64,000 bases of DNA from contig NZ_CP060828.1 in the NCBI RefSeq assembly GCF_014489635.1, forward strand, positions 1,240,001 to 1,304,000, read 5' to 3'. The number at the start of each line of letters is the position of its first letter. Position 1 is the first letter of the stretch. The notes below the pieces were generated by a model. The model saw nothing but the letters and a program-made list of their open reading frames with translations, was not told the DNA's origin and ran no database searches. Shown piece after piece: positions 1 to 64,000 of the stretch. Made by a program: the position numbers and the translations under genes. This DNA is from Streptomyces roseirectus (GTDB taxonomy: Bacteria; Actinomycetota; Actinomycetes; Streptomycetales; Streptomycetaceae).

Positions 1-26
1 AGTGAACGAAGCCAGGCAATGGAGGG

Positions 27-1247
27 TTACGTCGTGACAGGGCTGCTCACGGCCCGATAGACGTCCAGGATGCCCCGGCTCCACAGGTCGACGGTGAAGT
101 GCTGGGCAACCTGGTCGAGGCAGGAGCGACGGTAGCGGTCGCGGCCTGCGGTCAGGACGTCCAGCAGCCCGCAGGCGAGGGAGATGGGTTCGCGGGCGGG
201 GACGAGGGCGCCGCAGCGGCCGTCGACGACGCTCCAGGCGAGGCCGCCAACGCGGGTGGCGACGACGGGTGTCGCACAGGCCATGGACTCGATGGCGACC
301 AGACCGAACGGCTCGTAGTGGGAGGGGACGGCGGTGACGTCGGCCGCACTGTAGTAGAGAGGGGTGAGTTCGTGGGATACGGATCCGCGGAACTCGGTAC
401 GGTCTCCGAAGCCGAGCTGCGCGGCGAGGTCACGCACAACCTGTGTCTCGTGCGCCGTGCCGCCCACGACGACGAGCCGGGCGTGGGGAAGAACCACGGA
501 TACCCTCGCGAACGCCTTGACCAGGTCGAGGCAGCCCTTGCGGGCCTCAAGCCGCCCGACGAACAGCACAAGCGGTACACCGAGTGGCAGCCCGAGCCGC
601 TCGCGGGCCGCTGTCTGGTCGAAGGGCCGCAGCACCGCCGTATCCACTCCTGGCGGAACGAGGTGGACAGCTTCTGCCGGAGTACCGAGCAGGTGCTGCA
701 TGTCGGCTGCCTCGGCTGGGCAGTTGGCGACGACGGCCGCCGCTTCACGGCCGATGCGGCACTCCTGCTGATGCCGTTCGTCGAACAGCTCCGGTGAGGT
801 CGTGACCGGCTGGTGAGTGTCGAGGCTCTGCCGTCGGACGGCGCCGATGGAGTGGTGGCTGTGGACGACCGGCAGTCCATGCCGGGCCGCGAGGCCGAGT
901 GCGGCGACGCCGGAGAACCAGTAATGGCTGTGGACGACGTCGTACCCGCCGCGCTGTTCGCAGAGGTCGTCGACGCCACGGGAGAAGGCGTCCAGGACCG
1001 AGCCGAACCGGTCGCGGGGCATCGGCGCTCTCGGCCCTGCCTCGACCCGGACCACCTGGGCCCCTTCCGCGATCGGCTGCCAGGCGGGGAAGTCCGGCGC
1101 GTCCGCGCGGGTCGCGACGTCGACGTGGCAGCCCGAGGCGGCCAGACGGGTGGCCAACTGACGCACGTAGACGTTCTGGCCGCCGTGGAAGTTCGAGCCG
1201 GGCAGAGCGAGCGGATCGGCGTGGTCGGAGATCATGAGGACGCGCAT
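27..1247 (-). CDS. GT4-family glycosyltransferase
   Basis: Predicted cytoplasmic retaining glycosyltransferase of the GT4 (GT-B fold) family, 406 aa, the usual length. The N-terminal acceptor domain carries HGGQNVYVRQLA near residues 21-32, as in sucrose-phosphate-synthase/MshA-like enzymes. The C-terminal nucleotide-sugar domain has the EX7E signature (EPFGLVAIE, about residues 312-320) followed by GGLAWSV. The ATG at 1247 is preferred because the protein begins there with the canonical MRVLMISDHADP strand; the open frame runs further upstream but has no family character. It is the last gene of a coupled operon and overlaps the phosphatase gene by 16 nt. The sugar donor and acceptor cannot be read from the sequence. 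Confidence 0.85.
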   Translation of the reverse strand: MRVLMISDHADPLALPGSNFHGGQNVYVRQLATRLAASGCHVDVATRADAPDFPAWQPIAEGAQVVRVEAGPRAPMPRDRFGSVLDAFSRGVDDLCEQRGGYDVVHSHYWFSGVAALGLAARHGLPVVHSHHSIGAVRRQSLDTHQPVTTSPELFDERHQQECRIGREAAAVVANCPAEAADMQHLLGTPAEAVHLVPPGVDTAVLRPFDQTAARERLGLPLGVPLVLFVGRLEARKGCLDLVKAFARVSVVLPHARLVVVGGTAHETQVVRDLAAQLGFGDRTEFRGSVSHELTPLYYSAADVTAVPSHYEPFGLVAIESMACATPVVATRVGGLAWSVVDGRCGALVPAREPISLACGLLDVLTAGRDRYRRSCLDQVAQHFTVDLWSRGILDVYRAVSSPVTT

Positions 1248-1906
1248 GGGAGCGTGCCGTTCTGTACGAGGTGAGCGGTGTCGTTGTGGGTCTGGAGGTC
1301 CCAGCGCAGCCCCAGTTCGGGCTGGTACTGGTCCCAGGGCTGTTCGCGCCAGCGGGTCAGGGAGGCGTTGTCGACGGTGACGCCGAGCGGCCCCGGCCAC
1401 CCCATCGGCAGGTCGAGGAAGAAGTGGTGGGCGGCGTTGACGGTCTCGCCATGACAGACGGCGAGGACGCGCTCACCCCGGTGACGGCGGGTGAGTTCCC
1501 GCAAGGCCTGTCCGGTGCGCTCGACGAACGCCGTCCACGACTCGGCGCCGTCGGCGAGCGGGCGGTGCGGCAGATGGGCCGGGATCACGCCGAGTCCCTG
1601 GTGCAGCTGGTATCGGGGGACGCCGTCCGCACTGCCGAGGTCCTGCTCGCGCAGCCCCTCCTCGATCCGCACGGGCAGTCCCAGCGCGTGGCCGGCGGCG
1701 ACGGCGGTCTCCCGGGCCCGGCGGCGCGGACTCGCGTACAGGACGTCGGCGTGCTCTTCGGCGGCCAGCCGGGCGGCGAGACGCTCGGCCTGTTCCCAGC
1801 CCACCGGGGTCAGCCCCCGGCAGCCGAGCGGGCCGCCCACGATGTCCTCCACGTTGCACCACGCCTGCGCGTGCCGGATCAGCAACAGTTCGGTCGGACC
1901 GGTCAT
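1232..1906 (-). CDS. histidine phosphatase family protein
   Basis: Phosphoglycerate-mutase-like histidine phosphatase, 224 aa. The N-terminal LLIRHAQAWCN holds the phospho-accepting His in the variant RHA, not RHG. SPRRRARETA supplies the second Arg, REQDLG the acid, and VCHGETVN the second catalytic His (about residue 157). The ATG overlaps the stop of the upstream MFS gene in an ATGA arrangement, and the 3' end overlaps the glycosyltransferase start, so all three are probably translated as a coupled unit. Next to a glycosyltransferase, a sugar-phosphate or phospho-metabolite substrate is plausible, but this is inference. Confidence 0.85.
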   Translation of the reverse strand: MTGPTELLLIRHAQAWCNVEDIVGGPLGCRGLTPVGWEQAERLAARLAAEEHADVLYASPRRRARETAVAAGHALGLPVRIEEGLREQDLGSADGVPRYQLHQGLGVIPAHLPHRPLADGAESWTAFVERTGQALRELTRRHRGERVLAVCHGETVNAAHHFFLDLPMGWPGPLGVTVDNASLTRWREQPWDQYQPELGLRWDLQTHNDTAHLVQNGTLPCASS

Positions 1907-3069
1907 GCCGCCCACACCCCCCTGCGCCGCACGACCGACGTTCCGCATCCGGCCACCAGCAAGACGGCCATGCAGACCAGCAGGACGGGAACGGCGGTGA
2001 GTGCGTGGCCCAAGCCGATCCGGTCCGCCGCCGTCCCGATCACCAGGGGCGCCACCAACGCGGCCAGCCCCACCAGCACATGCACCCTCGCCACGGACCG
2101 AGCGCCCGAGGCACGGCTCACCCCGACCGCCGCGGACAGACCCAGGGGAAAGAACCGGGAGATGCCGAAGCCCGCGAGCGCGAGACCGGCGAGCGCGACA
2201 CCGGGTTCGGCGACGAGCCAGAAGACGCAGAACCCGGTGCAAGCCAGCACGACCGAACGCATCAGCGCCTGGACGTCGCCCCGCTGCGAGGTCCGCATCC
2301 CTTCGAGCCGTCCGCACAACTCCCCGGCGTAGTAGGCCACCAGAACCAGTCCCGCCGGCTTCATGAGCGCCGGGGAGAAGTAGACGACGGTGATCTCCAC
2401 CCCCACCCCGACCGCCACCGCACCGGCGACCAGAGCAAACCGCCTGCCCAGCGGAGCCCGGCGGTCGCCGTCCGGCACAGCGGCCCTCTCCCCGCTTTGT
2501 TCATCGCGGGGCACCAGCGTGGTGAGTCCCAGGAACAACAGTGCCACCGCGCACCACACGAACCTCCATCCCCCGGAGACGTCCGACACGGCGAGCAGGG
2601 AGGCGGGTACCAGCAGCGAGGCCACACTCGCGCACAGGGTCCCGGCCACCATCGACCGTGCGCGTTGCGCCGGTTGCTGCCCCGTCAGCAGGGCCAGACC
2701 TCCCGTCTGGACGAACGTCGAGGTCAACCCCACACACAGGGTGGCCGACAGGAGGACCGAAGGTCCCGGTGCCAGGGAGAACAGCACGGCGCTTCCCGCC
2801 ACAGCCACCATTCCGGCGCGCAGGACGGTCCGCTGCGGCAGATGTGCGGCATACCGGTCGTACACGAGCCCTGCGACGATCATCGACGCGGCGACGAGGG
2901 AAGCATGTGCGCTCACGGCGGTGTGGGACAGCTCCCAGGGGTCCTGTACCTGCGCGAGTGTGGGACTGATGGCAGAAAGACACGCACCGTAGCCGAACTG
3001 GCTTCCACACAGAGATCTTATAGGCGTTTTTTCAAGCGGAAAGCGCCGAATAGCGCAATTAACCCTCAC
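1903..3069 (-). CDS. MFS transporter
   Basis: Major-facilitator-type membrane protein, 388 aa, with about 11-12 hydrophobic segments and the cytoplasmic-loop pattern YDRYAAHLPQR after TM2. Substrate unknown. The start at 3069 is a GTG and TM1 begins within about 15 residues, so the N-terminus is very short. The first ~30 codons (MRVNCAIRRFPLEK...) are much richer in A/T-ending codons than the rest, so the true start is uncertain and the 5' end may have been altered. It is first gene of a three-gene coupled operon with a phosphatase and a glycosyltransferase; export of a glycosylated product is one possible role. Confidence 0.75.
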   Translation of the reverse strand: MRVNCAIRRFPLEKTPIRSLCGSQFGYGACLSAISPTLAQVQDPWELSHTAVSAHASLVAASMIVAGLVYDRYAAHLPQRTVLRAGMVAVAGSAVLFSLAPGPSVLLSATLCVGLTSTFVQTGGLALLTGQQPAQRARSMVAGTLCASVASLLVPASLLAVSDVSGGWRFVWCAVALLFLGLTTLVPRDEQSGERAAVPDGDRRAPLGRRFALVAGAVAVGVGVEITVVYFSPALMKPAGLVLVAYYAGELCGRLEGMRTSQRGDVQALMRSVVLACTGFCVFWLVAEPGVALAGLALAGFGISRFFPLGLSAAVGVSRASGARSVARVHVLVGLAALVAPLVIGTAADRIGLGHALTAVPVLLVCMAVLLVAGCGTSVVRRRGVWAA

Positions 3070-3199
3070 CCTTGATAACGTAGCGTAATGGTCGCTATTT
3101 TTTGTTCAACCGCCGGGCCTTCCACGCGATTTCATCCGTTCGTGTAACCCTCCTTGACGGGCTCTCGTGAGACATTGAGAACAACCGACTCTTCTGTTG
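3070..3199. promoter_or_regulatory. AT-richer leader with inverted repeat
   Basis: This stretch upstream of the MFS operon is clearly lower in GC than its surroundings. It holds an inverted repeat TAGCG-N7-CGCTA at 3081-3097 followed by a T-run, just upstream of the minus-strand start. An operator or promoter for the operon is the simplest reading. No confident -10/-35 pair was identified. Confidence 0.35.
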
Positions 3200-3484
3200 T
3201 TATGACTCTGCTGGCGATAACTGAGCGAGGTCCGTCCGTGACATGCGGACGGCCGCGCGGGTTTTTCGAGTGAGATCAATGGCATCTCCCACCAACATCT
3301 CGACGATTTGACCGAAGAGTTGGCCGAGCCGTGGCGTGCTCCGCGCGAAGCAGAGCTGCATGAGCGGCGCGGCCACGAGCTCGTTGAGCACGTCGCCTGC
3401 CTGCGGAAGCTCCGCTGCTTTGACCAGGCACTGCTCACGCTGGTCCACCTGCGCAAGAACGATACGTTCGCCCAGGTCACTCAT
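3200..3484 (-). CDS. hypothetical protein
   Basis: Possible 94-aa protein starting MSDLGERIVLAQVDQREQCL, with mostly G/C third positions over its first two thirds. No family recognised. It lies directly behind the decayed ISAs1 transposase and contains a TTA leucine codon (3218-3220 on the plus strand), so it may be bldA-dependent, foreign, or a fragment. A GTG at 3502 would add six residues. A competing plus-strand frame from 3308 also looks protein-like for about 80 residues, so strand assignment is not certain. Confidence 0.35.
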   Translation of the reverse strand: MSDLGERIVLAQVDQREQCLVKAAELPQAGDVLNELVAAPLMQLCFARSTPRLGQLFGQIVEMLVGDAIDLTRKTRAAVRMSRTDLAQLSPAES

Positions 3485-3505
3485 TTCGAGCTTCACGCCC
3501 ACAGA

Positions 3506-4127
3506 TCATCGGCGTCGGGTGGGCAGCCTCCACACAGCCTCATTTTCACGGCTGCGCCGACGTCTGGTGTGCCGGATACAAAGACTCGTCGGTCTCCTCA
3601 CCCGCGTCGAGCCGGGCCAGTACCAGGCCGCGGACGTGGTCGCAAGGCAAGCGGCGAGCAGGTGGATCTTCCGGCCCTCGGCCCTAGCCGCCCCGCGCAG
3701 GCTCTTGCCGTCGATCGCCAAACCACGCAGCCGACCGCTGGTGCAACCGCGTCGGTCGGCCAGTCAGCAGCCCACCGCCCGGTCCAGCCCATCGCCGTCG
3801 ATGCGGCCCAGCAGTCGCCGAACAGTTGTTTCCGCACACAGACACCGCTTCGGGCACAGCGGATCGGGCCGTACGCCCAGACACTCCAGGACCGCGGACG
3901 GGGCATCGACGATCCGCTCGCCGCCCGCCGGCAGGGAGATTGCTCCGGCCAGTGCCGCGCACGCGATCAGCTCAAGCGCTACGACCCAGAGCGTGCCGCA
4001 CACCGCGCGGGTCGGGCACCTCGGCCAATCGCTCCAGCAGGTCCGGCACCTCCTCGGGCACGACCGCACGATGCTCGTGGAGTTGGTCAAAGACAGGCGG
4101 AATCGCCAATAATGCGTCGACAGGCAC
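3506..4127 (-). pseudogene. ISAs1-family transposase remnant
   Basis: N-terminal part of an ISAs1-family DDE transposase. The pieces are VPVDALLAIPPVFDQLHEHR (GTG at 4127), LLERLAEVPDPRGVRHAL, then in a second frame VVALELIACAALAGAISLPA and VLECLGVRPDPL...TVRRLLGRIDGDGLDRAV, then in a third frame LAIDGKSLRGAARAEGRKIHLLAAC. Homology fades near 3541. At least two to three frameshifts separate these blocks and the catalytic C-terminal half is gone, so it cannot be active. No terminal inverted repeats were recognised. It marks past insertion at this locus. Confidence 0.8.
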
Positions 4128-4263
4128 ATTCCTCGAACTACACCGGGCTCGCAGATCATCACGAATCGGACGTCGAGTGACTACGCCGAAGCCCTGACCC
4201 GCACGTGAGCCGGCACTCAGGTTCGCTGCCGACCAATTCCCCGGCGCATTTCCTAAAAGGTCC

Positions 4264-4920
4264 TCATCCCGAACCTGCTGACGCATCCCCCGGAACCTTC
4301 CGAACAGACCGCGCATCTCTGACGAGAGCCACCAGTTGCCTGGAGCGCCCCGCCCCGATACGCAACTCCTTGCGCAGCGTCTCCGCGGAGATCGGACGCT
4401 GGTGAACCTCTCGGTGCCGGACATCAAGTATCCGTGCCTGGCCCAGCAGTGAATCAGCGTCTTCTTCTCCGTACTCCACCTCTGCTTCGCTCCCCGCCCG
4501 CTCCGAACCATGGACGAGGAGTTCCACCGAGAACAGCAGCGCGGCGGGAGGCCACCCCGCAACCAGCACCGGCTGCCATTCCAGGGCCGGCGCCGCCGCG
4601 ATGTTCGCCGCCAGCGAGACCACGATGCCCAGCAGGAAAGCCGACCACACCGTCCCCCGAGCCCGCCGGGTGGTGTCCGCACGGGGCTTCAGCAACCCGG
4701 CGGTGGCCAGCAACAACAGCCCGTCGACCGACAATGGCCACAACGACGCGCTGACCTTGTCCGCACCTCCCTGGAGAGCGAACTCCCGCTGGTGAACGTA
4801 CGAGGCGTACGCGGCGACCCCGGCCACCACGAGGGCGCACAGCGGCCGGACCCACGCATCGACCCGGAAGCCGCGCTTCCCAAAGACCGCCCTTTTCGCC
4901 GGTGCCCTCACCGCTTCCAC
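4264..4920 (-). CDS. DUF2637 membrane protein, copy 1
   Basis: Member of the DUF2637 family found on actinomycete integrative/conjugative elements and in their genomic remnants; molecular role not established. It has about four hydrophobic segments (LCALVVAGVAAYASYV, SLWPLSVDGLLLLATAGLL, WSAFLLGIVVSLAANIAAAP, PVLVAGWPPAALLFSVELLV). A polar C-terminal tail RPISAETLRKELRIGAGRSRQL resembles a helix-turn-helix. It is closely similar to the gene at 5399-6034. The start is uncertain: GTG 4920 gives a length like copy 2, ATG 5025 suits the distance to the upstream 5112-5150 module, and an N-terminal frameshift from ATG 5038 is possible. Confidence 0.65.
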   Translation of the reverse strand: MEAVRAPAKRAVFGKRGFRVDAWVRPLCALVVAGVAAYASYVHQREFALQGGADKVSASLWPLSVDGLLLLATAGLLKPRADTTRRARGTVWSAFLLGIVVSLAANIAAAPALEWQPVLVAGWPPAALLFSVELLVHGSERAGSEAEVEYGEEDADSLLGQARILDVRHREVHQRPISAETLRKELRIGAGRSRQLVALVRDARSVRKVPGDASAGSG

Positions 4921-5111
4921 CGCCCGGCGACCGGCCGCGTGGGTGCCCAACGCTCGTGTGCATACCCGCCGACTCCCAAGTACCGGCAAGCCGATCGGGA
5001 GAACACAGCGACATGGGAAGAGCATCCGGCCCGTCCATGAGCCCAGGTCAAACCCCCGATGCGGAACCGCCCGAGCCGTGCAGCCGGAACGGCTGATCCC
5101 ACCCGGCCCGT

Positions 5112-5150
5112 TGCACATTTATTGCACAACAGGCCGGGAACTCCCGGGAA
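5112..5150 (-). promoter_or_regulatory. conserved upstream module, DUF2637 copy 1
   Basis: Two TGCAC direct repeats 11 bp apart (5112-5116, 5123-5127) are followed 24 bp from the first by GGGAACTCCCGGGAA (5136-5150). The identical 15-mer at the identical spacing precedes DUF2637 copy 2 (6114-6152). Duplication with the gene plus conservation suggests a shared operator or promoter. The rest of 5151-5398 shows nothing I can support. Confidence 0.5.
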
Positions 5151-5398
5151 ATCGAGGGAACTGGCGGGAAGTCCTCCGCCACCGCCGACGCCGCTTCCCC
5201 GGTCAGCGGACGTGCAGCTCAGCCCCAGGCCGTCACCGGCACGAACGAACTGTCCTGGCGGAACAGCTAGAAGGCAACAGGTACCTCTCCCCCAACGCGA
5301 AGCGCGTCCTGGTCGGCTACCTCACTTCTACTCTCCTTACACCCTTGGCCGAGCAGGTCGTCCCGTCCCTCGCCGCGCCTCGTATCACCGATGGAAGG

Positions 5399-6034
5399 TC
5401 AATCAGCGCCACCACCGTTGAGACTGCCCCTGACAACCGCGGCCAACTGCCTGGAGCGATGAGCCCCCACACGCAGTTCCTTCCGGAGGGTCTCGGCCGA
5501 AACCGGCCGCTGATGGAGTTCCCGGTGACGGGAATCGAGCATCCGCGCCTGCGCCAGCAACGGATCGCCGTCTTCCGGAGGAGGATCGGCAGTCTCCTCT
5601 TTCTCCTCCTGGTCCACCGGACCGGGACGATGCACCAGAAGCTCGACCGACAGCAGCAACGCGACCGGGGGCCAGCCCGCCACCAGGACCGGTTTCCATT
5701 CCAACGCCGGAGCGGCTGCGACGTTCGCCGCGAGCGAGACCACGATCCCCAGGAGGAAAGCCGACCAGATCGCCGCCCGCGCCCGACGGACACGAGTCTG
5801 AGCGGGCCTGAGCAGGCCGACCGCGGCCAGCAGGAGAAGCCCGTCCACGGACAGCGGCCACAACGAGGCACTGACCCGGTCCGCCCCGCCCTGCAACGCG
5901 AACTCGCGCTGATGGACGTACGAGGCGTACGCGGCGACTCCGGCAACCACGAGAGCGCACGCCGTACGGACCCAGCCGTCCAGATTCTCCATCCGGCGCT
6001 GGAGATCGGGACGGCCGTTCACAGGGTCACTCAT
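5399..6034 (-). CDS. DUF2637 membrane protein, copy 2
   Basis: Intact 211-aa DUF2637 protein. Its N-terminus is short and polar (MSDPVNGRPDLQRRMENLDG), followed by four predicted transmembrane segments with the family blocks YASYVHQREFALQGGADRVS and PALEWKPVLVAGWPPVALLL. An acidic linker (DQEEKEETADPPPEDGDP) leads to the HTH-like tail RPVSAETLRKELRVGAHRSRQL. Start ATG 6034 is chosen because the longer frame runs through the upstream repeat module. It lies in tandem between copy 1 and the decayed copy 3. No integrase, replication or transfer gene accompanies them, so these look like orphaned element genes. Confidence 0.75.
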   Translation of the reverse strand: MSDPVNGRPDLQRRMENLDGWVRTACALVVAGVAAYASYVHQREFALQGGADRVSASLWPLSVDGLLLLAAVGLLRPAQTRVRRARAAIWSAFLLGIVVSLAANVAAAPALEWKPVLVAGWPPVALLLSVELLVHRPGPVDQEEKEETADPPPEDGDPLLAQARMLDSRHRELHQRPVSAETLRKELRVGAHRSRQLAAVVRGSLNGGGAD

Positions 6035-6113
6035 CGTGACCACCGCCCCGTTCGCCGCCCGGCCCAGAGGGCTCAGGGGCGGTCCCGACCGGGGCTCCAA
6101 GATCCGTTCCCAG

Positions 6114-6152
6114 TGCACAATCAGTGCATATTTTCTGGGGAACTCCCGGGAA
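6114..6152 (-). promoter_or_regulatory. conserved upstream module, DUF2637 copy 2
   Basis: TGCAC at 6114 and TGCAT at 6125 (11-bp spacing), then GGGAACTCCCGGGAA at 6138-6152, starting 24 bp from the first repeat. Order and spacing match the module upstream of copy 1. It begins 80 nt upstream of the ATG at 6034. A second short shared block (AGCCCAGGTCA) lies at about 6210 and 5041. Confidence 0.5.
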
Positions 6153-6231
6153 CTCGCAGGTAGAAGCGGGATGCCCTCCGGGGCGGAAACGAGCCCCGAC
6201 CGGTACATAAGCCCAGGTCAGAGCCATAAAA

Positions 6232-6263
6232 GCAGACGAGCCGGGCCGTACGCCGGGTTCTGC
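6232..6263 (-). ncRNA. possible rnpB 3'-end remnant
   Basis: Read on the minus strand this is GCAGAACCCGGCGTACGGCC followed by CGGCTCGTCTGC. It closely resembles the 3' terminus of bacterial RNase P RNA as I recall it (ACAGAACCCGGC..AC.G.CCG.CTCGTC). Only the last ~32 nt are present and the rest of the gene is not adjacent. If real, it could be an attachment-site duplicate or a recombination relic. Chance similarity is possible. Confidence 0.35.
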
Positions 6264-6324
6264 TTCCTCCGCATGTTCAATCCCCAGGACGGCCGTTGCG
6301 CCCCGCCCGCACCAAGGCCATCAG

Positions 6325-6680
6325 TTACCGCGCCCCTCCCGCCCCGACCCTCGATTCCTCGCACAGCGACTCAGCAGACACCGGCCGCTGATACAACTCC
6401 CAGTGATGGGCGTCCACTTGCCGAGCACGCGCCAGAAGCGGATCAACGAGGTCGCTGTCGTCCACGGACGATTCCGCCTCACCGTCATCCCGTGTCATCA
6501 CCAGTCCGGCACCCCAGAAATTCCACCGCCAACAGCAACGCCACCGGAGGCCGGTCACCAGCACTGGCTTCCACGCCAACATTGGAACGGCAGCCACATT
6601 CGCCGCCGGCGACACCGCGATCCCGAGGAAGAACGAGGAAGAACACCACCCTCACCACGTACCGGGCACGACGAACCGCG
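6325..6680 (-). pseudogene. DUF2637 protein, copy 3, decayed
   Basis: Third DUF2637 paralogue, truncated at the N-terminus and frameshifted. One frame gives RRARYVVRVVFFLV and RPPVALLLAVEFLG. The other gives SPAANVAAVPMLAWKPVLV and LLARARQVDAHHWELYQRPV followed by SAESLCEESRVGAGGAR. Spliced together these follow copies 1 and 2 from the third membrane segment to the C-terminus. The first two membrane segments are missing. Confidence 0.7.
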
Positions 6681-6853
6681 CACCATCGTCCACCTCGCAC
6701 TCGCCCCGTCCGAAGACAGCAACGGAAGCGTCATCACCGTGACGACGGCCGCCGCCCGGCGCGGCATCCCGCCGCGCCGACGCGGCGCGACGCGGGACGT
6801 CACGGAGGCCGTCGCGTCCCCGCCCCGGACCAGGCGCCCGGCGTGAACGGCGG

Positions 6854-7339
6854 CTACAGCACCTGAACGGAGTTCTCGAACCAGGTCGGGCCGTCCGACT
6901 GGGCCTGCTTGACGCGGGCGACGGCGAAGTCCGGGAGCCCGGCGGGGAGTTCGTCCACCGGGAACCAGCCGACCTCAAGGGACTCGTCGTCGTTGACCCG
7001 CGCCTCGCCGCCGGTCGCCCGGCAGCGGATCGTGATGTCCATGAACTGGACGGTGTCGCCGTTGGGGTAGGTGTGCTCCTCCAACGCCTGGACGAGGACG
7101 ACGCGTTCGGCGACGCAGTGCACGGCCGTCTCCTCGTAGACCTCGCGCACCGCGCACACGGCGGGCTGCTCGCCCGGGTCGGGGATACCGCCGATCACCG
7201 ACCACTCGCCGGTGTCCGAGCGGCGTCCGAGGAGCACCCTGCCCTCGTCGTCGAAGACGACGGCGGTGACCCCGGGGAGCCAGAGGAGTTGGTGGCCGGC
7301 GGAGGCCCGGATCGTGCGGATGAACTCAGGAGTTGCCAT
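6854..7339 (-). CDS. Nudix hydrolase
   Basis: Cytoplasmic Nudix pyrophosphohydrolase, 161 aa. The Nudix box is GGIPDPGEQPAVCAVREVYEET (about residues 49-70), with the metal-binding REVYEE intact. Substrate not predictable; a nucleoside diphosphate derivative is usual. It starts MATPEFIRTIRASAGHQLLW with a trailing domain that is complete for the family. It ends the DUF2637 patch and is the first gene of the stable block. It is transcribed toward that patch, 67 nt from the 3' end of lnt. Confidence 0.9.
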   Translation of the reverse strand: MATPEFIRTIRASAGHQLLWLPGVTAVVFDDEGRVLLGRRSDTGEWSVIGGIPDPGEQPAVCAVREVYEETAVHCVAERVVLVQALEEHTYPNGDTVQFMDITIRCRATGGEARVNDDESLEVGWFPVDELPAGLPDFAVARVKQAQSDGPTWFENSVQVL

Positions 7340-7406
7340 GCTCCGACCCTAACCGGCCGATCTTGGCGGACCGGCCGGTGTCGGGAGGCGTACGCCAGGT
7401 GTACGG

Positions 7407-9017
7407 CTACGCGTCACCGGCGCGCCGGGCGCGCAGCCCGGAGCCGATCGCCCAGCCGAGGCCGCCGGCGGCGACGAGGACGAGCAGCATCTCGGGCAGG
7501 ATGCCCATCGCCGTCGCGGGCGTCTCGGAGGAGCGCAGCGGCACCTTCTGGACGAGGTGGTCGGCGACGAACATGCCGGTCTTCTGCGTGATCCGGCCGT
7601 CCGGCATGATGATCGCGCTGACGCCGCTGGTGACCGGGACGACGACCGTGCGGCTGTGCTCCACCGCGCGCACGCGCGACATCGCGAGCTGCTGGTAGGT
7701 CATCTCGCTGCGGTCGAAGGTGGCGTTGTTGCTGGGCACGGAGATGAGCTGCGCGCCGTGCGTGACGGTGTCGCGCACGGCCCAGTCGAAGGCGGCCTCG
7801 TAGCAGGTGGCGATGCCGACCTTGGTGCCGTCGATGGTGAACACGCCCGGCTTGGAGCCCCGGGCGAAGTCCGCGTGGGCCATCTCGGTCCAGTTCGAGT
7901 TGATCGCCCCGACCAGCCCGCGCAGCGGCATGTACTCGCCGAACGGCTGGATCTGCCGCTTGTCGTAGGTCTGCGTGGGGCCCTGCTTGGGGTCCCACAG
8001 GATCTGCTCGTTGAACATCTTGTCGTCGCGCTCGACGACACCGCCGACGGAGATCGGCACGCCGATGGCGTCGACCGCCCGGTTGATGACGGCGGCGGCG
8101 TCCGCGTTGGCGAAGGGGTCGACGTCGGAGGAGTTCTCCGGCCACAGCACGAAGTCCGGTCTGGGCGTCTTGCCGGCCTTCACCTCGGCGGCCAGCCGCT
8201 CCGTCTCGCGCGCGTGGTAGTCCAGTACGGCGCGCCGCTGGGCGTTGAACTCCAGCCCGAGGCGGGGGACGTTGCCCTGGATCGCGGCGACGGTCGCGGT
8301 GCCGTCCTCCGCCTTGTCGCTGACCAGCGGGCGCGCTGCGACGGCGCCGACGACCGGGACGGCGACGCTCAGCAGGGCGACGGCGGCGGCCGGCCGCGTC
8401 ACCCCGCGCGCGAGGCGGCGTTCGCGGGCCAGCCGGACGACGTCGTAGAGGCCGAAGCCGCACAGCACGACGGCGAAGCCGAGGACGGGCGTCCCGCCGA
8501 CGGCCGCGAGCGGCAGGAAGATCCCGTCGGCCTGGCCGAAGGCGATCTTGCCCCAAGGGAAGCCGCTGAACGGCGCCCGCGCGCGTGCCGCCTCCCCGGC
8601 GGTCCACAGGGCCGCCGCCCACAGCGGCCACCCGGGCAGCCTGGACACGGCGGCGACACCGACGCCGACCAGGCCGACGAACACGGCCTCGATCGCCGCG
8701 AGCGCGAGCCAGGGCAGCGGGCCGACCTCGACGCCGGTCCACTTCAGCAGCGGCACCAGGAAGCCCAGCCCGAAGAGGTAGCCGAGCCCGAAGGCCGCCT
8801 TCCACCGGCGCTCCCGCACCACCCACGCGAACCCGGCGAACGCGGGCAGCGCGAGCCACCACAGGGTGCGCGGCGGGAAGCTGACGTAGAGCAGCACTCC
8901 GGAGAGCACCGCGCCGACGGCCGGGACGAACCGCAGGTAGCGGCGTCCACGCGGAGCGGACGCGCCCTCGGGCGCCAACTGGCCAAAGGGCCCTGCGGGG
9001 GGTGCGGTGACGGTCAC
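7407..9017 (-). CDS. lnt: apolipoprotein N-acyltransferase
   Basis: Transfers an acyl chain to the N-terminal cysteine of lipoproteins at the outer face of the cytoplasmic membrane. 536 aa. The N-terminal ~200 residues form a bundle of membrane helices (GAVLSGVLLYVSFPPRTLWWLAL and following). A periplasmic-side nitrilase domain follows, with the Glu-Lys-Cys triad visible in WPENSSDVDPF, QIQPFGEYMPLR and IATCYEAAFD. A final helix (PEMLLVLVAAGGLGWAIGSGL) closes the protein. Streptomyces usually carries two Lnt homologues, so this may be one of a pair. Confidence 0.93.
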   Translation of the reverse strand: MTVTAPPAGPFGQLAPEGASAPRGRRYLRFVPAVGAVLSGVLLYVSFPPRTLWWLALPAFAGFAWVVRERRWKAAFGLGYLFGLGFLVPLLKWTGVEVGPLPWLALAAIEAVFVGLVGVGVAAVSRLPGWPLWAAALWTAGEAARARAPFSGFPWGKIAFGQADGIFLPLAAVGGTPVLGFAVVLCGFGLYDVVRLARERRLARGVTRPAAAVALLSVAVPVVGAVAARPLVSDKAEDGTATVAAIQGNVPRLGLEFNAQRRAVLDYHARETERLAAEVKAGKTPRPDFVLWPENSSDVDPFANADAAAVINRAVDAIGVPISVGGVVERDDKMFNEQILWDPKQGPTQTYDKRQIQPFGEYMPLRGLVGAINSNWTEMAHADFARGSKPGVFTIDGTKVGIATCYEAAFDWAVRDTVTHGAQLISVPSNNATFDRSEMTYQQLAMSRVRAVEHSRTVVVPVTSGVSAIIMPDGRITQKTGMFVADHLVQKVPLRSSETPATAMGILPEMLLVLVAAGGLGWAIGSGLRARRAGDA

Positions 9018-9205
9018 TCCCGGAGTGTACGGCGAGTGACCTTTCGGCCGACAGGACGGTCCTCACACCGCGGGGCCTCACAGGTTCTTCACAGGCCCCG
9101 CGCGGGACGCTCCCCTGTCCGCCTCGCGCGCGTGCGCCTCTCCCCGTCCGCCCGCATCCTCCGCCTGCACAACTCATCCACAAACCCCCGCCCACCCGTT
9201 ACGGT

Positions 9206-10363
9206 GTGCCCAGCCCTGGTGAGCGGCCGGTGAGGCGCGCGGCTGGGGCGGAGACGGTCGGGGGACCGGGTTCGGGGGGCTGGGTGGGATCAGCGGGGCA
9301 TGCGTCCGTGGGCGGCGACGGCACGGACGGCGACAGACGAAACGTTTCCGACGCGCTCGGCATGACCGTGCTCGCGGCGTGTGCCGCGTGGGCGCTGGTC
9401 TCGGCGGGCGCCCACGACGGGCGCGCGGAGGGCACGCTGCTCGCGGTGCTGGCGGTCGCCGCCGGGTACGCGGCGGGCCGGATGTCCGGGGCGCTGCTTC
9501 CGGTGGCCGCGCCCTGCGTAGCGGCCCTCGCGGGGCTGGCACTGACCGTGGCGGCGCCGGAGCTGTCCCCGGGCCCGGAGAGCGCGGCCCCGCTGGGCCG
9601 TGCGGGCGCCGAGGCGGCCGTCCTGACGCTCGCGGCGGGCTCGGCGTGCTGCGCGGCCTGGGCGACTCCCGTAGCGGCGCTACGGCTCGCCCTGCGCCTC
9701 GGGACGGCGGCCCTGGCGGTGACCGGCGCCGCCCTGGGCTCGGTCGCGGCGGTGGTGACGTGCTGCGCGGTCCTGCTGGCCTCGGTGGCGGCCGGGCGCG
9801 CGCGCCGGGGTACGGGGGTCGCGGGCCTGGCCGTGTCGACCGCGCTGCTGACGGGGCTGGTGTGGGCCATCGCCGCGGGCGCTCCGCGCGGGGGTCTCGG
9901 CGACGCCCTCGCCGGACAGCTCACGCCCCGCCGGATCGCGCTGTGGCGCGAGGCGCTGCACCTGGCCGAGACGCATCCGGTGCTCGGCGCGGGCCCCGGC
10001 AGCTTCGCCGAGCTGAGCCCGACGTCCGCCCAGTCGCCCCTCTCGGACGGCCTCCCGCACTCCGCGCCGCTCCAGCTGGCCGCCGAACAGGGCATCGTGG
10101 GCGTCGTCCTCCTGGCGGCCGCGTTCGGCTGGCTCCTGCACGCCCTGTGGCGCTCCCCGCGCCCCACCCCGGTCGCCCTCACGGCGGGCGCCGCCCTGAC
10201 CGCCCTCGCGGCCCTGGCGCTCGTGGGCAACGTCCTGAGCTTCACGACCGTCTCGGCCGGCGCGGGCCTCCTCGCGGGCATCGCGACGGCCCGCCCGCTG
10301 CCGCAGGAGGCACGGGATCCGGACGGGGCGGTGCGGACGTACGAGGAGGACGTGGCGGGGTGA
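9206..10363 (+). CDS. O-antigen ligase-like membrane protein
   Basis: Polytopic membrane protein, up to 385 aa. It has about ten Ala/Leu/Val-rich segments and a large loop near residues 245-300 containing RRIALWREALHLAETHPVLG, AGPGSFAEL and HSAPLQLAAEQG, the conserved pattern of the O-antigen ligase/Wzy_C superfamily. It likely handles polymer or glycan transfer at the outer membrane face, substrate unknown. The GTG start at 9206 is tentative; the polar, Gly-rich first 50 residues may be non-native and a later start near MTVLAACAAW is possible. Confidence 0.7.
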   Translation: MPSPGERPVRRAAGAETVGGPGSGGWVGSAGHASVGGDGTDGDRRNVSDALGMTVLAACAAWALVSAGAHDGRAEGTLLAVLAVAAGYAAGRMSGALLPVAAPCVAALAGLALTVAAPELSPGPESAAPLGRAGAEAAVLTLAAGSACCAAWATPVAALRLALRLGTAALAVTGAALGSVAAVVTCCAVLLASVAAGRARRGTGVAGLAVSTALLTGLVWAIAAGAPRGGLGDALAGQLTPRRIALWREALHLAETHPVLGAGPGSFAELSPTSAQSPLSDGLPHSAPLQLAAEQGIVGVVLLAAAFGWLLHALWRSPRPTPVALTAGAALTALAALALVGNVLSFTTVSAGAGLLAGIATARPLPQEARDPDGAVRTYEEDVAG

Positions 10364-10428
10364 CACCCGCGCGCACGCGTGGACTCAAGGGCACGCGCAT
10401 GGTCAGGCGGACGTCGCGCGCGTGCGCG

Positions 10429-10983
10429 TCAGTGCGCCGTCCCTGGCGCCCCGGGCGTCGTCGGCCGCAGCCGGTCCCGGATGACCCGTACGGCCGCCTC
10501 CGCGTCGTCCACGGTGATCGTGAACGTGTGTCCGTCCCACAGCCGCAGCACGACGCCCTCGCCCCGGCGGACGACGACGGCGGTGCCCCGCTCGGGGCGC
10601 CAGCGGTAGCCCCAGCCGCCCCAGTGGCGGGGGGTGACGTGGGGGTCGAAGTCGGCGTCGGCGACCTGCGCGAGGGGGATGCGGCGGCGCGGCAGCCCCA
10701 TGTGCCCGCACCGCACTTCGAGGGCGTCCCGGTCGACCTTGAGGGCGACGTGGAGGAACGCGAGGGTGCCGAAGAGGACGAGCAGCCCGGCGGCGATGCA
10801 GCCCACGACGGACATGGCGAGGGACACGACGCCGGACGTCCAGGCGGAGTCGACGGCCAGTTCGATGCCGAGGGCGAGGCAGGCGGCGCCGGCGAGCGCG
10901 GGCAGCCACTGGAACCGGTTGGTGGCCCGTCCGGTCCACACGTCCGGATGCGGGGTCTTCTCGTCGCGGGGGTGGTCCCTCAT
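10429..10983 (-). CDS. PH-like membrane protein
   Basis: 184-aa protein with two transmembrane helices in the first half (LPALAGAACLALGIELAV and a longer segment around VGCIAAGLLVLFGTLAFLHV). A cytoplasmic beta-rich half follows with LPRRRIPLAQVADADFD, HWGGWGYRWRPERGTAVVVR and HTFTITVDDAEAA. This resembles the PH-domain-like integral membrane proteins common in Streptomyces. No catalytic motif is visible and function is unknown. Confidence 0.8.
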   Translation of the reverse strand: MRDHPRDEKTPHPDVWTGRATNRFQWLPALAGAACLALGIELAVDSAWTSGVVSLAMSVVGCIAAGLLVLFGTLAFLHVALKVDRDALEVRCGHMGLPRRRIPLAQVADADFDPHVTPRHWGGWGYRWRPERGTAVVVRRGEGVVLRLWDGHTFTITVDDAEAAVRVIRDRLRPTTPGAPGTAH

Positions 10984-11079
10984 GCCTACGAGGTTACTCA
11001 GGTTTCCCGCCGCGGGGAGTCCGTCGCGAGGAGTGACTGGTCCGGGCGGGGGTCATCGGGCGCCCGCGCGGGACAACCG

Positions 11080-11865
11080 TCAGGACGCGACGGTGGCCAT
11101 CGGCAGCGCGCGCCCCTCGGCGTACGCGAGCGCGGCGTCCGGCAGGACTCCCTCGCGCCCGTTGAGGAGCACCGTGAGCCCGCCGGTGGCCGGCGCGTCG
11201 GGCGCGGGCGCGGCGCCGATGCGGCGCAGTGCCTGGGCGGCGACGGCGTCGGCGGAGGCGTGCAGGACGATCGGGGGCCGGCCGGGGCGCTGGAGGGCCG
11301 CGCGGATGCGTTCGGCGAGGAGTTCGTAGTGGGTGCAGCCCAGGACGAGGGTCGTGACGTCGTCCGGCGTGAGCGCGACGGCGGCGGTGATGGCGGCGTC
11401 GATCGCTGCTTCGTCGGCGTGCTCGACGGCTTCCGCGAGGCCCCAGCAGGGCACCTCGGCGACGCTCACGCCGCCCGCGAAGTCGCGGATGAGGCCGCGC
11501 TGGTAGGCGCTGCCGGTGGTGGCGGGCGTGGCCCAGATGGCGACGGGGGCGCCGAGGGCGGCGGCGGGCTTGATCGCGGGGACGGTGCCGACGACGGGGA
11601 TGCCGGGCTCCAGGCGGGCGCGCAGGGCGGGCAGGGAGTTCACGGTGGCGGTGTTGCAGCCGACGATCAGCGCGTCCGGCGCGTGCTGCGCGGCGGCCTC
11701 GGCGACGTCCAGGGCGCGCGCGGTGACGTCCTCGGGGGTGCGCGGGCCCCAGGGCATGCCCTCGGGGTCGAAGGAGAGCACGAGATCGGCGTCGGGCCGC
11801 AGTCGCCGTACCGCCGCGGTGGCCGCCAGCAGGCCGATTCCTGAGTCCATGAGCGCGATCTTCAC
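11080..11865 (-). CDS. aspartate/glutamate racemase family protein
   Basis: 261-aa Asp/Glu racemase superfamily member related to glutamate racemase MurI, which makes D-glutamate for peptidoglycan. MDSGIG near the N-terminus, the first catalytic cysteine in VGCNTATVNS, and the second in LGCTHYELL are all present. The canonical DSGVGGLT is replaced by DSGIGLLAA, so it may be a second, divergent racemase rather than the housekeeping MurI. Start GTG 11865 (VKIALMDSG) is chosen; the frame stays open for 2.3 kb upstream through unrelated genes. Confidence 0.85.
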   Translation of the reverse strand: MKIALMDSGIGLLAATAAVRRLRPDADLVLSFDPEGMPWGPRTPEDVTARALDVAEAAAQHAPDALIVGCNTATVNSLPALRARLEPGIPVVGTVPAIKPAAALGAPVAIWATPATTGSAYQRGLIRDFAGGVSVAEVPCWGLAEAVEHADEAAIDAAITAAVALTPDDVTTLVLGCTHYELLAERIRAALQRPGRPPIVLHASADAVAAQALRRIGAAPAPDAPATGGLTVLLNGREGVLPDAALAYAEGRALPMATVAS

Positions 11866-11922
11866 CCGGCCACGATAGACGATGGCCCGGTGGCGGCCCC
11901 TGGTGTGGGGCACACTGCGCGG

Positions 11923-13119
11923 GTGAGCGCCGTCGTGTGGATCGCTGCCCTGTCCCTCGTCTCCTGGCTGTGGCTGCTGCTGTGCCAGGGCTTCTTCTGG
12001 CGCACGGACGTGCGCCTGCCGCCCGCCCCGCGGGATCCCGTCGACTGGCCGGACGTCTGTGTCGTCGTCCCCGCGCGCGACGAGGCCGCCGTGCTGCCCG
12101 AGAGCCTGCCCTCGCTCCTGGCGCAGGAGTATCCGGGGCGCGCGGAGGTCTTCTTGGTCGACGACGGCAGCACGGACGGCACCGGGGACCTCGCGCGCGC
12201 GTTGGCGGGGCGGCTGGGCGGGCTGCCGCTGACGGTCGCCTCGCCGGGTGAGCCGCCCGCCGGGTGGACGGGGAAGCTGTGGGCCGTGCGGCACGGCATC
12301 GCGCTGGCGGGTGCGCGGGAGCCGGAGTTCCTGCTGCTGACGGATGCCGACATCGCGCACGCGCCGGACAGTCTGCGTCGCCTGGTGGCGTCCGCGCGGG
12401 CGGGCGGCTACGACCTGGTGTCGCAGATGGCGCGCCTGCGCGTGGAGAGCCTGTGGGAGCGGCTGGTGGTGCCGGCGTTCGTGTACTTCTTCGCGCAGCT
12501 CTACCCGTTCCGCCGGATCGGCCGCAGGGGCGCGCGTACGGCCGCGGCGGCGGGCGGCTGCGTCCTGCTGCGTACGGAGGCGGCGCGCGGGGCGCGGATC
12601 CCGGACGCGATCCGGCAGGCGGTGATCGACGACGTCGCGCTCGCGCGGGCCGTCAAGGGCGCCGGCGGGCACATCTGGCTGGGCCTCGCGGAGCACGTCG
12701 ACAGCGTGCGCCCGTACCCGCGCCTGCACGACCTGTGGCGCATGGTCGCGCGCAGCGCCTACGCCCAGCTGCGGCACAGCCCGCTGCTGCTCGCCGGGAC
12801 GGTGATGGGGCTCGCGCTGGTGTACCTGGTGCCGCCGCTCGCGCTGGTCGCGGGGATCGCCCTGGGCAGCGTCCCGGTGGGCGTCCTGGGCGCGGGCGCG
12901 TGGGCGGTGATGACGGCGACGTACGCCCCGATGCTGCGCTACTACCGCCTGCCGCTGTGGACGGCTCCCCTGCTGCCGTTCACGGCGTTCCTGTACCTGC
13001 TGATGACGGTGGACTCGGCGGTGCGGCACTACCGGGGGCGGGGGGCGGCGTGGAAGGGGCGGACGTACGCGCGCCCGCAGGCCGTTCCCGGCGAAGAGGA
13101 ACCTCTGTGTGAAAAATAA
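11923..13119 (+). CDS. hpnB: hopene-associated glycosyltransferase HpnB
   Basis: 398-aa GT2-family membrane glycosyltransferase of the HpnB type. An N-terminal membrane anchor precedes VVPARDEAAVLPESLPSLL and VDDGSTDGTG. The conserved GWTGKLWAVRHGI, LLLTDADIAHAP (DAD metal site), AAAAGGCVLLR, VIDDVALARAVKG and RMVARSAYAQL are all present. Three C-terminal helices finish the protein. HpnB normally sits in hopanoid clusters but here it stands alone, divergent from a racemase. GTG 11923 (VSAVVWIAAL) is preferred over GTG 11890. Confidence 0.88.
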   Translation: MSAVVWIAALSLVSWLWLLLCQGFFWRTDVRLPPAPRDPVDWPDVCVVVPARDEAAVLPESLPSLLAQEYPGRAEVFLVDDGSTDGTGDLARALAGRLGGLPLTVASPGEPPAGWTGKLWAVRHGIALAGAREPEFLLLTDADIAHAPDSLRRLVASARAGGYDLVSQMARLRVESLWERLVVPAFVYFFAQLYPFRRIGRRGARTAAAAGGCVLLRTEAARGARIPDAIRQAVIDDVALARAVKGAGGHIWLGLAEHVDSVRPYPRLHDLWRMVARSAYAQLRHSPLLLAGTVMGLALVYLVPPLALVAGIALGSVPVGVLGAGAWAVMTATYAPMLRYYRLPLWTAPLLPFTAFLYLLMTVDSAVRHYRGRGAAWKGRTYARPQAVPGEEEPLCEK

Positions 13120-13133
13120 ATAAGGGCTGTTTC

Positions 13134-14297
13134 CTATTTCCGGCCCGGGGTCCAGTTCATGCCCCAGCCATAAGCCCGGTCGACGGTCCGCTGCGGGCTC
13201 ACCCCGCGCTCCGGGACGAGATACCGCGCCTCCCTGCGGACGACGAGTTCGCCCCCGGTGTTCGTGATGAGCGCGAGCGCGCACACGGTCGAGGGGACGG
13301 TGCACTCGTCGAGCGAGAAGTCGACCGGGGCGCCCCGCTGCGGCCGCAGCGTCACCGTGGCGTGCAGACCGGCGAAGGAGCGCGCGCCCGCGTAGACGGT
13401 CACGAAGACGAGGACGCGCCTGAGGTCGGTGGCGTGGTCCAGGTTGACGGTGAGGTTCTCGCCGGCTGTCAGCGCGCCCGTGCGGTCGTCGCCGTCGAGG
13501 TGGATGTACGGGGGCCGCGCCAGCGAGCCGAAGGCGTTGCCGAGCGCCTGGACGACGCCTTTGCGGCCGTCGGCGAGTTCGTACAGGGCGCACAGGTCGA
13601 GGTCGAGGCCCGCCTGCGAAGTGCCGGGCGGTGTCTGCCAGTTGAGGTTGACGTGCAGGGTGCCCGAGGTGGCGCCCTGTTTGGTGAGCGAGACGGCGGG
13701 GGCGGCCTTGGTGAGTGTGACCTTGGTGAGCTGTACGGGAGGCGCGGTGCGCTGGGGTTCGTCGACGGTGATGCCGTAGTCCGTCGCCAGGCCCTCCAGG
13801 CCGCTGTCGTAGCCCTGGCCGACCGCGCGGAACTTCCAGGCGCCCTGGCGCCGGTAGAGCTCGCCCAGGACGAAGGCGGTCTCGACACTCGCCCCGCTGC
13901 TCTCGAAGCGGGCGACGACGGTGCCTCGGGCGGCGTCGCGGACCTCGACGTACAGTCCGGGCACGCTCCCGAAGGAGCCGCCGTCGGCGGAGGCGGCGAG
14001 CAGGACGGTCTCGACCTCGGGCTCCACGCGCGCGAGGTCGACGAGAAGGGTCTCGGTGACGATCCCTCCGGACGTCTTCTTGCCCTCGTGCCGGACGGTT
14101 CCCGACGCGTGCGCGGGCTGGTTGTAGAAGACGAAGTCGTCGTCGGAGCGGACCTTTCCGCCGACCAGGAGCAGGGCGGAGGCGTCGACGTCCGGGACGC
14201 CCGGTCCGAGGCGGCGTCCGCACTCGATGCGCAGTGCCGTCGCGGGCACCGGCACGTTCGCCCCCTTGGGCATCGACGGCGTAGACGGCATCGGCAT
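13134..14297 (-). CDS. TerD-family protein, two TerD-like domains
   Basis: 387-aa cytoplasmic protein of the TerD/CABP family, linked to tellurite/stress responses and calcium binding. The first TerD domain covers about residues 5-190, with DVDASALLLVGGKVRSDDDF, VFYNQP and FRAVGQGYDSGL. The second, more divergent TerD-like domain covers about 205-385, with LDLDLCALYELADGRKGVVQ and LDGDDRTG. ATG 14297 is preceded by AAAGGGA at good spacing. It is transcribed divergently from the DUF6643-like gene across a 215-nt intergenic region. Confidence 0.88.
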   Translation of the reverse strand: MPMPSTPSMPKGANVPVPATALRIECGRRLGPGVPDVDASALLLVGGKVRSDDDFVFYNQPAHASGTVRHEGKKTSGGIVTETLLVDLARVEPEVETVLLAASADGGSFGSVPGLYVEVRDAARGTVVARFESSGASVETAFVLGELYRRQGAWKFRAVGQGYDSGLEGLATDYGITVDEPQRTAPPVQLTKVTLTKAAPAVSLTKQGATSGTLHVNLNWQTPPGTSQAGLDLDLCALYELADGRKGVVQALGNAFGSLARPPYIHLDGDDRTGALTAGENLTVNLDHATDLRRVLVFVTVYAGARSFAGLHATVTLRPQRGAPVDFSLDECTVPSTVCALALITNTGGELVVRREARYLVPERGVSPQRTVDRAYGWGMNWTPGRK

Positions 14298-14310
14298 CGT
14301 GTCCCTTTCA

Positions 14311-14325
14311 ACTCCCGCCGGGAGT
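14311..14325. promoter_or_regulatory. perfect inverted repeat in TerD leader
   Basis: ACTCCCG-C-CGGGAGT, two perfect 7-bp arms, lies 14 nt upstream of the TerD gene ATG and just before the ribosome binding site. Its position suggests an operator or an RNA hairpin affecting translation. No regulator is identified. Confidence 0.45.
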
Positions 14326-14512
14326 ACGAGAACACGTGCGTTCGGCCCCCGGAAACCCTGCTGGAACCTGCTCTTTACACAATTCCAACCAGCATTGTCG
14401 CCCCTTTTTCCCATGTTCGCTCGTATTGGGGATACGAGGCCACAACCGGCGCGGAAAACAACCCCCATACCCGTCTCCCCAACCGGCGCATCGTGGGCTT
14501 ACCTTATGTGCC

Positions 14513-15031
14513 ATGACCTCCCCCCGCTCCACCTATGGTGGCGGCTACTACTCGTCCGCCCCTTTCCCGGACACCCCGATCTACGACTCCCTCGTGGCCG
14601 AGCGGGGCACCCCGCAGATCGCCCCGATCCGGGTCCCGGCCGCCTACGACGTGCCGAGCGTGCCGAGTATGCCGAGCGGCAACCTGCCCGCGCTGCCGTC
14701 GGCGCTGCCCGCCCTCCCGGCGGGCCCCTCCCAGGCCGCCTACGGCTACCCGCAGGCCCAGCAGCCCGCGCCGCTCCAGCAGGCGCCCGCCGCGTACGTG
14801 CCGCCGCAGGGCGGCATGCCGCGCGCGTACCCGGCCGCGCAGGCGCCGATGCAGCCCCAGCCGGGACCGATGGGCGGCGGGACGATGGGCGGCGCCATGG
14901 GGACGATGGGCGGCATGAACCCCATGGCCGGCGCCACCGGCTACGAGGCGATGCGCCCGGCGGCGCCGCGCCCGAACCCGGCGCCCTACCAGGACCCGTA
15001 CAACAACCAGCAGCAGTACCGCGGTTACTGA
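14513..15031 (+). CDS. DUF6643-like Pro/Gly/Gln-rich protein
   Basis: 172-aa low-complexity protein. A conserved head MTSPRSTYGGGYYSSAPFPD TPIYDSLVAERGTPQIAPIR is followed by Pro/Ala/Gln-rich sequence. A Met/Gly repeat then occurs (GPMGGGTMGGAMGTMGGMNP), and the end is NNQQQYRGY. No membrane segment or signal peptide. This matches a Streptomyces family of unknown function (DUF6643-like). The ATG at 14513 opens immediately at the conserved head. Confidence 0.8.
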   Translation: MTSPRSTYGGGYYSSAPFPDTPIYDSLVAERGTPQIAPIRVPAAYDVPSVPSMPSGNLPALPSALPALPAGPSQAAYGYPQAQQPAPLQQAPAAYVPPQGGMPRAYPAAQAPMQPQPGPMGGGTMGGAMGTMGGMNPMAGATGYEAMRPAAPRPNPAPYQDPYNNQQQYRGY

Positions 15032-15077
15032 GCCGCGTCCCCGGGAGCGGTCCGTGCCGCCTGGCAGGATTGCCCCC

Positions 15078-15902
15078 ATGGGGAATGCGCGGCTGCTGTC
15101 GATCCATGTCCATCCGGTGAAGGCGTTCCGGGGGGTGAGCCCCCGGGAGGCCGTCGTGGAGCCCTGGGGGCCGGTCGGGGACCGGCGCTGGGCGGTGGTC
15201 GACAGCGGGGGGAAGGTCGTCACACAGCGGCAGCAGCCGCGTCTCGCCCTGGCCGCCGCCGAGCCCTTGCCCGGCGGCGGCGTCCGGCTGTCCGCGCCCG
15301 GTCTCGCGCCGCTGGAGGTCGCGGTGCCCGAGCCGGTGGAGACGGTCGTCGTGGAGATCTTCCGCGACAAGGTGGAGGGGGTCCCCGCCGGTCCCGCCGC
15401 CGACGCCTGGTGCAGCGCCCTCCTCGGCGCGCACGCGCGTCTGGTGCACATGGACGACCCGGCGACCCGCCGTCCGGTCGACCCCGCGTACGCGCTGCCC
15501 GGCGAGACGGTCGCCTTCACCGACGGCTACCCCCTGCTCGCCACGGCGACGGCCTCCCTGGACGCCCTCAACTCCCTCATCGCGCGCGGGGAGCACGCCG
15601 CGGAGGGACCGCTGCCGATGAACCGCTTCCGGCCCAACGTGGTGGTGGACGGCACCGAGGCGTGGGCGGAGGACGGCTGGTCGCGCCTGACGGTCGGCGA
15701 GGTCGCGTTCCGGGCGGCGAAGAAGTGCGGCCGGTGCGTGGTGACCACGACCGACCAGACCACCGCCGCGCGTGGGCGGGAGCCCCTGCACACCCTCGGC
15801 CGGTACCGCCGCATCGACGGCAGGCTGATCTTCGGCCAGAACCTGGTGCCGCTCACCCGCGGCGTGATCCGGGTCGGCGACCCGGTGCGGATCCTGGACT
15901 GA
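15078..15902 (+). CDS. MOSC domain protein (mARC-like)
   Basis: 274-aa protein with an N-terminal MOSC_N beta-barrel (HVHPVKAFRGVSPREAVVEP, GDRRWAVVDSGGKVVTQRQ). The C-terminal MOSC domain has MNRFRPNVVVDGTEAWAEDG and the conserved cysteine region KKCGRCVVTTTDQTT. Family members (mARC, YcbX) bind a molybdenum cofactor through that cysteine and reduce N-hydroxylated compounds; the specific substrate is unknown. The ATG at 15078 is preferred over GTG 15054. Confidence 0.88.
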   Translation: MGNARLLSIHVHPVKAFRGVSPREAVVEPWGPVGDRRWAVVDSGGKVVTQRQQPRLALAAAEPLPGGGVRLSAPGLAPLEVAVPEPVETVVVEIFRDKVEGVPAGPAADAWCSALLGAHARLVHMDDPATRRPVDPAYALPGETVAFTDGYPLLATATASLDALNSLIARGEHAAEGPLPMNRFRPNVVVDGTEAWAEDGWSRLTVGEVAFRAAKKCGRCVVTTTDQTTAARGREPLHTLGRYRRIDGRLIFGQNLVPLTRGVIRVGDPVRILD

Positions 15903-16077
15903 CAGCGCCCCGGGATTTCCTCCCGCGTCCCGGGAACCAGCGGCCCGACCTCGGGCGTTGACGCTTCGTGAGAAGTTCATGAGAGACCCCGGGAGCGGGT
16001 GATTTCGCTCTCTCTTCGACCGGGATCGAGGATGAACGGCCGCCTGGAGGGTTATCACGGAGCGGGAAGGGGGTGCG

Positions 16078-16689
16078 GTGGCGGTGCGAGCGATCGGCGG
16101 ACTCTGGCGCTGGCGGCACAACCCGGTGCGCCGTACGACGGACCTGGTCGAGGCGTGGGTGGCGGCCGGCGCCCTGCTGCTGGTCCTGGTCGTCGCGCCG
16201 GTGGCCGGAACGGTCGTCGGCTCCTTCGTGCAGGACGCCCTCCTGAGGTCGGTGCGCGACCAGCAGTCCACCCGCTTCGAGATCACGGCGACGGTCGTCA
16301 AGGAGCTCAAGGCGAACGCGTTCGTGACGGATCCGGACGCGGTCTCCGGCCGGGACGCCCGCAGCCGCGTCGAGGCCGACTGGACCGCCCCGGACGGCAG
16401 CGCGCACCACGGCCCGGTGACGGCCGCCCTGGACACCCCGCACCCGGGCGACCGGTTCGCCCTGTGGACCGACGGCGAGGGCCGCCCGATGAGCCGCCCG
16501 CTCGACGCCGCGACGGCGAACACCCACGCCGTGCTGGCCGGCGTCGGCGCCGCCCTGTGCGCGGCGGGGCTCGTGGAGGGCGCGCGGCGGACGATCGTGT
16601 GGTCCATGGTCCGGCGCCGCTACGCCCGCTGGGACCAGGCGTGGGACCGTGCGGGCCCCGACTGGGGCCGTACCGGCACCGGCAGTTGA
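16078..16689 (+). CDS. Rv1733c-like membrane protein
   Basis: 203-aa protein with the two-helix architecture of the Rv1733c family. TM1 is near residues 29-53 ([20 protein letters not shown]). An extracytoplasmic region follows ([13 protein letters not shown] ... [17 protein letters not shown]), and TM2 is near 155-175. A conserved tail ends [24 protein letters not shown]. The start is a GTG preceded by GGAAGGGGG. Function unknown; such proteins are often multicopy in Streptomyces. Confidence 0.85.
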
Positions 16690-16810
16690 CGGCGTGGCGG
16701 CGGGCGCCTCGCCGGTGGTCAACTCACCACCCGCGCGCACGCTACGGTGGACCAGCCGACCTTCATTCGGCATCGACCCGCGTATCACGAGGTGGGGGCA
16801 CAGCATCGTC

Positions 16811-19258
16811 ATGGCACAGGGCACGGTCCAGGTGACGCACACCGGCACATCGCGGTGGCGGCGCCGCACGGGTGAGTACGCGTCGCTCGCCGCCGCCCTG
16901 GAGGCCGCGGCCGACGGGGACGTCCTCACCGTCGCGCCCGGCACCTACCGGGAGAACCTCGTCGTCGAGCGGGCGGTGACCCTGCGCGGCCCCGAGGGCG
17001 CCCCGGGCTCGGTGCGGATCGCCCCCGTCGACGGGGTGCCGCTGACCGTGCGCGCCTCCGCCGTCGTCCAGGACCTCCACGTCGAGGGCCAGGACGCGGC
17101 GGCGCCCGCGCTGCTCGTCGAGGAGGGCACGCCGGAGCTGCTGGACGTGCGGGTCGTGACGCGGTCAGCGGCCGGTATCGAGGTGCGCGGCGGGTCGCGG
17201 CCGACGGTGCGGCGGTGCACGGTCGACAACCCGGCGGGCATCGGGATCGCCGTCCTGGACGGCGGCGGCGGGGTGTTCGAGGAGTGCGAGGTGATGGCCG
17301 CCGGGCAGGCGGGCGTCGCCGTGCGCGGGGGCGCGCACCCGCGCCTGGAGCGCACGCGCGTGCACCACGCGTCCGGCACAGGTGTCAGCGTGACGGGCGA
17401 CAACTCGGCGCTGGAGGCGGTGGGCTGCGAGATCTACGAGGTGCGCGGCAGCGGCGTCCAGATCACCGGGCGGGCCACCGCCCACTTCACCGACTGCGAC
17501 GTCCACCGCACGACCGCCGACGGCGTCACCCTCGACACGGACGCGGTGCTCACGCTCGCGGACTGCCGTATCCACGACATCCCGGAGAACGCCGTGGACC
17601 TGCGCTCGCGCAGCGTCCTGACGCTGACGCGCACGTCAGTGCGGCAGTTCGGGCGCAACGGCCTGTCGGTGTGGGACCCGGGCACGCGCGTGGACGCCAA
17701 CCAGTGCGAGATCTTCGACAGCACCGGCGACTACCCGGCCGTGTGGGTGAGCGACGGCGCGACGGCCGTCCTGGACTCCTGCCGCGTCCACGACGTCCCG
17801 GACGCGCTGTTCGTCCTGGACCGGGGCTCGCGCGCCGACGTCGTCGACAGTGACCTCAGCCAGGTCCGCAACACGGCCGTCTCGGTGAGCGACGGGGCGA
17901 CCGCGCAGCTCGACGACTGCCGGATCCGCGAGGCCGCGACGGGCGCCTGGTTCCGCGACCACGGCAGCGGCGGGACCCTCAACAACTGCACGGTGGACTC
18001 CGTCCAGACCGGTGTGATCGTCACCAAGGGCGCCGATCCGACGGTCGAGCGGTGCACCGTGGACTCGCCCGCCGAGGCCGGGTTCTACGTGTCGGCGGGC
18101 GGGCGGGGCTCCTTCGTCGGCTGCCGGGTCACGGGCAGCGGGGGCTACGGCTTCCACGTGATAGACGGCAGCCGCACGACCCTGCGCAAGTGCCGCACGG
18201 AGCGGTGCGCGCGCGGCGGCTACGAGTTCGCGGAGGCGCCGGACGCCGCGCCCGGTTCGGGGCCGCTGGTCGAGGACTGCACGAGCGACGAGAGCGGCGG
18301 CGTCCGCACGCCCGCCGCCCCGGCGCTCGCGCCGCGCGAGACGGCCGTGCAGACCGTCACGCACTCCCCCGGGCTGCTGGGCACGATCCCGGACCAGCGG
18401 CCCGTCGCCGCGCCGGAGCCGTCGGTGTCCGAGCGGACGATGGAGATCAAGGCGCCGAAGGACGTGCTGGCCGAACTCGACGCGCTGGTGGGCCTGGACA
18501 GCGTCAAGCGCGAGGTGCGGGCGCTGATCGACATGATCGAGGTCGGCCGGCGCCGGCAGCGCGCGGGCCTCAAGGCGGCGTCCGTGAAACGCCACTTGGT
18601 GTTCACAGGCTCCCCCGGCACCGGCAAGACGACGGTGGCGCGCCTGTACGGCGAGATCCTGGCGTCCCTGGACGTCCTGGAGAAGGGCCACCTGGTCGAG
18701 GTGTCGCGCGTCGACCTGGTCGGCGAGCACATCGGGTCGACGGCGATCCGCACCCAGGAGGCGTTCGAACGGGCGCGCGGCGGCGTGCTGTTCATCGACG
18801 AGGCGTACGCGCTGTCGCCGGAGGACGCGGGCCGCGACTTCGGCAAGGAGGCCATCGACACGCTGGTGAAGCTGATGGAGGACCACCGCGACGCGGTCGT
18901 GGTGATCGTCGCCGGCTACACCGCCGAGATGGAGCGCTTCCTGGCCGTCAACCCCGGTGTGGCGTCCCGTTTCTCACGGACCATCACCTTCGGCGACTAC
19001 GGCCCCGAGGAGCTGCTGCGGATCGTGCGGCAGCAGGCGGACGACCACGAGTACCGGCTCGCGGGCGGCGCCCCGGAGGCGCTGCTGAAGTACTTCGCGG
19101 AGATCCCGAAGGGCCCCGCGTTCGGCAACGGCCGTACCGCGCGCCAGACGTTCGAGGCGATGGTGGAGCGGCACGCGAGCCGGGTCGCGCAGGTCGTGGA
19201 GCCCAGCACGGACGAGCTGACCCTGCTGTACGCGGTGGACCTCCCCGAACTCCCCTGA
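16811..19258 (+). CDS. beta-helix repeat protein fused to AAA+ ATPase
   Basis: 815-aa two-part protein. Residues ~20-540 are a right-handed parallel beta-helix made of about 20 Cys/Thr/Val-rich coils (e.g. [40 protein letters not shown]), as in pectate-lyase-like folds. Residues ~560-815 are a CbbX/EccA-type AAA+ domain: Walker [11 protein letters not shown], Walker [11 protein letters not shown], sensor Arg in [10 protein letters not shown]. The ATG at 16811 follows GAGGTGGGGG. EccA-like ATPases act in type VII secretion, but no ESX genes are nearby, so the role is inferred only as an ATP-driven remodeler with a large binding scaffold. Confidence 0.9.
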
Positions 19259-19302
19259 CGGGCACGGCAGTTCATACGGGGGACAGCCCCACCCCAAGCA
19301 TG

Positions 19303-19336
19303 CCGCCCGCCGGATGGTGACGCGTCCGGCGGGCGG
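19303..19336 (+). terminator. intrinsic terminator hairpin
   Basis: A perfect 12-bp stem CCGCCCGCCGGA / TCCGGCGGGCGG with a 10-nt loop begins 45 nt after the AAA+ gene stop. It ends just before the hydrolase gene, separating the two. No U-tract, as is common in Streptomyces. Confidence 0.75.
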
Positions 19337-19350
19337 ACAGCATGATCGGC

Positions 19351-20820
19351 ATGACGACTTCACGCGTTCTCGCCCTCATGCTCACGGCCGCCGCGACCGC
19401 CCTCACCCTGACCGGCAACCCGTCCTCGGCGGCGACCGCCGCGCCCCCGGGCCTCGACTGGCGCCCGTGCGGCGTCGCCGGCCAGGAGTGCGCCGACCTC
19501 CCCGTCCCCCTCTCCCACGACGACCCGGACGGCCCCCAAATCACCCTCGCCGTCTCCCGGTTGGCCAGCGACCGCCCCGAGGCCCGGCGCGGCACCCTCC
19601 TGGTCGTCCCGGGCGGTCCGGGAGGCTCCGGCATCCGCCGCCTGTCCCAGCAAGGCCCGGCCCTGCAACGGGAGTTGGGCGGCAGCTACGACCTCGTCAG
19701 CTTCGACCCGCGCGGCGTGGGCGCCAGTTCACGGACGAGCTGCCGACTGCCCGAAGCGGACCGGCACTTGGTGACCCTGCGGTCGTGGCCCGCGCCGGAC
19801 GGCGGTATCGCGCAGAACGTCGAGAGGTCCCGGCGCACCGCCGACTCCTGTGCCGAGCACGGCGGTCCGCTGCTGCGCAGCCTGTCCACGGCGACCGAGG
19901 TCCAGGACATCGAACGGCTGCGGCAGGCGCTCGGCGAGCAGAAGCTGTCGGCGTACGGGGTGTCGTACGGGACGTACGTGGGAGCCGTCTACGCGCAGAA
20001 GTACCCGGCGCGCACGGACCGTTGGGTGCTGGACAGCAACGACGACCCCAACCCCCGCCGGGTCGCCCGGGGTTGGCTCGCGTACATGGCGCGCGGCGCC
20101 GAGGACCGCTTCCCCGACTTCGCGGCCTGGGCCGCCGACCCGGCGCGCGGAGACCTGCGCCTGGCCGAACACCCGGGCGACGTACGGGAGTTGTTCCTGT
20201 CGCTCGCCGCCTCACTGGACCGGCAGCCGCGCGAGACGACCACTCCGGGCGTGCCGCTCACCGGGAACCGGCTGCGCCAGGCGATGCAGACCACCCTCTA
20301 CAGTGACGCCTCCTTCCCCCAACTCGCCCTGCTGATACGGCAGGTGACGGACCCGGCGGCCACCCCCGTGCTGCCCCCGGACGTCGCGGGCCCGCTGTCC
20401 GACGAGGACGCCGCCGTCACCATGGCGGTCGTGTGCAACGACGTCCGCTGGCCGCACTCGGTGCCCGCGTACCAGAGTTCGATCACCGCGAACCGGGCCC
20501 GGTATCCGCTGACGGCCGGGATGCCGGCGAACATCACGCCGTGCTCGTTCTGGAAGGACGCGCCCGCCGCGAAGCCCGTCCGGATCACCGGCGACGGCCC
20601 GTCCAACGTGCTGATGATCCAGCTCCGCCGCGACCCGGCCACCCCGTACGCGGGCGCGCTGGAACTGCGCGCGGCGCTCGGCGGCCGGGCCCGGATGGTC
20701 ACCGTCGAGCGCGGCGGCCACGGCGCCTACCTGAACGCCGGGAACGCCTGCGGGGACCGCCTGGTGACCCGGTTCCTGGTGACCGGCGAGCGGCCCGCGC
20801 GGGACGTCGTCTGCGGTTAG
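19351..20820 (+). CDS. secreted alpha/beta hydrolase (tripeptidyl aminopeptidase-like)
   Basis: 489-aa secreted hydrolase. A signal peptide (MTTSRVLALMLTAAATALTL... SSAATA) precedes the mature protein. VPGGPGGSG forms the oxyanion region, and GVSYGTYVGAVYA carries the nucleophile Ser. RRDPATPYAGA carries the acid Asp and ERGGHGAYL the catalytic His. This is the SCO7095/tripeptidyl-aminopeptidase-like pattern with a C-terminal TAP-like domain, so it probably trims peptides outside the cell. It could start at ATG 19342. Its stop overlaps the stop of the convergent gene by three bases. Confidence 0.88.
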   Translation: MTTSRVLALMLTAAATALTLTGNPSSAATAAPPGLDWRPCGVAGQECADLPVPLSHDDPDGPQITLAVSRLASDRPEARRGTLLVVPGGPGGSGIRRLSQQGPALQRELGGSYDLVSFDPRGVGASSRTSCRLPEADRHLVTLRSWPAPDGGIAQNVERSRRTADSCAEHGGPLLRSLSTATEVQDIERLRQALGEQKLSAYGVSYGTYVGAVYAQKYPARTDRWVLDSNDDPNPRRVARGWLAYMARGAEDRFPDFAAWAADPARGDLRLAEHPGDVRELFLSLAASLDRQPRETTTPGVPLTGNRLRQAMQTTLYSDASFPQLALLIRQVTDPAATPVLPPDVAGPLSDEDAAVTMAVVCNDVRWPHSVPAYQSSITANRARYPLTAGMPANITPCSFWKDAPAAKPVRITGDGPSNVLMIQLRRDPATPYAGALELRAALGGRARMVTVERGGHGAYLNAGNACGDRLVTRFLVTGERPARDVVCG

Positions 20821-23216
20821 GGCGCCTGGGCCTCGTTCGGCACGCAGGCTGGGTCGGCCTGGCCCGGTACGCGGGCGCCGAGGCCGAGGCGGGCCAGGAG
20901 GTCGGCGCGCTCGCGCGCGAAGCGGGGGTCGGCCTGGTAGTCGGAGTGGCCCAGCAGGGGCGCGGGCAGCGGGTGGAGGGTCGTGCGGCCGTACTCCAGC
21001 GGGTCCGCGAAGGGCACGCAGTCGACGTCCGGGAGGCGGACCGGGCCGCCTATGGGGTCAGTGAGGCGGTACAGGTTGCGCCAGCGGTCGACGTCCTCGT
21101 GCAGGGCCTTGAGGGCGTCGGGGCCGAAGTGGGCGGGGAACCAGCGGCCGTACAGGCGCTCGATCGGCGAGCCGTAGGTGAGCAGGGCGACGCGCCCCCG
21201 GTCGGCGGGCTCCAGCTGCCAGGCGGCGGCAGCGGCGAGGACGCTGCCCTGGGAGTGCCCGGAGATGACCAGCCGGCCGCCCGTCGCGCGCGTCCAGGTC
21301 GTCATCCGCCAGGTCAGGTCCGGGACGGCCCGCTCGGCGTAGCAGGGCGGCGCGAAGGGGTGCGCCGCGCGCGGCCAGAACGTGCCGACGTCCCACAGGA
21401 TGCCGATCGTCCGGCGTGCGTGCGGGTCCTTGTACGCGCGCCGGCCCCAGGTGACGAACATCAGGAACGCGAACCCGATCAGCCACGACCCGAGCGCCTG
21501 CCCCACGCGCGCCGCGCCCTCGACGAACGCGTAGGTCCCCTCGGCCGCCCCCACCGGGGTCTTCCCGCTCACCAGCGCCCCGACGACGGCCGCCGTGCCC
21601 AGCAGCAGCGTCGCCCCGGAGGTGACGCCGACCAGGAGCGGCGCCCGGTCGGTGAGCGCGGCCATCGCGCGGGCGCGTGCGATCGCGCGCGTACGCCCCG
21701 GATCGCCGCGCTCGACGCCGTACTCCTTCTCGACGGCGCTCTCCTGGGCCTTCGCCCGGCTCAGGGCCCGCCGCCCGAGAAGCGCGCACAGGGCGAGGAC
21801 GACGAACAGGACGGCCGGGATGACGGACGCCTGCCAGGTCAGCAGGACGGGCGGCCCCGGCAGCACGCCACCGGTGCCGTCCAGCCAGTCCGCGACGCGC
21901 TGGGCGACACCGCCGGACATGACGCCGCCCAGCGCGCACGCCAGCATGACGACGGCGGGCCCGCCGAGGCCCCGCAGCGCGGAGCGGTGCTCGGGGTCCC
22001 ACGTGTAGAGCTTGCGGGCGACGACGGCCAGGGCGACGGCGACCGCCCCCTGGACCACCGCGATCCCGCCGAACGTGACGTCACCCGGCAGCCGTCCCGA
22101 CGACGTCCATCCGGGCCGCGACCAGGCCGCGTACACCAGGCTCAGCGCCAGCACGGCGGCCGAGCCGAGCGGCAGGCGCCGCACGATGTGGCGGTCGATC
22201 TTGTGGTCCAGCCGCTCCTCGGTGCGGCCCCGCCCGCACACCACCCACACGACGCACACCGCGCCGGCGAGCAGCACGACCTCCAGGACGTGCCCCAGGA
22301 CGTCCAGGAGGGCCGCTCCGCCGCGTTCGCGGTCGTGGCGGGCCGCGGCCGTGCCGACCGTCGCGGCGACCGTCAGGAGGCCCGCTGCGGTGTGCGCGGC
22401 GCGCAGCCGGGAGACCAGGCGGCGGCCGTACCAGAAGCCGGGGCGGCTGAGGGTCGTCACCGTGTCGGCGCCGTCCGTGCGGGGCAGCGGCTCCTGCGAC
22501 TCGTACGCGCGCCAGGTGCGGTGCGAGAGGTACCACAGCAGGGCGACGAGGGCGGTCGGGACGAGCGCCGCGAGGGCGAGGCGGCGGCCGGGGACGCCCC
22601 ACCAGCCGCCGTCCAGGAACGCCAGCCAGGTGTGGCGCTCCACGCACGCGTGCGTGCCCGCGCACTGCCAGGCGGTGAGGTCGAGGGCGACCTCGCAGGC
22701 GGCGGCGACCAGGAGGACCGTCAGGGAGAGCGCGGCGAGCCGCACCAGGAGGCCGTACAGGCGGACCGCGCGCGTGCCCGCGCGGGCGGCGGGGCGCATC
22801 CAGTGCGCCAGGTTGACGACCATGAACGGCAGCAGCAACAGCCACAGCGCGCGAGTGCCGTTGCCGGAGGTCAGGTTGGACCAGACGTACGCCTCGGGGA
22901 CGGGCCGGTCGGCGCGCGCGTGGGGGCGCGCGCCGGCGCCGTCCGGGTCGGCGGTGTCGCCCGCGTCGTCGACGTCGTCCGCGCGCCGGTAGACGGCCGC
23001 CGTGTCGTCGCCCGTGATCCGGACCGTGCGGGGGTCGTCGAGCATCTTCTCGGGGGTGGTTCCGCCGACGCCGTGGACGAGGAGTTCGAGGGCGGCGACC
23101 GGCTGTGCGGGCGGGCCTTGCGGCGGCGTGCCTTCGCCGGGCAGTGCCTTTTCGGATGGTGCCTTTTCGGGTGGCTCCGCGGGGCTCGGCACCCCGCCTG
23201 CGATGAGACGTTCCAC
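20817..23216 (-). CDS. large membrane-embedded lipase-like hydrolase
   Basis: About 799-aa polytopic protein. It opens with a soluble strand ELLVHGVGGTTPEKMLDDPR like lipase-type hydrolases. About ten hydrophobic segments lie between residues 110 and 560. It ends in a soluble alpha/beta-hydrolase-like region with GGRLVISGHSQGSVLAAAAA (nucleophile elbow GHSQG) and LTYGSPIERLYGRWFP. The catalytic core is therefore split around the membrane region. Substrate unknown. The start is uncertain among GTG 23216, GTG 23225 and an ATG at 23297; 23216 is best placed after GCGGGGGAA. Confidence 0.8.
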   Translation of the reverse strand: MERLIAGGVPSPAEPPEKAPSEKALPGEGTPPQGPPAQPVAALELLVHGVGGTTPEKMLDDPRTVRITGDDTAAVYRRADDVDDAGDTADPDGAGARPHARADRPVPEAYVWSNLTSGNGTRALWLLLLPFMVVNLAHWMRPAARAGTRAVRLYGLLVRLAALSLTVLLVAAACEVALDLTAWQCAGTHACVERHTWLAFLDGGWWGVPGRRLALAALVPTALVALLWYLSHRTWRAYESQEPLPRTDGADTVTTLSRPGFWYGRRLVSRLRAAHTAAGLLTVAATVGTAAARHDRERGGAALLDVLGHVLEVVLLAGAVCVVWVVCGRGRTEERLDHKIDRHIVRRLPLGSAAVLALSLVYAAWSRPGWTSSGRLPGDVTFGGIAVVQGAVAVALAVVARKLYTWDPEHRSALRGLGGPAVVMLACALGGVMSGGVAQRVADWLDGTGGVLPGPPVLLTWQASVIPAVLFVVLALCALLGRRALSRAKAQESAVEKEYGVERGDPGRTRAIARARAMAALTDRAPLLVGVTSGATLLLGTAAVVGALVSGKTPVGAAEGTYAFVEGAARVGQALGSWLIGFAFLMFVTWGRRAYKDPHARRTIGILWDVGTFWPRAAHPFAPPCYAERAVPDLTWRMTTWTRATGGRLVISGHSQGSVLAAAAAWQLEPADRGRVALLTYGSPIERLYGRWFPAHFGPDALKALHEDVDRWRNLYRLTDPIGGPVRLPDVDCVPFADPLEYGRTTLHPLPAPLLGHSDYQADPRFARERADLLARLGLGARVPGQADPACVPNEAQAP

Positions 23217-23474
23217 TGTTCGCACTTCCCCCGCTGACGCGCCGTCGGCATCTTTCAGTCCCGAGCCAGGATGGCGCGCTGCGGGCCCTGTGCACACCTG
23301 TTGTCACGGAATCTCCCCCTTCCGTGAGGCAACCGTGACGAGCCGGTGAACAGTCGCGCGTGCGCGTGGCGTCGGCGCACGCCCGAAGCACCCGGCGACG
23401 ACGCCCGCGACGTGCGAGGATGGACCGTCCCGACCCGACCGGGCGGGTTCCACGCGGGAAGGACCGGAGCGTAC

Positions 23475-24302
23475 GTGAGCGAGAATCAGAACCTCCTCGC
23501 GGAGCAGCGCCGCGCCCTCATCCTCGACGAGGTCCGCCGGCGCGGCGGCGTCCGGGTCAACGAACTCACGCGCAGGTTCAGCGTGTCCGACATGACGATC
23601 CGCCGCGACCTCGACGCGCTCGCCCGACAGGGCGTCATCGAGAAGGTGCACGGCGGTGCCGTCCCGATCGTCGAGGCCAGCACCCACGAACCGGGCTTCG
23701 AGGCCAAGTCGGGGCTCGAACTCACCGCCAAGGAGGACATCGCGCGCGCGGCCGCCGCGCTCGTCGCCCCCGGCAGCGCGATCGCCCTCTCCGGCGGGAC
23801 GACGACCTTCGCGCTCGCGCACCGCCTGGTGGACGTGCCGAACCTGACCGTCGTCACCAACTCGGTGCGCGTCGCCGACGTCTTCCACGTCGCGCAGCGC
23901 ACCGCGGGGCCGCGTCAGGGCGCCTCGACCGTCGTGCTGACCGGCGGGGTGCGCACGCCCTCCGACTCGCTGGTGGGTCCCGTCGCCGACCAGGCCATCG
24001 CCGCGCTCCACTTCGACATGCTGTTCCTCGGCGTGCACGGGATATCGGCCGAGGCGGGCCTGTCGACGCCCAACCTCGCGGAGGCGGAGACCAATCGGCG
24101 CCTCGTGCACTCCGCGCGGCGGGTCGTCGTGGTCGCCGACCACACCAAGTGGGGTGTGGTGGGCCTGAGTTCGTTCGCGACGCTCGGCCAGGTCGACTCC
24201 CTGGTGACGGACTCGGGGCTGTCGTCGGCGGCGCGGGCGGAGATCTCCGAGCATCTGCGGGTCGTGGTGGCCGGGGAAGCGGTCCGGGCCCTGGACATGT
24301 GA
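23475..24302 (+). CDS. DeoR/GlpR family transcriptional regulator
   Basis: 275-aa sugar-metabolism repressor. The N-terminal DeoR HTH is RALILDEVRRRGGVRVNELT with SVSDMTIRRDLDALARQGVI. The C-terminal phosphosugar-sensing DeoRC domain has SGGTTTFALAHRL, VTNSVRVADV and GISAEAGLSTPNLAEAE. GTG 23475 (VSENQNLLAEQRR) fits the family start. It is divergent from the membrane hydrolase. No sugar operon adjoins it, so the target may be distant. Confidence 0.9.
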   Translation: MSENQNLLAEQRRALILDEVRRRGGVRVNELTRRFSVSDMTIRRDLDALARQGVIEKVHGGAVPIVEASTHEPGFEAKSGLELTAKEDIARAAAALVAPGSAIALSGGTTTFALAHRLVDVPNLTVVTNSVRVADVFHVAQRTAGPRQGASTVVLTGGVRTPSDSLVGPVADQAIAALHFDMLFLGVHGISAEAGLSTPNLAEAETNRRLVHSARRVVVVADHTKWGVVGLSSFATLGQVDSLVTDSGLSSAARAEISEHLRVVVAGEAVRALDM

Positions 24303-24360
24303 TTCTGACGTACCGTCAACTAGGGTGTGCCGCCCGGCCTTTCGCAGGAGGTGGCTGTCC

Positions 24361-24831
24361 GTGGAGCGTCATCTTGCCCCAGCGGGGCTCGAGTTCGCCG
24401 AGACGGCGCCTGTGCGGCTGGTGTTCGCCCGCGAGATCTCCCCGTCTCCCGAGGCCGTCTTCCACGCCCTCGCTCACGAAGTGCCGGGCTGGGCCGAGTG
24501 GTTCGGGCAGGTGAAGCGGGCGCGGGCCCTCGACGGCGGTGCGCGGCGGGAGGTCCGTCTCACGGGCGGCACACGGTTCGAGGAGACGATCCTCGCGGCC
24601 ACCTCCCCCGAGGTGTACGCGTACCGGGTCGACACCACCAACGCGCCCCTGCTGCGGGCCCTCGTCGAGGAGTGGCGGTTGTTCCCCTCGGGGGGCGGGA
24701 CGCGCGTGCGGTGGACGTTCGCCTGCGACGGGCCGCTCGCGCTGCGGGCGGTGCTGAAGGGGGCGCGGCCGTTGATCGGGCGGGCGTTCCGGGACGCGGT
24801 AGGGGAGTTGGAGCGGCGGCTGGTGCGGTGA
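24361..24831 (+). CDS. SRPBCC (polyketide cyclase-like) protein
   Basis: 156-aa START/SRPBCC-fold protein: VFAREISPSPEAVFHALAHE at the N-terminus, FGQVKRARALDGG and the final helix GRAFRDAVGELERRLVR. The family binds hydrophobic ligands and includes cyclases and toxin-like proteins. GTG 24361 follows GCAGGAGG. It lies 58 nt after the DeoR gene, possibly co-transcribed. Confidence 0.82.
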   Translation: MERHLAPAGLEFAETAPVRLVFAREISPSPEAVFHALAHEVPGWAEWFGQVKRARALDGGARREVRLTGGTRFEETILAATSPEVYAYRVDTTNAPLLRALVEEWRLFPSGGGTRVRWTFACDGPLALRAVLKGARPLIGRAFRDAVGELERRLVR

Positions 24832-24837
24832 GCGGGG

Positions 24838-24976
24838 GTAGGGGTCGCAGGGCACGGGGCTCGGAGCCGCCGGGCGCGGGGGGGGCGGGTCGCGGGGCCG
24901 GCGGGTGCGGGGCACGGGTCGCGGGGCCGGCGGGCGCGAGGTACAGGTCGCGGGCCGGCAGGCGCAGGGCTCGAGG
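24838..24976. repeat. degenerate GC-rich tandem repeat
   Basis: Imperfect ~31-bp units built around GGTCGCGGGGCCGGCGGG occur three to four times between the convergent SRPBCC and cds1 genes. No ORF is supported. This is minisatellite-like and may also slow transcription between the converging genes. Confidence 0.6.
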
Positions 24977-24980
24977 CGGG

Positions 24981-26111
24981 TCAGTCCTGCCACTTGCCCG
25001 TCGTGAGCAGCGTCTCGATCGCCTCGCGGTACGGCGTGATGTCCAGCCCCTGCTGCGCGAGCCAGGCGTCGGAGTAGTACTTGTCGAGGTAGCGGTCGCC
25101 GGGGTCGCACAGCAGCGTCACGACGCTCCCCTGCCGGCCCTGCGCCACCATCTCGGCGACGATCTTCAGCGCGCTCCACAGCCCCGTCCCCGTCGACGCG
25201 CCCGCCTTGCGGCCGATCGCCTCCTCCAACGCGCGCACGGCGGCCACGCTCGCGGCGTCCGGCACCTTCATCATCCGGTCGACCGCGCCGGGCACGAAGC
25301 TGGGCTCCATCCGGGGACGCCCGATACCCTCGATCCGGGAGCCGCAGTCGCAGGTGACGTCCGGGTCGCCGGTCGTCCAGCCCTCGTAGAAACAGGAGTT
25401 CTCCGGGTCGGCGACACAGATCCGGGTGTCGTACTGCATGTAGTGCACGTACCGGGCGATCGTCGCCGAGGTGCCGCCCGTGCCGGCCGTCGCGACGATC
25501 CACGCCGGTTCCGGGAACCGCTCCAACTCCAGTTGCCGGAAGATGGATTCGGCGATGTTGTTGTTCCCGCGCCAGTCCGTCGCGCGCTCCGCGTACGTGA
25601 ACTGGTCCATGTAGTGCCCGCCGGTCTGCGCCGCGAGCCGCGCGGACTCCTCGTACATCGTGCGCGGGTCGTCGACGAAGTGGCACCGCCCGCCGTGGAA
25701 CTCGATCAGACGGCACTTCTCCGCGCTGGTCGTGCGCGGCATGACGGCGACGAACGGGACGCCGATCAGCTTCGCGAAGTACGCCTCCGACACGGCCGTC
25801 GAACCGCTCGACGCCTCGATGACCGGGCGGCCGGGCCGGATCCAGCCGTTGCACAGGCCGTACAGGAACAGCGAGCGGGCCAGGCGGTGCTTGAGGCTGC
25901 CCGTGGGGTGCGTCGACTCGTCCTTCAGGTAGAGGTCGATGCCCCACTCCTCGGGGAGCGGGAAACGCAGCAGATGTGTGTCGGCGGAGCGGTTCGCGTC
26001 GGCCTGCACCTTGCGGACGGCGTCCTTCAGCCATCCGCGGTACGCGTCGTCGCTGCGGTCGGTGTCCAGCGTCTCGGACTGTTGGGGGGTGGGGACCTGG
26101 GGAGTGGTCAC
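24981..26111 (-). CDS. cds1: PLP-dependent L-cysteine desulfhydrase Cds1-like
   Basis: 376-aa fold-type-II PLP enzyme of the Cds1 branch of the cysteine synthase family, expected to degrade L-cysteine to H2S, ammonia and pyruvate in the cytoplasm. PLP lysine in [15 protein letters not shown]. Further motifs are [36 protein letters not shown] and [15 protein letters not shown]. The Cys/Gly-rich [20 protein letters not shown] is typical of this branch. The start GTG 26111 follows GTGAGGAG at 8-nt spacing; the ATG at 26171 is less likely. Confidence 0.9.
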
Positions 26112-26365
26112 GGCGGGGCTCCTCACACGCTCGCTCAGGCGGCCGTCGCCTCGATCATAGACACCCGTCACACGCTTCCCACCTGCATAAACACACCTTT
26201 GAGCGCCCCAAAGGAACCCTCAGGGGGCGCATTCGCGCGAGTGCTCCGGGCGAGCGCGCCGGGCCCGCCGCACACCCTGGTGCTCCACGCGCCCGCGCGG
26301 CAGACTGCACGGCACCGGGGGCGGACGGCGACGATCACGTACGGGTGGCGAGGGGGCGAAGCGGC

Positions 26366-26695
26366 ATGACGGAGCCGGAGTTCACGGCGACGGGCGTGCG
26401 CATCGGCAGCAGACTCCGGTCGCTGACCAGGGCCGGGCAGGTCCGGGTCGGCGACGGCCGGGTGGAACTGCTCAACAGTCGCGGCGGTGAGATCGACAGC
26501 GCGCCTGCGCGGTCGGTGCGCGTCTCCCGGTCCTGGTTCGGCGCGGACGCCCGCGCCCGTGCCGAGCTCAACGGCACGCGGTACTCGCTGACTTTAGCCA
26601 CGGGTGAGCCGGGGGACGGGGGCGGGGGCGGCGAGGGCCGGGCGTCGGGGGCGCGGGGGTTCGTCGAGGCTGTGCGGAGGGCGAGGGGTGGGTGA
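26366..26695 (+). CDS. hypothetical protein with TTA codon
   Basis: 109-aa protein, no recognised family. Residues ~5-75 are beta-rich (TATGVRIGSRLRSLTRAGQV, VELLNSRGGEIDSAPARSVR, LNGTRYSLTLATGE) and the tail is Gly-rich. It contains a TTA leucine codon at 26594-26596, so in Streptomyces its translation should depend on the bldA tRNA. AGGGGGCGAAG lies upstream of the ATG. Confidence 0.65.
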   Translation: MTEPEFTATGVRIGSRLRSLTRAGQVRVGDGRVELLNSRGGEIDSAPARSVRVSRSWFGADARARAELNGTRYSLTLATGEPGDGGGGGEGRASGARGFVEAVRRARGG

Positions 26696-26730
26696 GGGGG
26701 TGGTGGGGGTGGGCATGTGGGGGTGGTGCG

Positions 26731-26833
26731 GTGGTACATCACATGTCACATACGGGCCGGCGGTCGGGCGTGGTGGTACATCACACATCACATGCGAGCT
26801 GGCGGACGGGTGTGGTGTGTGACATATGTTGCG
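26731..26833. repeat. tandem 42-bp units with GTGGTACATCAC core
   Basis: Two consecutive 42-bp units (26731-26772 and 26773-26814), each opening GTGGTACATCACA, are followed by a decayed third (GTGTGTGACATATGTTGCG). The interior shares CATACGGGCCGGCGG versus CATGCGAGCTGGCGG. They lie in the 306-nt gap between the TTA gene and the ATP-binding protein. These are the first members of the dispersed family described in the findings. Confidence 0.85.
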
Positions 26834-27002
26834 CCCCCGCGCCCCCTGAGCCACCCTGAAATCACGTCACTCTGGGTTTACCGGCGATAACGCTGCGAAC
26901 CAGCCCGCCGGCCACGACAGCAGCCGGCCGCTGCGCGGGACGCGCTGCCGAAACGATCCGAACTCCGTGTTCTTCCGGACCTCACGCCGGGGAGTCGCAG
27001 CC

Positions 27003-27527
27003 GTGATCAGCAACCCGAACAGGCAGTGCACGGTGGAGCTGCAAGCCCTGCCGGCGCGGATCGGCCAGGTCCGCAGAATCGTTACCGCGCACTTGCGCTA
27101 CTGGCAGCTCGATCCGCTCATAGACCGGGCCGCGCTCGGTGTGACGGAGCTCCTGGCCAACGTCCACCGGCATGCGCGGCCGGACAAGACCTGCGTCGTC
27201 GAGATGGAACTGCTGCACGGGGCGCTGACCGTCTCGGTGCACGACGGCGATCCCCGTCTGCCGGTGATGACGCGGGCCGACGACACCGGCGACCCTGGCG
27301 ACATCGACGCGCTCGCCACCTGCGGCCGAGGGCTCGCGCTGGTGGCCGCGGTGAGCGAGAGCTGGGGGGCGCGGTCGGAGGGGGAGAGCGGGAAGGTCGT
27401 GTGGTTCACGCTGTCGGTGCCGGGTGCGGTGGGGGGCGGGGGGAATGTGATGGGTGATGTACCACTGCGGGAACTCGCCGCTCCGCAGAGCGTCGCGGAG
27501 CCGCAGCGCTGGGCGGCGCGGGTCTAG
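27003..27527 (+). CDS. HATPase_c ATP-binding (anti-sigma-like) protein
   Basis: 174-aa single-domain GHKL ATPase similar to RsbW/SpoIIAB-type anti-sigma kinases that abound in Streptomyces. The N-box is DRAALGVTELLANVHRHA, then HDGDPRLPVM and CGRGLALVAAVSESWG. Start GTG 27003 follows GGGGAG. The C-terminal tail after VVWFTLSVPG is atypical and contains a copy of the dispersed motif (27454-27465) encoding GDVPL. No partner sigma factor or antagonist is adjacent. Confidence 0.85.
   Translation: MISNPNRQCTVELQALPARIGQVRRIVTAHLRYWQLDPLIDRAALGVTELLANVHRHARPDKTCVVEMELLHGALTVSVHDGDPRLPVMTRADDTGDPGDIDALATCGRGLALVAAVSESWGARSEGESGKVVWFTLSVPGAVGGGGNVMGDVPLRELAAPQSVAEPQRWAARV
27454..27465. repeat. dispersed motif inside ATP-binding gene
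   Basis: Exact GTGATGTACCAC, preceded by a second partial unit (AATGTGATGG), within the 3' part of the ATP-binding CDS. It is read as GGT GAT GTA CCA CTG. The frame is kept and the residues fall in the non-conserved tail. Confidence 0.9.
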
Positions 27528-27641
27528 GGGCCTTTGTCAGAAGGGACTTGGGCGCTTTCCAAGCCTCCGGTGCACGCCTAGGGTGGTCAGGTCCCGGACG
27601 TCGGGCCGGGGGCGGGTGAGGGAGGGGTCGTCATCGACCGG

Positions 27642-28430
27642 GTGGAAGTCAACGGCGTCGAGGCGGACGGCGCGGACCTGAGGCTGCTGGCCAGGACGAG
27701 TTACGCGCACTTCACCTCGATGCAGGTGCGGGGCGGCGCGGTCCGGGGGCTGGACCTGCATGTCGAGCGGCTGGACGAGAGCGCGCGTGAACTGTTCGGC
27801 AGAGGGCTGGACGCCGAGCGGGTGCGGTCGTGCCTGCGGCACGCCGTGGCCGGGGGTCCGGACGCGGTGTCGGTCCGGATCACCGTTTTCGCCCGGCGGA
27901 TGGACGCCGTGTCGCGCGGGGAGGCCGTGGAGCCGGAGATCGCGGTGGCGGTCGGCGCTCCGGCCGAGGCGGAGACCGGTCCGCTGCGGCTGCGTTCGGT
28001 GGAGTACGAGCGTGATGTACCACATGTCAAACACGCCGGGACGTTCGGTCTCGTCCACCAGCGGCGGCAGGCGGCTCTCGCCGGGTACGACGACGCTCTG
28101 TTCACCGACCGGCGCGGCCGGATCTCCGAGGCGTCGGTCTGGAACGTCTGCTTCTACGACGGGGACCGGGTCGTCTGGCCCGAGGCCGCCGTGCTGCCCG
28201 GCATCACCATGCGGCTGCTGCGCCGGGGGCTGGAGGCCAAGGGCGTCCCGTGCGAGCGGCGTGAGATCCGGCTCGGCGACCTCACTCCGGCGCTGTCCGC
28301 CTTCCTCACGAACTCGATCTCGCCGGCACTGCCCGTCGCGAGCGTCGACGGCATGGACCTGACCGTCGACCCGGCGGCCACGAACCTCCTCCTGGACTGC
28401 TACGAGACCAACCCCTGGCAGCCGGTCTGA
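27642..28430 (+). CDS. aminotransferase class IV family protein
   Basis: 262-aa fold-type-IV PLP enzyme related to branched-chain aminotransferase/ADC lyase. The PLP Lys is in VPHVKHAGTFGLVHQRRQA; DDALFTDRRGRISEASVWNV, LPGITMRLLRRGLEAKGVPC and FLTNSISPALPVASVDG follow. Start GTG 27642 after GGAGGGG. A dispersed-motif copy (28012-28023) coincides exactly with the active-site stretch RDVPHVKH and uses rare codons GAT GTA CCA CAT. Co-directional with the ATP-binding gene. Confidence 0.85.
   Translation: MEVNGVEADGADLRLLARTSYAHFTSMQVRGGAVRGLDLHVERLDESARELFGRGLDAERVRSCLRHAVAGGPDAVSVRITVFARRMDAVSRGEAVEPEIAVAVGAPAEAETGPLRLRSVEYERDVPHVKHAGTFGLVHQRRQAALAGYDDALFTDRRGRISEASVWNVCFYDGDRVVWPEAAVLPGITMRLLRRGLEAKGVPCERREIRLGDLTPALSAFLTNSISPALPVASVDGMDLTVDPAATNLLLDCYETNPWQPV
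28012..28023. repeat. dispersed motif at aminotransferase active site
   Basis: Exact GTGATGTACCAC extending to CATGTCAAAC. It is read as CGT GAT GTA CCA CAT GTC AAA CAC, i.e. R-D-V-P-H-V-K-H. Relatives of this family have a similar peptide (DLPHIKH as I recall), so here the motif overlays conserved coding rather than adding residues. Confidence 0.9.
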
Positions 28431-28433
28431 GTT

Positions 28434-28467
28434 CCGGCCGCGGCCTCCCGGAGAAGGCCGCGGCCGG
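28434..28467 (+). terminator. intrinsic terminator hairpin
   Basis: A perfect 13-bp stem CCGGCCGCGGCCT / AGGCCGCGGCCGG with an 8-nt loop starts 4 nt after the aminotransferase stop. Confidence 0.8.
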
Positions 28468-28487
28468 TACGTCCACCGGGCACGGCT

Positions 28488-28550
28488 TCACTCCGCGTCC
28501 GCCTGGCGTGGTGTCACTCCGCGTCTGCCGGACGTGGTGTCACTCTGCGG
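28488..28550. repeat. 26-bp tandem repeat
   Basis: TCACTCCGCGTCYGCCKGRC GTGGTG occurs at 28488-28513 and 28514-28539, with a partial third copy running into the ABC-transporter remnant. It lies between the terminator and the scar. Confidence 0.8.
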
Positions 28551-28743
28551 CGACGGCCCCGAGCACGTTCAGCCGTGCCGCCCTGCGTGCCGGACGCAGC
28601 GCCGCCAGCACCCCGGCCGCGACCCCGACCGACGCCACCACCAGGAGCCTCAACCCCGGTACGGCGAAGGCGAATTCGCTGGTGTCACCGGCGCCGTACA
28701 CCTTCACGGCGTCGGTGACCCGCGCGGCGGTCGTGGCCGTCAT
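28540..28743 (-). pseudogene. ABC transporter deletion scar (ATPase start fused to permease end)
   Basis: A 67-codon frame. Its first ~22 residues (MTATTAARVTDAVKVYGAGD) are the N-terminus of a MacB-type ABC ATPase. Without a stop it becomes the C-terminus of an FtsX-like permease (FAVPGLRLLVVASVGVAAGV LAALRPARRAARLNVLGAVA AE). The Walker motifs and nearly all of the permease are missing, consistent with one in-frame deletion joining two neighbouring genes. Its ATG overlaps the stop of the upstream SHOCT frame (ATGA), the usual operon order. Non-functional. Confidence 0.8.
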
Positions 28744-28978
28744 GCCGCATCACCGCCCTTGCGCCCGAAGTGCTCTTCCAGGACGGACAGGCGGCGCCAG
28801 TACTCGTCCTCGCCGATGTCGCCGGAGGCGAAGCGGCGGCCGAGGACGGCGAGGGACGCGTCACCGAGGGGGCGCGCGGTGCGGTCCACGCGTCGGGGGC
28901 CTGTCGTGCGGCCCAGAGCAGGGGGAACAGCAGGATCCAGGGGCCGGGGCCCCCGTAGCCGTTCGCAAAGGTGTTCAT
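28740..28978 (-). pseudogene. SHOCT-domain protein, frameshifted
   Basis: The N-terminus in one frame (MNTFANGYGGPGPWILLFPL LWAA) is a membrane segment. The C-terminus in another frame (SLAVLGRRFASGDIGEDEYW RRLSVLEEHFGRKGG) is a SHOCT domain. Together they form the small membrane protein that commonly precedes this ABC-transporter type in Streptomyces, but a frameshift near 28870-28910 breaks it. It decays together with the adjacent ABC scar. Confidence 0.75.
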
Positions 28979-29060
28979 CGCCGGTCATCTCCTTCGGCAG
29001 CGGTCGGTTCGTCGCTGTCGAGGCTGCCGCCGGGAGGGTGTCCGGGGCGTCGCACGGTCG

Positions 29061-29102
29061 GTGGTACATCACATACTCCCCGGGGAGTATGTGATGTACC
29101 AC
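29061..29102. repeat. perfect 42-bp palindrome of the dispersed motif
   Basis: GTGGTACATCACATACTCCC is followed by CG and its exact reverse complement, giving 21-bp arms with no mismatch. Both outer 12-mers are exact copies of the dispersed core, here joined by ACTCCCCGGGGAGT. It lies in the intergenic region between the SHOCT/ABC remnant and the TetR gene. It could be an operator, a cruciform, or a mobile element in its complete form. Confidence 0.95.
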
Positions 29103-29143
29103 GCACCACTCCCCCGGCGACCGGTCCGACCCGTCTGGCGCTC

Positions 29144-29163
29144 TGTACCTACTGGTATGTACA
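29144..29163. promoter_or_regulatory. probable TetR operator/promoter
   Basis: TGTACCTACTGGTATGTACA is a near-perfect 20-bp inverted repeat ending 8 nt before the TetR gene ATG. This is the usual place for an autoregulatory TetR operator overlapping the -10 region. The short leader suggests little or no 5' UTR. Confidence 0.65.
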
Positions 29164-29171
29164 GTGCCGCC

Positions 29172-29735
29172 ATGAGCACCCAGGAGCGTCTGATCGAGTC
29201 GACCCGTGAGCTGCTGTGGGAGCGCGGCTACGTGGGCACCAGCCCCAAGGCGATCCTGGAGCGCGCGGGCGCCGGGCAGGGCAGCATGTACCACCACTTC
29301 AAGGGCAAGCCCGACCTGGCGCTGGCCGCGATCCGGCGCACGGCCGAGGAGCTGCTGGCGAGCGCCGAGGCCGTCCTCGACTCGCCGGGCACGCCGTACG
29401 AGCGGATCGCGGCCTACCTGCGGCGCGAGCGTGACGTCCTGCGCGGCTGCCCGGTCGGCCGTCTGACGATGGACCCGGACGTCATGGCCGACCCCGACCT
29501 GCGTGCCCCCGTCGACGCGACGCTCGCCAGCATCCGCGCGCGGATCGCCGAGATCGTCGAACTCGGCAAGGAGCAGGGGCAGTTCGCGTCCACGCTGGAC
29601 GCCGGGGAGATCGCGTCGGCGGTCGTCGCGACCGTCCAGGGCGGTTACGTCCTCGCCCGCGCCTCCGGTTCGCCGGACGCGTTCGACGCGGGTGTCCGGG
29701 GCCTGCTCGCCCTGCTCGCTCCCCCGCGCCGGTGA
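29172..29735 (+). CDS. TetR/AcrR family regulator
   Basis: 187-aa repressor. The HTH is TRELLWERGYVGTSPKAILERAG with GSMYHHFKGKPDLALAAI recognising DNA. The C-terminal ligand domain includes RERDVLRGCPVGRLTMDPDV and ends LLALLAPPRR. It starts at ATG 29172, directly after its own operator-like palindrome. The next gene encodes a DUF4865 protein, a pairing I recall in actinomycetes, and a metal hydrolase follows. Confidence 0.9.
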   Translation: MSTQERLIESTRELLWERGYVGTSPKAILERAGAGQGSMYHHFKGKPDLALAAIRRTAEELLASAEAVLDSPGTPYERIAAYLRRERDVLRGCPVGRLTMDPDVMADPDLRAPVDATLASIRARIAEIVELGKEQGQFASTLDAGEIASAVVATVQGGYVLARASGSPDAFDAGVRGLLALLAPPRR

Positions 29736-29775
29736 CCAGCACGACCGCAGCGCCCGACCGGCCCGAGGAGCCCTC

Positions 29776-30363
29776 ATGCACGCCATGCAGTACGAACTCA
29801 CCTTCCCCGCCGACTACGACATGCGCGTCATCCACGCGCGCGTGGCCCGCGTCGGGCACCTCCTGGACGACTGGGACGGACTCGGCCTCAAGGCGTACCT
29901 CCTGCGCGAGCGCGGCACCGACGGCTCGCCCGTCAACCAGTACGCCCCGTTCTACCTGTGGGACACCACGCGGGGCATGAATCGTTTCCTCTGGTGCGGC
30001 CCGTTCCAGGGGCTGAGCGACGACTTCGGGCGGCCGGCCGTGCGGCAGTGGAGCGGTGTGGCGTACGAGGTCGGCGGCGCCGTCGGTTCTCCCGCCGCCG
30101 TCGCCGTGCGGCAGCGGGTGCCCGTGCCGCCGGACGGCGTCGTGTACGCCGACGTCATGGAGGGCGAGGCCGAGGCGGTCGGGAAGCTGGCCCAGCGGGA
30201 CGGGGTGATCGCGGCCGCCGCGGGGGTGGACACCGCGCGGTGGGAGATCCTGCGGTTCTCGGTGTGGGCGCATGACGCGCCCGGCGTGGAGGGTGAGGTG
30301 TTTCGTGTGCTGCATCTGTCGACGCCGGGGTTGACGCGGCTGCCCCGGGGGCGCCAGTGGTGA
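29776..30363 (+). CDS. DUF4865 family protein
   Basis: 195-aa protein opening MHAMQYELTFPADYDMRVIH with GLGLKAYLLRERGTDGSPVN, FYLWDTTRGMNRFLWCGPFQ and WEILRFSVWAHDAP. This is the DUF4865 pattern, of unknown function, usually regulated by an adjacent TetR gene as here. The ATG follows GAGGAG. Its stop overlaps the next start (GTGA), so it is translationally coupled to the metal hydrolase. Confidence 0.85.
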   Translation: MHAMQYELTFPADYDMRVIHARVARVGHLLDDWDGLGLKAYLLRERGTDGSPVNQYAPFYLWDTTRGMNRFLWCGPFQGLSDDFGRPAVRQWSGVAYEVGGAVGSPAAVAVRQRVPVPPDGVVYADVMEGEAEAVGKLAQRDGVIAAAAGVDTARWEILRFSVWAHDAPGVEGEVFRVLHLSTPGLTRLPRGRQW

Positions 30364-31271
30364 GGGCCGTCCGCACAGTGGTGGGTGATGTACCACCCGA
30401 CCGGCTCGGCGTCTGTGACGCCCACGACCACCTCTTCCTCAGCAGCCCGCGCCTCCCCGGCGAGGAGCTGCGCAGTGTCGGCGCCGCGCGGGCGGAGCTG
30501 GCCGCGTTCCGGGCGCTGGGCGGCGGCGCGGTGGTGCAGTGGACGCCGTACCGGATGGGCCGGCGGGCCGCCGATCTCCCGCCGCTCGCACGGGAGTCGG
30601 GGGTGCACATCGTCGCCGCGACCGGGCTGCACCAGGCTCAGCACTACGACGAGGCGATCCTCAAGGCGGTGCGCGGGCCCCGGCTCGCCGAACTCTTCGT
30701 CGCCGAACTCACCACGGGGATAGGGCTGTCGGGGGTGCGGGCCGGGTTCGTGAAGGTGGCCGGCGGGTTCCACGCGCTGGATCGGCACGCCCGCTGGACC
30801 ATGACGGCCGCCGCCGAGGCCTACCACGCGACGGGCGCGCCGATCGCCGTCCATCTGGAGCTGGGGACGGGCGCGCCGGACGTGCTCGACCTGTTGTGCG
30901 GGGAGTTGGGGGTGCCGCCGGAGCGGGTGGTGCTGGGGCATCTCAACCGCGCACCCGATCTTCTGACACATCGTCATGTGGCCGCGAGTGGTTGCTACTT
31001 GGCGTTCGACGGCCCGTCCCGTGCTCATCACGCCACCGACTGGCGGATGCCGGACGCCGTACTCGCCCTCGTCGAGGCCGGGTTCGGGGACCGGTTGCTC
31101 CTCGGGGGTGATACAACGACCGCCGGTGCCAGGTCGGTGAACGGCGGGCCCGGGATGCCGTATCTGTTGCGCCGGGTGCGGGAGCGGTTGGCGGCGGTCG
31201 TCGGGGCGGAGGCGGTGGGGCGGATGGTGACGGAGAACGCGGGGCGGGCGTTCTCCGTGGAGTGGCGGTGA
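30360..31271 (+). CDS. phosphotriesterase-like metal-dependent hydrolase
   Basis: 303-aa TIM-barrel amidohydrolase of the phosphotriesterase-related family. The metal ligands are visible: DAHDHLF (HxH), K in AGFVKVAGG, H in VHLELGTG, H in LGHLNR, and D in LLGGDTTT. Natural substrates are typically lactones or related esters; not resolvable here. GTG 30360 overlaps the DUF4865 stop; GTG 30357 is equally possible. Codons 9-12 contain a dispersed-motif copy (30385-30396), read as G-D-V-P-P. Confidence 0.85.
   Translation: MRAVRTVVGDVPPDRLGVCDAHDHLFLSSPRLPGEELRSVGAARAELAAFRALGGGAVVQWTPYRMGRRAADLPPLARESGVHIVAATGLHQAQHYDEAILKAVRGPRLAELFVAELTTGIGLSGVRAGFVKVAGGFHALDRHARWTMTAAAEAYHATGAPIAVHLELGTGAPDVLDLLCGELGVPPERVVLGHLNRAPDLLTHRHVAASGCYLAFDGPSRAHHATDWRMPDAVLALVEAGFGDRLLLGGDTTTAGARSVNGGPGMPYLLRRVRERLAAVVGAEAVGRMVTENAGRAFSVEWR
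30385..30396. repeat. dispersed motif at start of hydrolase gene
   Basis: Exact GTGATGTACCAC within GTGGTGGGTGATGTACCACC, read GGT GAT GTA CCA CCC. Flanking bases extend it to an imperfect palindrome. Confidence 0.9.
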
Positions 31272-31334
31272 GGGCCGACCCTCGCTGATCCGTGCGTGGC
31301 GGGCCGGCCAACTGCCGCTCGCGGCACCGGAGTT

Positions 31335-32216
31335 CTAACCAGCGTCCGGCTCGAAGCTCGCGAAGTAGGCCGCCGCCATGTCCTCGTCCCCGTGTCCGGC
31401 GGCAGCCGCGCGTGCCAGTCGTTCGGCGGCGGCCTCGGCGACGTCGAGACGGACGCCGTGCGTCCGTCCCGCCTCGACGATCAGCCGGGCGTCCTTCTCG
31501 GCCGTCGTCACGCCGAACTGGGCCGGGGACAGGCGGTCTTCGAGGATGAGCGCGGACTTGGCGTGGAGGTAGCCCATGTCGAGAGGGCCGCCGGTGATGA
31601 GGGCGAAGAAGTCCCGCGGGTCGACGTCGAGCGCTTGGGCGAGGGAAAGGACCTCGCCGGTGGCGGCGGTGGCGGCCAGCACCCAACTGTTGGCGACCAG
31701 CTTGAGGCGGGTCGCTCCGCCGGGTTCCTCGCCGGTCCACACGGTGCGGGCGCCGACCGCGTCGAACACCGGGGCGACGGCGGTGCGGTGTGATGCATCA
31801 CCGGCCGCCAGCACCGTGAGCTGTCCCGCCTCGGCCGGCTGCCGGGTGCCGAGGACGGGCGCGTCGAAGAACACCAGGCCGTGGTCACGGGCGAAGCCGG
31901 CGAGTTCGGCCACCGAGTCGAGCGCGACGGTGGTCGACTGCACCCACAGGGTCCCCTCCCCCAGCCCCGGTGCCGCATCACACATCACGTCCCGCACGGC
32001 GCCGCCGTCGTACAGCATCGTCACGACGGCATCCGCGCCGCGCACCGCCTCGGCGGCGGAGTCCACGACGGTGACCCCGTCGGCGGCCAGCGGTTCGGCC
32101 TTGGCGCGGCTGCGGTTCCAGGCGCGGACGGTGTGTCCCGCGCGGGCGAGGTTGCGGGCCATCGCGGCGCCCATGATGCCGGTGCCGAGGACGGTCACGG
32201 TGAGTTTCTCGGTCAT
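31335..32216 (-). CDS. NAD(P)-dependent oxidoreductase, 3-hydroxyisobutyrate dehydrogenase-like
   Basis: 293-aa beta-hydroxyacid dehydrogenase. The Rossmann start is TVTVLGTGIMGAAMARNLAR with the NADP-type NRSRAKAE, then DAPVLGTRQPAEAGQLTVLA and the catalytic Lys region ATRLKLVANSWVLAA. Substrate unknown. Two dispersed-motif variants lie inside: GTGATGCATCAC at 31790-31801 (G-D-A-S) and GATGTGTGATGCGGCACC at about 31973-31990 (C-D-A-A-P), both in the same phase as elsewhere. Confidence 0.9.
   Translation of the reverse strand: MTEKLTVTVLGTGIMGAAMARNLARAGHTVRAWNRSRAKAEPLAADGVTVVDSAAEAVRGADAVVTMLYDGGAVRDVMCDAAPGLGEGTLWVQSTTVALDSVAELAGFARDHGLVFFDAPVLGTRQPAEAGQLTVLAAGDASHRTAVAPVFDAVGARTVWTGEEPGGATRLKLVANSWVLAATAATGEVLSLAQALDVDPRDFFALITGGPLDMGYLHAKSALILEDRLSPAQFGVTTAEKDARLIVEAGRTHGVRLDVAEAAAERLARAAAAGHGDEDMAAAYFASFEPDAG
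31790..31801. repeat. dispersed motif variant, 12-bp palindrome
   Basis: GTGATGCATCAC, a perfect palindrome inside the oxidoreductase gene, is identical to the copy at 35613-35624 in the AlkB-like gene. A related block, GCATCACACATCACGTC, lies at 31975-31991. Confidence 0.8.
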
Positions 32217-32426
32217 GGCGTCAGCTTCCTGATGCGGTGCGGGTTGTCCTGCCCATCCTCCCTGCTCACGCCCGCCTCACGCGAATCGACGCGGCCCGCT
32301 GGCGTCACAGCGCGGACGGCGCCGTCCGTGAACTCGACGGTCACGAAGGGATGTTGGCGCTGGTGACCCTCGGCTACGGCGCCTGGTCATGGCGGCGCCG
32401 TGGAGCCTCACCGCACTTAATTGACC

Positions 32427-32444
32427 GGTCGTTCTTGAATGACC
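32427..32444. promoter_or_regulatory. TetR operator (autoregulation)
   Basis: GGTCGTTCTTGAATGACC is an imperfect 18-bp inverted repeat 12 nt upstream of the TetR gene. A closely matching site (GACCGAACGTTCTCGAAAGG at 33109) precedes the SDR gene, which supports a shared operator. The rest of 32217-32426 shows no gene I can support. Confidence 0.65.
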
Positions 32445-32456
32445 TAGCCTCCTCGC

Positions 32457-33044
32457 ATGGCGAGGACAAAGGAATTCGACCCGCACGCCGCTCTCCAGGC
32501 AGCTCTGGAGCTGTTCTGGCGACGCGGTTACGAGGCCACTTCGATGGCCGACCTCGTCGAACACCTCGGTATCGCACGCGCCAGCATCTACGCGACCTTC
32601 GGCAGCAAGCACGACCTGTACCTGAAGGCCCTGGACCGCTACGGCGAGCTTCACCACCCAGTGCTGGTACGGGAGTTGTCCGCGCCGGGTCCCGCCCTGC
32701 CTGGCGTCCGGGCCGTCGTGCGTCGGTTCGCCGACGAGTCCACCGCCGAACCCGGCCGCGCGTGCGGCTGTTTCGTCGTCAACACGGCCGTCGAACTCGC
32801 CCCGCACGACCCGGCCGCCGCCCGCCGCGTCGACCTCGGCTGGGAACACCTGGAGACGCTGCTGCACGCCGCGCTCGAACGGGCCCAGGCGCAGGGTGAG
32901 TTGACGCCGGACCGCGACCCTCGCGCGCTCGCCCGGATGCTGCTGGTCTTCCTCCAGGGGCTGCGGGTGGTCGGCAAGGCGTCGACCGATCCGACGGCAC
33001 GGCTGCGCGACGCGGTGGAACAGGCGCTGACGCTTCTCGACTGA
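32457..33044 (+). CDS. TetR/AcrR family regulator
   Basis: 195-aa repressor. The HTH has LELFWRRGYEATSMADLVEH LGIARASIYATFGSKHDLYL KALDRY, the YcdC/LmrA-like subgroup. The C-terminal domain has ACGCFVVNTAVELAPHDPAA. It probably represses itself and the downstream SDR gene through the paired sites at 32427-32444 and 33109-33131, as is common for this TetR subgroup with a neighbouring oxidoreductase. Confidence 0.9.
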   Translation: MARTKEFDPHAALQAALELFWRRGYEATSMADLVEHLGIARASIYATFGSKHDLYLKALDRYGELHHPVLVRELSAPGPALPGVRAVVRRFADESTAEPGRACGCFVVNTAVELAPHDPAAARRVDLGWEHLETLLHAALERAQAQGELTPDRDPRALARMLLVFLQGLRVVGKASTDPTARLRDAVEQALTLLD

Positions 33045-33067
33045 GCCCCCTCGGGCGGCCCCTCTCC

Positions 33068-33103
33068 AGCTCGGCCCTGCCCAAAAGCTCAGCCCTGCCC
33101 AAA
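33068..33103. repeat. 18-bp tandem duplication
   Basis: AGCTCRGCCCTGCCCAAA occurs twice back to back (33068-33085, 33086-33103) immediately upstream of the SDR operator-like site. It may be a simple duplication affecting promoter spacing. Confidence 0.8.
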
Positions 33104-33108
33104 TTCAA

Positions 33109-33131
33109 GACCGAACGTTCTCGAAAGGACC
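33109..33131. promoter_or_regulatory. TetR operator-like site upstream of SDR
   Basis: GACCGAACGTTCTCGAAAGG followed by ACC aligns with the site before the TetR gene (GACCGGTCGTTCTTGAATGA CC). It ends 3 nt before the SDR ATG and overlaps the ribosome binding region. Confidence 0.6.
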
Positions 33132-33134
33132 TTC

Positions 33135-33902
33135 ATGTCTCCCCAGCGCTTCACCCACCGCACCGCGCTCGTCACCGGTGCCGGCTCCGGCATCGGCCGC
33201 GCCCTCGCGCTCGCCTTCGCCGCCGAGGGAGCGAACGTCGTGGTCGCCGGACGCACCCGCGCCGCCCTGGACGAGACCGTCGCGCTCGTCGAGGAGGCGG
33301 GCGGCACCGCGCTCGCGCACGCCGTCGACGTGACGGACGCCGCCGGCGTCGACGCACTCGTCCGGGCCGCCGTCGAGCGGTTCGGTTCGCTGGACGTCGC
33401 GGTGAACAACGCCGGCGTCATCCGCGCCGGACTCCCGCTCGCCGACATGGAGTTGGCCGACTGGCACTCCGTCATGGACACCAACCTGACCGGCCTCTTC
33501 CTCGCCCTGCGCGCCGAGATACGGCAGATGCGCGCCCAGCCGCGCGGTGGCACGATCGTCAACGTCGCCTCGAACCTCGGGGCGCACACCCAGAAACCCG
33601 GCACCACCGCCTATTCCGCGAGCAAGGCCGCCGTCGCCTCCCTCACCCGGGGCGCCGCCCTGGAGCACATCGCGGACGGCGTCCGCATCAACTCCGTGAG
33701 TCCGGGCGTCACTCGGACCGCCATGTCTTTGCTGCCGGGCGAGACGGAGGAGGGCCGGGCGGCGCGGATGAAGGAGCAGTCGCCGCTCGGACGGAGCGTC
33801 GCGACCGATGAAGTCGCCCAGGCCGTCCTGTACTTGGCGTCGGACGACGCGGCTCCGGTGGTCGGCGCGGACCTGGTGATCGACGGCGGCACGTCCCTCT
33901 GA
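33135..33902 (+). CDS. SDR family oxidoreductase
   Basis: 255-aa classical short-chain dehydrogenase/reductase. Cofactor motif TGAGSGIGRALALAFAAEG with an Arg after the second strand (VAGRTRA), suggesting NADPH. NNAG, catalytic Ser in VNVASN, and YSASK are intact, and the C-terminal VVGADLVIDGGTS is complete. Probably repressed by the adjacent TetR protein and induced by its substrate or a related ligand. Confidence 0.92.
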   Translation: MSPQRFTHRTALVTGAGSGIGRALALAFAAEGANVVVAGRTRAALDETVALVEEAGGTALAHAVDVTDAAGVDALVRAAVERFGSLDVAVNNAGVIRAGLPLADMELADWHSVMDTNLTGLFLALRAEIRQMRAQPRGGTIVNVASNLGAHTQKPGTTAYSASKAAVASLTRGAALEHIADGVRINSVSPGVTRTAMSLLPGETEEGRAARMKEQSPLGRSVATDEVAQAVLYLASDDAAPVVGADLVIDGGTSL

Positions 33903-33940
33903 CCGACGGCGCAGGGCATCCGGACGGCGGTCCCGGCCCG

Positions 33941-35182
33941 TCACCCGCTCAACGCCCCCAGCGGATCGTCCAGCACCGGCTGCCACGCCAACTCGGCAGC
34001 CCCGACAAGGCTGTTGTGGTCCAGGGAGCAGGCGAGGATCGGCACGCCACCGCTGCGGCCCCACAGACTCCGGTCGGCGACGACGGCCCGCAGCCGCTCC
34101 GGATCGGCGTCGAGGAGTGTGCCGTGCAGACCGCCGAGGATGATGCGGTCGGGGTTGAGGATGTTGACCAGCCCGGCGAGCCCCAACCCCAGCCGGTCGA
34201 TGAGGGATTCGGCCGCCGCGCGGACCACGGGGTCGCCGTACTCCTCACGGATCAGCCGGTTCGCCTGGTGCAACAGCGAGCCCTCGGGCCCGGGTTCGCG
34301 TCCGGCGGCCGTCAACAGGGCCAGCGGGTCGGCCTCGACGTCGAGACAGCCCCGGCTTCCGCAGTGGCAGGGGCGGCCCTCAGGGTTCACGGTGAGGTGG
34401 CCGACCTCCAGCGCGAGGCCCGAACTCCCCGTGTGCAGACGGCCGTCGAGGACGAGGGCGCCGCCGACGCCCCGGTGTCCCGTGGCCACGCACAGCAGAT
34501 CGCGCGCGCCCCGTCCGGCGCCGTGCCGGTGCTCGGCGAGCGCGGCGAGGTTGACGTCGTTCGCCGCGAACGCGGGACCCTCGACGCCCGCCGCGCCGAT
34601 CCGCTCGGCGAAGATCTCCCGCACCGGGGCCCCCACCGGCCAGGCCAGGTGCAGGGGGTTGAGGGCCAGGCCCTCCGGCTCGGCGACCGCCGACGGGACG
34701 GCGAGTCCGGCGCCGACGCAGCGCCGTCCGCTGGTCCGCAGCAGGTCCGCGCCCGCCTCGACGACCGCGTTCAGGATCTTCGCCGGGTCCGCGTCGACCG
34801 CCTCGCAGCTCGGGGTCGTCGCGACGATCCGCCCGCCGAGTCCGACCAACGCCGCCCGGAAACCGTCCGCGTGGACCTGCGCGGCCAGCACCACCGGTCC
34901 GTCCTCGGCGAGTTCGAGGCGGTGCGAGGGGCGGCCCTGGGAACCCGCGGCGGCCGTCGGGTGCGCGTCCACCCGGATCAGGCCCAGCGCCTCCAGCTCG
35001 GCAGCGACCGCGCCCGCGGTGGCACGCGTCACACCGAGTTCGGCCGTGAGGACCGCGCGCGTCGGCGCCCGCCCGGTGTGCACGAGCTCCAGCGCGGGCC
35101 CGAGCGCGCCGCGCCCCCGGTCCAACCGCGCCCGTGAGGTGGTCACTTCCCCCGCCGACCGGGGGTCCGCCTTGCCGCTCAT
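33941..35182 (-). CDS. ROK family transcriptional repressor
   Basis: 413-aa XylR/NagC-type ROK regulator. The N-terminal winged HTH (APTRAVLTAELGVTRATAGA VAAELEALGLI) is followed by the ROK sugar-kinase-like domain. GHLTVNPEGRPCHCGSRGCL contains the zinc cysteines CxCGxxGC; the usual following Glu is Asp here. The ATG overlaps the AlkB-like gene stop (ATGA). An aldolase and a SIS isomerase lie about 2 kb away, making an amino-sugar or ketose signal plausible. Confidence 0.88.
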   Translation of the reverse strand: MSGKADPRSAGEVTTSRARLDRGRGALGPALELVHTGRAPTRAVLTAELGVTRATAGAVAAELEALGLIRVDAHPTAAAGSQGRPSHRLELAEDGPVVLAAQVHADGFRAALVGLGGRIVATTPSCEAVDADPAKILNAVVEAGADLLRTSGRRCVGAGLAVPSAVAEPEGLALNPLHLAWPVGAPVREIFAERIGAAGVEGPAFAANDVNLAALAEHRHGAGRGARDLLCVATGHRGVGGALVLDGRLHTGSSGLALEVGHLTVNPEGRPCHCGSRGCLDVEADPLALLTAAGREPGPEGSLLHQANRLIREEYGDPVVRAAAESLIDRLGLGLAGLVNILNPDRIILGGLHGTLLDADPERLRAVVADRSLWGRSGGVPILACSLDHNSLVGAAELAWQPVLDDPLGALSG

Positions 35183-35982
35183 GAGGGCGAGTCTCCCATG
35201 ATCCGCTCGGCGCCGTGGCCGTGCGCGAAACCGCTGACGCGCAGCGTCACGTTCAGCCGTCCGACGAGCCCGAGACCGGCCGGCGCCGTCCCCGGGAGCA
35301 CCCTCGGTACCGCGTGATATGCCATACGTGACGCACCACCGAACACGAACAGGTCCCCGCTGCGCAGCTCGACGTCCGTGTACGGCCGCCCCCGCGTCTC
35401 GGTGTTCCCGAACCGGAACACGCACCGGTCCCCCAGGCTCAGCGACACGACCGGCGCGTCCGACCGCTCGTCGGCGTCCTGGTGCATGCCCATGCGGGCG
35501 TCGCCGTCGTAGAAGTTGACGAGCGCGATGTCGTAGGGCGGCCAGGGTGCCGGTGGTGTGTCACACACCACTGCGGGGGACGGTGGTACATCACGCACTA
35601 CCGAGTGGGCCAGTGATGCATCACATACCACCGGCCGCACCGGCACCGGCCCCCGCACCGCCTCCGTCGCGTACGCCTCCCGAACCGCCCTGCGCCCCAG
35701 CTCCCCCAGCCACGCGGGAAAAGGTTTCACCGCGCTCCCGTCCCCGTCGGACACCGTCCGGGAGTACCCGTACGGGTACCAGTGCCACCCCAGGCAGACC
35801 TGGCGCGCGGTCATGGTGCCGCCGCCGGGTGTGCGGACGGTCCGCAGGCCGGCCGGCGGTCGTGCCCAGGCGCGGCACGCTTCGAGGAGTTCGCGCTGGG
35901 CGTCGGCGTCCAGCCAGTCGGGTACGTGCACGGCACCCGGCGCGACCTGCGCGCGTTCGCGGGGAAACAGCTCGGCGTCCAT
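35179..35982 (-). CDS. AlkB-like 2OG-Fe(II) oxygenase with in-frame repeat insert
   Basis: 267-aa AlkB-type dioxygenase, expected to repair alkylated DNA or RNA by oxidative demethylation. Fe ligands: MHQDAD (HxD) and the distal His in MAYHAVPRVLPG. The 2OG Arg is in RLNVTLRVSG. FYDGDARMGMHQD is canonical. Residues ~118-147 are three 10-residue repeats (VVCDASLAHS, VVRDVPPSPA, VVCDTPPAPW), encoded by the dispersed motif and placed just before PPYDIALVNFY where relatives appear to be shorter. ATG 35982 is preferred over 36000. Translationally coupled to the ROK gene. Confidence 0.88.
   Translation of the reverse strand: MDAELFPRERAQVAPGAVHVPDWLDADAQRELLEACRAWARPPAGLRTVRTPGGGTMTARQVCLGWHWYPYGYSRTVSDGDGSAVKPFPAWLGELGRRAVREAYATEAVRGPVPVRPVVCDASLAHSVVRDVPPSPAVVCDTPPAPWPPYDIALVNFYDGDARMGMHQDADERSDAPVVSLSLGDRCVFRFGNTETRGRPYTDVELRSGDLFVFGGASRMAYHAVPRVLPGTAPAGLGLVGRLNVTLRVSGFAHGHGAERIMGDSPS
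35542..35631 (-). repeat. three in-frame 30-bp repeats in AlkB-like gene
   Basis: Units at 35602-35631, 35572-35601 and 35542-35571. The cores are GTGATGCATCAC (35613-35624), GTGGTACATCAC (35583-35594) and the palindrome GTGGTGTGTCACACACCAC (35553-35571, 9-bp arms). A 30-bp period keeps the reading frame exactly. Confidence 0.92.
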
Positions 35983-36036
35983 CTGTCCATCCTGCCGCAC
36001 CCGGTCTGAGCTGCGGTTCGGCTAGCCTGGCTGACG

Positions 36037-37185
36037 ATGAACGACCGTATGACGACGCCGTGGGGCGAGCTGGAGCTGAGCCGCTTCCCCGAGGACCCGC
36101 GCGACCGGCTGCGTGCCTGGGACGCCGCCGACGCGTATCTGCTGACGCATCTGCACGAGCAGGCGGTGCCGCTGACCGGCGCGGTCGTCGTGCTGGGCGA
36201 CCGCTGGGGCGCGCTGGTCACGGCGCTCGCGCAGTGCGGGCCGACGCAGATCACCGACTCCTGGCTGGGGCAGGAGGCGACGCGGGCGAACCTCGCGCGG
36301 GCCGGTGTCGCGACCGGCGCCGTGCGGCTGCTGACCACGCAGGATCCGCCGCCCGCCCGTGTCGACGTGCTGCTGGTGCGGGTGCCGAAGAGCCTGGCGC
36401 TCCTGGAGGACCAGTTGCTGCGGCTCGCGCCGGCCGTCCACGCGGGCACGGTCGTCGTCGGCACCGGCATGGTGAAGGAGATCCACACCTCCACGCTCCG
36501 CCTGTTCGAGCGGGTCCTCGGCCCGACCCGCACGTCGCTGGCCCGCCAGAAGGCCCGCCTGATCTTCTGCACGCCGGACCCGGCGCTGGAGCGCCCGGCG
36601 AACCCGTGGCCGTACGGCTACACGCTGCCGGACGACGTCGGGGTCCTCGCCGGTCATCCGGTCGTCGGCCACGCGGGCGTCTTCTGCGCCGACCGCCTCG
36701 ACATCGGCACGCGCTTCTTCCTCGCGCATCTGCCCGGTACGCGGGGCGTGCGTCGGGTGGTGGACCTCGGCTGCGGCAACGGCGTCGTCGGGACGGCGGT
36801 GGCGCTGGCCAATCCCGAGGCGGAGGTGCTGTTCACCGACGAGTCGTTCCAGGCGGTGGCCTCGGCGGAGGCGACGTACAAGGCCAACGGGGTACCCGGG
36901 CATGCCGAGTTCAGGGTCGGGGACGGGCTCGCGGGGGTGCCGGACGCGAGCGTGGACGTCGTTCTGAACAACCCGCCGTTCCACTCCCATCAGGCGACGA
37001 CCGACTCGACGTCGTGGCGGATGTTCAGCGGGGCGCGGCGGGTGCTGCGGCCGGGCGGCGACCTGTGGGTGGTGGGCAACCGGCACCTCGGGTACCACGT
37101 CAAGCTCCGCAAGCTGTTCGGGAACTGCGAACTCGTCGCGGGGAACCCGAAGTTCGTGGTGCTGAGGGCGGTCAAGAAGGACTGA
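36037..37185 (+). CDS. class I SAM methyltransferase, RsmC/RlmG-like
   Basis: 382-aa two-domain methyltransferase resembling RlmG/RsmC, which make m2G in rRNA. The N-terminal degenerate domain (about 1-180) has VVVLGDRWGALVTALAQ. The C-terminal catalytic domain has VVDLGCGNGVVGTAVALANP (motif I), FTDESFQAV and the catalytic NPPFHSHQ. It ends GNPKFVVLRAVKKD. Stand-alone gene divergent from the AlkB-like gene. Confidence 0.88.
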   Translation: MNDRMTTPWGELELSRFPEDPRDRLRAWDAADAYLLTHLHEQAVPLTGAVVVLGDRWGALVTALAQCGPTQITDSWLGQEATRANLARAGVATGAVRLLTTQDPPPARVDVLLVRVPKSLALLEDQLLRLAPAVHAGTVVVGTGMVKEIHTSTLRLFERVLGPTRTSLARQKARLIFCTPDPALERPANPWPYGYTLPDDVGVLAGHPVVGHAGVFCADRLDIGTRFFLAHLPGTRGVRRVVDLGCGNGVVGTAVALANPEAEVLFTDESFQAVASAEATYKANGVPGHAEFRVGDGLAGVPDASVDVVLNNPPFHSHQATTDSTSWRMFSGARRVLRPGGDLWVVGNRHLGYHVKLRKLFGNCELVAGNPKFVVLRAVKKD

Positions 37186-37214
37186 TCCCCCGACCCTCGG
37201 GCCTCGTCCGCACC

Positions 37215-38054
37215 TCACCCGCGCACGATCCCCCCGACGATCCGCGCGACCGCCCGCGCCATCGCCTCCCGCCCCGCGCCGAGATACGCACGTGCGTCCA
37301 CCACGTCCGGATGCTCGTCCAGATGCACGCGCACCGCGTCGGTCAGCGCGATGTTGAGGGCCGTGCCGACGTTGACCTTGGCGATGCCGCCCGCGACGGC
37401 GGCGGTGAGTTCGGTGTCGGGGACGCCGGAGGAGCCGTGCAGGACGAGGGGGACGTCGACGGCGAGCGCGAGCCGTTTCAGCAGGGCGTGGTCGAGGACG
37501 GCCGTGCGGCTGGTCATGGCGTGCGTGCTGCCGATGGCGACGGCGAGCGCGTCGACCCCGGAGTCCGCGACGAACGTCCGCGCCTCGCCGGGGTCGGTGC
37601 GCACCCCGGGCGCGTGTGCGCCCCGCTTCCCGCCGATCTCCCCCAACTCGGCCTCGATCCACAGCCTTTGGCCGTGCGCCCACGCGACGGCGGCCCGGGT
37701 CGCGGCCAGGTTCGCGTCGTACGGCAGGTGCGAGGCGTCGTACATCACCGAGCTGAACCCGGCGTCGGCGGCCTGTTTCAGGAGCGCGTCGTCGCGGACG
37801 TGGTCGAGGTGCAGCGCGACGGGCACGCGAGCCTGTCCCGCGACGGCGAGCGCGGCACGGGCGAGGGGCAGGACGTGTCCCCGCCTGAACTTGACGGCGT
37901 TCTCGCTGACTTGGAGGACGACGGGCGCCCCGGCGGACTCGGCGCCCTCGACGACCGCCTCGATGTGCTCCAGGGTGATGATGTTGAAGGCGGCGACGGC
38001 GGAGCGCTCCTGGGCCGCGCGGGTGACGAGGTCGGCCGTCGTGGTGAGGGGCAT
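37215..38054 (-). CDS. class II fructose-bisphosphate/tagatose-type aldolase
   Basis: 279-aa zinc-dependent class II aldolase. AAFNIITLEHIEAVVEGAES at the N-terminus, LHLDHVRDD and VMYDASHLPY (metal His/Asp), ELGEIGGKRG (metal Glu), AIGSTHA and VLHGSSGVPD (metal His) followed by KVNVGTALN. GAGGAG at 8 nt from the ATG. With the SIS isomerase 32 nt upstream it forms a pair typical of amino-sugar or ketose-phosphate catabolism (AgaS/KbaY-like arrangement). Confidence 0.9.
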   Translation of the reverse strand: MPLTTTADLVTRAAQERSAVAAFNIITLEHIEAVVEGAESAGAPVVLQVSENAVKFRRGHVLPLARAALAVAGQARVPVALHLDHVRDDALLKQAADAGFSSVMYDASHLPYDANLAATRAAVAWAHGQRLWIEAELGEIGGKRGAHAPGVRTDPGEARTFVADSGVDALAVAIGSTHAMTSRTAVLDHALLKRLALAVDVPLVLHGSSGVPDTELTAAVAGGIAKVNVGTALNIALTDAVRVHLDEHPDVVDARAYLGAGREAMARAVARIVGGIVRG

Positions 38055-38086
38055 GGCACAACTCCTCGGGGAGGTACGGCCGTTGC

Positions 38087-38956
38087 TCAGGGGGTGAGGA
38101 TCACGGAGCGGGTGAGGTGACGGGGCCGGTCGGGATCGAGCCCCCGGGCGGCCGCGACGGCGAGCGCGAGCCGCTGGGCCCGGACCAGTTCGGCCAGCGG
38201 GTCCAGCGCACCGTCCACCCACAACGCGCCTGTGCCGCGCACCTGTTGGGCCAGTCCTTCGGGGGCCTCGCCGAGCATCCAGGTCGCCGTCCCGGCCGTG
38301 CTGACGCTGATGGGCCCGTGCCGGTACTCCATCGCCGGGTACGCCTCGGTCCACGACAGGGACGCTTCGCGCATCTTCAGCGCGGCCTCGTGCGCGAGCC
38401 CGACGGTCCAGCCGCGCCCGAGGAACGTGAACTGGCCGCAGTCCACGAGCCCTTGGGGCAATGGTTCGGCAAGTGCCGTGCGGGCGTCGGGTATCGCCGT
38501 GTCGGGGTGCAGGCCGAGGTGGGCGCGCAGGAGGGTGAGGGCGGTGGTGGCGAACCGGGTCTGGACGACGGAGCGTTCGTCGGCGTAGGCGAGGGTGACG
38601 ACGGCGTCGGCGGCCGTCGTGACGGGGGCGGCCGGGTCGGCGGTGAGCGCGGTGGTGCGGGCGTGTCCGCGCACCCGGCGCAGCAGGTCGAGGACTTCGG
38701 TGGTCGTGCCGGAGCGGGTGAGGGCGACGATGTGGTCGTAGGCGCGGTCGTGGGGGAATTCGGAGGCGGCCCAGGCGTCCGTCTCGCCGCCCCTGAGGGC
38801 GGCGGCGGCCTGGGCCATGTAGTACGAGGTGCCGCAGCCGACGATCGCGACCCGTTCGCCCGGGGCGGGTAACTCGGCTGTGTGGTCGGCGGCTTGGGAG
38901 ACGGCGCGGGTCCAGCACTCGGGCTGGCTGAGCAGTTCGTCCTCGACGTGGGTCAT
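38087..38956 (-). CDS. SIS-domain sugar isomerase (AgaS-like)
   Basis: 289-aa protein with two SIS domains. VAIVGCGTSYYMAQAAAALR and TRSGTTTEVLDLLRRV are in the first. FLGRGWTVGLAHEAALKMRE followed by EYRHGPIS is in the second. Similar to the isomerase half of GlmS and to AgaS deaminase/isomerases that act on amino-sugar phosphates. First gene of a two-gene operon with the aldolase. Confidence 0.88.
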   Translation of the reverse strand: MTHVEDELLSQPECWTRAVSQAADHTAELPAPGERVAIVGCGTSYYMAQAAAALRGGETDAWAASEFPHDRAYDHIVALTRSGTTTEVLDLLRRVRGHARTTALTADPAAPVTTAADAVVTLAYADERSVVQTRFATTALTLLRAHLGLHPDTAIPDARTALAEPLPQGLVDCGQFTFLGRGWTVGLAHEAALKMREASLSWTEAYPAMEYRHGPISVSTAGTATWMLGEAPEGLAQQVRGTGALWVDGALDPLAELVRAQRLALAVAAARGLDPDRPRHLTRSVILTP

Positions 38957-39026
38957 GCCCCGCCCTTCCCCGGCGACGATCGTTCCCGCACGGTACGGCC
39001 GCCCGGCTCACGGCTTCAAAAACGCG

Positions 39027-39857
39027 TCACCTGCCGGCGGACCCCGAAGTGCCCGCGCCCCGGAAGAAGTCGAGCATCAGCCGGTTCACGGCGTCCGGCC
39101 GTTCGAGGTAGCCGTAGTGGCCGCAGTCCTTGACCTCGCGGTACACGGCGCCGGGGATCGCGTCGGCGACCTCGCGGCTCAGCCTCGGCGGGAGGACGGC
39201 GTCGTCGGCGAAGGCGATCACCAGCGTGGGTGTCCTGATCTGCCGGTAGGCGGTCAACCGGCCGTCGGGCGCGGTGAGTTCGAGCTGGACGCGGCTGCTG
39301 GGACCGGTGTCCTCGCCGGCGAACTCGAAGAGGTCGAGCCAGTCCTGGAGGCGCTGTTCGTCGTCGAGGGTGGCCGGGGAGAGGTTGCGCTGGGCGCGGT
39401 TCCAGGCCGCGTAGGGGGCGGGGAGTGTCAATCCGGCGGTGTGCAGGGAGAGTTCGGCGTCGATCGCGGCGCGGCGGAAGGCGTCGGTGCGGCCGTGCGT
39501 GGCCATCAGGACGCCCTGGCTGACCAACTCCGGCCGGGCGAGCATGAGTTCCTGGACGACGTAGGCGCCCAGGGAGGTGCCGACGACGCGGCACGGGCCG
39601 AGGCCGAGCTGTTCGATCAGGCCCGCCGTGTCGGCGACCATGTCGTCGATCGTGAACCCCTGCGGGCAGGGGTCGCTCGGGGGGATGCCCCGGTTGGTGA
39701 AGGTGACGACGCGGTGCCCGGCCGCTTTGAGTGCCGGCTCCTGGTGCAGGCGCCAGACGCGCCCCGCGGCGCCGCGCCCCATCACCATGACGACGGGTTC
39801 GCCGCTCCCCTCGTCGTCGTAGTGGAGCCGGGTTCCACCGATCCGCAGGTCGGGCAT
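39027..39857 (-). CDS. alpha/beta fold hydrolase
   Basis: 276-aa cytoplasmic hydrolase of the haloperoxidase/esterase type. VVMVMGRGAAGRVW (oxyanion region), the nucleophile Ser in VVGTSLGAYVVQELMLARPE, the Asp in IAFADDAVLPP and His in VKDCGHYGYLERPD. Strong RBS AAGGAGG 4 nt before the ATG. Upstream TTGACT (39889-39894) and a GTGCAC-N6-GTGCAC repeat at 39872-39889 suggest a regulated promoter. Confidence 0.87.
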   Translation of the reverse strand: MPDLRIGGTRLHYDDEGSGEPVVMVMGRGAAGRVWRLHQEPALKAAGHRVVTFTNRGIPPSDPCPQGFTIDDMVADTAGLIEQLGLGPCRVVGTSLGAYVVQELMLARPELVSQGVLMATHGRTDAFRRAAIDAELSLHTAGLTLPAPYAAWNRAQRNLSPATLDDEQRLQDWLDLFEFAGEDTGPSSRVQLELTAPDGRLTAYRQIRTPTLVIAFADDAVLPPRLSREVADAIPGAVYREVKDCGHYGYLERPDAVNRLMLDFFRGAGTSGSAGR

Positions 39858-39956
39858 GGTCCTCCTTCACCGTGCACGTGCTGGTGCACAGTCAATCAGC
39901 CCGCCCGCGGGAGCCCGGCCGGGACCGCCGTTCGACGGCCGGCCCCCGGCGTGGTC

Positions 39957-40517
39957 TCACCAGGTGTGCGCGACGTCGATGACGATCTTGTCCGTCAACT
40001 GCTGGACCCGGAACGGCAGTCGGGCCCGCACGCCGACCCCCACCAGGGTCTCGCCCTCGAAGCTGCTAGCGTAGCGGGTGTCGCGGAAGGTGGTGTAGCC
40101 GCTGACATCGACCCCGGGGAGCGGCTGGCGGGCGCGGCCGGGGTAGGTGGACTGGCCCGTCTCGGGGTCGTAGGACGGCGCCACGAGGCGGATCGAGAGG
40201 ATCGCGCCGCCGGAGACCGGGACGAGGTCGCCGGAGCCGTCCTGGTACAGGGCGTCGACGTAGCCGACGCGGTAGCCGACGCCGGTGCCGCCGCCCGGTA
40301 CGTCGAAGACGATGCGGTCGTAGCAGTCGTGCCGGCCGGTCCGGGCGTTCGTCAGCGGTGCGTAGTTCACCGAGGCGGCGTCCTTGTCGAGGCTCCCCCA
40401 GCCGGTGGGGCAGGCGGTGACGCTCTGTCCCGTGGCCGCGGTCGCGGTGGTCGCCGCGGTGCCGAGTGCCGTCACGGCGAGGGTGAGTGCCGCAACTGCC
40501 GCTGCTGTGCGTCGCAT
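39957..40517 (-). CDS. secreted AMIN-like domain protein
   Basis: 186-aa exported protein. The Sec signal peptide MRRTAAAVAALTLAVTALGT AATTATA is followed by a single AMIN-like beta domain: RHDCYDRIVFDVPGGGTGVG YRVGYVD, ILSIRLVAPSYDP and IVIDVAHTW. Such domains bind cell-wall material in other proteins; here no catalytic module is attached. Confidence 0.83.
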   Translation of the reverse strand: MRRTAAAVAALTLAVTALGTAATTATAATGQSVTACPTGWGSLDKDAASVNYAPLTNARTGRHDCYDRIVFDVPGGGTGVGYRVGYVDALYQDGSGDLVPVSGGAILSIRLVAPSYDPETGQSTYPGRARQPLPGVDVSGYTTFRDTRYASSFEGETLVGVGVRARLPFRVQQLTDKIVIDVAHTW

Positions 40518-40595
40518 TGATTCCCCCTGTGCGGATGGTGTGACTGTGCTGGGGCTTAAGACGACGCAGCCCGGCGAAAGGTTGCGCTGCGAACA

Positions 40596-40629
40596 GGGGC
40601 CGCGCGCGGGGGACTTCGCGCGCGGCCCC
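40596..40629 (-). terminator. intrinsic terminator hairpin
   Basis: A perfect 13-bp stem GGGGCCGCGCGCG / CGCGCGCGGCCCC with an 8-nt loop, located 10 nt beyond the stop of the MFS fusion gene. Confidence 0.8.
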
Positions 40630-40638
40630 CGTGAACTC

Positions 40639-43050
40639 CTACTCGGCGTGGGCCAGTTCGATGTCGTGCCCGTCGATGTCCCCGGCCAGGCTCACGCCGG
40701 TCGCGCGCGGCGGGTAGCCGGTCGCGATGACGGTGTACTCCCCGCTGTCGAGGTCGGAGAACGCGTACGCGCCGTCGGAGCCGGTCGTGGTCGTGGCGAC
40801 GACGTTGCCGGCGGCGTCGACGAGCGTCACGCGCGCGTCGCCCAGCGGGAGACCGGCTCCGCGCACGGTCCCCCGCACGTGCGCGCCGGGCCGCAGTTCG
40901 ACGTCGACGCGGGTGACGCCGTTGCCGGCGATCTCGACGGGGAGCGCGAGGGGCCGGTGCTTGGGCGAGTTGACGGCGACCGTCACCGCGCCCGGCACGA
41001 GGTCGGTCAGCGCGAACTCCCCGAGCCCGTCGGTCCGGGTGGTCGCCAGCACGTCACCGCGGACGTCGGTCACGATCACCACCGCGCCCGCGACCGGCGC
41101 CCCGCCGTCGGCGGCACGCACGGTCCCGGCCAGCCCGCTGGTCCCGCTCAGGAGCACGTCGTACGCGACCGGGGCCGGCCCCACCACGACGGTCGTCGCC
41201 TGCGGCTGGAGTCCGTCGGCGGCGGCGAGCAGGACGTACGTGCCCTCGCCGGGCGCCTGGACGGCATACGCGCCGTCGGCCTCGGCGACCGCGCGGCCCA
41301 CCTGCCGTCCGTCGAGCGAGATCAGCGTCACCGCGGCGCCCTCGACGGGCACGTTCTCGGCGCCCCGCACGAACCCGCGCACCGGATGCCTCGCGCCGCC
41401 GGGGACACCGTCGCCCAAGTTCGGCACGGACGCGACGAGTTCGGCGACGGCGCGGGACAGAGGGACAGCGACGGCGGCACCGACGGCCTGCCGGTCGGCG
41501 TCAGCAGCCCGCTGGTCCGCGTCCGCGCCCCGCCGGCCGGCGTCCGCGTGCCGCACCCCGGCCTGCCCGGCGTCTGCGGATGCCGCCGCATCCGCCCCGT
41601 CCGATGCCGGTGCGCCCGCACGTGCATCCGCCGTCTCCTTGCGCCGGGGAATGAACGCCGCGACGACGAACGCGAGGACGGCCGCCCCCGACCCCACCGC
41701 CATGACCACCTTGAAGCCGTTCTCCGAGGGCAGCGCCACCCCGTGGAACCCGGTCGTCAGCTGCGCGAGGATCACTCCGGCGACGGCGCTGGCGGTCGAC
41801 GTCCCGATGGACCGCATGAGGGTGTTGAGGCTGTTCGCGGCGGCGGTCTCGGACGGGTCGACCGCGCCCATGATCAGCGCGGGCATCGCCCCGTAGGCGA
41901 ACCCGATACCGGCGCCGACGACGCAGGACACCAGGACGAGCTGCCAGACCTCGGACATGAGCACAACGCCGAGCCCGTACCCGGCGGCGACGATCACCGC
42001 GCCGGCCATCAGCGTGACCTTGGCGCCCCACTTCCTGGATATCAGCGCGGACAGCGGGGCGACGGCCATCATCACGAGCCCGGTCGGCGCCATGACGAGG
42101 CCCGCGTCGAGCAGCGACCTGCCGAGCCCGTAGCCGGTGGCCTCGGGCAGCTGGAGCAGCTGCGGGAAGACCAGGGACATGGCGAACATGGAGAACCCGA
42201 AGGCCATGGACGCGAGGTTGGTCACGAGCACCTGGCGGCGGGCGGTGGTGCGCAGGTCGACCAGCGGCTCGGCGACCCGCAGTTCGAACAGGCCCCACCC
42301 GAGCAGGATCACGACGGCGGCGGCGAACAGGCCGAGCGTCGTCCCGCTGGTCCAGCCCCAGTCGGCGCCCTTGGAGATGCCGAGCAGCAGGCAGATCAGG
42401 CCGGCCGCCATCCCGGCGGCGCCGGCCAGGTCGAACCGTCCGCCCGTGCGCACCCGCGACTCGGGCACGCACAGCGGCACCAGGAGCAGCGCGACGGCGC
42501 CGAGCGCGGCGGACGTCCAGAACAGCGTGTGCCAGTCGAAGTGGTCGGCGATGAGGGCTGCGGCGGGCAGGCCGAGCGCGCCGCCGATGCCGAGGGACGC
42601 GCTCATCAGGGCCGTCGCGGAGCCGAGCCGTTCGGCGGGGAGTTCGTCGCGCATGATGCTGATGCCGAGCGGGATCACGCCGGAGGCGAGGCCCTGGAGG
42701 GCGCGGCCGACGATCATCGGGGCGAGCGTGTCGCTGAGCGCGGCGACGACCGAGCCGGTGACCAGCATGAGCAGGCTGACCAGCAGCATGCGCCGCTTGC
42801 CGTACATGTCGCCGAGGCGGCCCATCACGGGGGTGGCGACGGCGGCGGCGAGGAGGGTCGCGGTGACGGCCCAGGTCGCGTCCGAGGCCGAGGCGTCCAG
42901 GAGTTTCGGCAGCTCGGGAACGATCGGGATGACCAGGGTCTGCATGAGCGAGACGACGATCCCGCCGAAGGCGAGCACCGCGACGACGAGGTTCGCCCGG
43001 GGTGCGGACTCCACCCCCGTCGCCACGGACCGGGGTTGGGCGTGGGACAT
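40639..43050 (-). CDS. MFS transporter fused to carboxypeptidase-regulatory-like domains
   Basis: 803 aa. Residues ~20-470 are a 14-TM DHA2-type drug:proton antiporter (GRLGDMYGKRRMLL; GRALQGLASGVIPLGISIMR). Residues ~475-545 are an Ala/Asp-rich linker (ASADAGQAGVRHADAGRRGA). Residues ~555-803 hold three carboxypeptidase-regulatory-like (CNA-B-type) beta sandwiches: RGFVRGAENVPVEGAAVTLI, LAGTVRAADGGAPVAGAVVI and VRGTVRGAGLPLGDARVTLV. An even TM count would place the tail on the cytoplasmic side. ATG 43050 follows ACGGAGG. Substrate unknown. Confidence 0.88.
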   Translation of the reverse strand: MSHAQPRSVATGVESAPRANLVVAVLAFGGIVVSLMQTLVIPIVPELPKLLDASASDATWAVTATLLAAAVATPVMGRLGDMYGKRRMLLVSLLMLVTGSVVAALSDTLAPMIVGRALQGLASGVIPLGISIMRDELPAERLGSATALMSASLGIGGALGLPAAALIADHFDWHTLFWTSAALGAVALLLVPLCVPESRVRTGGRFDLAGAAGMAAGLICLLLGISKGADWGWTSGTTLGLFAAAVVILLGWGLFELRVAEPLVDLRTTARRQVLVTNLASMAFGFSMFAMSLVFPQLLQLPEATGYGLGRSLLDAGLVMAPTGLVMMAVAPLSALISRKWGAKVTLMAGAVIVAAGYGLGVVLMSEVWQLVLVSCVVGAGIGFAYGAMPALIMGAVDPSETAAANSLNTLMRSIGTSTASAVAGVILAQLTTGFHGVALPSENGFKVVMAVGSGAAVLAFVVAAFIPRRKETADARAGAPASDGADAAASADAGQAGVRHADAGRRGADADQRAADADRQAVGAAVAVPLSRAVAELVASVPNLGDGVPGGARHPVRGFVRGAENVPVEGAAVTLISLDGRQVGRAVAEADGAYAVQAPGEGTYVLLAAADGLQPQATTVVVGPAPVAYDVLLSGTSGLAGTVRAADGGAPVAGAVVIVTDVRGDVLATTRTDGLGEFALTDLVPGAVTVAVNSPKHRPLALPVEIAGNGVTRVDVELRPGAHVRGTVRGAGLPLGDARVTLVDAAGNVVATTTTGSDGAYAFSDLDSGEYTVIATGYPPRATGVSLAGDIDGHDIELAHAE

Positions 43051-43112
43051 GGTCGGGCCTCCGTGGGGGGATGTCGGGCCGGTACGCCGTCGACGAATGT
43101 ACGCCCGCTTGA

Positions 43113-43125
43113 TTGACTTAAGCAA
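43113..43125. promoter_or_regulatory. MarR-type operator-like palindrome
   Basis: TTGACTTAAGCAA (one mismatch in an otherwise perfect palindrome TTGmyTTAArkCAA) lies 63 nt upstream of the MFS fusion gene start. Such sites often bind MarR-family repressors. No MarR gene is in the window. Confidence 0.45.
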
Positions 43126-43160
43126 CCAGAGGATGGGGGGATTATGTGGGGAAATGCGCA

Positions 43161-43192
43161 GGGCGCGCACTCCTCGTACGGAGTGCGCGCCC
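43161..43192 (-). terminator. intrinsic terminator after htpG
   Basis: A perfect 13-bp stem GGGCGCGCACTCC / GGAGTGCGCGCCC with a 6-nt loop lies 38 nt past the htpG stop. Confidence 0.82.
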
Positions 43193-43229
43193 GGTCGGGT
43201 GGGTCAGCGGGTCGGGGTGGGCCGACGGG

Positions 43230-45113
43230 TCAGAGCGACTTCTCCAGCCGCTCCGCCACCACCCGCACGAACTTGCCGGGCTCCTTGGGCCGTCCGCCCT
43301 CCGCGAGCACGGCGAGGCCGTACAGCAACTCGGCCGTCTCGACGAGCCCTTCGCGCCGTTCCTCCTCCTGGTACGCCTTGTTCAGGCCCCGCACCAGCGC
43401 GTGCCCGGCGTTGAGTTCGAGGATGCGCTTGGCGTCGGGGACCTCCTGCCCCATGGCCCGGTACATGTTCTGCAGCGCCGGGGTGATGTCGCCGGTGTCG
43501 GAGACGACGCAGGCCGGGGAGACGGTCAGCCGCGCGGAGAGCCGGACGTCCTTGACCTCGTCGGCCAGCCGCTCCTTCATCCAGTCGAGCAGCCCGGCGT
43601 ACTCCTCGGCCTGCTTCTCCCGTTCCTCGCCCGCCTGTTCGCCGTCCTGCGCGTCGAGGTCGATCTCGCCCTTGGCGACGGACCGCAGCCGCTTGCCCTC
43701 GAACTCGGGGACGGCGTCGACCCACACCTCGTCGACGGGGTCGGTGAGCAGCAGGACTTCGATGCCGCGGGCCGAGAACGCCTCCATCTGCGGGGAGTTC
43801 TCAATGCTCTCGCGGGACTCGCCGGTCAGGTAGTAGATGTCCTCCTGACCGTCCTTCATCCGCTCCACGTACTCCTGAAGCGTCGTCAGCTCCCCTGTCC
43901 CGGCAGCCGAGTCGGTGCTCTCGAAGGAGCAAACCGCCAGCAGCGCGTCCTTGTTGTCGACGTCGCTCAGCAGACCTTCCTTGAGGACGGCGCCGAACTC
44001 CCGCCAGAACGTGGCGTACTTGTCGGCCGCGTTCGTGCGCATCTCCTTGACGGAGGAGAGGATCTTCTTCGCGAGGCGGCGCTGGATCATCAGGATGTGG
44101 CGGTCCTGCTGAAGGATCTCGCGGGAGACGTTGAGCGAGAGGTCGGCCGCGTCGACGACGCCCTTGACGAACCGCAGGTAGGGCGGGAGCAGCGCCTCGC
44201 AGTCGTCCATGATCAGCACGCGCTTGACGTAGAGCTGCAGGCCGCGCCGGTAGTCGCGGGTGAACAGGTCGTGCGGGGCGTGCTCGGGCAGGAAGAGCAG
44301 GGCCTGGTACTCGAAGGTGCCCTCGGCCTGGAGGCGGATGGTCTCCAGGGGGTCGCGCCAGTCGTGGCTGACGTGCTTGTAGAGCTCGTGGTACTCGTCG
44401 TCGGTGACCTCGTCGCGCGAGCGCGCCCACAGGGCCTTCATCGAGTTCAGCGGCTCGTCCTCGGCGCCCAGGCGGATCGGCCAGGTGATGAAGTCCGAGT
44501 ACTTCTTGACGATCTGACGGACCGTCCAGTCGGCCGTGTAGTCGTGGAGTTGGTTCTCGGGGTCGGCCTCCTTGAGGTGGAGCGTGACGGCCGTGCCCTG
44601 CGGCGCGTCGTCCACGCGCTCCAGGGTGTACGTCCCCTCGCCGCGCGAGGACCAGCGGGTCCCGGCGCTCTCGCCGGCCCGCCGGGTCAGCAGCGTCATC
44701 TCGTCGGCGACCATGAACCCGGAGTAGAAGCCGATGCCGAACTGCCCGATCAGGCCCTCGACTTGGTCCTCCTCGCCGTCCGACTCCTTCAACTCCTCGA
44801 TGAACGCGGCGGTTCCGGAGTTCGCGATGGTGCCGATCAGCCTGCCGACCTCGTCGTACGACATGCCGATGCCGTTGTCGCGGACGGTGAGCGTGCGGGC
44901 GTCCTTGTCCACCTCGATGCGGATGTGCAGGTCGGAGGTGTCCGCGTCGAGGCTGTCGTCGCGGAGCTTGTCGAGGCGCAGCTTGTCGAGCGCGTCGGAG
45001 GCGTTGGAGACGAGTTCCCGCAGGAACACGTCCTTGTTCGAGTAGACCGAGTGGATCATCAACTGGAGAAGCTGACGGGCCTCTACCTGGAACTCAAACG
45101 TTTCGGTCGCCAT
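43230..45113 (-). CDS. htpG: Hsp90-family chaperone HtpG
   Basis: 627-aa cytoplasmic ATP-dependent chaperone. The GHKL ATPase domain has [42 protein letters not shown] and [15 protein letters not shown]. The middle domain has [42 protein letters not shown]. The C-terminal dimerisation domain is shorter and more acidic than in E. coli, as in other actinomycetes. No HAIR or CIRCE heat-shock operator was seen in the 193-nt divergent promoter region shared with the MFS gene. Confidence 0.96.
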
Positions 45114-45306
45114 GACGCGTGTGTCCTCCCGTATGCCGATTCCGCCGGATCACAAAAAGCGAGAGCAACTTTAAAACACCAAGTGGGGGCGGCAGCACAG
45201 TCTTCCGGCCGACCTGGACGCTTCCGGCCGACCCGGGCGGGCCACCGTCCCCGAGTGACCGGCAACTCCCTTGCCCCCGGCGGCCCGCTCTCCCTAGCCT
45301 GGTTTT

Positions 45307-46644
45307 GTGCCGCTGATAAACAAACTCCGCTCGCGCAACGACGCGCGACGCGACGGCCTCACCCTCCTGCGGGCCGTACTGACCGCGTTCTTCGCCGTGG
45401 ACGGCTTCATGTTCGCCGGCTGGGTCGTCCGCATCCCCGACATCAAGCAGCAGACCGGCGCCTCGGCGTCCTCCCTGGGCCTCGCGCTGCTGTGCGTCTC
45501 CGCCGGGGCGGTCGTGACCATGCTGTTCACCGGCCGGCTCTGCCAGCGCTACGGCAGCCATCCGGTCACCGTCGTCTGCGCGGTCCTCCTCTCCCTGTCG
45601 ATCACCCTCCCTCCGCACGCCCACTCCGTCCCGGCGCTCGGCGCCGTCCTGCTGCTGTTCGGGGCGGCGTACGGGGGCATCAACGTCGCCTTCAACAGCG
45701 CCGCCGTGGACCTCGTGACCGTGCTGCGCCGGCCGATCATGCCCAGCTTCCACGCCGCCTTCAGCCTCGGCGGCATGCTCGGCGCGGGCCTCGGCGCCCT
45801 CGTCGCCGGCCATCTCTCCCCCACCTGGCACCTGCTCCTCCTGGGCGCCGTCGGCCTCCTGGTGACGGCCGTGGCGGGCCGCACGCTGCTGCGGCTGCCA
45901 CCGGCGCGTGCGCAGGCGGGCGAGGCGAGCCCGGAGCCGGTACGCGCACACGCGCGCGGGGACGACGGGGTCGCGGGGCCGGCGCCCGCGCGCGAGGGAG
46001 ACACGGTCGCGGCTCCGGCCCGGCCCCGCGCATCGGCCCGCGCGCACGCGTACGACGCGAAACCGGCCGCGCCCGGGCGGCGCACCCCGCACGCCCGGCG
46101 CCTCGTGCTCGTCTTCGGTCTGATCGCCTGCTGCACGGCCTACGGCGAGGGCGCCCTCGCCGACTGGGGCGCGCTGCACCTGCGCGACGACCTGGACGCG
46201 TCCGCCGGGGCCGCCGCCGTCGGGTACTCGTGTTTCGCGCTGGCCATGACGGTCGGCCGGCTCTCCGGGACGACGCTGCTGGAGAGGCTGGGACGCACCC
46301 GTACCGTCGTCACGGGCGGGGCTCTCGCGGCGGCCGGGATGCTGCTGGGCGCGCTGGCCCCCGCGTACTGGGCGGCGCTGATCGGCTTCGCCGTGGCGGG
46401 CCTGGGGCTCGCGAACCTCTTCCCGGTCGCCGTGGAACGCGCGGGCGCGCTGGCCGGTCCCCACGGCGTCGCCGTCGCCTCCACCCTCGGCTACGGCGGC
46501 ATGCTCCTGGGTCCCCCCGCGATCGGCTTCATGGCCGACTGGTTCTCCCTCCCGACGGCCCTCACGAGCGTCGCCGTCCTCGCGGGCCTCGCGGCGCTGA
46601 TCGGGACGGTCACCGGGCGGGCTGAGCGGGGGGCGGCGGGCTGA
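45307..46644 (+). CDS. MFS transporter (YbjJ-like)
   Basis: 445-aa 12-TM transporter. First segment LLRAVLTAFFAVDGFMFAGW VVRIPDIK, then GGINVAFNSAAVDL and FHAAFSLGGMLGAGLGAL. A long central cytoplasmic loop of Ala/Pro/Arg-rich low complexity (about 200-265) separates the two halves. It resembles the YbjJ/FucP-like group of uncharacterised transporters. GTG start. Its 3' end merges into a minisatellite. Confidence 0.85.
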   Translation: MPLINKLRSRNDARRDGLTLLRAVLTAFFAVDGFMFAGWVVRIPDIKQQTGASASSLGLALLCVSAGAVVTMLFTGRLCQRYGSHPVTVVCAVLLSLSITLPPHAHSVPALGAVLLLFGAAYGGINVAFNSAAVDLVTVLRRPIMPSFHAAFSLGGMLGAGLGALVAGHLSPTWHLLLLGAVGLLVTAVAGRTLLRLPPARAQAGEASPEPVRAHARGDDGVAGPAPAREGDTVAAPARPRASARAHAYDAKPAAPGRRTPHARRLVLVFGLIACCTAYGEGALADWGALHLRDDLDASAGAAAVGYSCFALAMTVGRLSGTTLLERLGRTRTVVTGGALAAAGMLLGALAPAYWAALIGFAVAGLGLANLFPVAVERAGALAGPHGVAVASTLGYGGMLLGPPAIGFMADWFSLPTALTSVAVLAGLAALIGTVTGRAERGAAG

Positions 46645-47060
46645 GGCGGGTGTGGGGTGCCTCAGCGCGGGGCGTCTCAGGCGGGCTGAGGCGCGGGCGG
46701 GGGTGTCTGGGGCGGGCTGAGCGGGCGCGAAGCGCCTCAGGCAGGCTGACGTGCGGGCGGGGACGTCTGAGGCGGGCTAATGCCGGCGGGAGACGTGCCT
46801 TGGAGCAGGCTGGCGCGGCGGGGGACGCCTCGGGACAGGTCGAAAGCAGGCGGGAAACGCCTTGGGGCAGGCCAGAAGCGGGCGAAAGGCCACCGGGCGG
46901 AGCCAGGCGCGGGGGCCCCGCAGAACGGGCTGAGCGGGGCGCGAGGCGCCTCAGGGCAGGCCGAAGCGGGCGCGCGGCACGTGCGTCGAGCTGAACCGGA
47001 CCCGGAGCGCCGTGCGCCGGGCTGAAGCGGGCGCGGGGCGCCGTGCGGCCGGCCGAACCG
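46637..47060. repeat. ~31-33 bp minisatellite, about 12 degenerate units
   Basis: The unit consensus is roughly GGCGGGCTGA-GCGGGCGCGGGG-GCCTCA. Unit starts at about 46637, 46680, 46711, 46740, 46771, 46804, 46836 and 46867, then more divergent copies to the MDMPI gene. It accounts for the whole 430-nt gap; no gene is supported within it. Confidence 0.75.
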
Positions 47061-47074
47061 TCACACTCGTCCCC

Positions 47075-47809
47075 ATGGAAACAAGTGAGTTCATCCGCGT
47101 CCTGGACCGCGAGGGGCGCACCCTGGCCGACGCCGCCGAGGCGGCCGGCGTCGACAGTGCCGTCCCGACGTGCCCCGGCTGGCGCGTGAGGGATCTGCTG
47201 GAGCACACGGGGTCCGTGCACCGCTGGGCGCGCGCGTATGTCGCCGAGGGCATCCCCGAGCGACGCCCGCGCGAGGCGGCACCGGAGCTCGACGGGCCGA
47301 AGCTGGTGGAGTGGTTCCGCGAGGGGCACCGCCTGCTCGTGGACACCCTCGCCGCCGCCCCGGCCGGCATCGAGTGCTTCACCTTCCTGCCCGCCGCGCC
47401 CGCGCCGCTCGCCTTCTGGGCTCGCCGCCAGGCCCACGAGACGTCCGTGCACCGCTACGACGCCGAGTCGGCGACCGGCGCCGAACCCGCCCCGGTCGAC
47501 GCCGGTTTCGCGGCGGACGGCATCGACGAGATCCTGCGCGGCTTCCACGCGCGCGCGAAGAGCCGCGTCCGCACCGAACGGCCCCGCGTCCTGCGCGTGC
47601 GCGCGACGGACGTGGACGACGCGGTGTGGACCGTACGGCTGTCCGCCGAGCCAGCGGTGACGGAGCGCGCGGACACCGGCGACGCGGACTGCGAACTCAC
47701 CGGCCCCGCGCGCGTGTTGTACCTGGCGCTGTGGAACCGGGTGCCGTTCCCCGAGGTGCGCGGGGACGGGTCGCTGGCGGCCCTGTGGACGGAGCGCTCG
47801 GGCATCTGA
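47075..47809 (+). CDS. maleylpyruvate isomerase family mycothiol-dependent enzyme
   Basis: 244-aa DinB-like/MDMPI protein. TFLPAAPAPLAFWARRQAHE TSVHRYDAE holds the metal-binding His residues of the N-terminal four-helix domain with CPGWRVRDLLEHTGSVHRWA. The C-terminal SCP-2-like region has CELTGPARVLYLALWNR. Uses mycothiol in characterised relatives. ATG 47075. Confidence 0.85.
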   Translation: METSEFIRVLDREGRTLADAAEAAGVDSAVPTCPGWRVRDLLEHTGSVHRWARAYVAEGIPERRPREAAPELDGPKLVEWFREGHRLLVDTLAAAPAGIECFTFLPAAPAPLAFWARRQAHETSVHRYDAESATGAEPAPVDAGFAADGIDEILRGFHARAKSRVRTERPRVLRVRATDVDDAVWTVRLSAEPAVTERADTGDADCELTGPARVLYLALWNRVPFPEVRGDGSLAALWTERSGI

Positions 47810-47829
47810 CCGTGTGCGAGACTCAGGGG

Positions 47830-48111
47830 ATGACGGGGCACGGGGGACGCCGTACGCAGGCGGACAAAGACGCGATCACAGTGGAGATCGGGTACGCGCT
47901 GTTCAGCGCGGCGTTCGCGGCGGCGGTGGTGTTCGGGGCGGTGGCCGGTCCGGCGCTGCTCTTCGAGCCGCCGGAACCGGCGGAGAGCCTGCTGTTCAAG
48001 GCGGGCGTGGGGCTCGTGCCGGTCGTGTTCCTCGCGCGCGTGGTGAGCGTCCTGCTCGCGTTCCGCCGGGATCAGCCGAGCCACCCCGGCCGCACGAGCC
48101 CGGACTCGTAG
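47830..48111 (+). CDS. DUF6332-like small membrane protein
   Basis: 93-aa protein with two membrane helices (YALFSAAFAAAVVFGAVAGP and VGLVPVVFLARVVSVLLAF) after a polar head TQADKDAITVEIG. It resembles the DUF6332 family of unknown function. Its 3' end overlaps the antisense two-component remnant by about 40 nt. Confidence 0.7.
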   Translation: MTGHGGRRTQADKDAITVEIGYALFSAAFAAAVVFGAVAGPALLFEPPEPAESLLFKAGVGLVPVVFLARVVSVLLAFRRDQPSHPGRTSPDS

Positions 48112-48274
48112 GCCAGGACGACGAGTTGGGCGCGGTCGCGCGCGCCCAGGAGCCGAGCAGGACGAACGCGGTGATCACCGCTGTCGACCGCCAGGGCCAC
48201 CGACCGTCGTCCGCCCAGGCCCGCGCCCACAGCGCCCCCTCCGGCCACCGCCCGTCTGTCCTCCGCTCCGCCAT
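48072..48274 (-). pseudogene. two-component system deletion scar
   Basis: The upstream part (MAERRTDGRWPEGALWARAW ADDGRWPWRSTAVITAFVLL GS) looks like the N-terminus of a NarX-type sensor kinase entering its first helix. In another frame the rest is LGARDRAQLVVLAYESGLVR PGWLG-stop, the exact C-terminal end of a LuxR-type response regulator. Everything between is missing. The arrangement indicates a deletion joining the kinase start to the regulator end. Confidence 0.7.
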
Positions 48275-48398
48275 GCGGTCACGCTAGACGGGCGGGCGGC
48301 TGCCGCGCGTCCGCCGGGCGGAGCGGGCGGCCGTACTTCCCGGGGAGTACGGGGTGATGCCGCCGTCCTGCCCGGCCTCGCTCCGTGCGGGCGCGCGC

Positions 48399-49106
48399 CT
48401 AGGCCGCCCCCGGCTCCAGGAACCCCACCCCGCGCGCGAGGCGTGTCGCGGCCTCGCGGAAGAAGGGTTCGCGGTCCTCGACGACGCGGTGGAACTGGCC
48501 GAAGAGTTCGAAGCCGACGAGGCCGTAGAGCTGGGCCCAGGCCGCGATGAGGGCGGCGGCGGCGCCCGGGGGGAGGTCGGGGGCGAGGTCGGCGGCGATG
48601 CGTTCGGCCTCGGGGCGCAGGGCGGGCGGCAGGGGCGGTTCGGCGAGGGCGCGCGCGTGGTGGGCGTCTCGGGCGATGGCGATGAGGAGGAGGCCGACGC
48701 GGGCGGCGGCGGGGACGGTGGAGTCGGGGGCGTGGTAGCCGGGGACCGGTGAGCCGTAGATCAGCGCGTACTCATGGGGATGCGCGAGCGCCCACGCGCG
48801 TACGGCTTCGCAGACGCCGACCCAGCGGCCGGTCATGTCGTCCTGGGCGATCTCGGCGTGGGCCTGCTCGGCGGCCTCGCCGAGGCTGTCGTAGGCGTCG
48901 ATGATGAGGGCGGTGAGGAGGTCGTCGCGGCTCGGGAAGTAGCGGTAGAGGGCCGAGGAGACCATGCCCAGCGCGCGGGCGACGGCCCGCAGGGAGAGCT
49001 GGGCGGCGCCCTGGGCGGCGAGCTGCCGGCGGGCCTCCTCCTTGATGGCGGCGGTCACTTCGATCCGCGCGCGGGCGCGGGCTCCTGGTGAGACGTTGCG
49101 GCTCAT
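48399..49106 (-). CDS. TetR/AcrR family regulator
   Basis: 235-aa repressor. The HTH has AQLSLRAVARALGMVSSALY RYFPSRDDLLTALI; the C-terminal TetR_C_13-like domain has EYALIYGSPVPGYHAP. Divergent from the F420-type reductase gene; two matching palindromes in the intergenic region (49168-49180, 49223-49237) are likely its operators controlling both directions. ATG 49106. Confidence 0.9.
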   Translation of the reverse strand: MSRNVSPGARARARIEVTAAIKEEARRQLAAQGAAQLSLRAVARALGMVSSALYRYFPSRDDLLTALIIDAYDSLGEAAEQAHAEIAQDDMTGRWVGVCEAVRAWALAHPHEYALIYGSPVPGYHAPDSTVPAAARVGLLLIAIARDAHHARALAEPPLPPALRPEAERIAADLAPDLPPGAAAALIAAWAQLYGLVGFELFGQFHRVVEDREPFFREAATRLARGVGFLEPGAA

Positions 49107-49167
49107 GCGGGCAAGTCTTCCACCGGACCGGAGCAGTGCACACATTGGAGAGCGCCGAACAAAAAAG

Positions 49168-49180
49168 AGAGCACTGCTCT
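49168..49180. promoter_or_regulatory. TetR operator 1
   Basis: AGAGC-ACT-GCTCT, perfect 5-bp arms, lies within an AT-rich promoter stretch (GAACAAAAAAGAG) between the divergent genes. Confidence 0.65.
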
Positions 49181-49222
49181 TGCAGTGATCGCGCACCTCG
49201 GGCACACTCGAACACACAAACC

Positions 49223-49237
49223 GAGAGCACCGCTCTC
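49223..49237. promoter_or_regulatory. TetR operator 2
   Basis: GAGAGC-ACC-GCTCTC, perfect 6-bp arms and the same core as operator 1. It is 28 nt upstream of the reductase gene ATG; 55 bp (about five helical turns) separate the two sites. Confidence 0.65.
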
Positions 49238-49264
49238 CGAAACGCTCGAACGCCGGGAGTCGCC

Positions 49265-49714
49265 ATGTCGCAGCCGTACTACCGCAGGGGCAGCGCCCTG
49301 AACGTCCGTTTCAACAACGTCGTCGGCTGGCTCGCCCGGCACGGCTTCAGCATCGCCGGCAGCGCCGAAATGTCCGTGAAGGGCCGAAAGAGCGGGCAGC
49401 CGCAGCGGATCCCCGTCAACCCGCACACGCACGCGGGCGCGCAGTACCTGGTCTCCGCCCGGGGCCACTCCCAGTGGGTGCGCAACATGCGCGCGGCGGG
49501 CGGCGGCGAACTGCGCGTGGGCCGCACAGTGCGGGAGTTCACGGCCGTGGAGGTGCCCGACGCCGAGAAGACGGCGATCCTGCGCACCTACCTGGAGAAA
49601 TGGGGCTGGGAGGTCGACCAGTACTTCCAGGGGGTCACGGCGAAGTCCTCGGACGAGGAGATCGCCGCCGCGGCGGGCGACCACCCCGTCTTCCGAATCA
49701 CCGTCAGGAGCTGA
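49265..49714 (+). CDS. F420H2-dependent (deazaflavin) nitroreductase family protein
   Basis: 149-aa split-barrel protein of the DUF385/Ddn family. VKGRKSGQPQRIPVNP is the characteristic cofactor-binding strand; YLVSARGHSQWVRNMRAAGG is the conserved second block. Likely reduces quinones or xenobiotics with F420H2. Regulated by the divergent TetR. Its stop overlaps the convergent reductase gene by 11 nt. Confidence 0.88.
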   Translation: MSQPYYRRGSALNVRFNNVVGWLARHGFSIAGSAEMSVKGRKSGQPQRIPVNPHTHAGAQYLVSARGHSQWVRNMRAAGGGELRVGRTVREFTAVEVPDAEKTAILRTYLEKWGWEVDQYFQGVTAKSSDEEIAAAAGDHPVFRITVRS

Positions 49715-50969
49715 CCGCGTCCCCGGCCTCGTCCGCCGCCTTGGGCCGCAGCTCCACCCCGGTCAGCACGCGCTGCGCGAGCGGATGCGTCCGCACCAGC
49801 TCGGCCAGGGTCGTCTTGCCCCGGGTGATCTCGGTGAACGCCCGCCAGGCGGGCCTGAAGCCGGTGAGGGCGGCGTGGAACAGCCCGGGACGGCGCTCGA
49901 AGGCGGCCAGCATGCGCTTGCCGACGCTCATCTCGACGCCGAGCCCCGCCTTGACGGCGAACGCGTAGTTCAGGGCCTGACGGCGCGTGTCCACCGCGTC
50001 GTGCGCCTCCGCGATGCGCACCGCCCACTCCCCCGCCAGCCGCCCGGAACGCAGCGCGAAGGAGATGCCCTCGCGGGTCCAGGGCTCCAGGAGACCTGCC
50101 GCGTCACCGCAGACCAGCACGCGCCCGCGCGAGAGGGGCGAGTCGTCCGCACGGCAGCGCGTCAGATGGCCGGAGGAGACGCTCGGCTCGAACCCGGCGA
50201 GCCCGAGCCGCCCGATGAAGTCCTCCAGGTACCGCTTGGTCGCGGCGCCCTCCCCGCGCGCGGAGATCACGCCGACCGTCAAGGTGTCCCCCTTGGGGAA
50301 GACCCAGCCGTAACTGCCGGGCATCGGGCCCCAGTCGATGAGGACCCGGCCCTTCCAGTCCTCGGCGACCGTCTCCGGCACCGGGATCTCCGCCTCCAGG
50401 CCGAGGTCGACCTGGTCGAGCTTCACGCCCACGTGCGCCCCTATCCGGCTGGCGCTGCCGTCGGCCCCCACCACCGCGCGCGCCAGCAGCGTCTCGCCGC
50501 CCTGGAGGACGACGGCGACGCTGCGCCGGTCCGGGACGGCCGAACCGTGCTGCTCGACACGCGACACGGTCACGCCCGTGCGCAGCTCGGCGCCCGCCTT
50601 CTGGGCGTGCTCCACCAGCTGCTGGTCGAACTCGGGGCGGTTGATCAGCCCGAACAGCATCTGCCGGGACCGGCGCGTACGCGTGAAGCGGCCGTTGTTG
50701 GAGAACGTGACCGCGTGCACCCGGTCCTTGAAGGGCAGTTCGAAGCCGGGCGGCAGGCAGTCACGCGAAGGGCCGATGATGCCGCCGCCGCACGTCTTGT
50801 AGCGGGGCAGTTCGGCCTTCTCCAACAGCAGCACGCGCCGCCCGGCGACGGCCGCCGCGTAAGCCGCCGAGGCGCCCGCGGGGCCCGCGCCCACCACGAC
50901 GACGTCCCACACCTGACGTGTGTCCTCGGTCTCGCTCACGTCGTCCGCCGAAGAGTTCTCGCTGCTCAC
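49704..50969 (-). CDS. geranylgeranyl reductase family FAD protein
   Basis: 421-aa flavoprotein: VWDVVVVGAGPAGASAAYAA (FAD Rossmann), YKTCGGGIIG, the conserved WVFPKGDTLTVGV, and VLVCGDAAGLLEPWTREGIS (second FAD motif). Family members saturate isoprenoid chains, for example of menaquinone, at the membrane. Acidic Ser-rich N-terminal tail (SSENSSADDVSETEDT). Confidence 0.92.
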   Translation of the reverse strand: MSSENSSADDVSETEDTRQVWDVVVVGAGPAGASAAYAAAVAGRRVLLLEKAELPRYKTCGGGIIGPSRDCLPPGFELPFKDRVHAVTFSNNGRFTRTRRSRQMLFGLINRPEFDQQLVEHAQKAGAELRTGVTVSRVEQHGSAVPDRRSVAVVLQGGETLLARAVVGADGSASRIGAHVGVKLDQVDLGLEAEIPVPETVAEDWKGRVLIDWGPMPGSYGWVFPKGDTLTVGVISARGEGAATKRYLEDFIGRLGLAGFEPSVSSGHLTRCRADDSPLSRGRVLVCGDAAGLLEPWTREGISFALRSGRLAGEWAVRIAEAHDAVDTRRQALNYAFAVKAGLGVEMSVGKRMLAAFERRPGLFHAALTGFRPAWRAFTEITRGKTTLAELVRTHPLAQRVLTGVELRPKAADEAGDAVSS

Positions 50970-51160
50970 GATGGTCTACTGCTCCCGATCAAGCCGCCTG
51001 CCGCACCTGTCCACCCGCATCCTACGGCGGAGATCACCGGGGCCCTCCGGTGAGGCCCCGCAGGCCCGAGCGCGTACGCTCGCTGCCAGATCCCCGCCGT
51101 ACGGACCCGTACGAACGCGGGTTCACCCCGTACAACGTCGCACCCACGAGGAGCGTGCCC

Positions 51161-52516
51161 ATGTCGTCGAAATCGGTCGCCGAGACCGTCGCCTCCCTGA
51201 TGCCCAGGGCGCAGGCGGAGCTGGCCGAGCTGGTGGCCTTCCGGTCGGTGGCCGACTTCGGGCAGTTCCCGCGCGCGGAGAGCGAGGCCGCCGCGCGCTG
51301 GATCACCGACGCCCTCGCCGCCGAGGGCTTCCAGGACGTCGCCGTCCTGGACACCCCGGACGGCACCCAGTCCGTGTACGGCTACCTGCCGGGCCCCGCG
51401 GGCGCGCGCACGGTCCTGCTGTACGCCCACTACGACGTGCAGCCCCCGCTGGACGAGGCCGCCTGGACGAGCCCGCCCTTCGAACTGACCGAGCGCGACG
51501 GGCGCTGGTACGCGCGCGGGGCCGCCGACTGCAAGGGCGGTGTGATCATGCACCTGCTCGCGTTGCGCGCCCTCAAGGCGAACGGCGGGGTCCCGGTGCA
51601 CGTCAAGTTCATCGCGGAGGGCTCCGAGGAGCAGGGCACCGGCGGCCTGGAGCGCTACGCCGAGGCCCACCCGGAGCTGCTGGCGGCCGACACGATCGTC
51701 ATCGGGGACGCCGGCAACTTCCGTGTCGGCCTGCCCACCGTCACGGCCACCCTGCGCGGCATGACGATGCTCCGGGTCGGCGTCTCCACCCTGGAGGGCA
51801 ACCTGCACTCCGGCCAGTTCGGCGGCGCCGCACCGGACGCCCTGGCCGCGCTGATCCGCGTCCTGGACTCGCTGCGCGACAAGGACGGCTCGACGACCGT
51901 GGACGGGCTGACGTCCGACGCCCACTGGGACGGCCTCCAGTACGACGAGGAGCAGTTCCGCAGTGACGCCCGGGTCCTCGACGGCGTCGACCTGATCGGC
52001 TCCGGGACGGTCGCCGACCGCATCTGGGCGCGCCCCGCCGTCACCGTCCTCGGCATCGACTGCCCGCCGGTCGTCGGCGCCACCCCCTCCGTGCAGGCGC
52101 ACGCCCGCGCGCTGGTCAGCCTGCGCGTCCCGCCGGGCACGGACGCCGCCGAGGCGACGAAGCTCCTGCGCGCCCACCTGGAGGCGCACACGCCGTGGAA
52201 CGCGCGCGTGGAGGTCGAACAGGTCGGCCAGGGCCAGCCGTTCAGCGCCGACACCACCAGCCCGGCGTACGCGGCGATGGCCGACGCCATGGCGGTCGCC
52301 TACCCCGGTGAGGAGATGCAGTACGCCGGCCAGGGCGGGTCGATCCCCCTGTGCAACACCCTCGCGGCGCTCTACCCGCGCGCGGAGATCCTGCTCATCG
52401 GGCTCAGCGAGCCGGAGGCCCAGATCCACGCGGTCGACGAGAGCGTGTCTCCCGAGGAACTGGAGCGGCTGTCGGTGACGGAGGCGCTGTTCCTGCGCAA
52501 CTACGCGGCGAACTGA
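51161..52516 (+). CDS. M20 family dipeptidase
   Basis: 451-aa metallopeptidase. Metal ligands in YAHYDVQP (HxD), RGAADCKGG (bridging Asp), the general base in AEGSEEQGTGGL, and a C-terminal His in AQIHAVDE. The dimerisation lid domain covers about 190-330. Cytosolic broad-specificity dipeptidase similar to CNDP/PepV relatives. ATG after GAGGAG. Confidence 0.93.
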   Translation: MSSKSVAETVASLMPRAQAELAELVAFRSVADFGQFPRAESEAAARWITDALAAEGFQDVAVLDTPDGTQSVYGYLPGPAGARTVLLYAHYDVQPPLDEAAWTSPPFELTERDGRWYARGAADCKGGVIMHLLALRALKANGGVPVHVKFIAEGSEEQGTGGLERYAEAHPELLAADTIVIGDAGNFRVGLPTVTATLRGMTMLRVGVSTLEGNLHSGQFGGAAPDALAALIRVLDSLRDKDGSTTVDGLTSDAHWDGLQYDEEQFRSDARVLDGVDLIGSGTVADRIWARPAVTVLGIDCPPVVGATPSVQAHARALVSLRVPPGTDAAEATKLLRAHLEAHTPWNARVEVEQVGQGQPFSADTTSPAYAAMADAMAVAYPGEEMQYAGQGGSIPLCNTLAALYPRAEILLIGLSEPEAQIHAVDESVSPEELERLSVTEALFLRNYAAN

Positions 52517-52523
52517 CCGCCCC

Positions 52524-53543
52524 GTGCGCGTGCGCCTGACCGTCCACGCCGCCGTGTCGGCCGCCCTCGCCCGCCTGGACGACGCCGGCCTCACCGCCCT
52601 CCTCGACACGGGCACGCCGCTCGGCACCGGCGTGGGCGGCGCGACCGCGCGCGTGGAGGTCGCCGGGCACCCGGTGTTCGTGAAGCGGCTCCCGCTGGCC
52701 GACGCGGAACGGCACCGCTCGACAGCCGACGTGTTCGGCCTCCCGCCCGCCTGCCACTACGGCATCGGCGCCGTCCCGAGCCCCGGGTTCGGCGCCTGGC
52801 GGGAGCTGGAGGTGTACGAGACGACCACCCGGTGGGCCGTCTCGGGCCGCTTCCCGGGGTTCCCGCTGCTGCGCCACGCGCGCGTCCTGCCCGCCACCCC
52901 GGCGGACCGCTCCGACGCCTACGCCGAGCGGGCGGGCGCCTACTGGGGACCGGCCGTCCGCGCGCGGGTCGAGGCCCGTGCGACGGCGACGGCGAACCTG
53001 CTCCTGTTCCTGGAGTACGTCCCACAGACCCTGCACGACTGGCTGCGCGCTCAGGTGCACGGTCCCCGCCCGGACGAGGCGTGCGCCCTGGTGGACCGTC
53101 AACTGACCGCGCTGACGGACTTCCTGGGCACCACCGGCCTCGTCCACTTCGACACCCACTTCCGCAACGTCCTCACCGACGGCCGGCGCCTCTACCTCAC
53201 CGACCACGGCCTCGCCCTCTCCACCGGCTTCGACCTCACCCCGCGCGAACGGGCCTTCCACGCCGCCCACCGCACCTACGACGACGCCTACACGCGCGCG
53301 TACCTGGCCCGCTGGCTGGTCACCGAGTTCCACGGCGGCGGCGCCGACCGGCTGGCCCGCCTGCGCGCGTACGCGGACGGCGCGCGTCCCGAGGGGATGC
53401 CGGACGCGGTGGCCGGACTGGTCCGGCGGCATGCCGCCGTGGCGGCGGTGATGGAGGAGTTCGAGTCACGGCTGGGCCAGGACTCCTCGGCCGTCTTCCC
53501 GGCGGAGGCCGTACATCGGCTGCGCACGGACCGGGGAGCCTGA
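52524..53543 (+). CDS. protein kinase-like/aminoglycoside phosphotransferase-like protein
   Basis: 339-aa protein with kinase-fold landmarks: PVFVKRLPLA (ATP-binding Lys), LVHFDTHFRNVLTD (catalytic loop with Asp and Asn), and LTDHGLALS (metal site DHG in place of DFG). No glycine-rich loop is obvious beyond GTGVGGATARV. Substrate unknown; a small-molecule kinase or a divergent Ser/Thr kinase are both possible. GTG start 7 nt after the dipeptidase stop. Confidence 0.75.
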   Translation: MRVRLTVHAAVSAALARLDDAGLTALLDTGTPLGTGVGGATARVEVAGHPVFVKRLPLADAERHRSTADVFGLPPACHYGIGAVPSPGFGAWRELEVYETTTRWAVSGRFPGFPLLRHARVLPATPADRSDAYAERAGAYWGPAVRARVEARATATANLLLFLEYVPQTLHDWLRAQVHGPRPDEACALVDRQLTALTDFLGTTGLVHFDTHFRNVLTDGRRLYLTDHGLALSTGFDLTPRERAFHAAHRTYDDAYTRAYLARWLVTEFHGGGADRLARLRAYADGARPEGMPDAVAGLVRRHAAVAAVMEEFESRLGQDSSAVFPAEAVHRLRTDRGA

Positions 53544-53575
53544 CGGGCCGTCGGAGAAGCACCCCGCAAGGGCGC

Positions 53576-54631
53576 TCAGCAGGCTTCTCCGGCCACGGGA
53601 ACCCCCGCCTCCAGATAGACGGCCGCACCTCGCTCACGGGCCCGCAGAGCCCAGCACAGGCGTTCGTAGCGGGTGGGCGGGAGGAGGTCGGCGGCCTCCT
53701 GTTCGGTGACGAAGCGCCAGGCGCGCAGTTCGGGGCCCGGCAGGCAAAGGTTCGCGACGGCGCCGGCGTCGAGCGTGCCGCCGTCGAAGAGGAAGCGCAG
53801 ACCGCCGTAGCGGGGCGGCGAGGGCGGCTCCCAGTCGGCGACGAGCAGGCGGGGGACGTCCGTCAGGCGGATACCGGTCTCCTCCTCGACCTCGCGCACG
53901 CCCGCGCGCGCGGGTGCCTCGCCGGGTTCGACGACGCCGCCGGGGAACTCCCAGCCGGGCTTGTAGGTCGGGTCGACGAGCAGCACCCGGTCGTCCTCGT
54001 CGAACAGCAGCACCCCCGAGGCGATCGTCTCCGCCGTCGGCTCGGGCGTCTGGACGATGTCGCACGCCGGGACGACGCCCGTCCCGACGGCCTCCGCGAT
54101 GCGCTGGGCCGTCTCGTACGGGGTGAGGGCGCCGGTGTCGATGAGATGGGCGTCCGCCGTCAGCCAGGCAGCGAGGGCGGCCCGGTACGGCTCGATGTGG
54201 TCGTACGCCCACTGCCGTACCCGCATCTCGCCGTCGGGGAGGTCCGCCGGGACCGGACGGTTGGCTATGCGCTCTCGCAGTATCGTTTCAGCCGGGGCGA
54301 GGAGCACATGCCGTACCGGTATCCGGCGGGCGGCGAGGCCGCCGAAGATCTCGTCCCGGTACTCCTGGCGCAGCAGCGTCATCGGGACGACCAGCGTGCC
54401 GCCGACCTCGCCGAGCAGCGCGGCAGCCGTGTCGATCACCAGTCGGCGCCAGATCGGCAGGTCCTGGAAGTCGCCGACCTCGGCGAGGTGCTTGGCCGGA
54501 AGAAGCTGGGTGAGCGCCCCGCCGACGAACTCCGGGTCGAAGAGCGTGCTGTTCGGGATCAGATCGTTCAACTCCCGTGCGGTGGACGTCTTCCCCGCAC
54601 CGAACGCGCCGTTGATCCAGACGACACTCAC
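53576..54631 (-). CDS. P-loop kinase-Nudix fusion protein
   Basis: 351 aa. Residues 1-170 are a P-loop kinase domain opening VSVVWINGAFGAGKTSTARE L (Walker A), with VPMTLLRQEYRDEIF and a lid Arg cluster. Residues ~205-330 are a Nudix hydrolase with GGVVEPGEAPARAGVREVEE ETGI. Both active sites look complete. Phosphoryl transfer and hydrolysis of a nucleotide-type ligand are therefore combined in one chain. GTG 54631 follows GAGGGGG. Confidence 0.87.
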   Translation of the reverse strand: MSVVWINGAFGAGKTSTARELNDLIPNSTLFDPEFVGGALTQLLPAKHLAEVGDFQDLPIWRRLVIDTAAALLGEVGGTLVVPMTLLRQEYRDEIFGGLAARRIPVRHVLLAPAETILRERIANRPVPADLPDGEMRVRQWAYDHIEPYRAALAAWLTADAHLIDTGALTPYETAQRIAEAVGTGVVPACDIVQTPEPTAETIASGVLLFDEDDRVLLVDPTYKPGWEFPGGVVEPGEAPARAGVREVEEETGIRLTDVPRLLVADWEPPSPPRYGGLRFLFDGGTLDAGAVANLCLPGPELRAWRFVTEQEAADLLPPTRYERLCWALRARERGAAVYLEAGVPVAGEAC

Positions 54632-54729
54632 GTTTCCCCCTCTTCCGTCGGCCCCCTGAGGCTTGCCCGTTCCACCCTGCCACGGAAACCAGTTCCCGTT
54701 GAGGACGTCGAGCACCAGGGGAGAACACC

Positions 54730-54760
54730 GAGGCACCGGCCCCTCCAGGACCGGTGCCTC
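54730..54760 (-). terminator. intrinsic terminator hairpin
   Basis: A perfect 10-bp stem GAGGCACCGG / CCGGTGCCTC with an 11-nt loop, 22 nt after the stop of the small secreted protein gene. Confidence 0.78.
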
Positions 54761-54781
54761 GCGTTTCCCAGGAGCGTCGGT

Positions 54782-54976
54782 TCAGCCGCCCTGCCCCAGG
54801 GCGTCGTCGTCCACGGCCAGGCTCTCGTCGGCCACCGCGTGGTCCAGGCTGCTGAGCGTGTCCCCCACGTCGAGCCCCCCGAGGCTGTCGTGGTCCACCC
54901 CGTGCGAGGGCGTGATCGCCGCGACGACGAACCCGGTGGCCAGGGAGGCGATGGCAAGCATGCTGCGCTTCTTCAT
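54782..54976 (-). CDS. small secreted peptide
   Basis: 64-aa protein: signal peptide MKKRSMLAIASLATGFVVAA followed by a mature ~40-residue acidic, Ser/Leu/Asp-rich peptide (GGLDVGDTLSSLDHAVADES). No recognised family. The 290 nt upstream (54977-55266) hold no further gene I can support. Confidence 0.6.
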   Translation of the reverse strand: MKKRSMLAIASLATGFVVAAITPSHGVDHDSLGGLDVGDTLSSLDHAVADESLAVDDDALGQGG

Positions 54977-55266
54977 GCCCGCTTCAACGGACGACGCGGG
55001 GGTGAGGTCACGCACGGGTTCGGGAGTGCGTGGTGAGAGAGGTTTGGTGGGAGGGGGCTCCGCGCGCGGGCGACGACCTCGCGGATGCCACGCACGCCCT
55101 GCCCGGGCGCCCGCCCCGTAACCGGCCCTCCACGCGTGCGTGCCGCCCGACGCGGGCGCGTGCCCTCGCGCGCGTGCTGCTCACTTCGACGTCAGCGGCT
55201 GTCCCGCTTCTCAGTGGCTGCCCTGCCCCGCCGAGGCCGCAGTCCCCACCCGACCGACGCCCGCCC

Positions 55267-56220
55267 CTACACCCCCGCCGCAGCCGCCCCCTCGCGCCGC
55301 CCCAGGGCCGCCGCGGCAGCCCCCACGAGCCCCGCGTCCGTGCCCATCTGCGCGGGGACGACGGTGAGCCCCTGGACGAAGGAGAGGGTGGCGTAGGAGG
55401 CGAGGTGGCGGCGGAGCGGGGCGAAGAGGACGTCGCCGGCCTTGCCCACGCCGCCGCCGATGACGGCGATGTCTATCTCGACCAGTGTCGCGGTGGCCGC
55501 GATGCCCGCCGCGAGGGCCTGGGCGGCGCGGTCGAAGGCGGCCAGGGCCGCCGGGTCGCCCGCGCGGGCGGCGGCGGCGACCGCGGCGGCGGTGGTGTCG
55601 CCGTCGGGCCCGGGACGCCAGCCGTTGTCGAGGGCGCGGCGGGCGATGTGGGGACCGCTGGCGATGCGCTCGACGCACCCGCGCGCGCCACAGGGGCACA
55701 GGTCGCCGTCGAGGTCGACGGAGATGTGACCGATGTGCCCGGCGTTGCCGGTCGGCCCCGGGTGAAGACGGCCGTTGAGGACGAGACCCCCGCCGACACC
55801 GGTCGAGACGACCATGCAGAGCGCGTTGTCGTGCCCGCGCGCGGCCCCCTGCCAGTGCTCGGCGGCGGTGATCGCGACCCCGTCGCCGATCAGCTCTACA
55901 GGCAGCTCACCGGTGACCGCGCGCACACGCGCGACGAGCGGGAAACCGCGCCAGCCGGGCACGTTGACCGGGCTCACGGTGCCCGCGGAGGCGTCGACGG
56001 GGCCCGCGCTGCCGATCCCGACGCTGTGGACGCGGGTCCACAGGGGCGACGCGGTCAGCTCCCCGAGCACCGCCTCGACGGCGCCCATCACGGTCTCACC
56101 GTCCTCCCGCGCGGGAGTCGGCCGCTGCGCGCGGACCAGGATCGCGCCGTCGCCGTCCACCAGGGCTCCGGCGATCTTGGTGCCGCCGATGTCGAGCGCG
56201 GCCACGAGGTCGGTATGCAT
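55267..56220 (-). CDS. ROK family sugar kinase (glucokinase-like)
   Basis: 317-aa ROK kinase. ATP motif ALDIGGTKIAGALVDGDG, ROK signature VSTGVGGGLVLNGRLHPGPT GNAGHIGH, and zinc site CPCGARGCVE. No HTH, so an enzyme rather than a repressor. Divergent from a LacI regulator with a shared operator at 56323-56334, which suggests sugar-induced expression. The exact sugar is not determinable. Confidence 0.9.
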   Translation of the reverse strand: MHTDLVAALDIGGTKIAGALVDGDGAILVRAQRPTPAREDGETVMGAVEAVLGELTASPLWTRVHSVGIGSAGPVDASAGTVSPVNVPGWRGFPLVARVRAVTGELPVELIGDGVAITAAEHWQGAARGHDNALCMVVSTGVGGGLVLNGRLHPGPTGNAGHIGHISVDLDGDLCPCGARGCVERIASGPHIARRALDNGWRPGPDGDTTAAAVAAAARAGDPAALAAFDRAAQALAAGIAATATLVEIDIAVIGGGVGKAGDVLFAPLRRHLASYATLSFVQGLTVVPAQMGTDAGLVGAAAAALGRREGAAAAGV

Positions 56221-56322
56221 CAAAGTCTCGGTTCTCCCCAGGTCAACCGGCGAAAAGGGCTGGCCGGTCCAGCGGTGGGGGACGTGGACCGGAGAAGGCG
56301 TTGGACAGTCTCCCCCGCATCT

Positions 56323-56334
56323 GACAACGTTGTC
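56323..56334. promoter_or_regulatory. LacI-family operator
   Basis: GACAACGTTGTC, a perfect 12-bp palindrome with the central CG typical of LacI operators, lies between the divergent ROK kinase and LacI genes. GGACAGTC nearby (56303-56310) may be a half site. Confidence 0.75.
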
Positions 56335-56444
56335 CAGGCTCTATGCTCGACGCCACATCCTCATACAACCCCAGGGATCGCGCGACCCCCCGCAAACCCG
56401 GACATCGCCGTACCCCGAGGCCGACAGGAACAGGACACCGCATC

Positions 56445-57494
56445 GTGACAGAGACGCCCCGACGCGCCCCCTCCCTGACCACCGCCCGCTACGGCAACCG
56501 TCCCACCATGAAGGACGTCGCCGCGCGCGCGGGTGTCGGCCTCAAGACCGTCTCCCGGGTGGTCAACGGCGAACCGGGGGTGACCCCCGAGACCGAACGG
56601 CGCGTCCAGGAGGCCATCGACGCGCTCGGCTTCCGCCGCAACGACAGCGCGCGCGTGCTGCGCAAGGGGCGCACCGCGAGCATCGGGCTCGTCCTGGAAG
56701 ACCTCGCCGACCCGTTCTACGGCCCGCTCAGCCGCGCCGTCGAGGAGGTGGCACGCGCGCACGGTGCCCTGCTCATCAACGGCTCCAGCGCCGAGGATCC
56801 CGACCGCGAGCAGGAACTCGCGCTGGCACTGTGCGCGCGGCGCGTGGACGGGCTCGTGGTGATCCCCGCCGGCGACGACCACCGCTACCTGGAGCCCGAG
56901 ATCAAGGCGGGCGTCGCAACGGTGTTCGTCGACCGTCCGGCCGGGCGGATCGACGCGGACTGCGTCCTGTCCGACAACTTCGGCGGCGCCCGCGAAGGCG
57001 TCGGCCACTTCATCGCGCACGGCCACCGGAGAATCGGGTTCATCGGCGACATGCCCCGCATCCACACGGCCGCCGAGCGCCTGCGCGGCTACCGGGCCGC
57101 CATGGAGGACGCCGGGATAGCGGTCGAGGACGCCTGGATGTCCCTCGGCGTCACCAGCCCCGACCGGGTGCGCCGGGCCGCCGAGGAGATGCTGTCGGGG
57201 CCCTCGCCGGTCACCGCGATCTTCGCCGGCAACAACCGGGTCACCGTCACCGTCATCCGCGTCCTCGCCGAGCACGCCCGCCGCGTCGCCCTCATCGGCT
57301 TCGACGACCTCGAACTCGCCGACCTCCTCCAGCCCGGCGTCACCGTCATCTCCCAGGACGCCGCCGTCATCGGCCGCACCGCCGCCGAACGCCTCTTCCA
57401 GCAGCTCGAAGGCGTCGGCACCGCCCCTGAGCGCATCGTCCTGCCGACCCGCCTGATCACGCGAGGGTCGGGGGAGCTGCCGCCGGCGGACTGA
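56445..57494 (+). CDS. LacI family transcriptional regulator
   Basis: 349-aa repressor. HTH TMKDVAARAGVGLKTVSRVV NGEPGVTPETERRV with the hinge DSARVLRKG; periplasmic-binding-like domain GLVLEDLADPFYGPLSRAVE to GFDDLELADLLQPGVTVI. Likely represses itself and the divergent ROK kinase gene. GTG 56445 gives a normal ~20-residue lead before the HTH. Confidence 0.93.
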   Translation: MTETPRRAPSLTTARYGNRPTMKDVAARAGVGLKTVSRVVNGEPGVTPETERRVQEAIDALGFRRNDSARVLRKGRTASIGLVLEDLADPFYGPLSRAVEEVARAHGALLINGSSAEDPDREQELALALCARRVDGLVVIPAGDDHRYLEPEIKAGVATVFVDRPAGRIDADCVLSDNFGGAREGVGHFIAHGHRRIGFIGDMPRIHTAAERLRGYRAAMEDAGIAVEDAWMSLGVTSPDRVRRAAEEMLSGPSPVTAIFAGNNRVTVTVIRVLAEHARRVALIGFDDLELADLLQPGVTVISQDAAVIGRTAAERLFQQLEGVGTAPERIVLPTRLITRGSGELPPAD

Positions 57495-57512
57495 GGGGGC
57501 TGAGGGGGGCGG

Positions 57513-57690
57513 GTGGTACATCACGCGTGATGTACCGGGGGCACGCGGGGCGGGGCGTGATGTGTGATGCATGACGCGCGACTCCCTCCAGCCGTACGGC
57601 GTGACGCATGACATGTGATGTGTGATGCATGACGTGTGGTGTGCGACGCGTGACACGCGACATGTGATGTGTGATGTCCTATCCCCCCTC
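57513..57690. repeat. palindrome and array of the dispersed motif
   Basis: GGTACATCACGCGTGATGTACC (57515-57536) is a perfect 22-bp palindrome holding one exact core (57513-57524). It is followed by three copies of GTGATGTGTGATG (57557, 57615, 57664) mixed with GCATGACG and GTGTGCGACGCGTGACAC. The spacing is uneven (58 and 49 bp). It fills the 214-nt gap between the LacI gene and the next CDS. Confidence 0.9.
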
Positions 57691-57708
57691 CCCCACCCCC
57701 ACTGGTAT

Positions 57709-58530
57709 ATGACACCTCACATGCCACCCTCACCCACCCCACCCCCCACCCTCGCCTCCCTCGGCCTCTCCGAAGCCCCCCGCGATCACCCCCTCACCTA
57801 CCCCGGCGCCTGGCCCGCCACCTCCGCGCTCCTCGACGGCGACCGTCTCCTCCCCCTGGACCGCCTGATCCACCCGGACCGCACCCCCGTCCTCGCCGTC
57901 GGTTCCAACGCCTGCCCCGGTCAACTGCGCCACAAGATGGACGAGTTCGGGATCACCTCGCCGATCCCGATGACGAAGGCACGGGTCACCGGCGTGGACG
58001 TGGGCGTCTCGGCGCACGTGAGCCGGATGGGGTACGTGTCCGCGTCGCCGCTCAACTCCCCCGGCACGACACGGGAGTTGTTCGTGATCTGGTTGGACGG
58101 CGAGCAGTTGGACGTCGTCGACGCCAGTGAGGGCGCGTCCTCGCCCCGGGGGAACTACGCCCGGTGCCGGCTGCCCGCGCCGGAGTTCGGGGTCGAGCTG
58201 GAGGACGGGGGCCGGCTGCCCGGCGTGTACGTCTACGTGAACCGGCACGGCGTCCTGCACGACGGTTCCGGGACGCCGCGCAGCCATCCGGGGCAGCGCG
58301 CCCTGATCTCCGGACTCCTGGCGGGTTCGGCCGAGTTGAGGCGGCTGTTCGGTGCGACGCCGGAGGAGTTCTGCGCGCGGGCGCGGGCGGATGCGCGACT
58401 GTGCGAGCGGGGCACCCGGCTGCTGCGGGAGGAGAAGCTGGTGACGGTGTCCGGCCTTGAACACCTGCGCGCGCACCGGGACTTCGAGGCCGGAACACAC
58501 TCACACGCAGCGGGGCGTCCGCGACGCTGA
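57709..58530 (+). CDS. hypothetical protein (gamma-glutamylcyclotransferase-like start)
   Basis: 273-aa cytoplasmic protein. TPVLAVGSNACPGQLRHKMD recalls the GSN motif of gamma-glutamylcyclotransferase-like folds, followed by FVIWLDGEQLDVVDASEG and GVYVYVNRHGVLHDGSGTP. No catalytic Glu is assignable with certainty. ATG 57709 or 57721. Its promoter must lie within or before the repeat array. Confidence 0.7.
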   Translation: MTPHMPPSPTPPPTLASLGLSEAPRDHPLTYPGAWPATSALLDGDRLLPLDRLIHPDRTPVLAVGSNACPGQLRHKMDEFGITSPIPMTKARVTGVDVGVSAHVSRMGYVSASPLNSPGTTRELFVIWLDGEQLDVVDASEGASSPRGNYARCRLPAPEFGVELEDGGRLPGVYVYVNRHGVLHDGSGTPRSHPGQRALISGLLAGSAELRRLFGATPEEFCARARADARLCERGTRLLREEKLVTVSGLEHLRAHRDFEAGTHSHAAGRPRR

Positions 58531-58622
58531 GTTAGGGTCGGGGGCAAGGCATCGCGTGCCGGTCACCGTCCCGGTGCGGCATGGAGGTGCCCGTGAGTTT
58601 GCCCTACGGAGGCATTCCACAG

Positions 58623-59033
58623 ATGTCTGTCGAACTGAACCACACCATCGTGCAGGCCCGGGACAAGCAGGAGTCGGCGCGATTCCTCGCCCACGTCCTC
58701 GGCCTTGAGGTCGGCCCGCCGTTCGGCCCGTTCCTGCCGGTCGGGACCGCGAACGGGGTGACCCTGGACTTCATGACCGTGTCGGCGGAGTCGATCGCCA
58801 CCCAGCACTACGCGTTCCTCGTGTCCGACGAGGACTTCGACGCCGCCTTCGCCCGGATCGAGGAGGCGAAGATCGAGTACTTCGACGATCCGCACCTGCG
58901 GCGCGCGGGCCGGATCAACCACTACTACGGCGGCCGGGGCCTGTACTTCCTGGACCCGGTGGGCCACACGATGGAGATCATCACGCGCCCGTACAGCACC
59001 ACCGACGACCCCACCGGCAGCACCGCCGAGTAG
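58623..59033 (+). CDS. VOC family protein (glyoxalase-like)
   Basis: 136-aa vicinal-oxygen-chelate domain: VELNHTIVQARDKQESARFL AHVLGLEVG at the start, TQHYAFLVSDEDFDAAFARI in the middle and FLDPVGHTMEIITRPY at the end. Metal ligand candidates are the N-terminal His, the middle His and the C-terminal Glu. Substrate unknown. Confidence 0.88.
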   Translation: MSVELNHTIVQARDKQESARFLAHVLGLEVGPPFGPFLPVGTANGVTLDFMTVSAESIATQHYAFLVSDEDFDAAFARIEEAKIEYFDDPHLRRAGRINHYYGGRGLYFLDPVGHTMEIITRPYSTTDDPTGSTAE

Positions 59034-59050
59034 CCCGGCGGGCCGTTCGA

Positions 59051-59078
59051 CGCCGGCCGGTCCCCGGGCCGGCCGGCG
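59051..59078. terminator. bidirectional terminator hairpin
   Basis: A perfect 10-bp stem CGCCGGCCGG / CCGGCCGGCG with an 8-nt loop lies between the convergent VOC and aldolase genes. Confidence 0.75.
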
Positions 59079-59097
59079 CCTCCGGAGCCCAGCCCAC

Positions 59098-60384
59098 TCA
59101 CGCCGCCTTGCGCCGCCCCGCGAACCCCTCCAGCTCCTCCCGCGTCAGCCCGCTGCTCCCGGCCACCTCGGCCGCGTCCAGTGCCCCGCAGTCCAGGCCG
59201 CGCAGCAGGTATCCGCTGAGCGCCTTCGCGGTGGCGGGTTCGTCCATGACGTCCCCGGTGGTGCGGTTGGCGTAGCGGGACAGCCGGGCGGCGGCCTGGG
59301 CGAAGCCCTCGCGGTAGAAGGCGAAGACGGCGGCGTACCGGGTGGGCAGGTGCCCGGGGTGCATGTCCCAGCCCTGGTAGTAGGCGCGGGCGAGGGCGCG
59401 GCGCGTGAGCCCGTAGTGCAGGCGCCACGCGTCGTGGACCTTCTCGGTGGGGCCGACGGGCAGGACGTTGGTGGAGCCGTCGCAGACGCGGACGCCGGTG
59501 CCGGCGGCGGCGACCTGCATGACCGCCTTGGCGTGGTCGGCGACGGGGTGGTCGCTGGCCTGGTGGGCGGCGGAGACGCCGAGGGAGGCGCTGTAGTCGA
59601 AGGTGCCGTAGTGGAGGCCGGTGGCGCGGCCCTCGGCGGCGTCGATCATGCGGGCGACGGTGGCGGTGCCGTCGGCGCCGAGGACGGCCTGGCTGGTCTC
59701 GATCTGGATCTCGAAGCCGATCCGGCCGGCCTCCAGGCCGCGCGCCTTCTCGAACGCCTCCAGGAGGCGGACCATCGCGGTGACCTGCTCGGGGTAGGTC
59801 ACCTTGGGCAGCGTGAGGGTGAGCCCGGCGGGCAGCGGGCCGGTCTCCAGGAGGCCGCTGAGGAAGATGTCGAGGGTGCGGATGCCCCGGTCGCGGACGG
59901 CGGCCTCCATGCACTTCATGCGGATGCCGGTGTACGGCGCGGCGGTGCCGTCCCGGTGCGCGGCGGCGATCAGGCGGGCGGCGTGCGCGGCGTGCCGGTC
60001 CTCCTCGGCGTCGGGGCGGGGGCCGTAGCCGTCCTCGAAGTCGACGCGGAGGTCTTCCACCGGTTCGCGTTCCAGTTTGGCGCGCACGCGGGCGTACACG
60101 GGTTCGGCGAGGTCGTCGGCGAGGCCGAGGACGGCGGCGAGGGAGGCGGCGTCCGGGGCGTGTTCGTCGAGGGCGGTGAGGGCGGCGTCGCCCCAGGCGC
60201 GGATCGTGCCGGCCGCGAAGGCGTCACCGGGGACGTAGACGGTGTGGACGGGCTGGCGGGTGCCGGGGTCGCCGGGGTAGCGGCGGGCGAGTTCCGCGTC
60301 GACCGGGGCGAGGCGGGCGCCGATCTCCTCGGCGACGGCGCTCTCCAGGCTCGTCACGACCGGTTCCTGCTGCCCTTGCCCCAT
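59098..60384 (-). CDS. DUF6986 family / HpcH-HpaI-type aldolase
   Basis: 428-aa protein resembling CitE/HpcH aldolases: VDFEDGYGPRPDAEED (metal Asp/Glu), GIRMKCMEAAVRDRGIRTLD, LTLPKVTYPEQV, GFEIQIETSQAVLGADG (metal Glu) and LHYGTFDYSASLGVS. As I recall, this Streptomyces type lies near allantoin/glyoxylate genes. The IclR-type palindrome upstream (60401-60415) agrees with such regulation. Start at ATG 60384; an internal GTG at about 60357 is possible. Confidence 0.82.
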   Translation of the reverse strand: MGQGQQEPVVTSLESAVAEEIGARLAPVDAELARRYPGDPGTRQPVHTVYVPGDAFAAGTIRAWGDAALTALDEHAPDAASLAAVLGLADDLAEPVYARVRAKLEREPVEDLRVDFEDGYGPRPDAEEDRHAAHAARLIAAAHRDGTAAPYTGIRMKCMEAAVRDRGIRTLDIFLSGLLETGPLPAGLTLTLPKVTYPEQVTAMVRLLEAFEKARGLEAGRIGFEIQIETSQAVLGADGTATVARMIDAAEGRATGLHYGTFDYSASLGVSAAHQASDHPVADHAKAVMQVAAAGTGVRVCDGSTNVLPVGPTEKVHDAWRLHYGLTRRALARAYYQGWDMHPGHLPTRYAAVFAFYREGFAQAAARLSRYANRTTGDVMDEPATAKALSGYLLRGLDCGALDAAEVAGSSGLTREELEGFAGRRKAA

Positions 60385-60400
60385 CCCGCACCCTCCTGTT

Positions 60401-60415
60401 TTCCGCTTTACGGAA
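60401..60415. promoter_or_regulatory. IclR/AllR-like operator
   Basis: TTCCG-CTTTA-CGGAA, perfect 5-bp arms, lies 17 nt upstream of the aldolase start, resembling operators of IclR-type regulators of allantoin/glyoxylate genes. No IclR gene is in the window. The rest of 60416-60648 shows no gene. Confidence 0.5.
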
Positions 60416-60648
60416 TCAATGCTCCGGCGAAGGAAGCCAACAACGGATCTTTCCGCCGGTCAACACCCCGTCCACGGAGCGGTCCGCCGCCCCGTACCCC
60501 TTCATCGTCACGAACCCCTCCGCCGGTTCACTTCCCCGACCCCTTTCTTCCCCGGCCCCCTTCTCCCCCAGTCCCGTTCTTCACCGCGGCCCTCTTTCGC
60601 ACATCGGTCCGCACCCTCATCCTGATCCCCGACGGGGAGGGGACGCAC

Positions 60649-61569
60649 ATGACGGGCACCAGGGATGTGACGCGGCGCGCGAGTCTGCGGGGCGTGGTGG
60701 CGGCGGCCGTCGCCGTCCCGCTGCTCGGCACCGTAGGGGCCTCGCAGGCGCGTTCCGACCGCGCGAAGCAGCCGGCGCCCCCGAGTCGGCCCGCCCCGCC
60801 GTTACGGGTCATGACCTTCAACCTCCGTTTCGCCAGCGACAAGGAGCCCAACAGCTGGGCCGCGCGCCGCCCGGTCACGCGCGAACTGCTCCTGCGGGCC
60901 GCCCCCTCCGTCGTGGGCACGCAGGAGGGCGTGCACGGGCAGATCCTGGACATCGCCGCCGACCTCGCCCCCCGGTACGCGTGGATCGGCACGGGCCTGG
61001 AGGGCCGGACGACGGACGAGTCGCTGGCCGTCTACTACGACACCGCCCGCCTCACGCCCGTCGCGCACGGCACGTACGCCCTCTCGGACACGCCGGAGGA
61101 CCTCGCGTCGAACACCTGGGGCGCGGCGTTCGTCCGGATGGTCACCTGGGTGCGGTTCAGGGACCGGCTGGGCGCGGGCCGGGAGTTCTACGTGCTGAAC
61201 ACGCACCTGGACCACCGCAGCCAGTACGCACGCGTGCGTGCCGCCTCGCTCATCGCCGGCCGGATGGACGCGCTGGCCCTGCCCGCCCTGCTGCTCGGGG
61301 ACTTCAACGCCGCGGCGCACGCCAACGAGGTGTACGACACGCTGCTGGGCGCGGGGCTCGTCGACACGTGGGACAGCGCGCCCGCGCGCGGGCCGTCGTT
61401 CGGGACGTTCCACGACTACCGGGGGCTGGTGGCGGACGGCCGCCGGATCGACTGGGTGCTGGCCACGCCGGGGATACGCGCGCGGCGGGCGTGGGTGGAC
61501 ACGTACACGCGCGGGACGCAGTTCCCGAGCGACCATCTGCCGGTGTGCGCGAGCGTGGACCTCGCGTAG
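60649..61569 (+). CDS. Tat-exported endonuclease/exonuclease/phosphatase protein
   Basis: 306 aa. The Tat signal TRRASLRGVVAAAVAVPLLG is followed by a DNase-I-like fold: VMTFNLRFASD (Asn), VGTQEGVHGQI (catalytic Glu), FYVLNTHLDHRS (His), LLLGDFNAAAH (Asp/Asn) and FPSDHLPVCASV (terminal Asp-His). Likely a secreted phosphodiesterase or sphingomyelinase-like enzyme; substrate unknown. ATG after GGGGAGGGG. Confidence 0.9.
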   Translation: MTGTRDVTRRASLRGVVAAAVAVPLLGTVGASQARSDRAKQPAPPSRPAPPLRVMTFNLRFASDKEPNSWAARRPVTRELLLRAAPSVVGTQEGVHGQILDIAADLAPRYAWIGTGLEGRTTDESLAVYYDTARLTPVAHGTYALSDTPEDLASNTWGAAFVRMVTWVRFRDRLGAGREFYVLNTHLDHRSQYARVRAASLIAGRMDALALPALLLGDFNAAAHANEVYDTLLGAGLVDTWDSAPARGPSFGTFHDYRGLVADGRRIDWVLATPGIRARRAWVDTYTRGTQFPSDHLPVCASVDLA

Positions 61570-61603
61570 CCCTCACGGACGTCCGGGAGCAGCCCCCGTA
61601 CGC

Positions 61604-61632
61604 CAGAGGCCCCGCCGGGGGCGGGGCCTCTG
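61604..61632. terminator. bidirectional terminator hairpin
   Basis: A perfect 13-bp stem CAGAGGCCCCGCC / GGCGGGGCCTCTG with a 3-nt loop lies between the convergent nuclease and etfA genes. One of the strongest terminators in the window. Confidence 0.88.
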
Positions 61633-61647
61633 TCAGCTGCCCGGAGA

Positions 61648-62610
61648 TCAGCCCTTGCGGGTGTTGATCTCCTCGGTGAGCTGCGGGACGACGTCGAAGA
61701 GGTCGCCGACGACGCCGTAGTCGACCAGGTCGAAGATCGGGGCCTCGGGGTCCTTGTTGACCGCGACGATGGTCTTCGAGGTCTGCATGCCCGCGCGGTG
61801 CTGGATCGCGCCGGAGATGCCGTTGGCGATGTAGAGCTGCGGCGAGACGGACTTGCCGGTCTGGCCGACCTGGTTGGTGTGCGGGTACCAGCCGGCGTCG
61901 ACGGCGGCGCGGGAGGCGCCGACGGCCGCGCCGAGGGAGTCGGCCAGGGCCTCGATGAGCGCGAAGTTCTCGGCGCCGTTGACGCCGCGGCCGCCGGAGA
62001 CGACGATCGCGGCCTCGGTCAGCTCGGGGCGGCCGGTCGACTCGCGCGGGGTGCGGCCGGTGACCTTGGTGCCGGTCGCCTTGTCGGAGAAGGTGACGGC
62101 AAGGGCCTCGACGGCGCCCGCGGCCGGGGCCGCCTCGACGGCGGCGGAGTTGGGCTTGACGGTGATGACCGGGGTGCCCTTGATGACGCGCGACTTGGTG
62201 GTGAAGGACGCGGCGAACACGGACTGCGTGGCGACCGGGCCCTCGTCGCCGGCCTCCAGGTCGGTCGCGTCGGTGATCAGGCCGGACTCGATGCGCAGCG
62301 CCAGGCGGGCGGCGATCTCCTTGCCCTCGGCGGAGGAGGAGACCAGCACGGCGACCGGGGAGACGGCGTCGTAGGCGGCCTGGAGGGCGTCGACCTTCGG
62401 GACGACGAGGTAGTCGGCGTACTCGGACGCGTCGTGGGTCAGCACGCGCACCGCGCCGTGCTCGGCGAGGACGGCGGCCGTGTCGGCGGCGCCGTTGCCG
62501 AGGGCGACCGCGACGGGCTCGCCGATGCGGCGGGCCAGGGTCAGCAGCTCGAGGGTGGGCTTGCGGACGGCGCCGTCCGCGTGGTCGACGTGGACGAGGA
62601 CTTCAGCCAT
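61648..62610 (-). CDS. etfA: electron transfer flavoprotein alpha subunit
   Basis: 320-aa FAD-binding ETF subunit. C-terminal FAD signature [73 protein letters not shown] is complete. With EtfB it passes electrons from acyl-CoA dehydrogenases to the respiratory chain. It follows etfB by 58 nt in one operon. Confidence 0.97.
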
Positions 62611-62668
62611 GGGATTGCTCTCCTGCGAAACGAAGTTGAGGGGCGGTCAGCGACTGCTGAATGGGGGC

Positions 62669-63457
62669 TCAGATGAACTTCTGGCCCGCGAGGAACTCAG
62701 CGAGCTGCTTGCCGCCCTCGCCCTCGTCCTTGACGATCGTGCCGGCGGTGCGGGCCGGGCGCTCGGTCGCCTCGTCGACCTTGGTCCAGGCGCCGTCCAG
62801 GCCGACCTCCTCGGCCTCGATGTCGAGGTCGGACAGGTCCCAGGACTCGACCGGCTTCTTCTTGGCGGCCATGATGCCCTTGAAGGACGGGTAACGCGCC
62901 TCGCCCGACTGGTCGGTGACCGAGACGACGGCCGGGAGGGACGCCTCCAGCTGCTCGGAGGCGGCGTCGCCGTCGCGGCGGCCCTTGACGACGCCGTCCT
63001 CGACCTCGACCTGGGAGAGCAGCGTCACCTGCGGGACGCCCAGGCGCTCGGCGAGCAGGGCCGGGACGACGCCGCCCGTGCCGTCCGTGGAGGCCATGCC
63101 GGAGACGACCAGGTCGAAGCCGGCCTTCTCGATGGCCTTGGCGAGGACCAGGGAGGTGCCGATCGCGTCGGTGCCGTGCAGGTCGTCGTCCTCGACGTGG
63201 ATGGCCTTGTCGGCGCCCATGGAGAGGGCCTTGCGCAGGGCGTCCTTGGCGTCCTCGGGGCCGACGGTGAGGACGGTGACCTCGACGTCGTCGTCGGAGT
63301 TCTCGGAGATCTGGAGGGCCTGTTCGACCGCGTACTCGTCGAGTTCGGAGAGCAGACCGTCCACGTCGTCCCGGTCGACGGTCAGGTCATCGGCGAAGTG
63401 CCGGTCGCCAGTGGCGTCGGGCACGTACTTCACAGTGACAACGATCCTCAAGCTCAC
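62669..63457 (-). CDS. etfB: electron transfer flavoprotein beta subunit
   Basis: 262-aa ETF beta subunit: IVVTVKYVPDATGDRHFADD, LDEYAVEQALQI, VSGMASTDGTGGVVPALLAE RLGVPQ (AMP-binding region) and YPSFKGIMAAKKKPVESW. First gene of the etfBA operon; the 220-nt region upstream (63458-63677) is the likely promoter and holds no gene. Confidence 0.97.
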   Translation of the reverse strand: MSLRIVVTVKYVPDATGDRHFADDLTVDRDDVDGLLSELDEYAVEQALQISENSDDDVEVTVLTVGPEDAKDALRKALSMGADKAIHVEDDDLHGTDAIGTSLVLAKAIEKAGFDLVVSGMASTDGTGGVVPALLAERLGVPQVTLLSQVEVEDGVVKGRRDGDAASEQLEASLPAVVSVTDQSGEARYPSFKGIMAAKKKPVESWDLSDLDIEAEEVGLDGAWTKVDEATERPARTAGTIVKDEGEGGKQLAEFLAGQKFI

Positions 63458-63677
63458 GCCGGCTCTCCTACTGCATCGTCAGTTCTCAGCTGCCTACTTG
63501 CAGGCAGCATAGGCGCCTGAAGAGGCCGTTCCCGGATCGGGGGCGGCCCGCCTCCGTCCAGGATATTACTCACCAGTACAACCAGTTCATGCCCGCTAAG
63601 CAAGCGCTTTGAACTGTGACCTTCGCAACGCAGCGTAACCGGAACTCGACGATCCCGCAGAGGGCGAGCGGGACGCC

Positions 63678-64000
63678 TCAGTCACGCAGGGCGTTGAACC
63701 GTCCCTGGTGGTAGAGCAGCGGCCGTCCCGCGCGCGTGGGGTCGCCGAGGACGACCTCCGCGAGCACGATCCGGTGGTCCCCCGCGGGCACGCGCGTGTG
63801 CACGCGGCAGACGAGCCAGGCGAGGACGTCGTCCAGGACGGGCACCCCCTCGGGGCCCTCGCGCCAGGCGGTCGGGGCGCCGAAGCGGTCGGCGCCGCTG
63901 CGGGCGAAGGTGGCCGCCAGGTCGGCCTGGTGCTCGCCGAGTATGTGCACCCCGACGTGTTTCGCGCGCGCGATCGCGGGCCAGCTGGAGGCGCCCACGC
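63678..64000 (-). CDS. flavin reductase family protein, partial
   Basis: C-terminal 107 residues of an FMN-binding flavin reductase-like split-barrel protein; the 5' end lies beyond the window. SSWPAIARAKHVGVHILGEH QADLAATFARSGADRF and DHRIVLAEVVLGDPTRAGRP LLYHQGRFNAL are the typical blocks. The apparent GTG at 63998 is probably internal. Confidence 0.88.
   Translation of the reverse strand, partial: VGASSWPAIARAKHVGVHILGEHQADLAATFARSGADRFGAPTAWREGPEGVPVLDDVLAWLVCRVHTRVPAGDHRIVLAEVVLGDPTRAGRPLLYHQGRFNALRD

Follow-up and report, generated by a model that had tools for sequence, protein, structure and literature searches.

The window, that is, the whole stretch of 64,000 nucleotides analysed here, belongs to the Streptomyces roseirectus chromosome (9.95 Mb, one contig). 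It carries short dyads, half-site runs and palindromes at the following window positions.

26731..26830, intergenic array: dyads at 26731 (GTGGTACATCACATGTCAC), 26773 (GTGGTACATCACACATCAC) and 26812 (GTGGTGTGTGACATATGTT), the first two 42 bp apart
27447..27465, dyad GTGATGGGTGATGTACCAC, close to the 3′ end of an HATPase_c_2 gene (26967-27527, + strand)
28012..28030, dyad GTGATGTACCACATGTCAA, within a class IV aminotransferase gene (27642-28430, + strand), in rare codons
29061..29102, perfect 42-bp palindrome with inner TACCTCCCGGGGAGTA, preceding a TetR gene
30377..30397, run of half-sites, AGTGGTGGGTGATGTACCACC, where a PTE-family gene starts
31783..31801, dyad GTGCGGTGTGATGCATCAC, within an NAD-binding dehydrogenase gene (31335-32216, − strand)
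31970..31988, dyad GTGCCGCATCACACATCAC, within the same NAD-binding dehydrogenase gene (31335-32216, − strand)
35313..35340, four half-sites in 7-bp register and alternating direction, where an AlkB-like gene is conserved
35553..35631, three dyads 30 bp apart (35553, 35583 and 35613), in the linker of an AlkB-like gene
57513..57720, array directly 3′ of a LacI-family gene, with half-site runs at 57556-57576 and 57600-57676 and a dyad at 57702
57515-57536, perfect 22-bp palindrome, part of the array 3′ of the LacI-family gene

Distribution and unit of the sites

The preliminary description reported a dispersed 12-bp family, GTGGTACATCAC, and its observations hold: nine exact copies are present (26731, 26773, 27454, 28012, 29061, 29091, 30385, 35583 and 57513), as are the variant GTGATGCATCAC at 31790 and 35613 and, read in the sequence, the variant GTGGTGTGTCACACACCAC at 35553 and the array at 57557-57676. 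The expectation of GTGGTACATCAC, put at well below one per window, is 0.0045 by an order-2 Markov estimate, and 18 matches with at most two mismatches compare with an average of 2.30 and a maximum of 7 over 100 dinucleotide shuffles. The genome as a whole contains 19 exact copies and none of the reversed control, which is far above chance. Seventeen copies lie at 1.267-1.711 Mb and two at 8.060 and 8.115 Mb, in other words in two zones. From the parS cluster (4.93-5.01 Mb) the first zone is ~3.2-3.7 Mb away and the second ~3.1-3.2 Mb, a placing that looks mirror-like. A looser pattern, GTGGTACRTCACRY with one mismatch, gives 64 matches versus 9 for the reversed control in this genome, and 19-37 versus 11-21 in six relatives, with G196 at the top (37 versus 11). 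At least one copy of GTGGTACATCAC occurs in 205 of 294 other sampled Streptomyces (maximum 13); these are regarded as chance copies. Of four such loci shown, three read it in the frame GVMYHDY, which we take to be ketosynthase and hence a coding coincidence. In genome_contigs, GTRGTRCATCACRCATCAC is found in 22 stretches, none titled Streptomyces; the source genome or its close kin may be absent there.

The family is thus real, but its unit is larger than the 12-mer: a 19-bp dyad (roughly GTRNNR-YRT-S-AYR-YNNYAC) within runs of 7-bp half-sites. Dyads are often chained in a 7-bp register or repeated in tandem at 30, 36 or 42 bp, and they occur in spacers and, in different frames, in coding sequence, as insertions or as substitutions. 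Unspaced 7-bp sites are found in both orientations. Pairs were counted in 770 kb of the zones and 400 kb of control. Those of ATCAC number 24 versus 0 at 7 bp and 14 versus 1 at 14 bp, without enrichment at 21 bp (8 versus 6), and inverted AYCAC pairs number 30 versus 3 at 7 bp and 20 versus 0 at 14 bp. Half-site chains of step 7 number 37 in the zones versus 1, other steps being also somewhat raised (14 versus 3 for step 5, 12 versus 3 for 9, 9 versus 4 for 12 and 11 versus 3 for 15). Tandem 7-bp repeats in runs of at least 10 occur 10 times in the zones, twice in the genome's own control and twice in relatives.

A protein-level repeat was considered and rejected, the one DNA being read as VMRDVPPAG-, VVRDVPP- and SHTTGGAS-like repeats. 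Since the frames differ, protein conservation fails as an explanation of the sites. The rare codons at coding sites, which follow from the AT-richness of the motif itself, indicate that the signal resides in the DNA and nothing further, and a strict synonymous-change test restricted to this genome's own changes gave no significance at the coding sites.

The window loci in relatives

At aligned window loci the sites are absent from relatives, with the exception of one lone dyad in one relative. For the array at 26731..26830, 14 relatives have no GTGRTRYAYCAC in the syntenic DNA, the spacer being displayed for 13 of them. At the 42-bp palindrome, the inner TACCTCCCGGGGAGTA is present in six of eight aligned relatives, whereas both flanks are here replaced by the motif, the left one aligning without gap in 8/8 and the right one in 4/8; judged from these alignments, the inner part is older and the flanks are new. 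Substitutions alone, with length unchanged, separate this genome from 6/7 aligned relatives at 30377-30397 and from all 14 at 35313-35340. The two dyads of the dehydrogenase gene align without gap in 2/4 (31783..31801) and 3/4 (31970..31988) relatives. The AlkB-like linker measures 134 bp here; across 29 relatives it ranges over 17-104 bp, 13 of them having 26 bp. These lengths are projected from alignments and in a few cases uncertain.

Operator-like dyads of a hydroxyproline-type cluster

A hydroxyproline-type catabolic cluster lies outside the window, at chromosome positions 1703888-1709815. It includes a GntR/FCD gene (1709120-1709815; PF00392 and PF07729), whose product is divergent throughout and not in the DNA-binding domain alone. 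Among the 29 best-matching relatives, 25 have, upstream of the DHDPS-family gene, a dyad with a TGTCAC-like centre, such as TCAGTAATATGTCACACCCCACTGA; in this genome the corresponding spacer is occupied by an array. Beside the GntR/FCD gene, an array begins at 1709828. A matrix was trained on the sites of these 25 relatives alone, chosen by us for their position and TGTCAC-like core, and the scan covered 1.17 of 9.95 Mb (770 kb of zones and 400 kb of control). At thresholds of at least 12, 14 and 16, it recognizes 56, 36 and 31 non-overlapping sites in the zones versus 2, 1 and 0 in the control; with ten Markov versions of the zones, the numbers are 6-13, 1-7 and 0-1. None of 200 column-permuted matrices reached 36 sites at ≥14; in a first set of 50 permuted matrices, the real one was outdone at least once (up to 57 sites at ≥14). 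In each of two relatives the scan covered 400 kb; it yielded 3 and 5 sites at ≥16, respectively, and six of these eight fall ~3 kb or less from a catabolic-cluster match. The grammar GTRNNRYRTSAYRYNNYAC has 32 matches in the zones and none in the genome's own control, and in relatives 24 in 127 kb at the cluster versus one in 240 kb of the AlkB region, results that are partly circular because the grammar was derived from this genome.

Of 30 relatives, 13 have in addition a site upstream of gntR, which did not enter the training set, and 17 lack it. This second site scores 14.7-21.6 with the same matrix, in the range of many dispersed sites, and is missing in this genome (best score 0.6). One site scoring 28.7 has been kept ahead of the first gene of the cluster here, and a site at 1703865 lies just ahead of the called gene start 1703888. 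Another strong site, at 1708428 (one of the 31), is probably a coding coincidence common to G193. CATCACR, the core found most often among the dispersed sites, is not the same as TGTSACA. In the latter's register, low scores are obtained for some exact 12-mers (8.8 and 3.6), the one with 3.6, at 28012, fitting a shifted register. Called coding sequence contains 25 of the 56 matrix sites, the gene calls being crude and in places wrong both ways; several sites lie just 3′ of stop codons. The promoter placement expected of FCD-GntR operators is thus not seen for the set as a whole, and location in coding sequence is odd for operators. The genes flanking the sites have no obvious common function.

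Candidate regulator and alternative explanations

Among the readings initially put forward, that of an operator of one regulator is favoured, because the matrix built from operator-like sites of 25 relatives recognizes many of the dispersed sites: dyad symmetry and likeness to the operator-like site at the cognate cluster are combined in 31 sites at ≥16 in the zones and in none of the control. The sites would accordingly be operators of a regulator that acts as a dimer, the most probable candidate being the FCD-type GntR protein of the hydroxyproline-type cluster, a reading to which we give a probability of about 0.55 on sequence grounds. This protein would bind the dispersed dyads. The sites may have arisen by point substitution at near-matches, followed by local tandem duplication, and may be kept by selection at the DNA level (titration, roadblock or looping between sites); any role proposed for those within coding sequence would be conjecture. 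A bolder version, which we regard as distinctly unlikely, is that one lineage recruited a local metabolic repressor as a protein that binds the chromosome regionally: the operator would have been written into spacers and coding sequence of two zones, one per arm, where arrays would titrate or bridge and so fold or silence the zones.

Neutral or selfish short repeats, whose words would multiply by slippage and ectopic copying with no binding protein involved, are unlikely. Local tandem repetition at 30, 36 and 42 bp, insertion into length-tolerant linkers and the existence of short heptad repeats such as (ACCACGC)n in other Streptomyces agree with such spread; heptad repeats match in 153 of 391 other genomes, where no genus-wide excess is claimed because many genomes match the reversed control equally often (not summed). 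The persistence of dyads while the spacers between units vary argues against it, as do the length-preserving substitutions in conserved DNA, the rarity of long 7-bp tandem runs outside the zones and the match of dispersed sites to relatives' operator-like dyads. A mobile palindromic mini-element was also suggested for these dispersed and palindromic copies. It would be of REP or MITE type and moved by a transposase, and the GTGG/GTAG with which units begin looks like the foot of a REP element; it is very improbable, given that flanks and spacers differ among loci, that neither constant ends nor a constant copy length are seen and that several sites were made by substitution. An uptake or Chi-like sequence, the third initial suggestion, would be spread evenly over the genome and is a misfit for sites restricted to two zones (19/19 exact copies) and absent at the same loci in relatives.

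In plasmid pSM19035, the omega operators/parS are built of 7-bp sites that share the core ATCAC, follow one another without spacing and may be direct or inverted. Heptad arrays of this kind, bound by a ribbon-helix-helix protein and organizing the chromosome arms, would account for the 7-bp register in both orientations, for the identical core and for the similar distance of both zones from the parS cluster; moreover, a CbiA/ParA-type P-loop gene (1693570-1694517) lies ~3 kb from the EF-G-like array. We nevertheless consider them quite improbable. Here the sites are chromosomal and dispersed, and PF07764, the omega family, has no match in the genome at E ≤ 10. RHH_1 matches at three places, one over the cut-off and two in short frames that we judge antitoxin-like, the P-loop match spans only part of its profile, and the other 10 AAA_31 places fall outside the zones. 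The search for ParA, RHH and omega partners in the genome gave none that is convincing. In addition, three half-sites in register already form a 19-bp GntR-type dyad. A viral, plasmid or phage origin was rejected: one pattern scan of viral contigs gave 0, and two arrays compared with plasmids and one with phages gave a single 26-bp match (E 0.2).

Binding-site turnover is usually studied promoter by promoter. Here, one Streptomyces genome looks, from its sequence, to hold dozens of dispersed, clustered copies of a putative regulator site that sampled relatives have mainly at one amino-acid-breakdown gene cluster; an operator seems to have been multiplied by tens, coding DNA included. With relatives' operator-like sites, a likely regulator and many copy-free relatives all at hand, it could be tested directly how a local regulator might become a broad DNA-binding protein, and whether selection or mutation is the driver.

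The sites share with FCD-subfamily GntR operators the 19-bp dyad, the S centre and, in 25/29 relatives, the same spacer of the same cluster, but many lie here in or near unrelated genes, with the commonest core drifted to CATCACR and 31 sites at ≥16 in 770 kb versus the 3 and 5 of relatives. The matS/MatP and SlmA sites are likewise short palindromes with GTG start and CAC end, many per chromosome and regional in distribution, whereas those described here form clustered arrays in one genome only. The STRR repeats of cyanobacteria, which are lineage-specific heptamer arrays, and the stoperators of mycobacteriophage L5, dispersed sites for one repressor that also lie off promoters, are alike in arrays and in dispersal, respectively; the present sites differ in matching the operator-like dyad of a cellular gene cluster.

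Abundance, distribution and anatomy of the repeat

All nine exact copies of the 12-mer GTGGTACATCAC announced for the window in the preliminary description were recovered at their coordinates (order-2 Markov expectation 0.0045), and with up to two mismatches the window contains 18 matches versus a shuffle mean of 2.30 (largest value 7 in 100 shuffles). The proposed genome-wide count against background (9,947,447 bases in a single contig, with the window at 1240001-1304000) gave 19 exact copies and none of the reversed control; 17 lie at 1.267-1.711 Mb and two at 8.060 and 8.115 Mb. The tandem word GTGATGTGTGATG occurs exactly 10 times in S. roseirectus and once in each of 2 of 99 other genomes; allowing one mismatch, it is found 46 times, versus 0 for the control, with four of these 46 at 2-6 Mb. 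In 294 other Streptomyces, GTGGTACATCAC occurs 0-13 times per genome, and three of the four readable loci are coding coincidences in the single frame GVMYHDY.

The anatomy of the unit was deduced from 770 kb around the clusters (the zones) and from a control of 20 stretches of 20 kb of the same genome. In these, all 28 places with the palindromic form GTGRTRYAYCAC are in the zones, AYCACRCAYCAC has 36 places (one in the control), and many units match the 19-bp dyad GTRNNRYRTSAYRYNNYAC (32 in zones, 0 in control). Spacing follows a 7-bp register: same-strand ATCAC pairs in zones (770 kb) versus control (400 kb) number 24 versus 0 at 7 bp, 14 versus 1 at 14 bp and 8 versus 6 at 21 bp, and inverted AYCAC pairs at 7/14/21 bp number 30/20/9 versus 3/0/2. 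Half-site chains with a total score of at least 16 amount to 37 in the zones, one in the control and none in 240 kb of 14 relatives; in the zones, 20 column-permuted motifs yield 0-11 such chains, and no other step length gives more than 17, the count for step 14 (twice 7). Units recur at distances of 30, 36 and 42 bp.

Spacer and coding positions, and their counterparts in relatives

Sites are found in spacers, several right behind a stop codon, and also within genes. The linker of the AlkB-like gene measures 134 bp, occupied by three 30-bp units, and in 29 relatives 17-104 bp (26 bp in 13 of them); relative G193 (loci L125 / L204) has a lone related dyad there, GTGGTACGTCACGTGCCAC. Other arrays are:

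G000:C1:1695940-1698288 (locus L082, outside the window): EF-G-like gene, five units in 70 extra residues
Glycosyltransferase gene: another five units
1706732-1706952 (S. roseirectus): an array filling the spacer before the DHDPS-family gene

In the EF-G-like protein, the 70 repeat-bearing residues separate the G domain from domain II, and the best PDB match lacks them. The repeat DNA is not read in the same frame in the AlkB-like, EF-G-like and glycosyltransferase genes. A CbiA/ParA-type P-loop gene with a partial profile match (L082:3570-4514 = G000:C1:1693570-1694517) is located some 3 kb away from the array in the EF-G-like gene.

Presence/absence alignment of orthologous loci, as had been proposed, found GTGRTRYAYCAC absent from the syntenic 16-17.5 kb in all 14 relatives fetched, G193 among them. 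Gap-free alignment runs through 30377-30397 in 6 of 7 aligned relatives and through sites 31790, 31977 and 35328 in 2/4, 3/4 and 14/14; at such loci, the alignments indicate that sites arose by substitutions. At 29061-29102, an inner palindrome is common to 6 of 8 aligned relatives, without the motif flanks. Positions 27430-28530 of the window, with a class IV aminotransferase gene, are mostly unaligned in the syntenic stretches of the 14 relatives fetched and possibly hold a lineage-specific gene. In other Streptomyces (L229, L219, L237, L244 and more loci), 7-bp units of similar letters form short tandem repeats, some directly behind a stop codon and some with inverted copies.

The catabolic cluster and its candidate regulator

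Neighbours of the DHDPS-family gene are a DAO-family oxidase, an FAD/2Fe-2S protein, a proline-racemase-family protein and a GntR/FCD regulator. The name 'hydroxyproline-type' is an inference, since the cluster was assigned from neighbouring gene families and the best NCBIfam model of the racemase-family protein, 4-hydroxyproline epimerase, scores 337 bits, under its cut-off of 376. Some match exists in 382 of 384 genomes; 30 loci were retained (S. roseirectus and its 29 best-matching relatives). In 25 of the 29 relatives, the DNA upstream of the DHDPS-family gene contains a TGTCAC-like centred dyad, with no such core found there in the other four. The site before the cluster's first gene in S. 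roseirectus has a matrix score of 28.7. Before gntR, a site is present in 13 of 30 relatives (14.7-21.6) and absent in S. roseirectus (best score 0.6).

The GntR proteins of 30 relatives share 69-82% identity with that of S. roseirectus. The S. roseirectus protein breaks 6 of 45 winged-helix columns and 6 of 75 FCD columns that are otherwise invariant, any other sequence breaking at most two in either domain; the divergence is therefore of the whole protein. The broken winged-helix columns include residues 61 and 81, which correspond to DNA-contact positions in related proteins. Such divergence alone does not demonstrate a changed specificity.

Matrix scan and competing readings

The scan matrix was built solely from the 25 relatives' dyads upstream of the DHDPS-family gene. 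In the zones it finds 56 non-overlapping sites at ≥12 (28 loci), 36 at ≥14 and 31 at ≥16, seven of the last in the window; the control gives 2, 1 and 0, and ten Markov versions of the zones 6-13, 1-7 and 0-1, so that the ≥12 list includes chance sites. With 200 permuted matrices, the count at ≥14 always stayed below 36 sites; in an earlier set of 50, at least one surpassed that number. Over 400 kb scanned in each of two relatives, G262 has three sites at ≥16, all close to its cluster and one used in training, and G193 has five (three within ~3 kb of the cluster match, one 27 kb off and one in AlkB).

The preliminary description had left three readings open, a mobile palindromic mini-element, an uptake/Chi-like sequence and an operator of one regulator; the operator is the best of these and is favoured over the other two. 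GntR is the candidate for that regulator; it would bind the sites and might act through them. The family is unusual in site number, two-zone confinement, coding positions and drifted core.

Among other features, GTAGAGCT occurs eight times in the window versus 0.38 expected (12497, 13854, 22005, 44229, 44379, 48525, 55892 and 61831), an excess that is possibly codon-driven. A single perfect parS site lies at G000:C1:9885148, near the right chromosome end; the parS cluster, located at 4.93-5.01 Mb, is far away.
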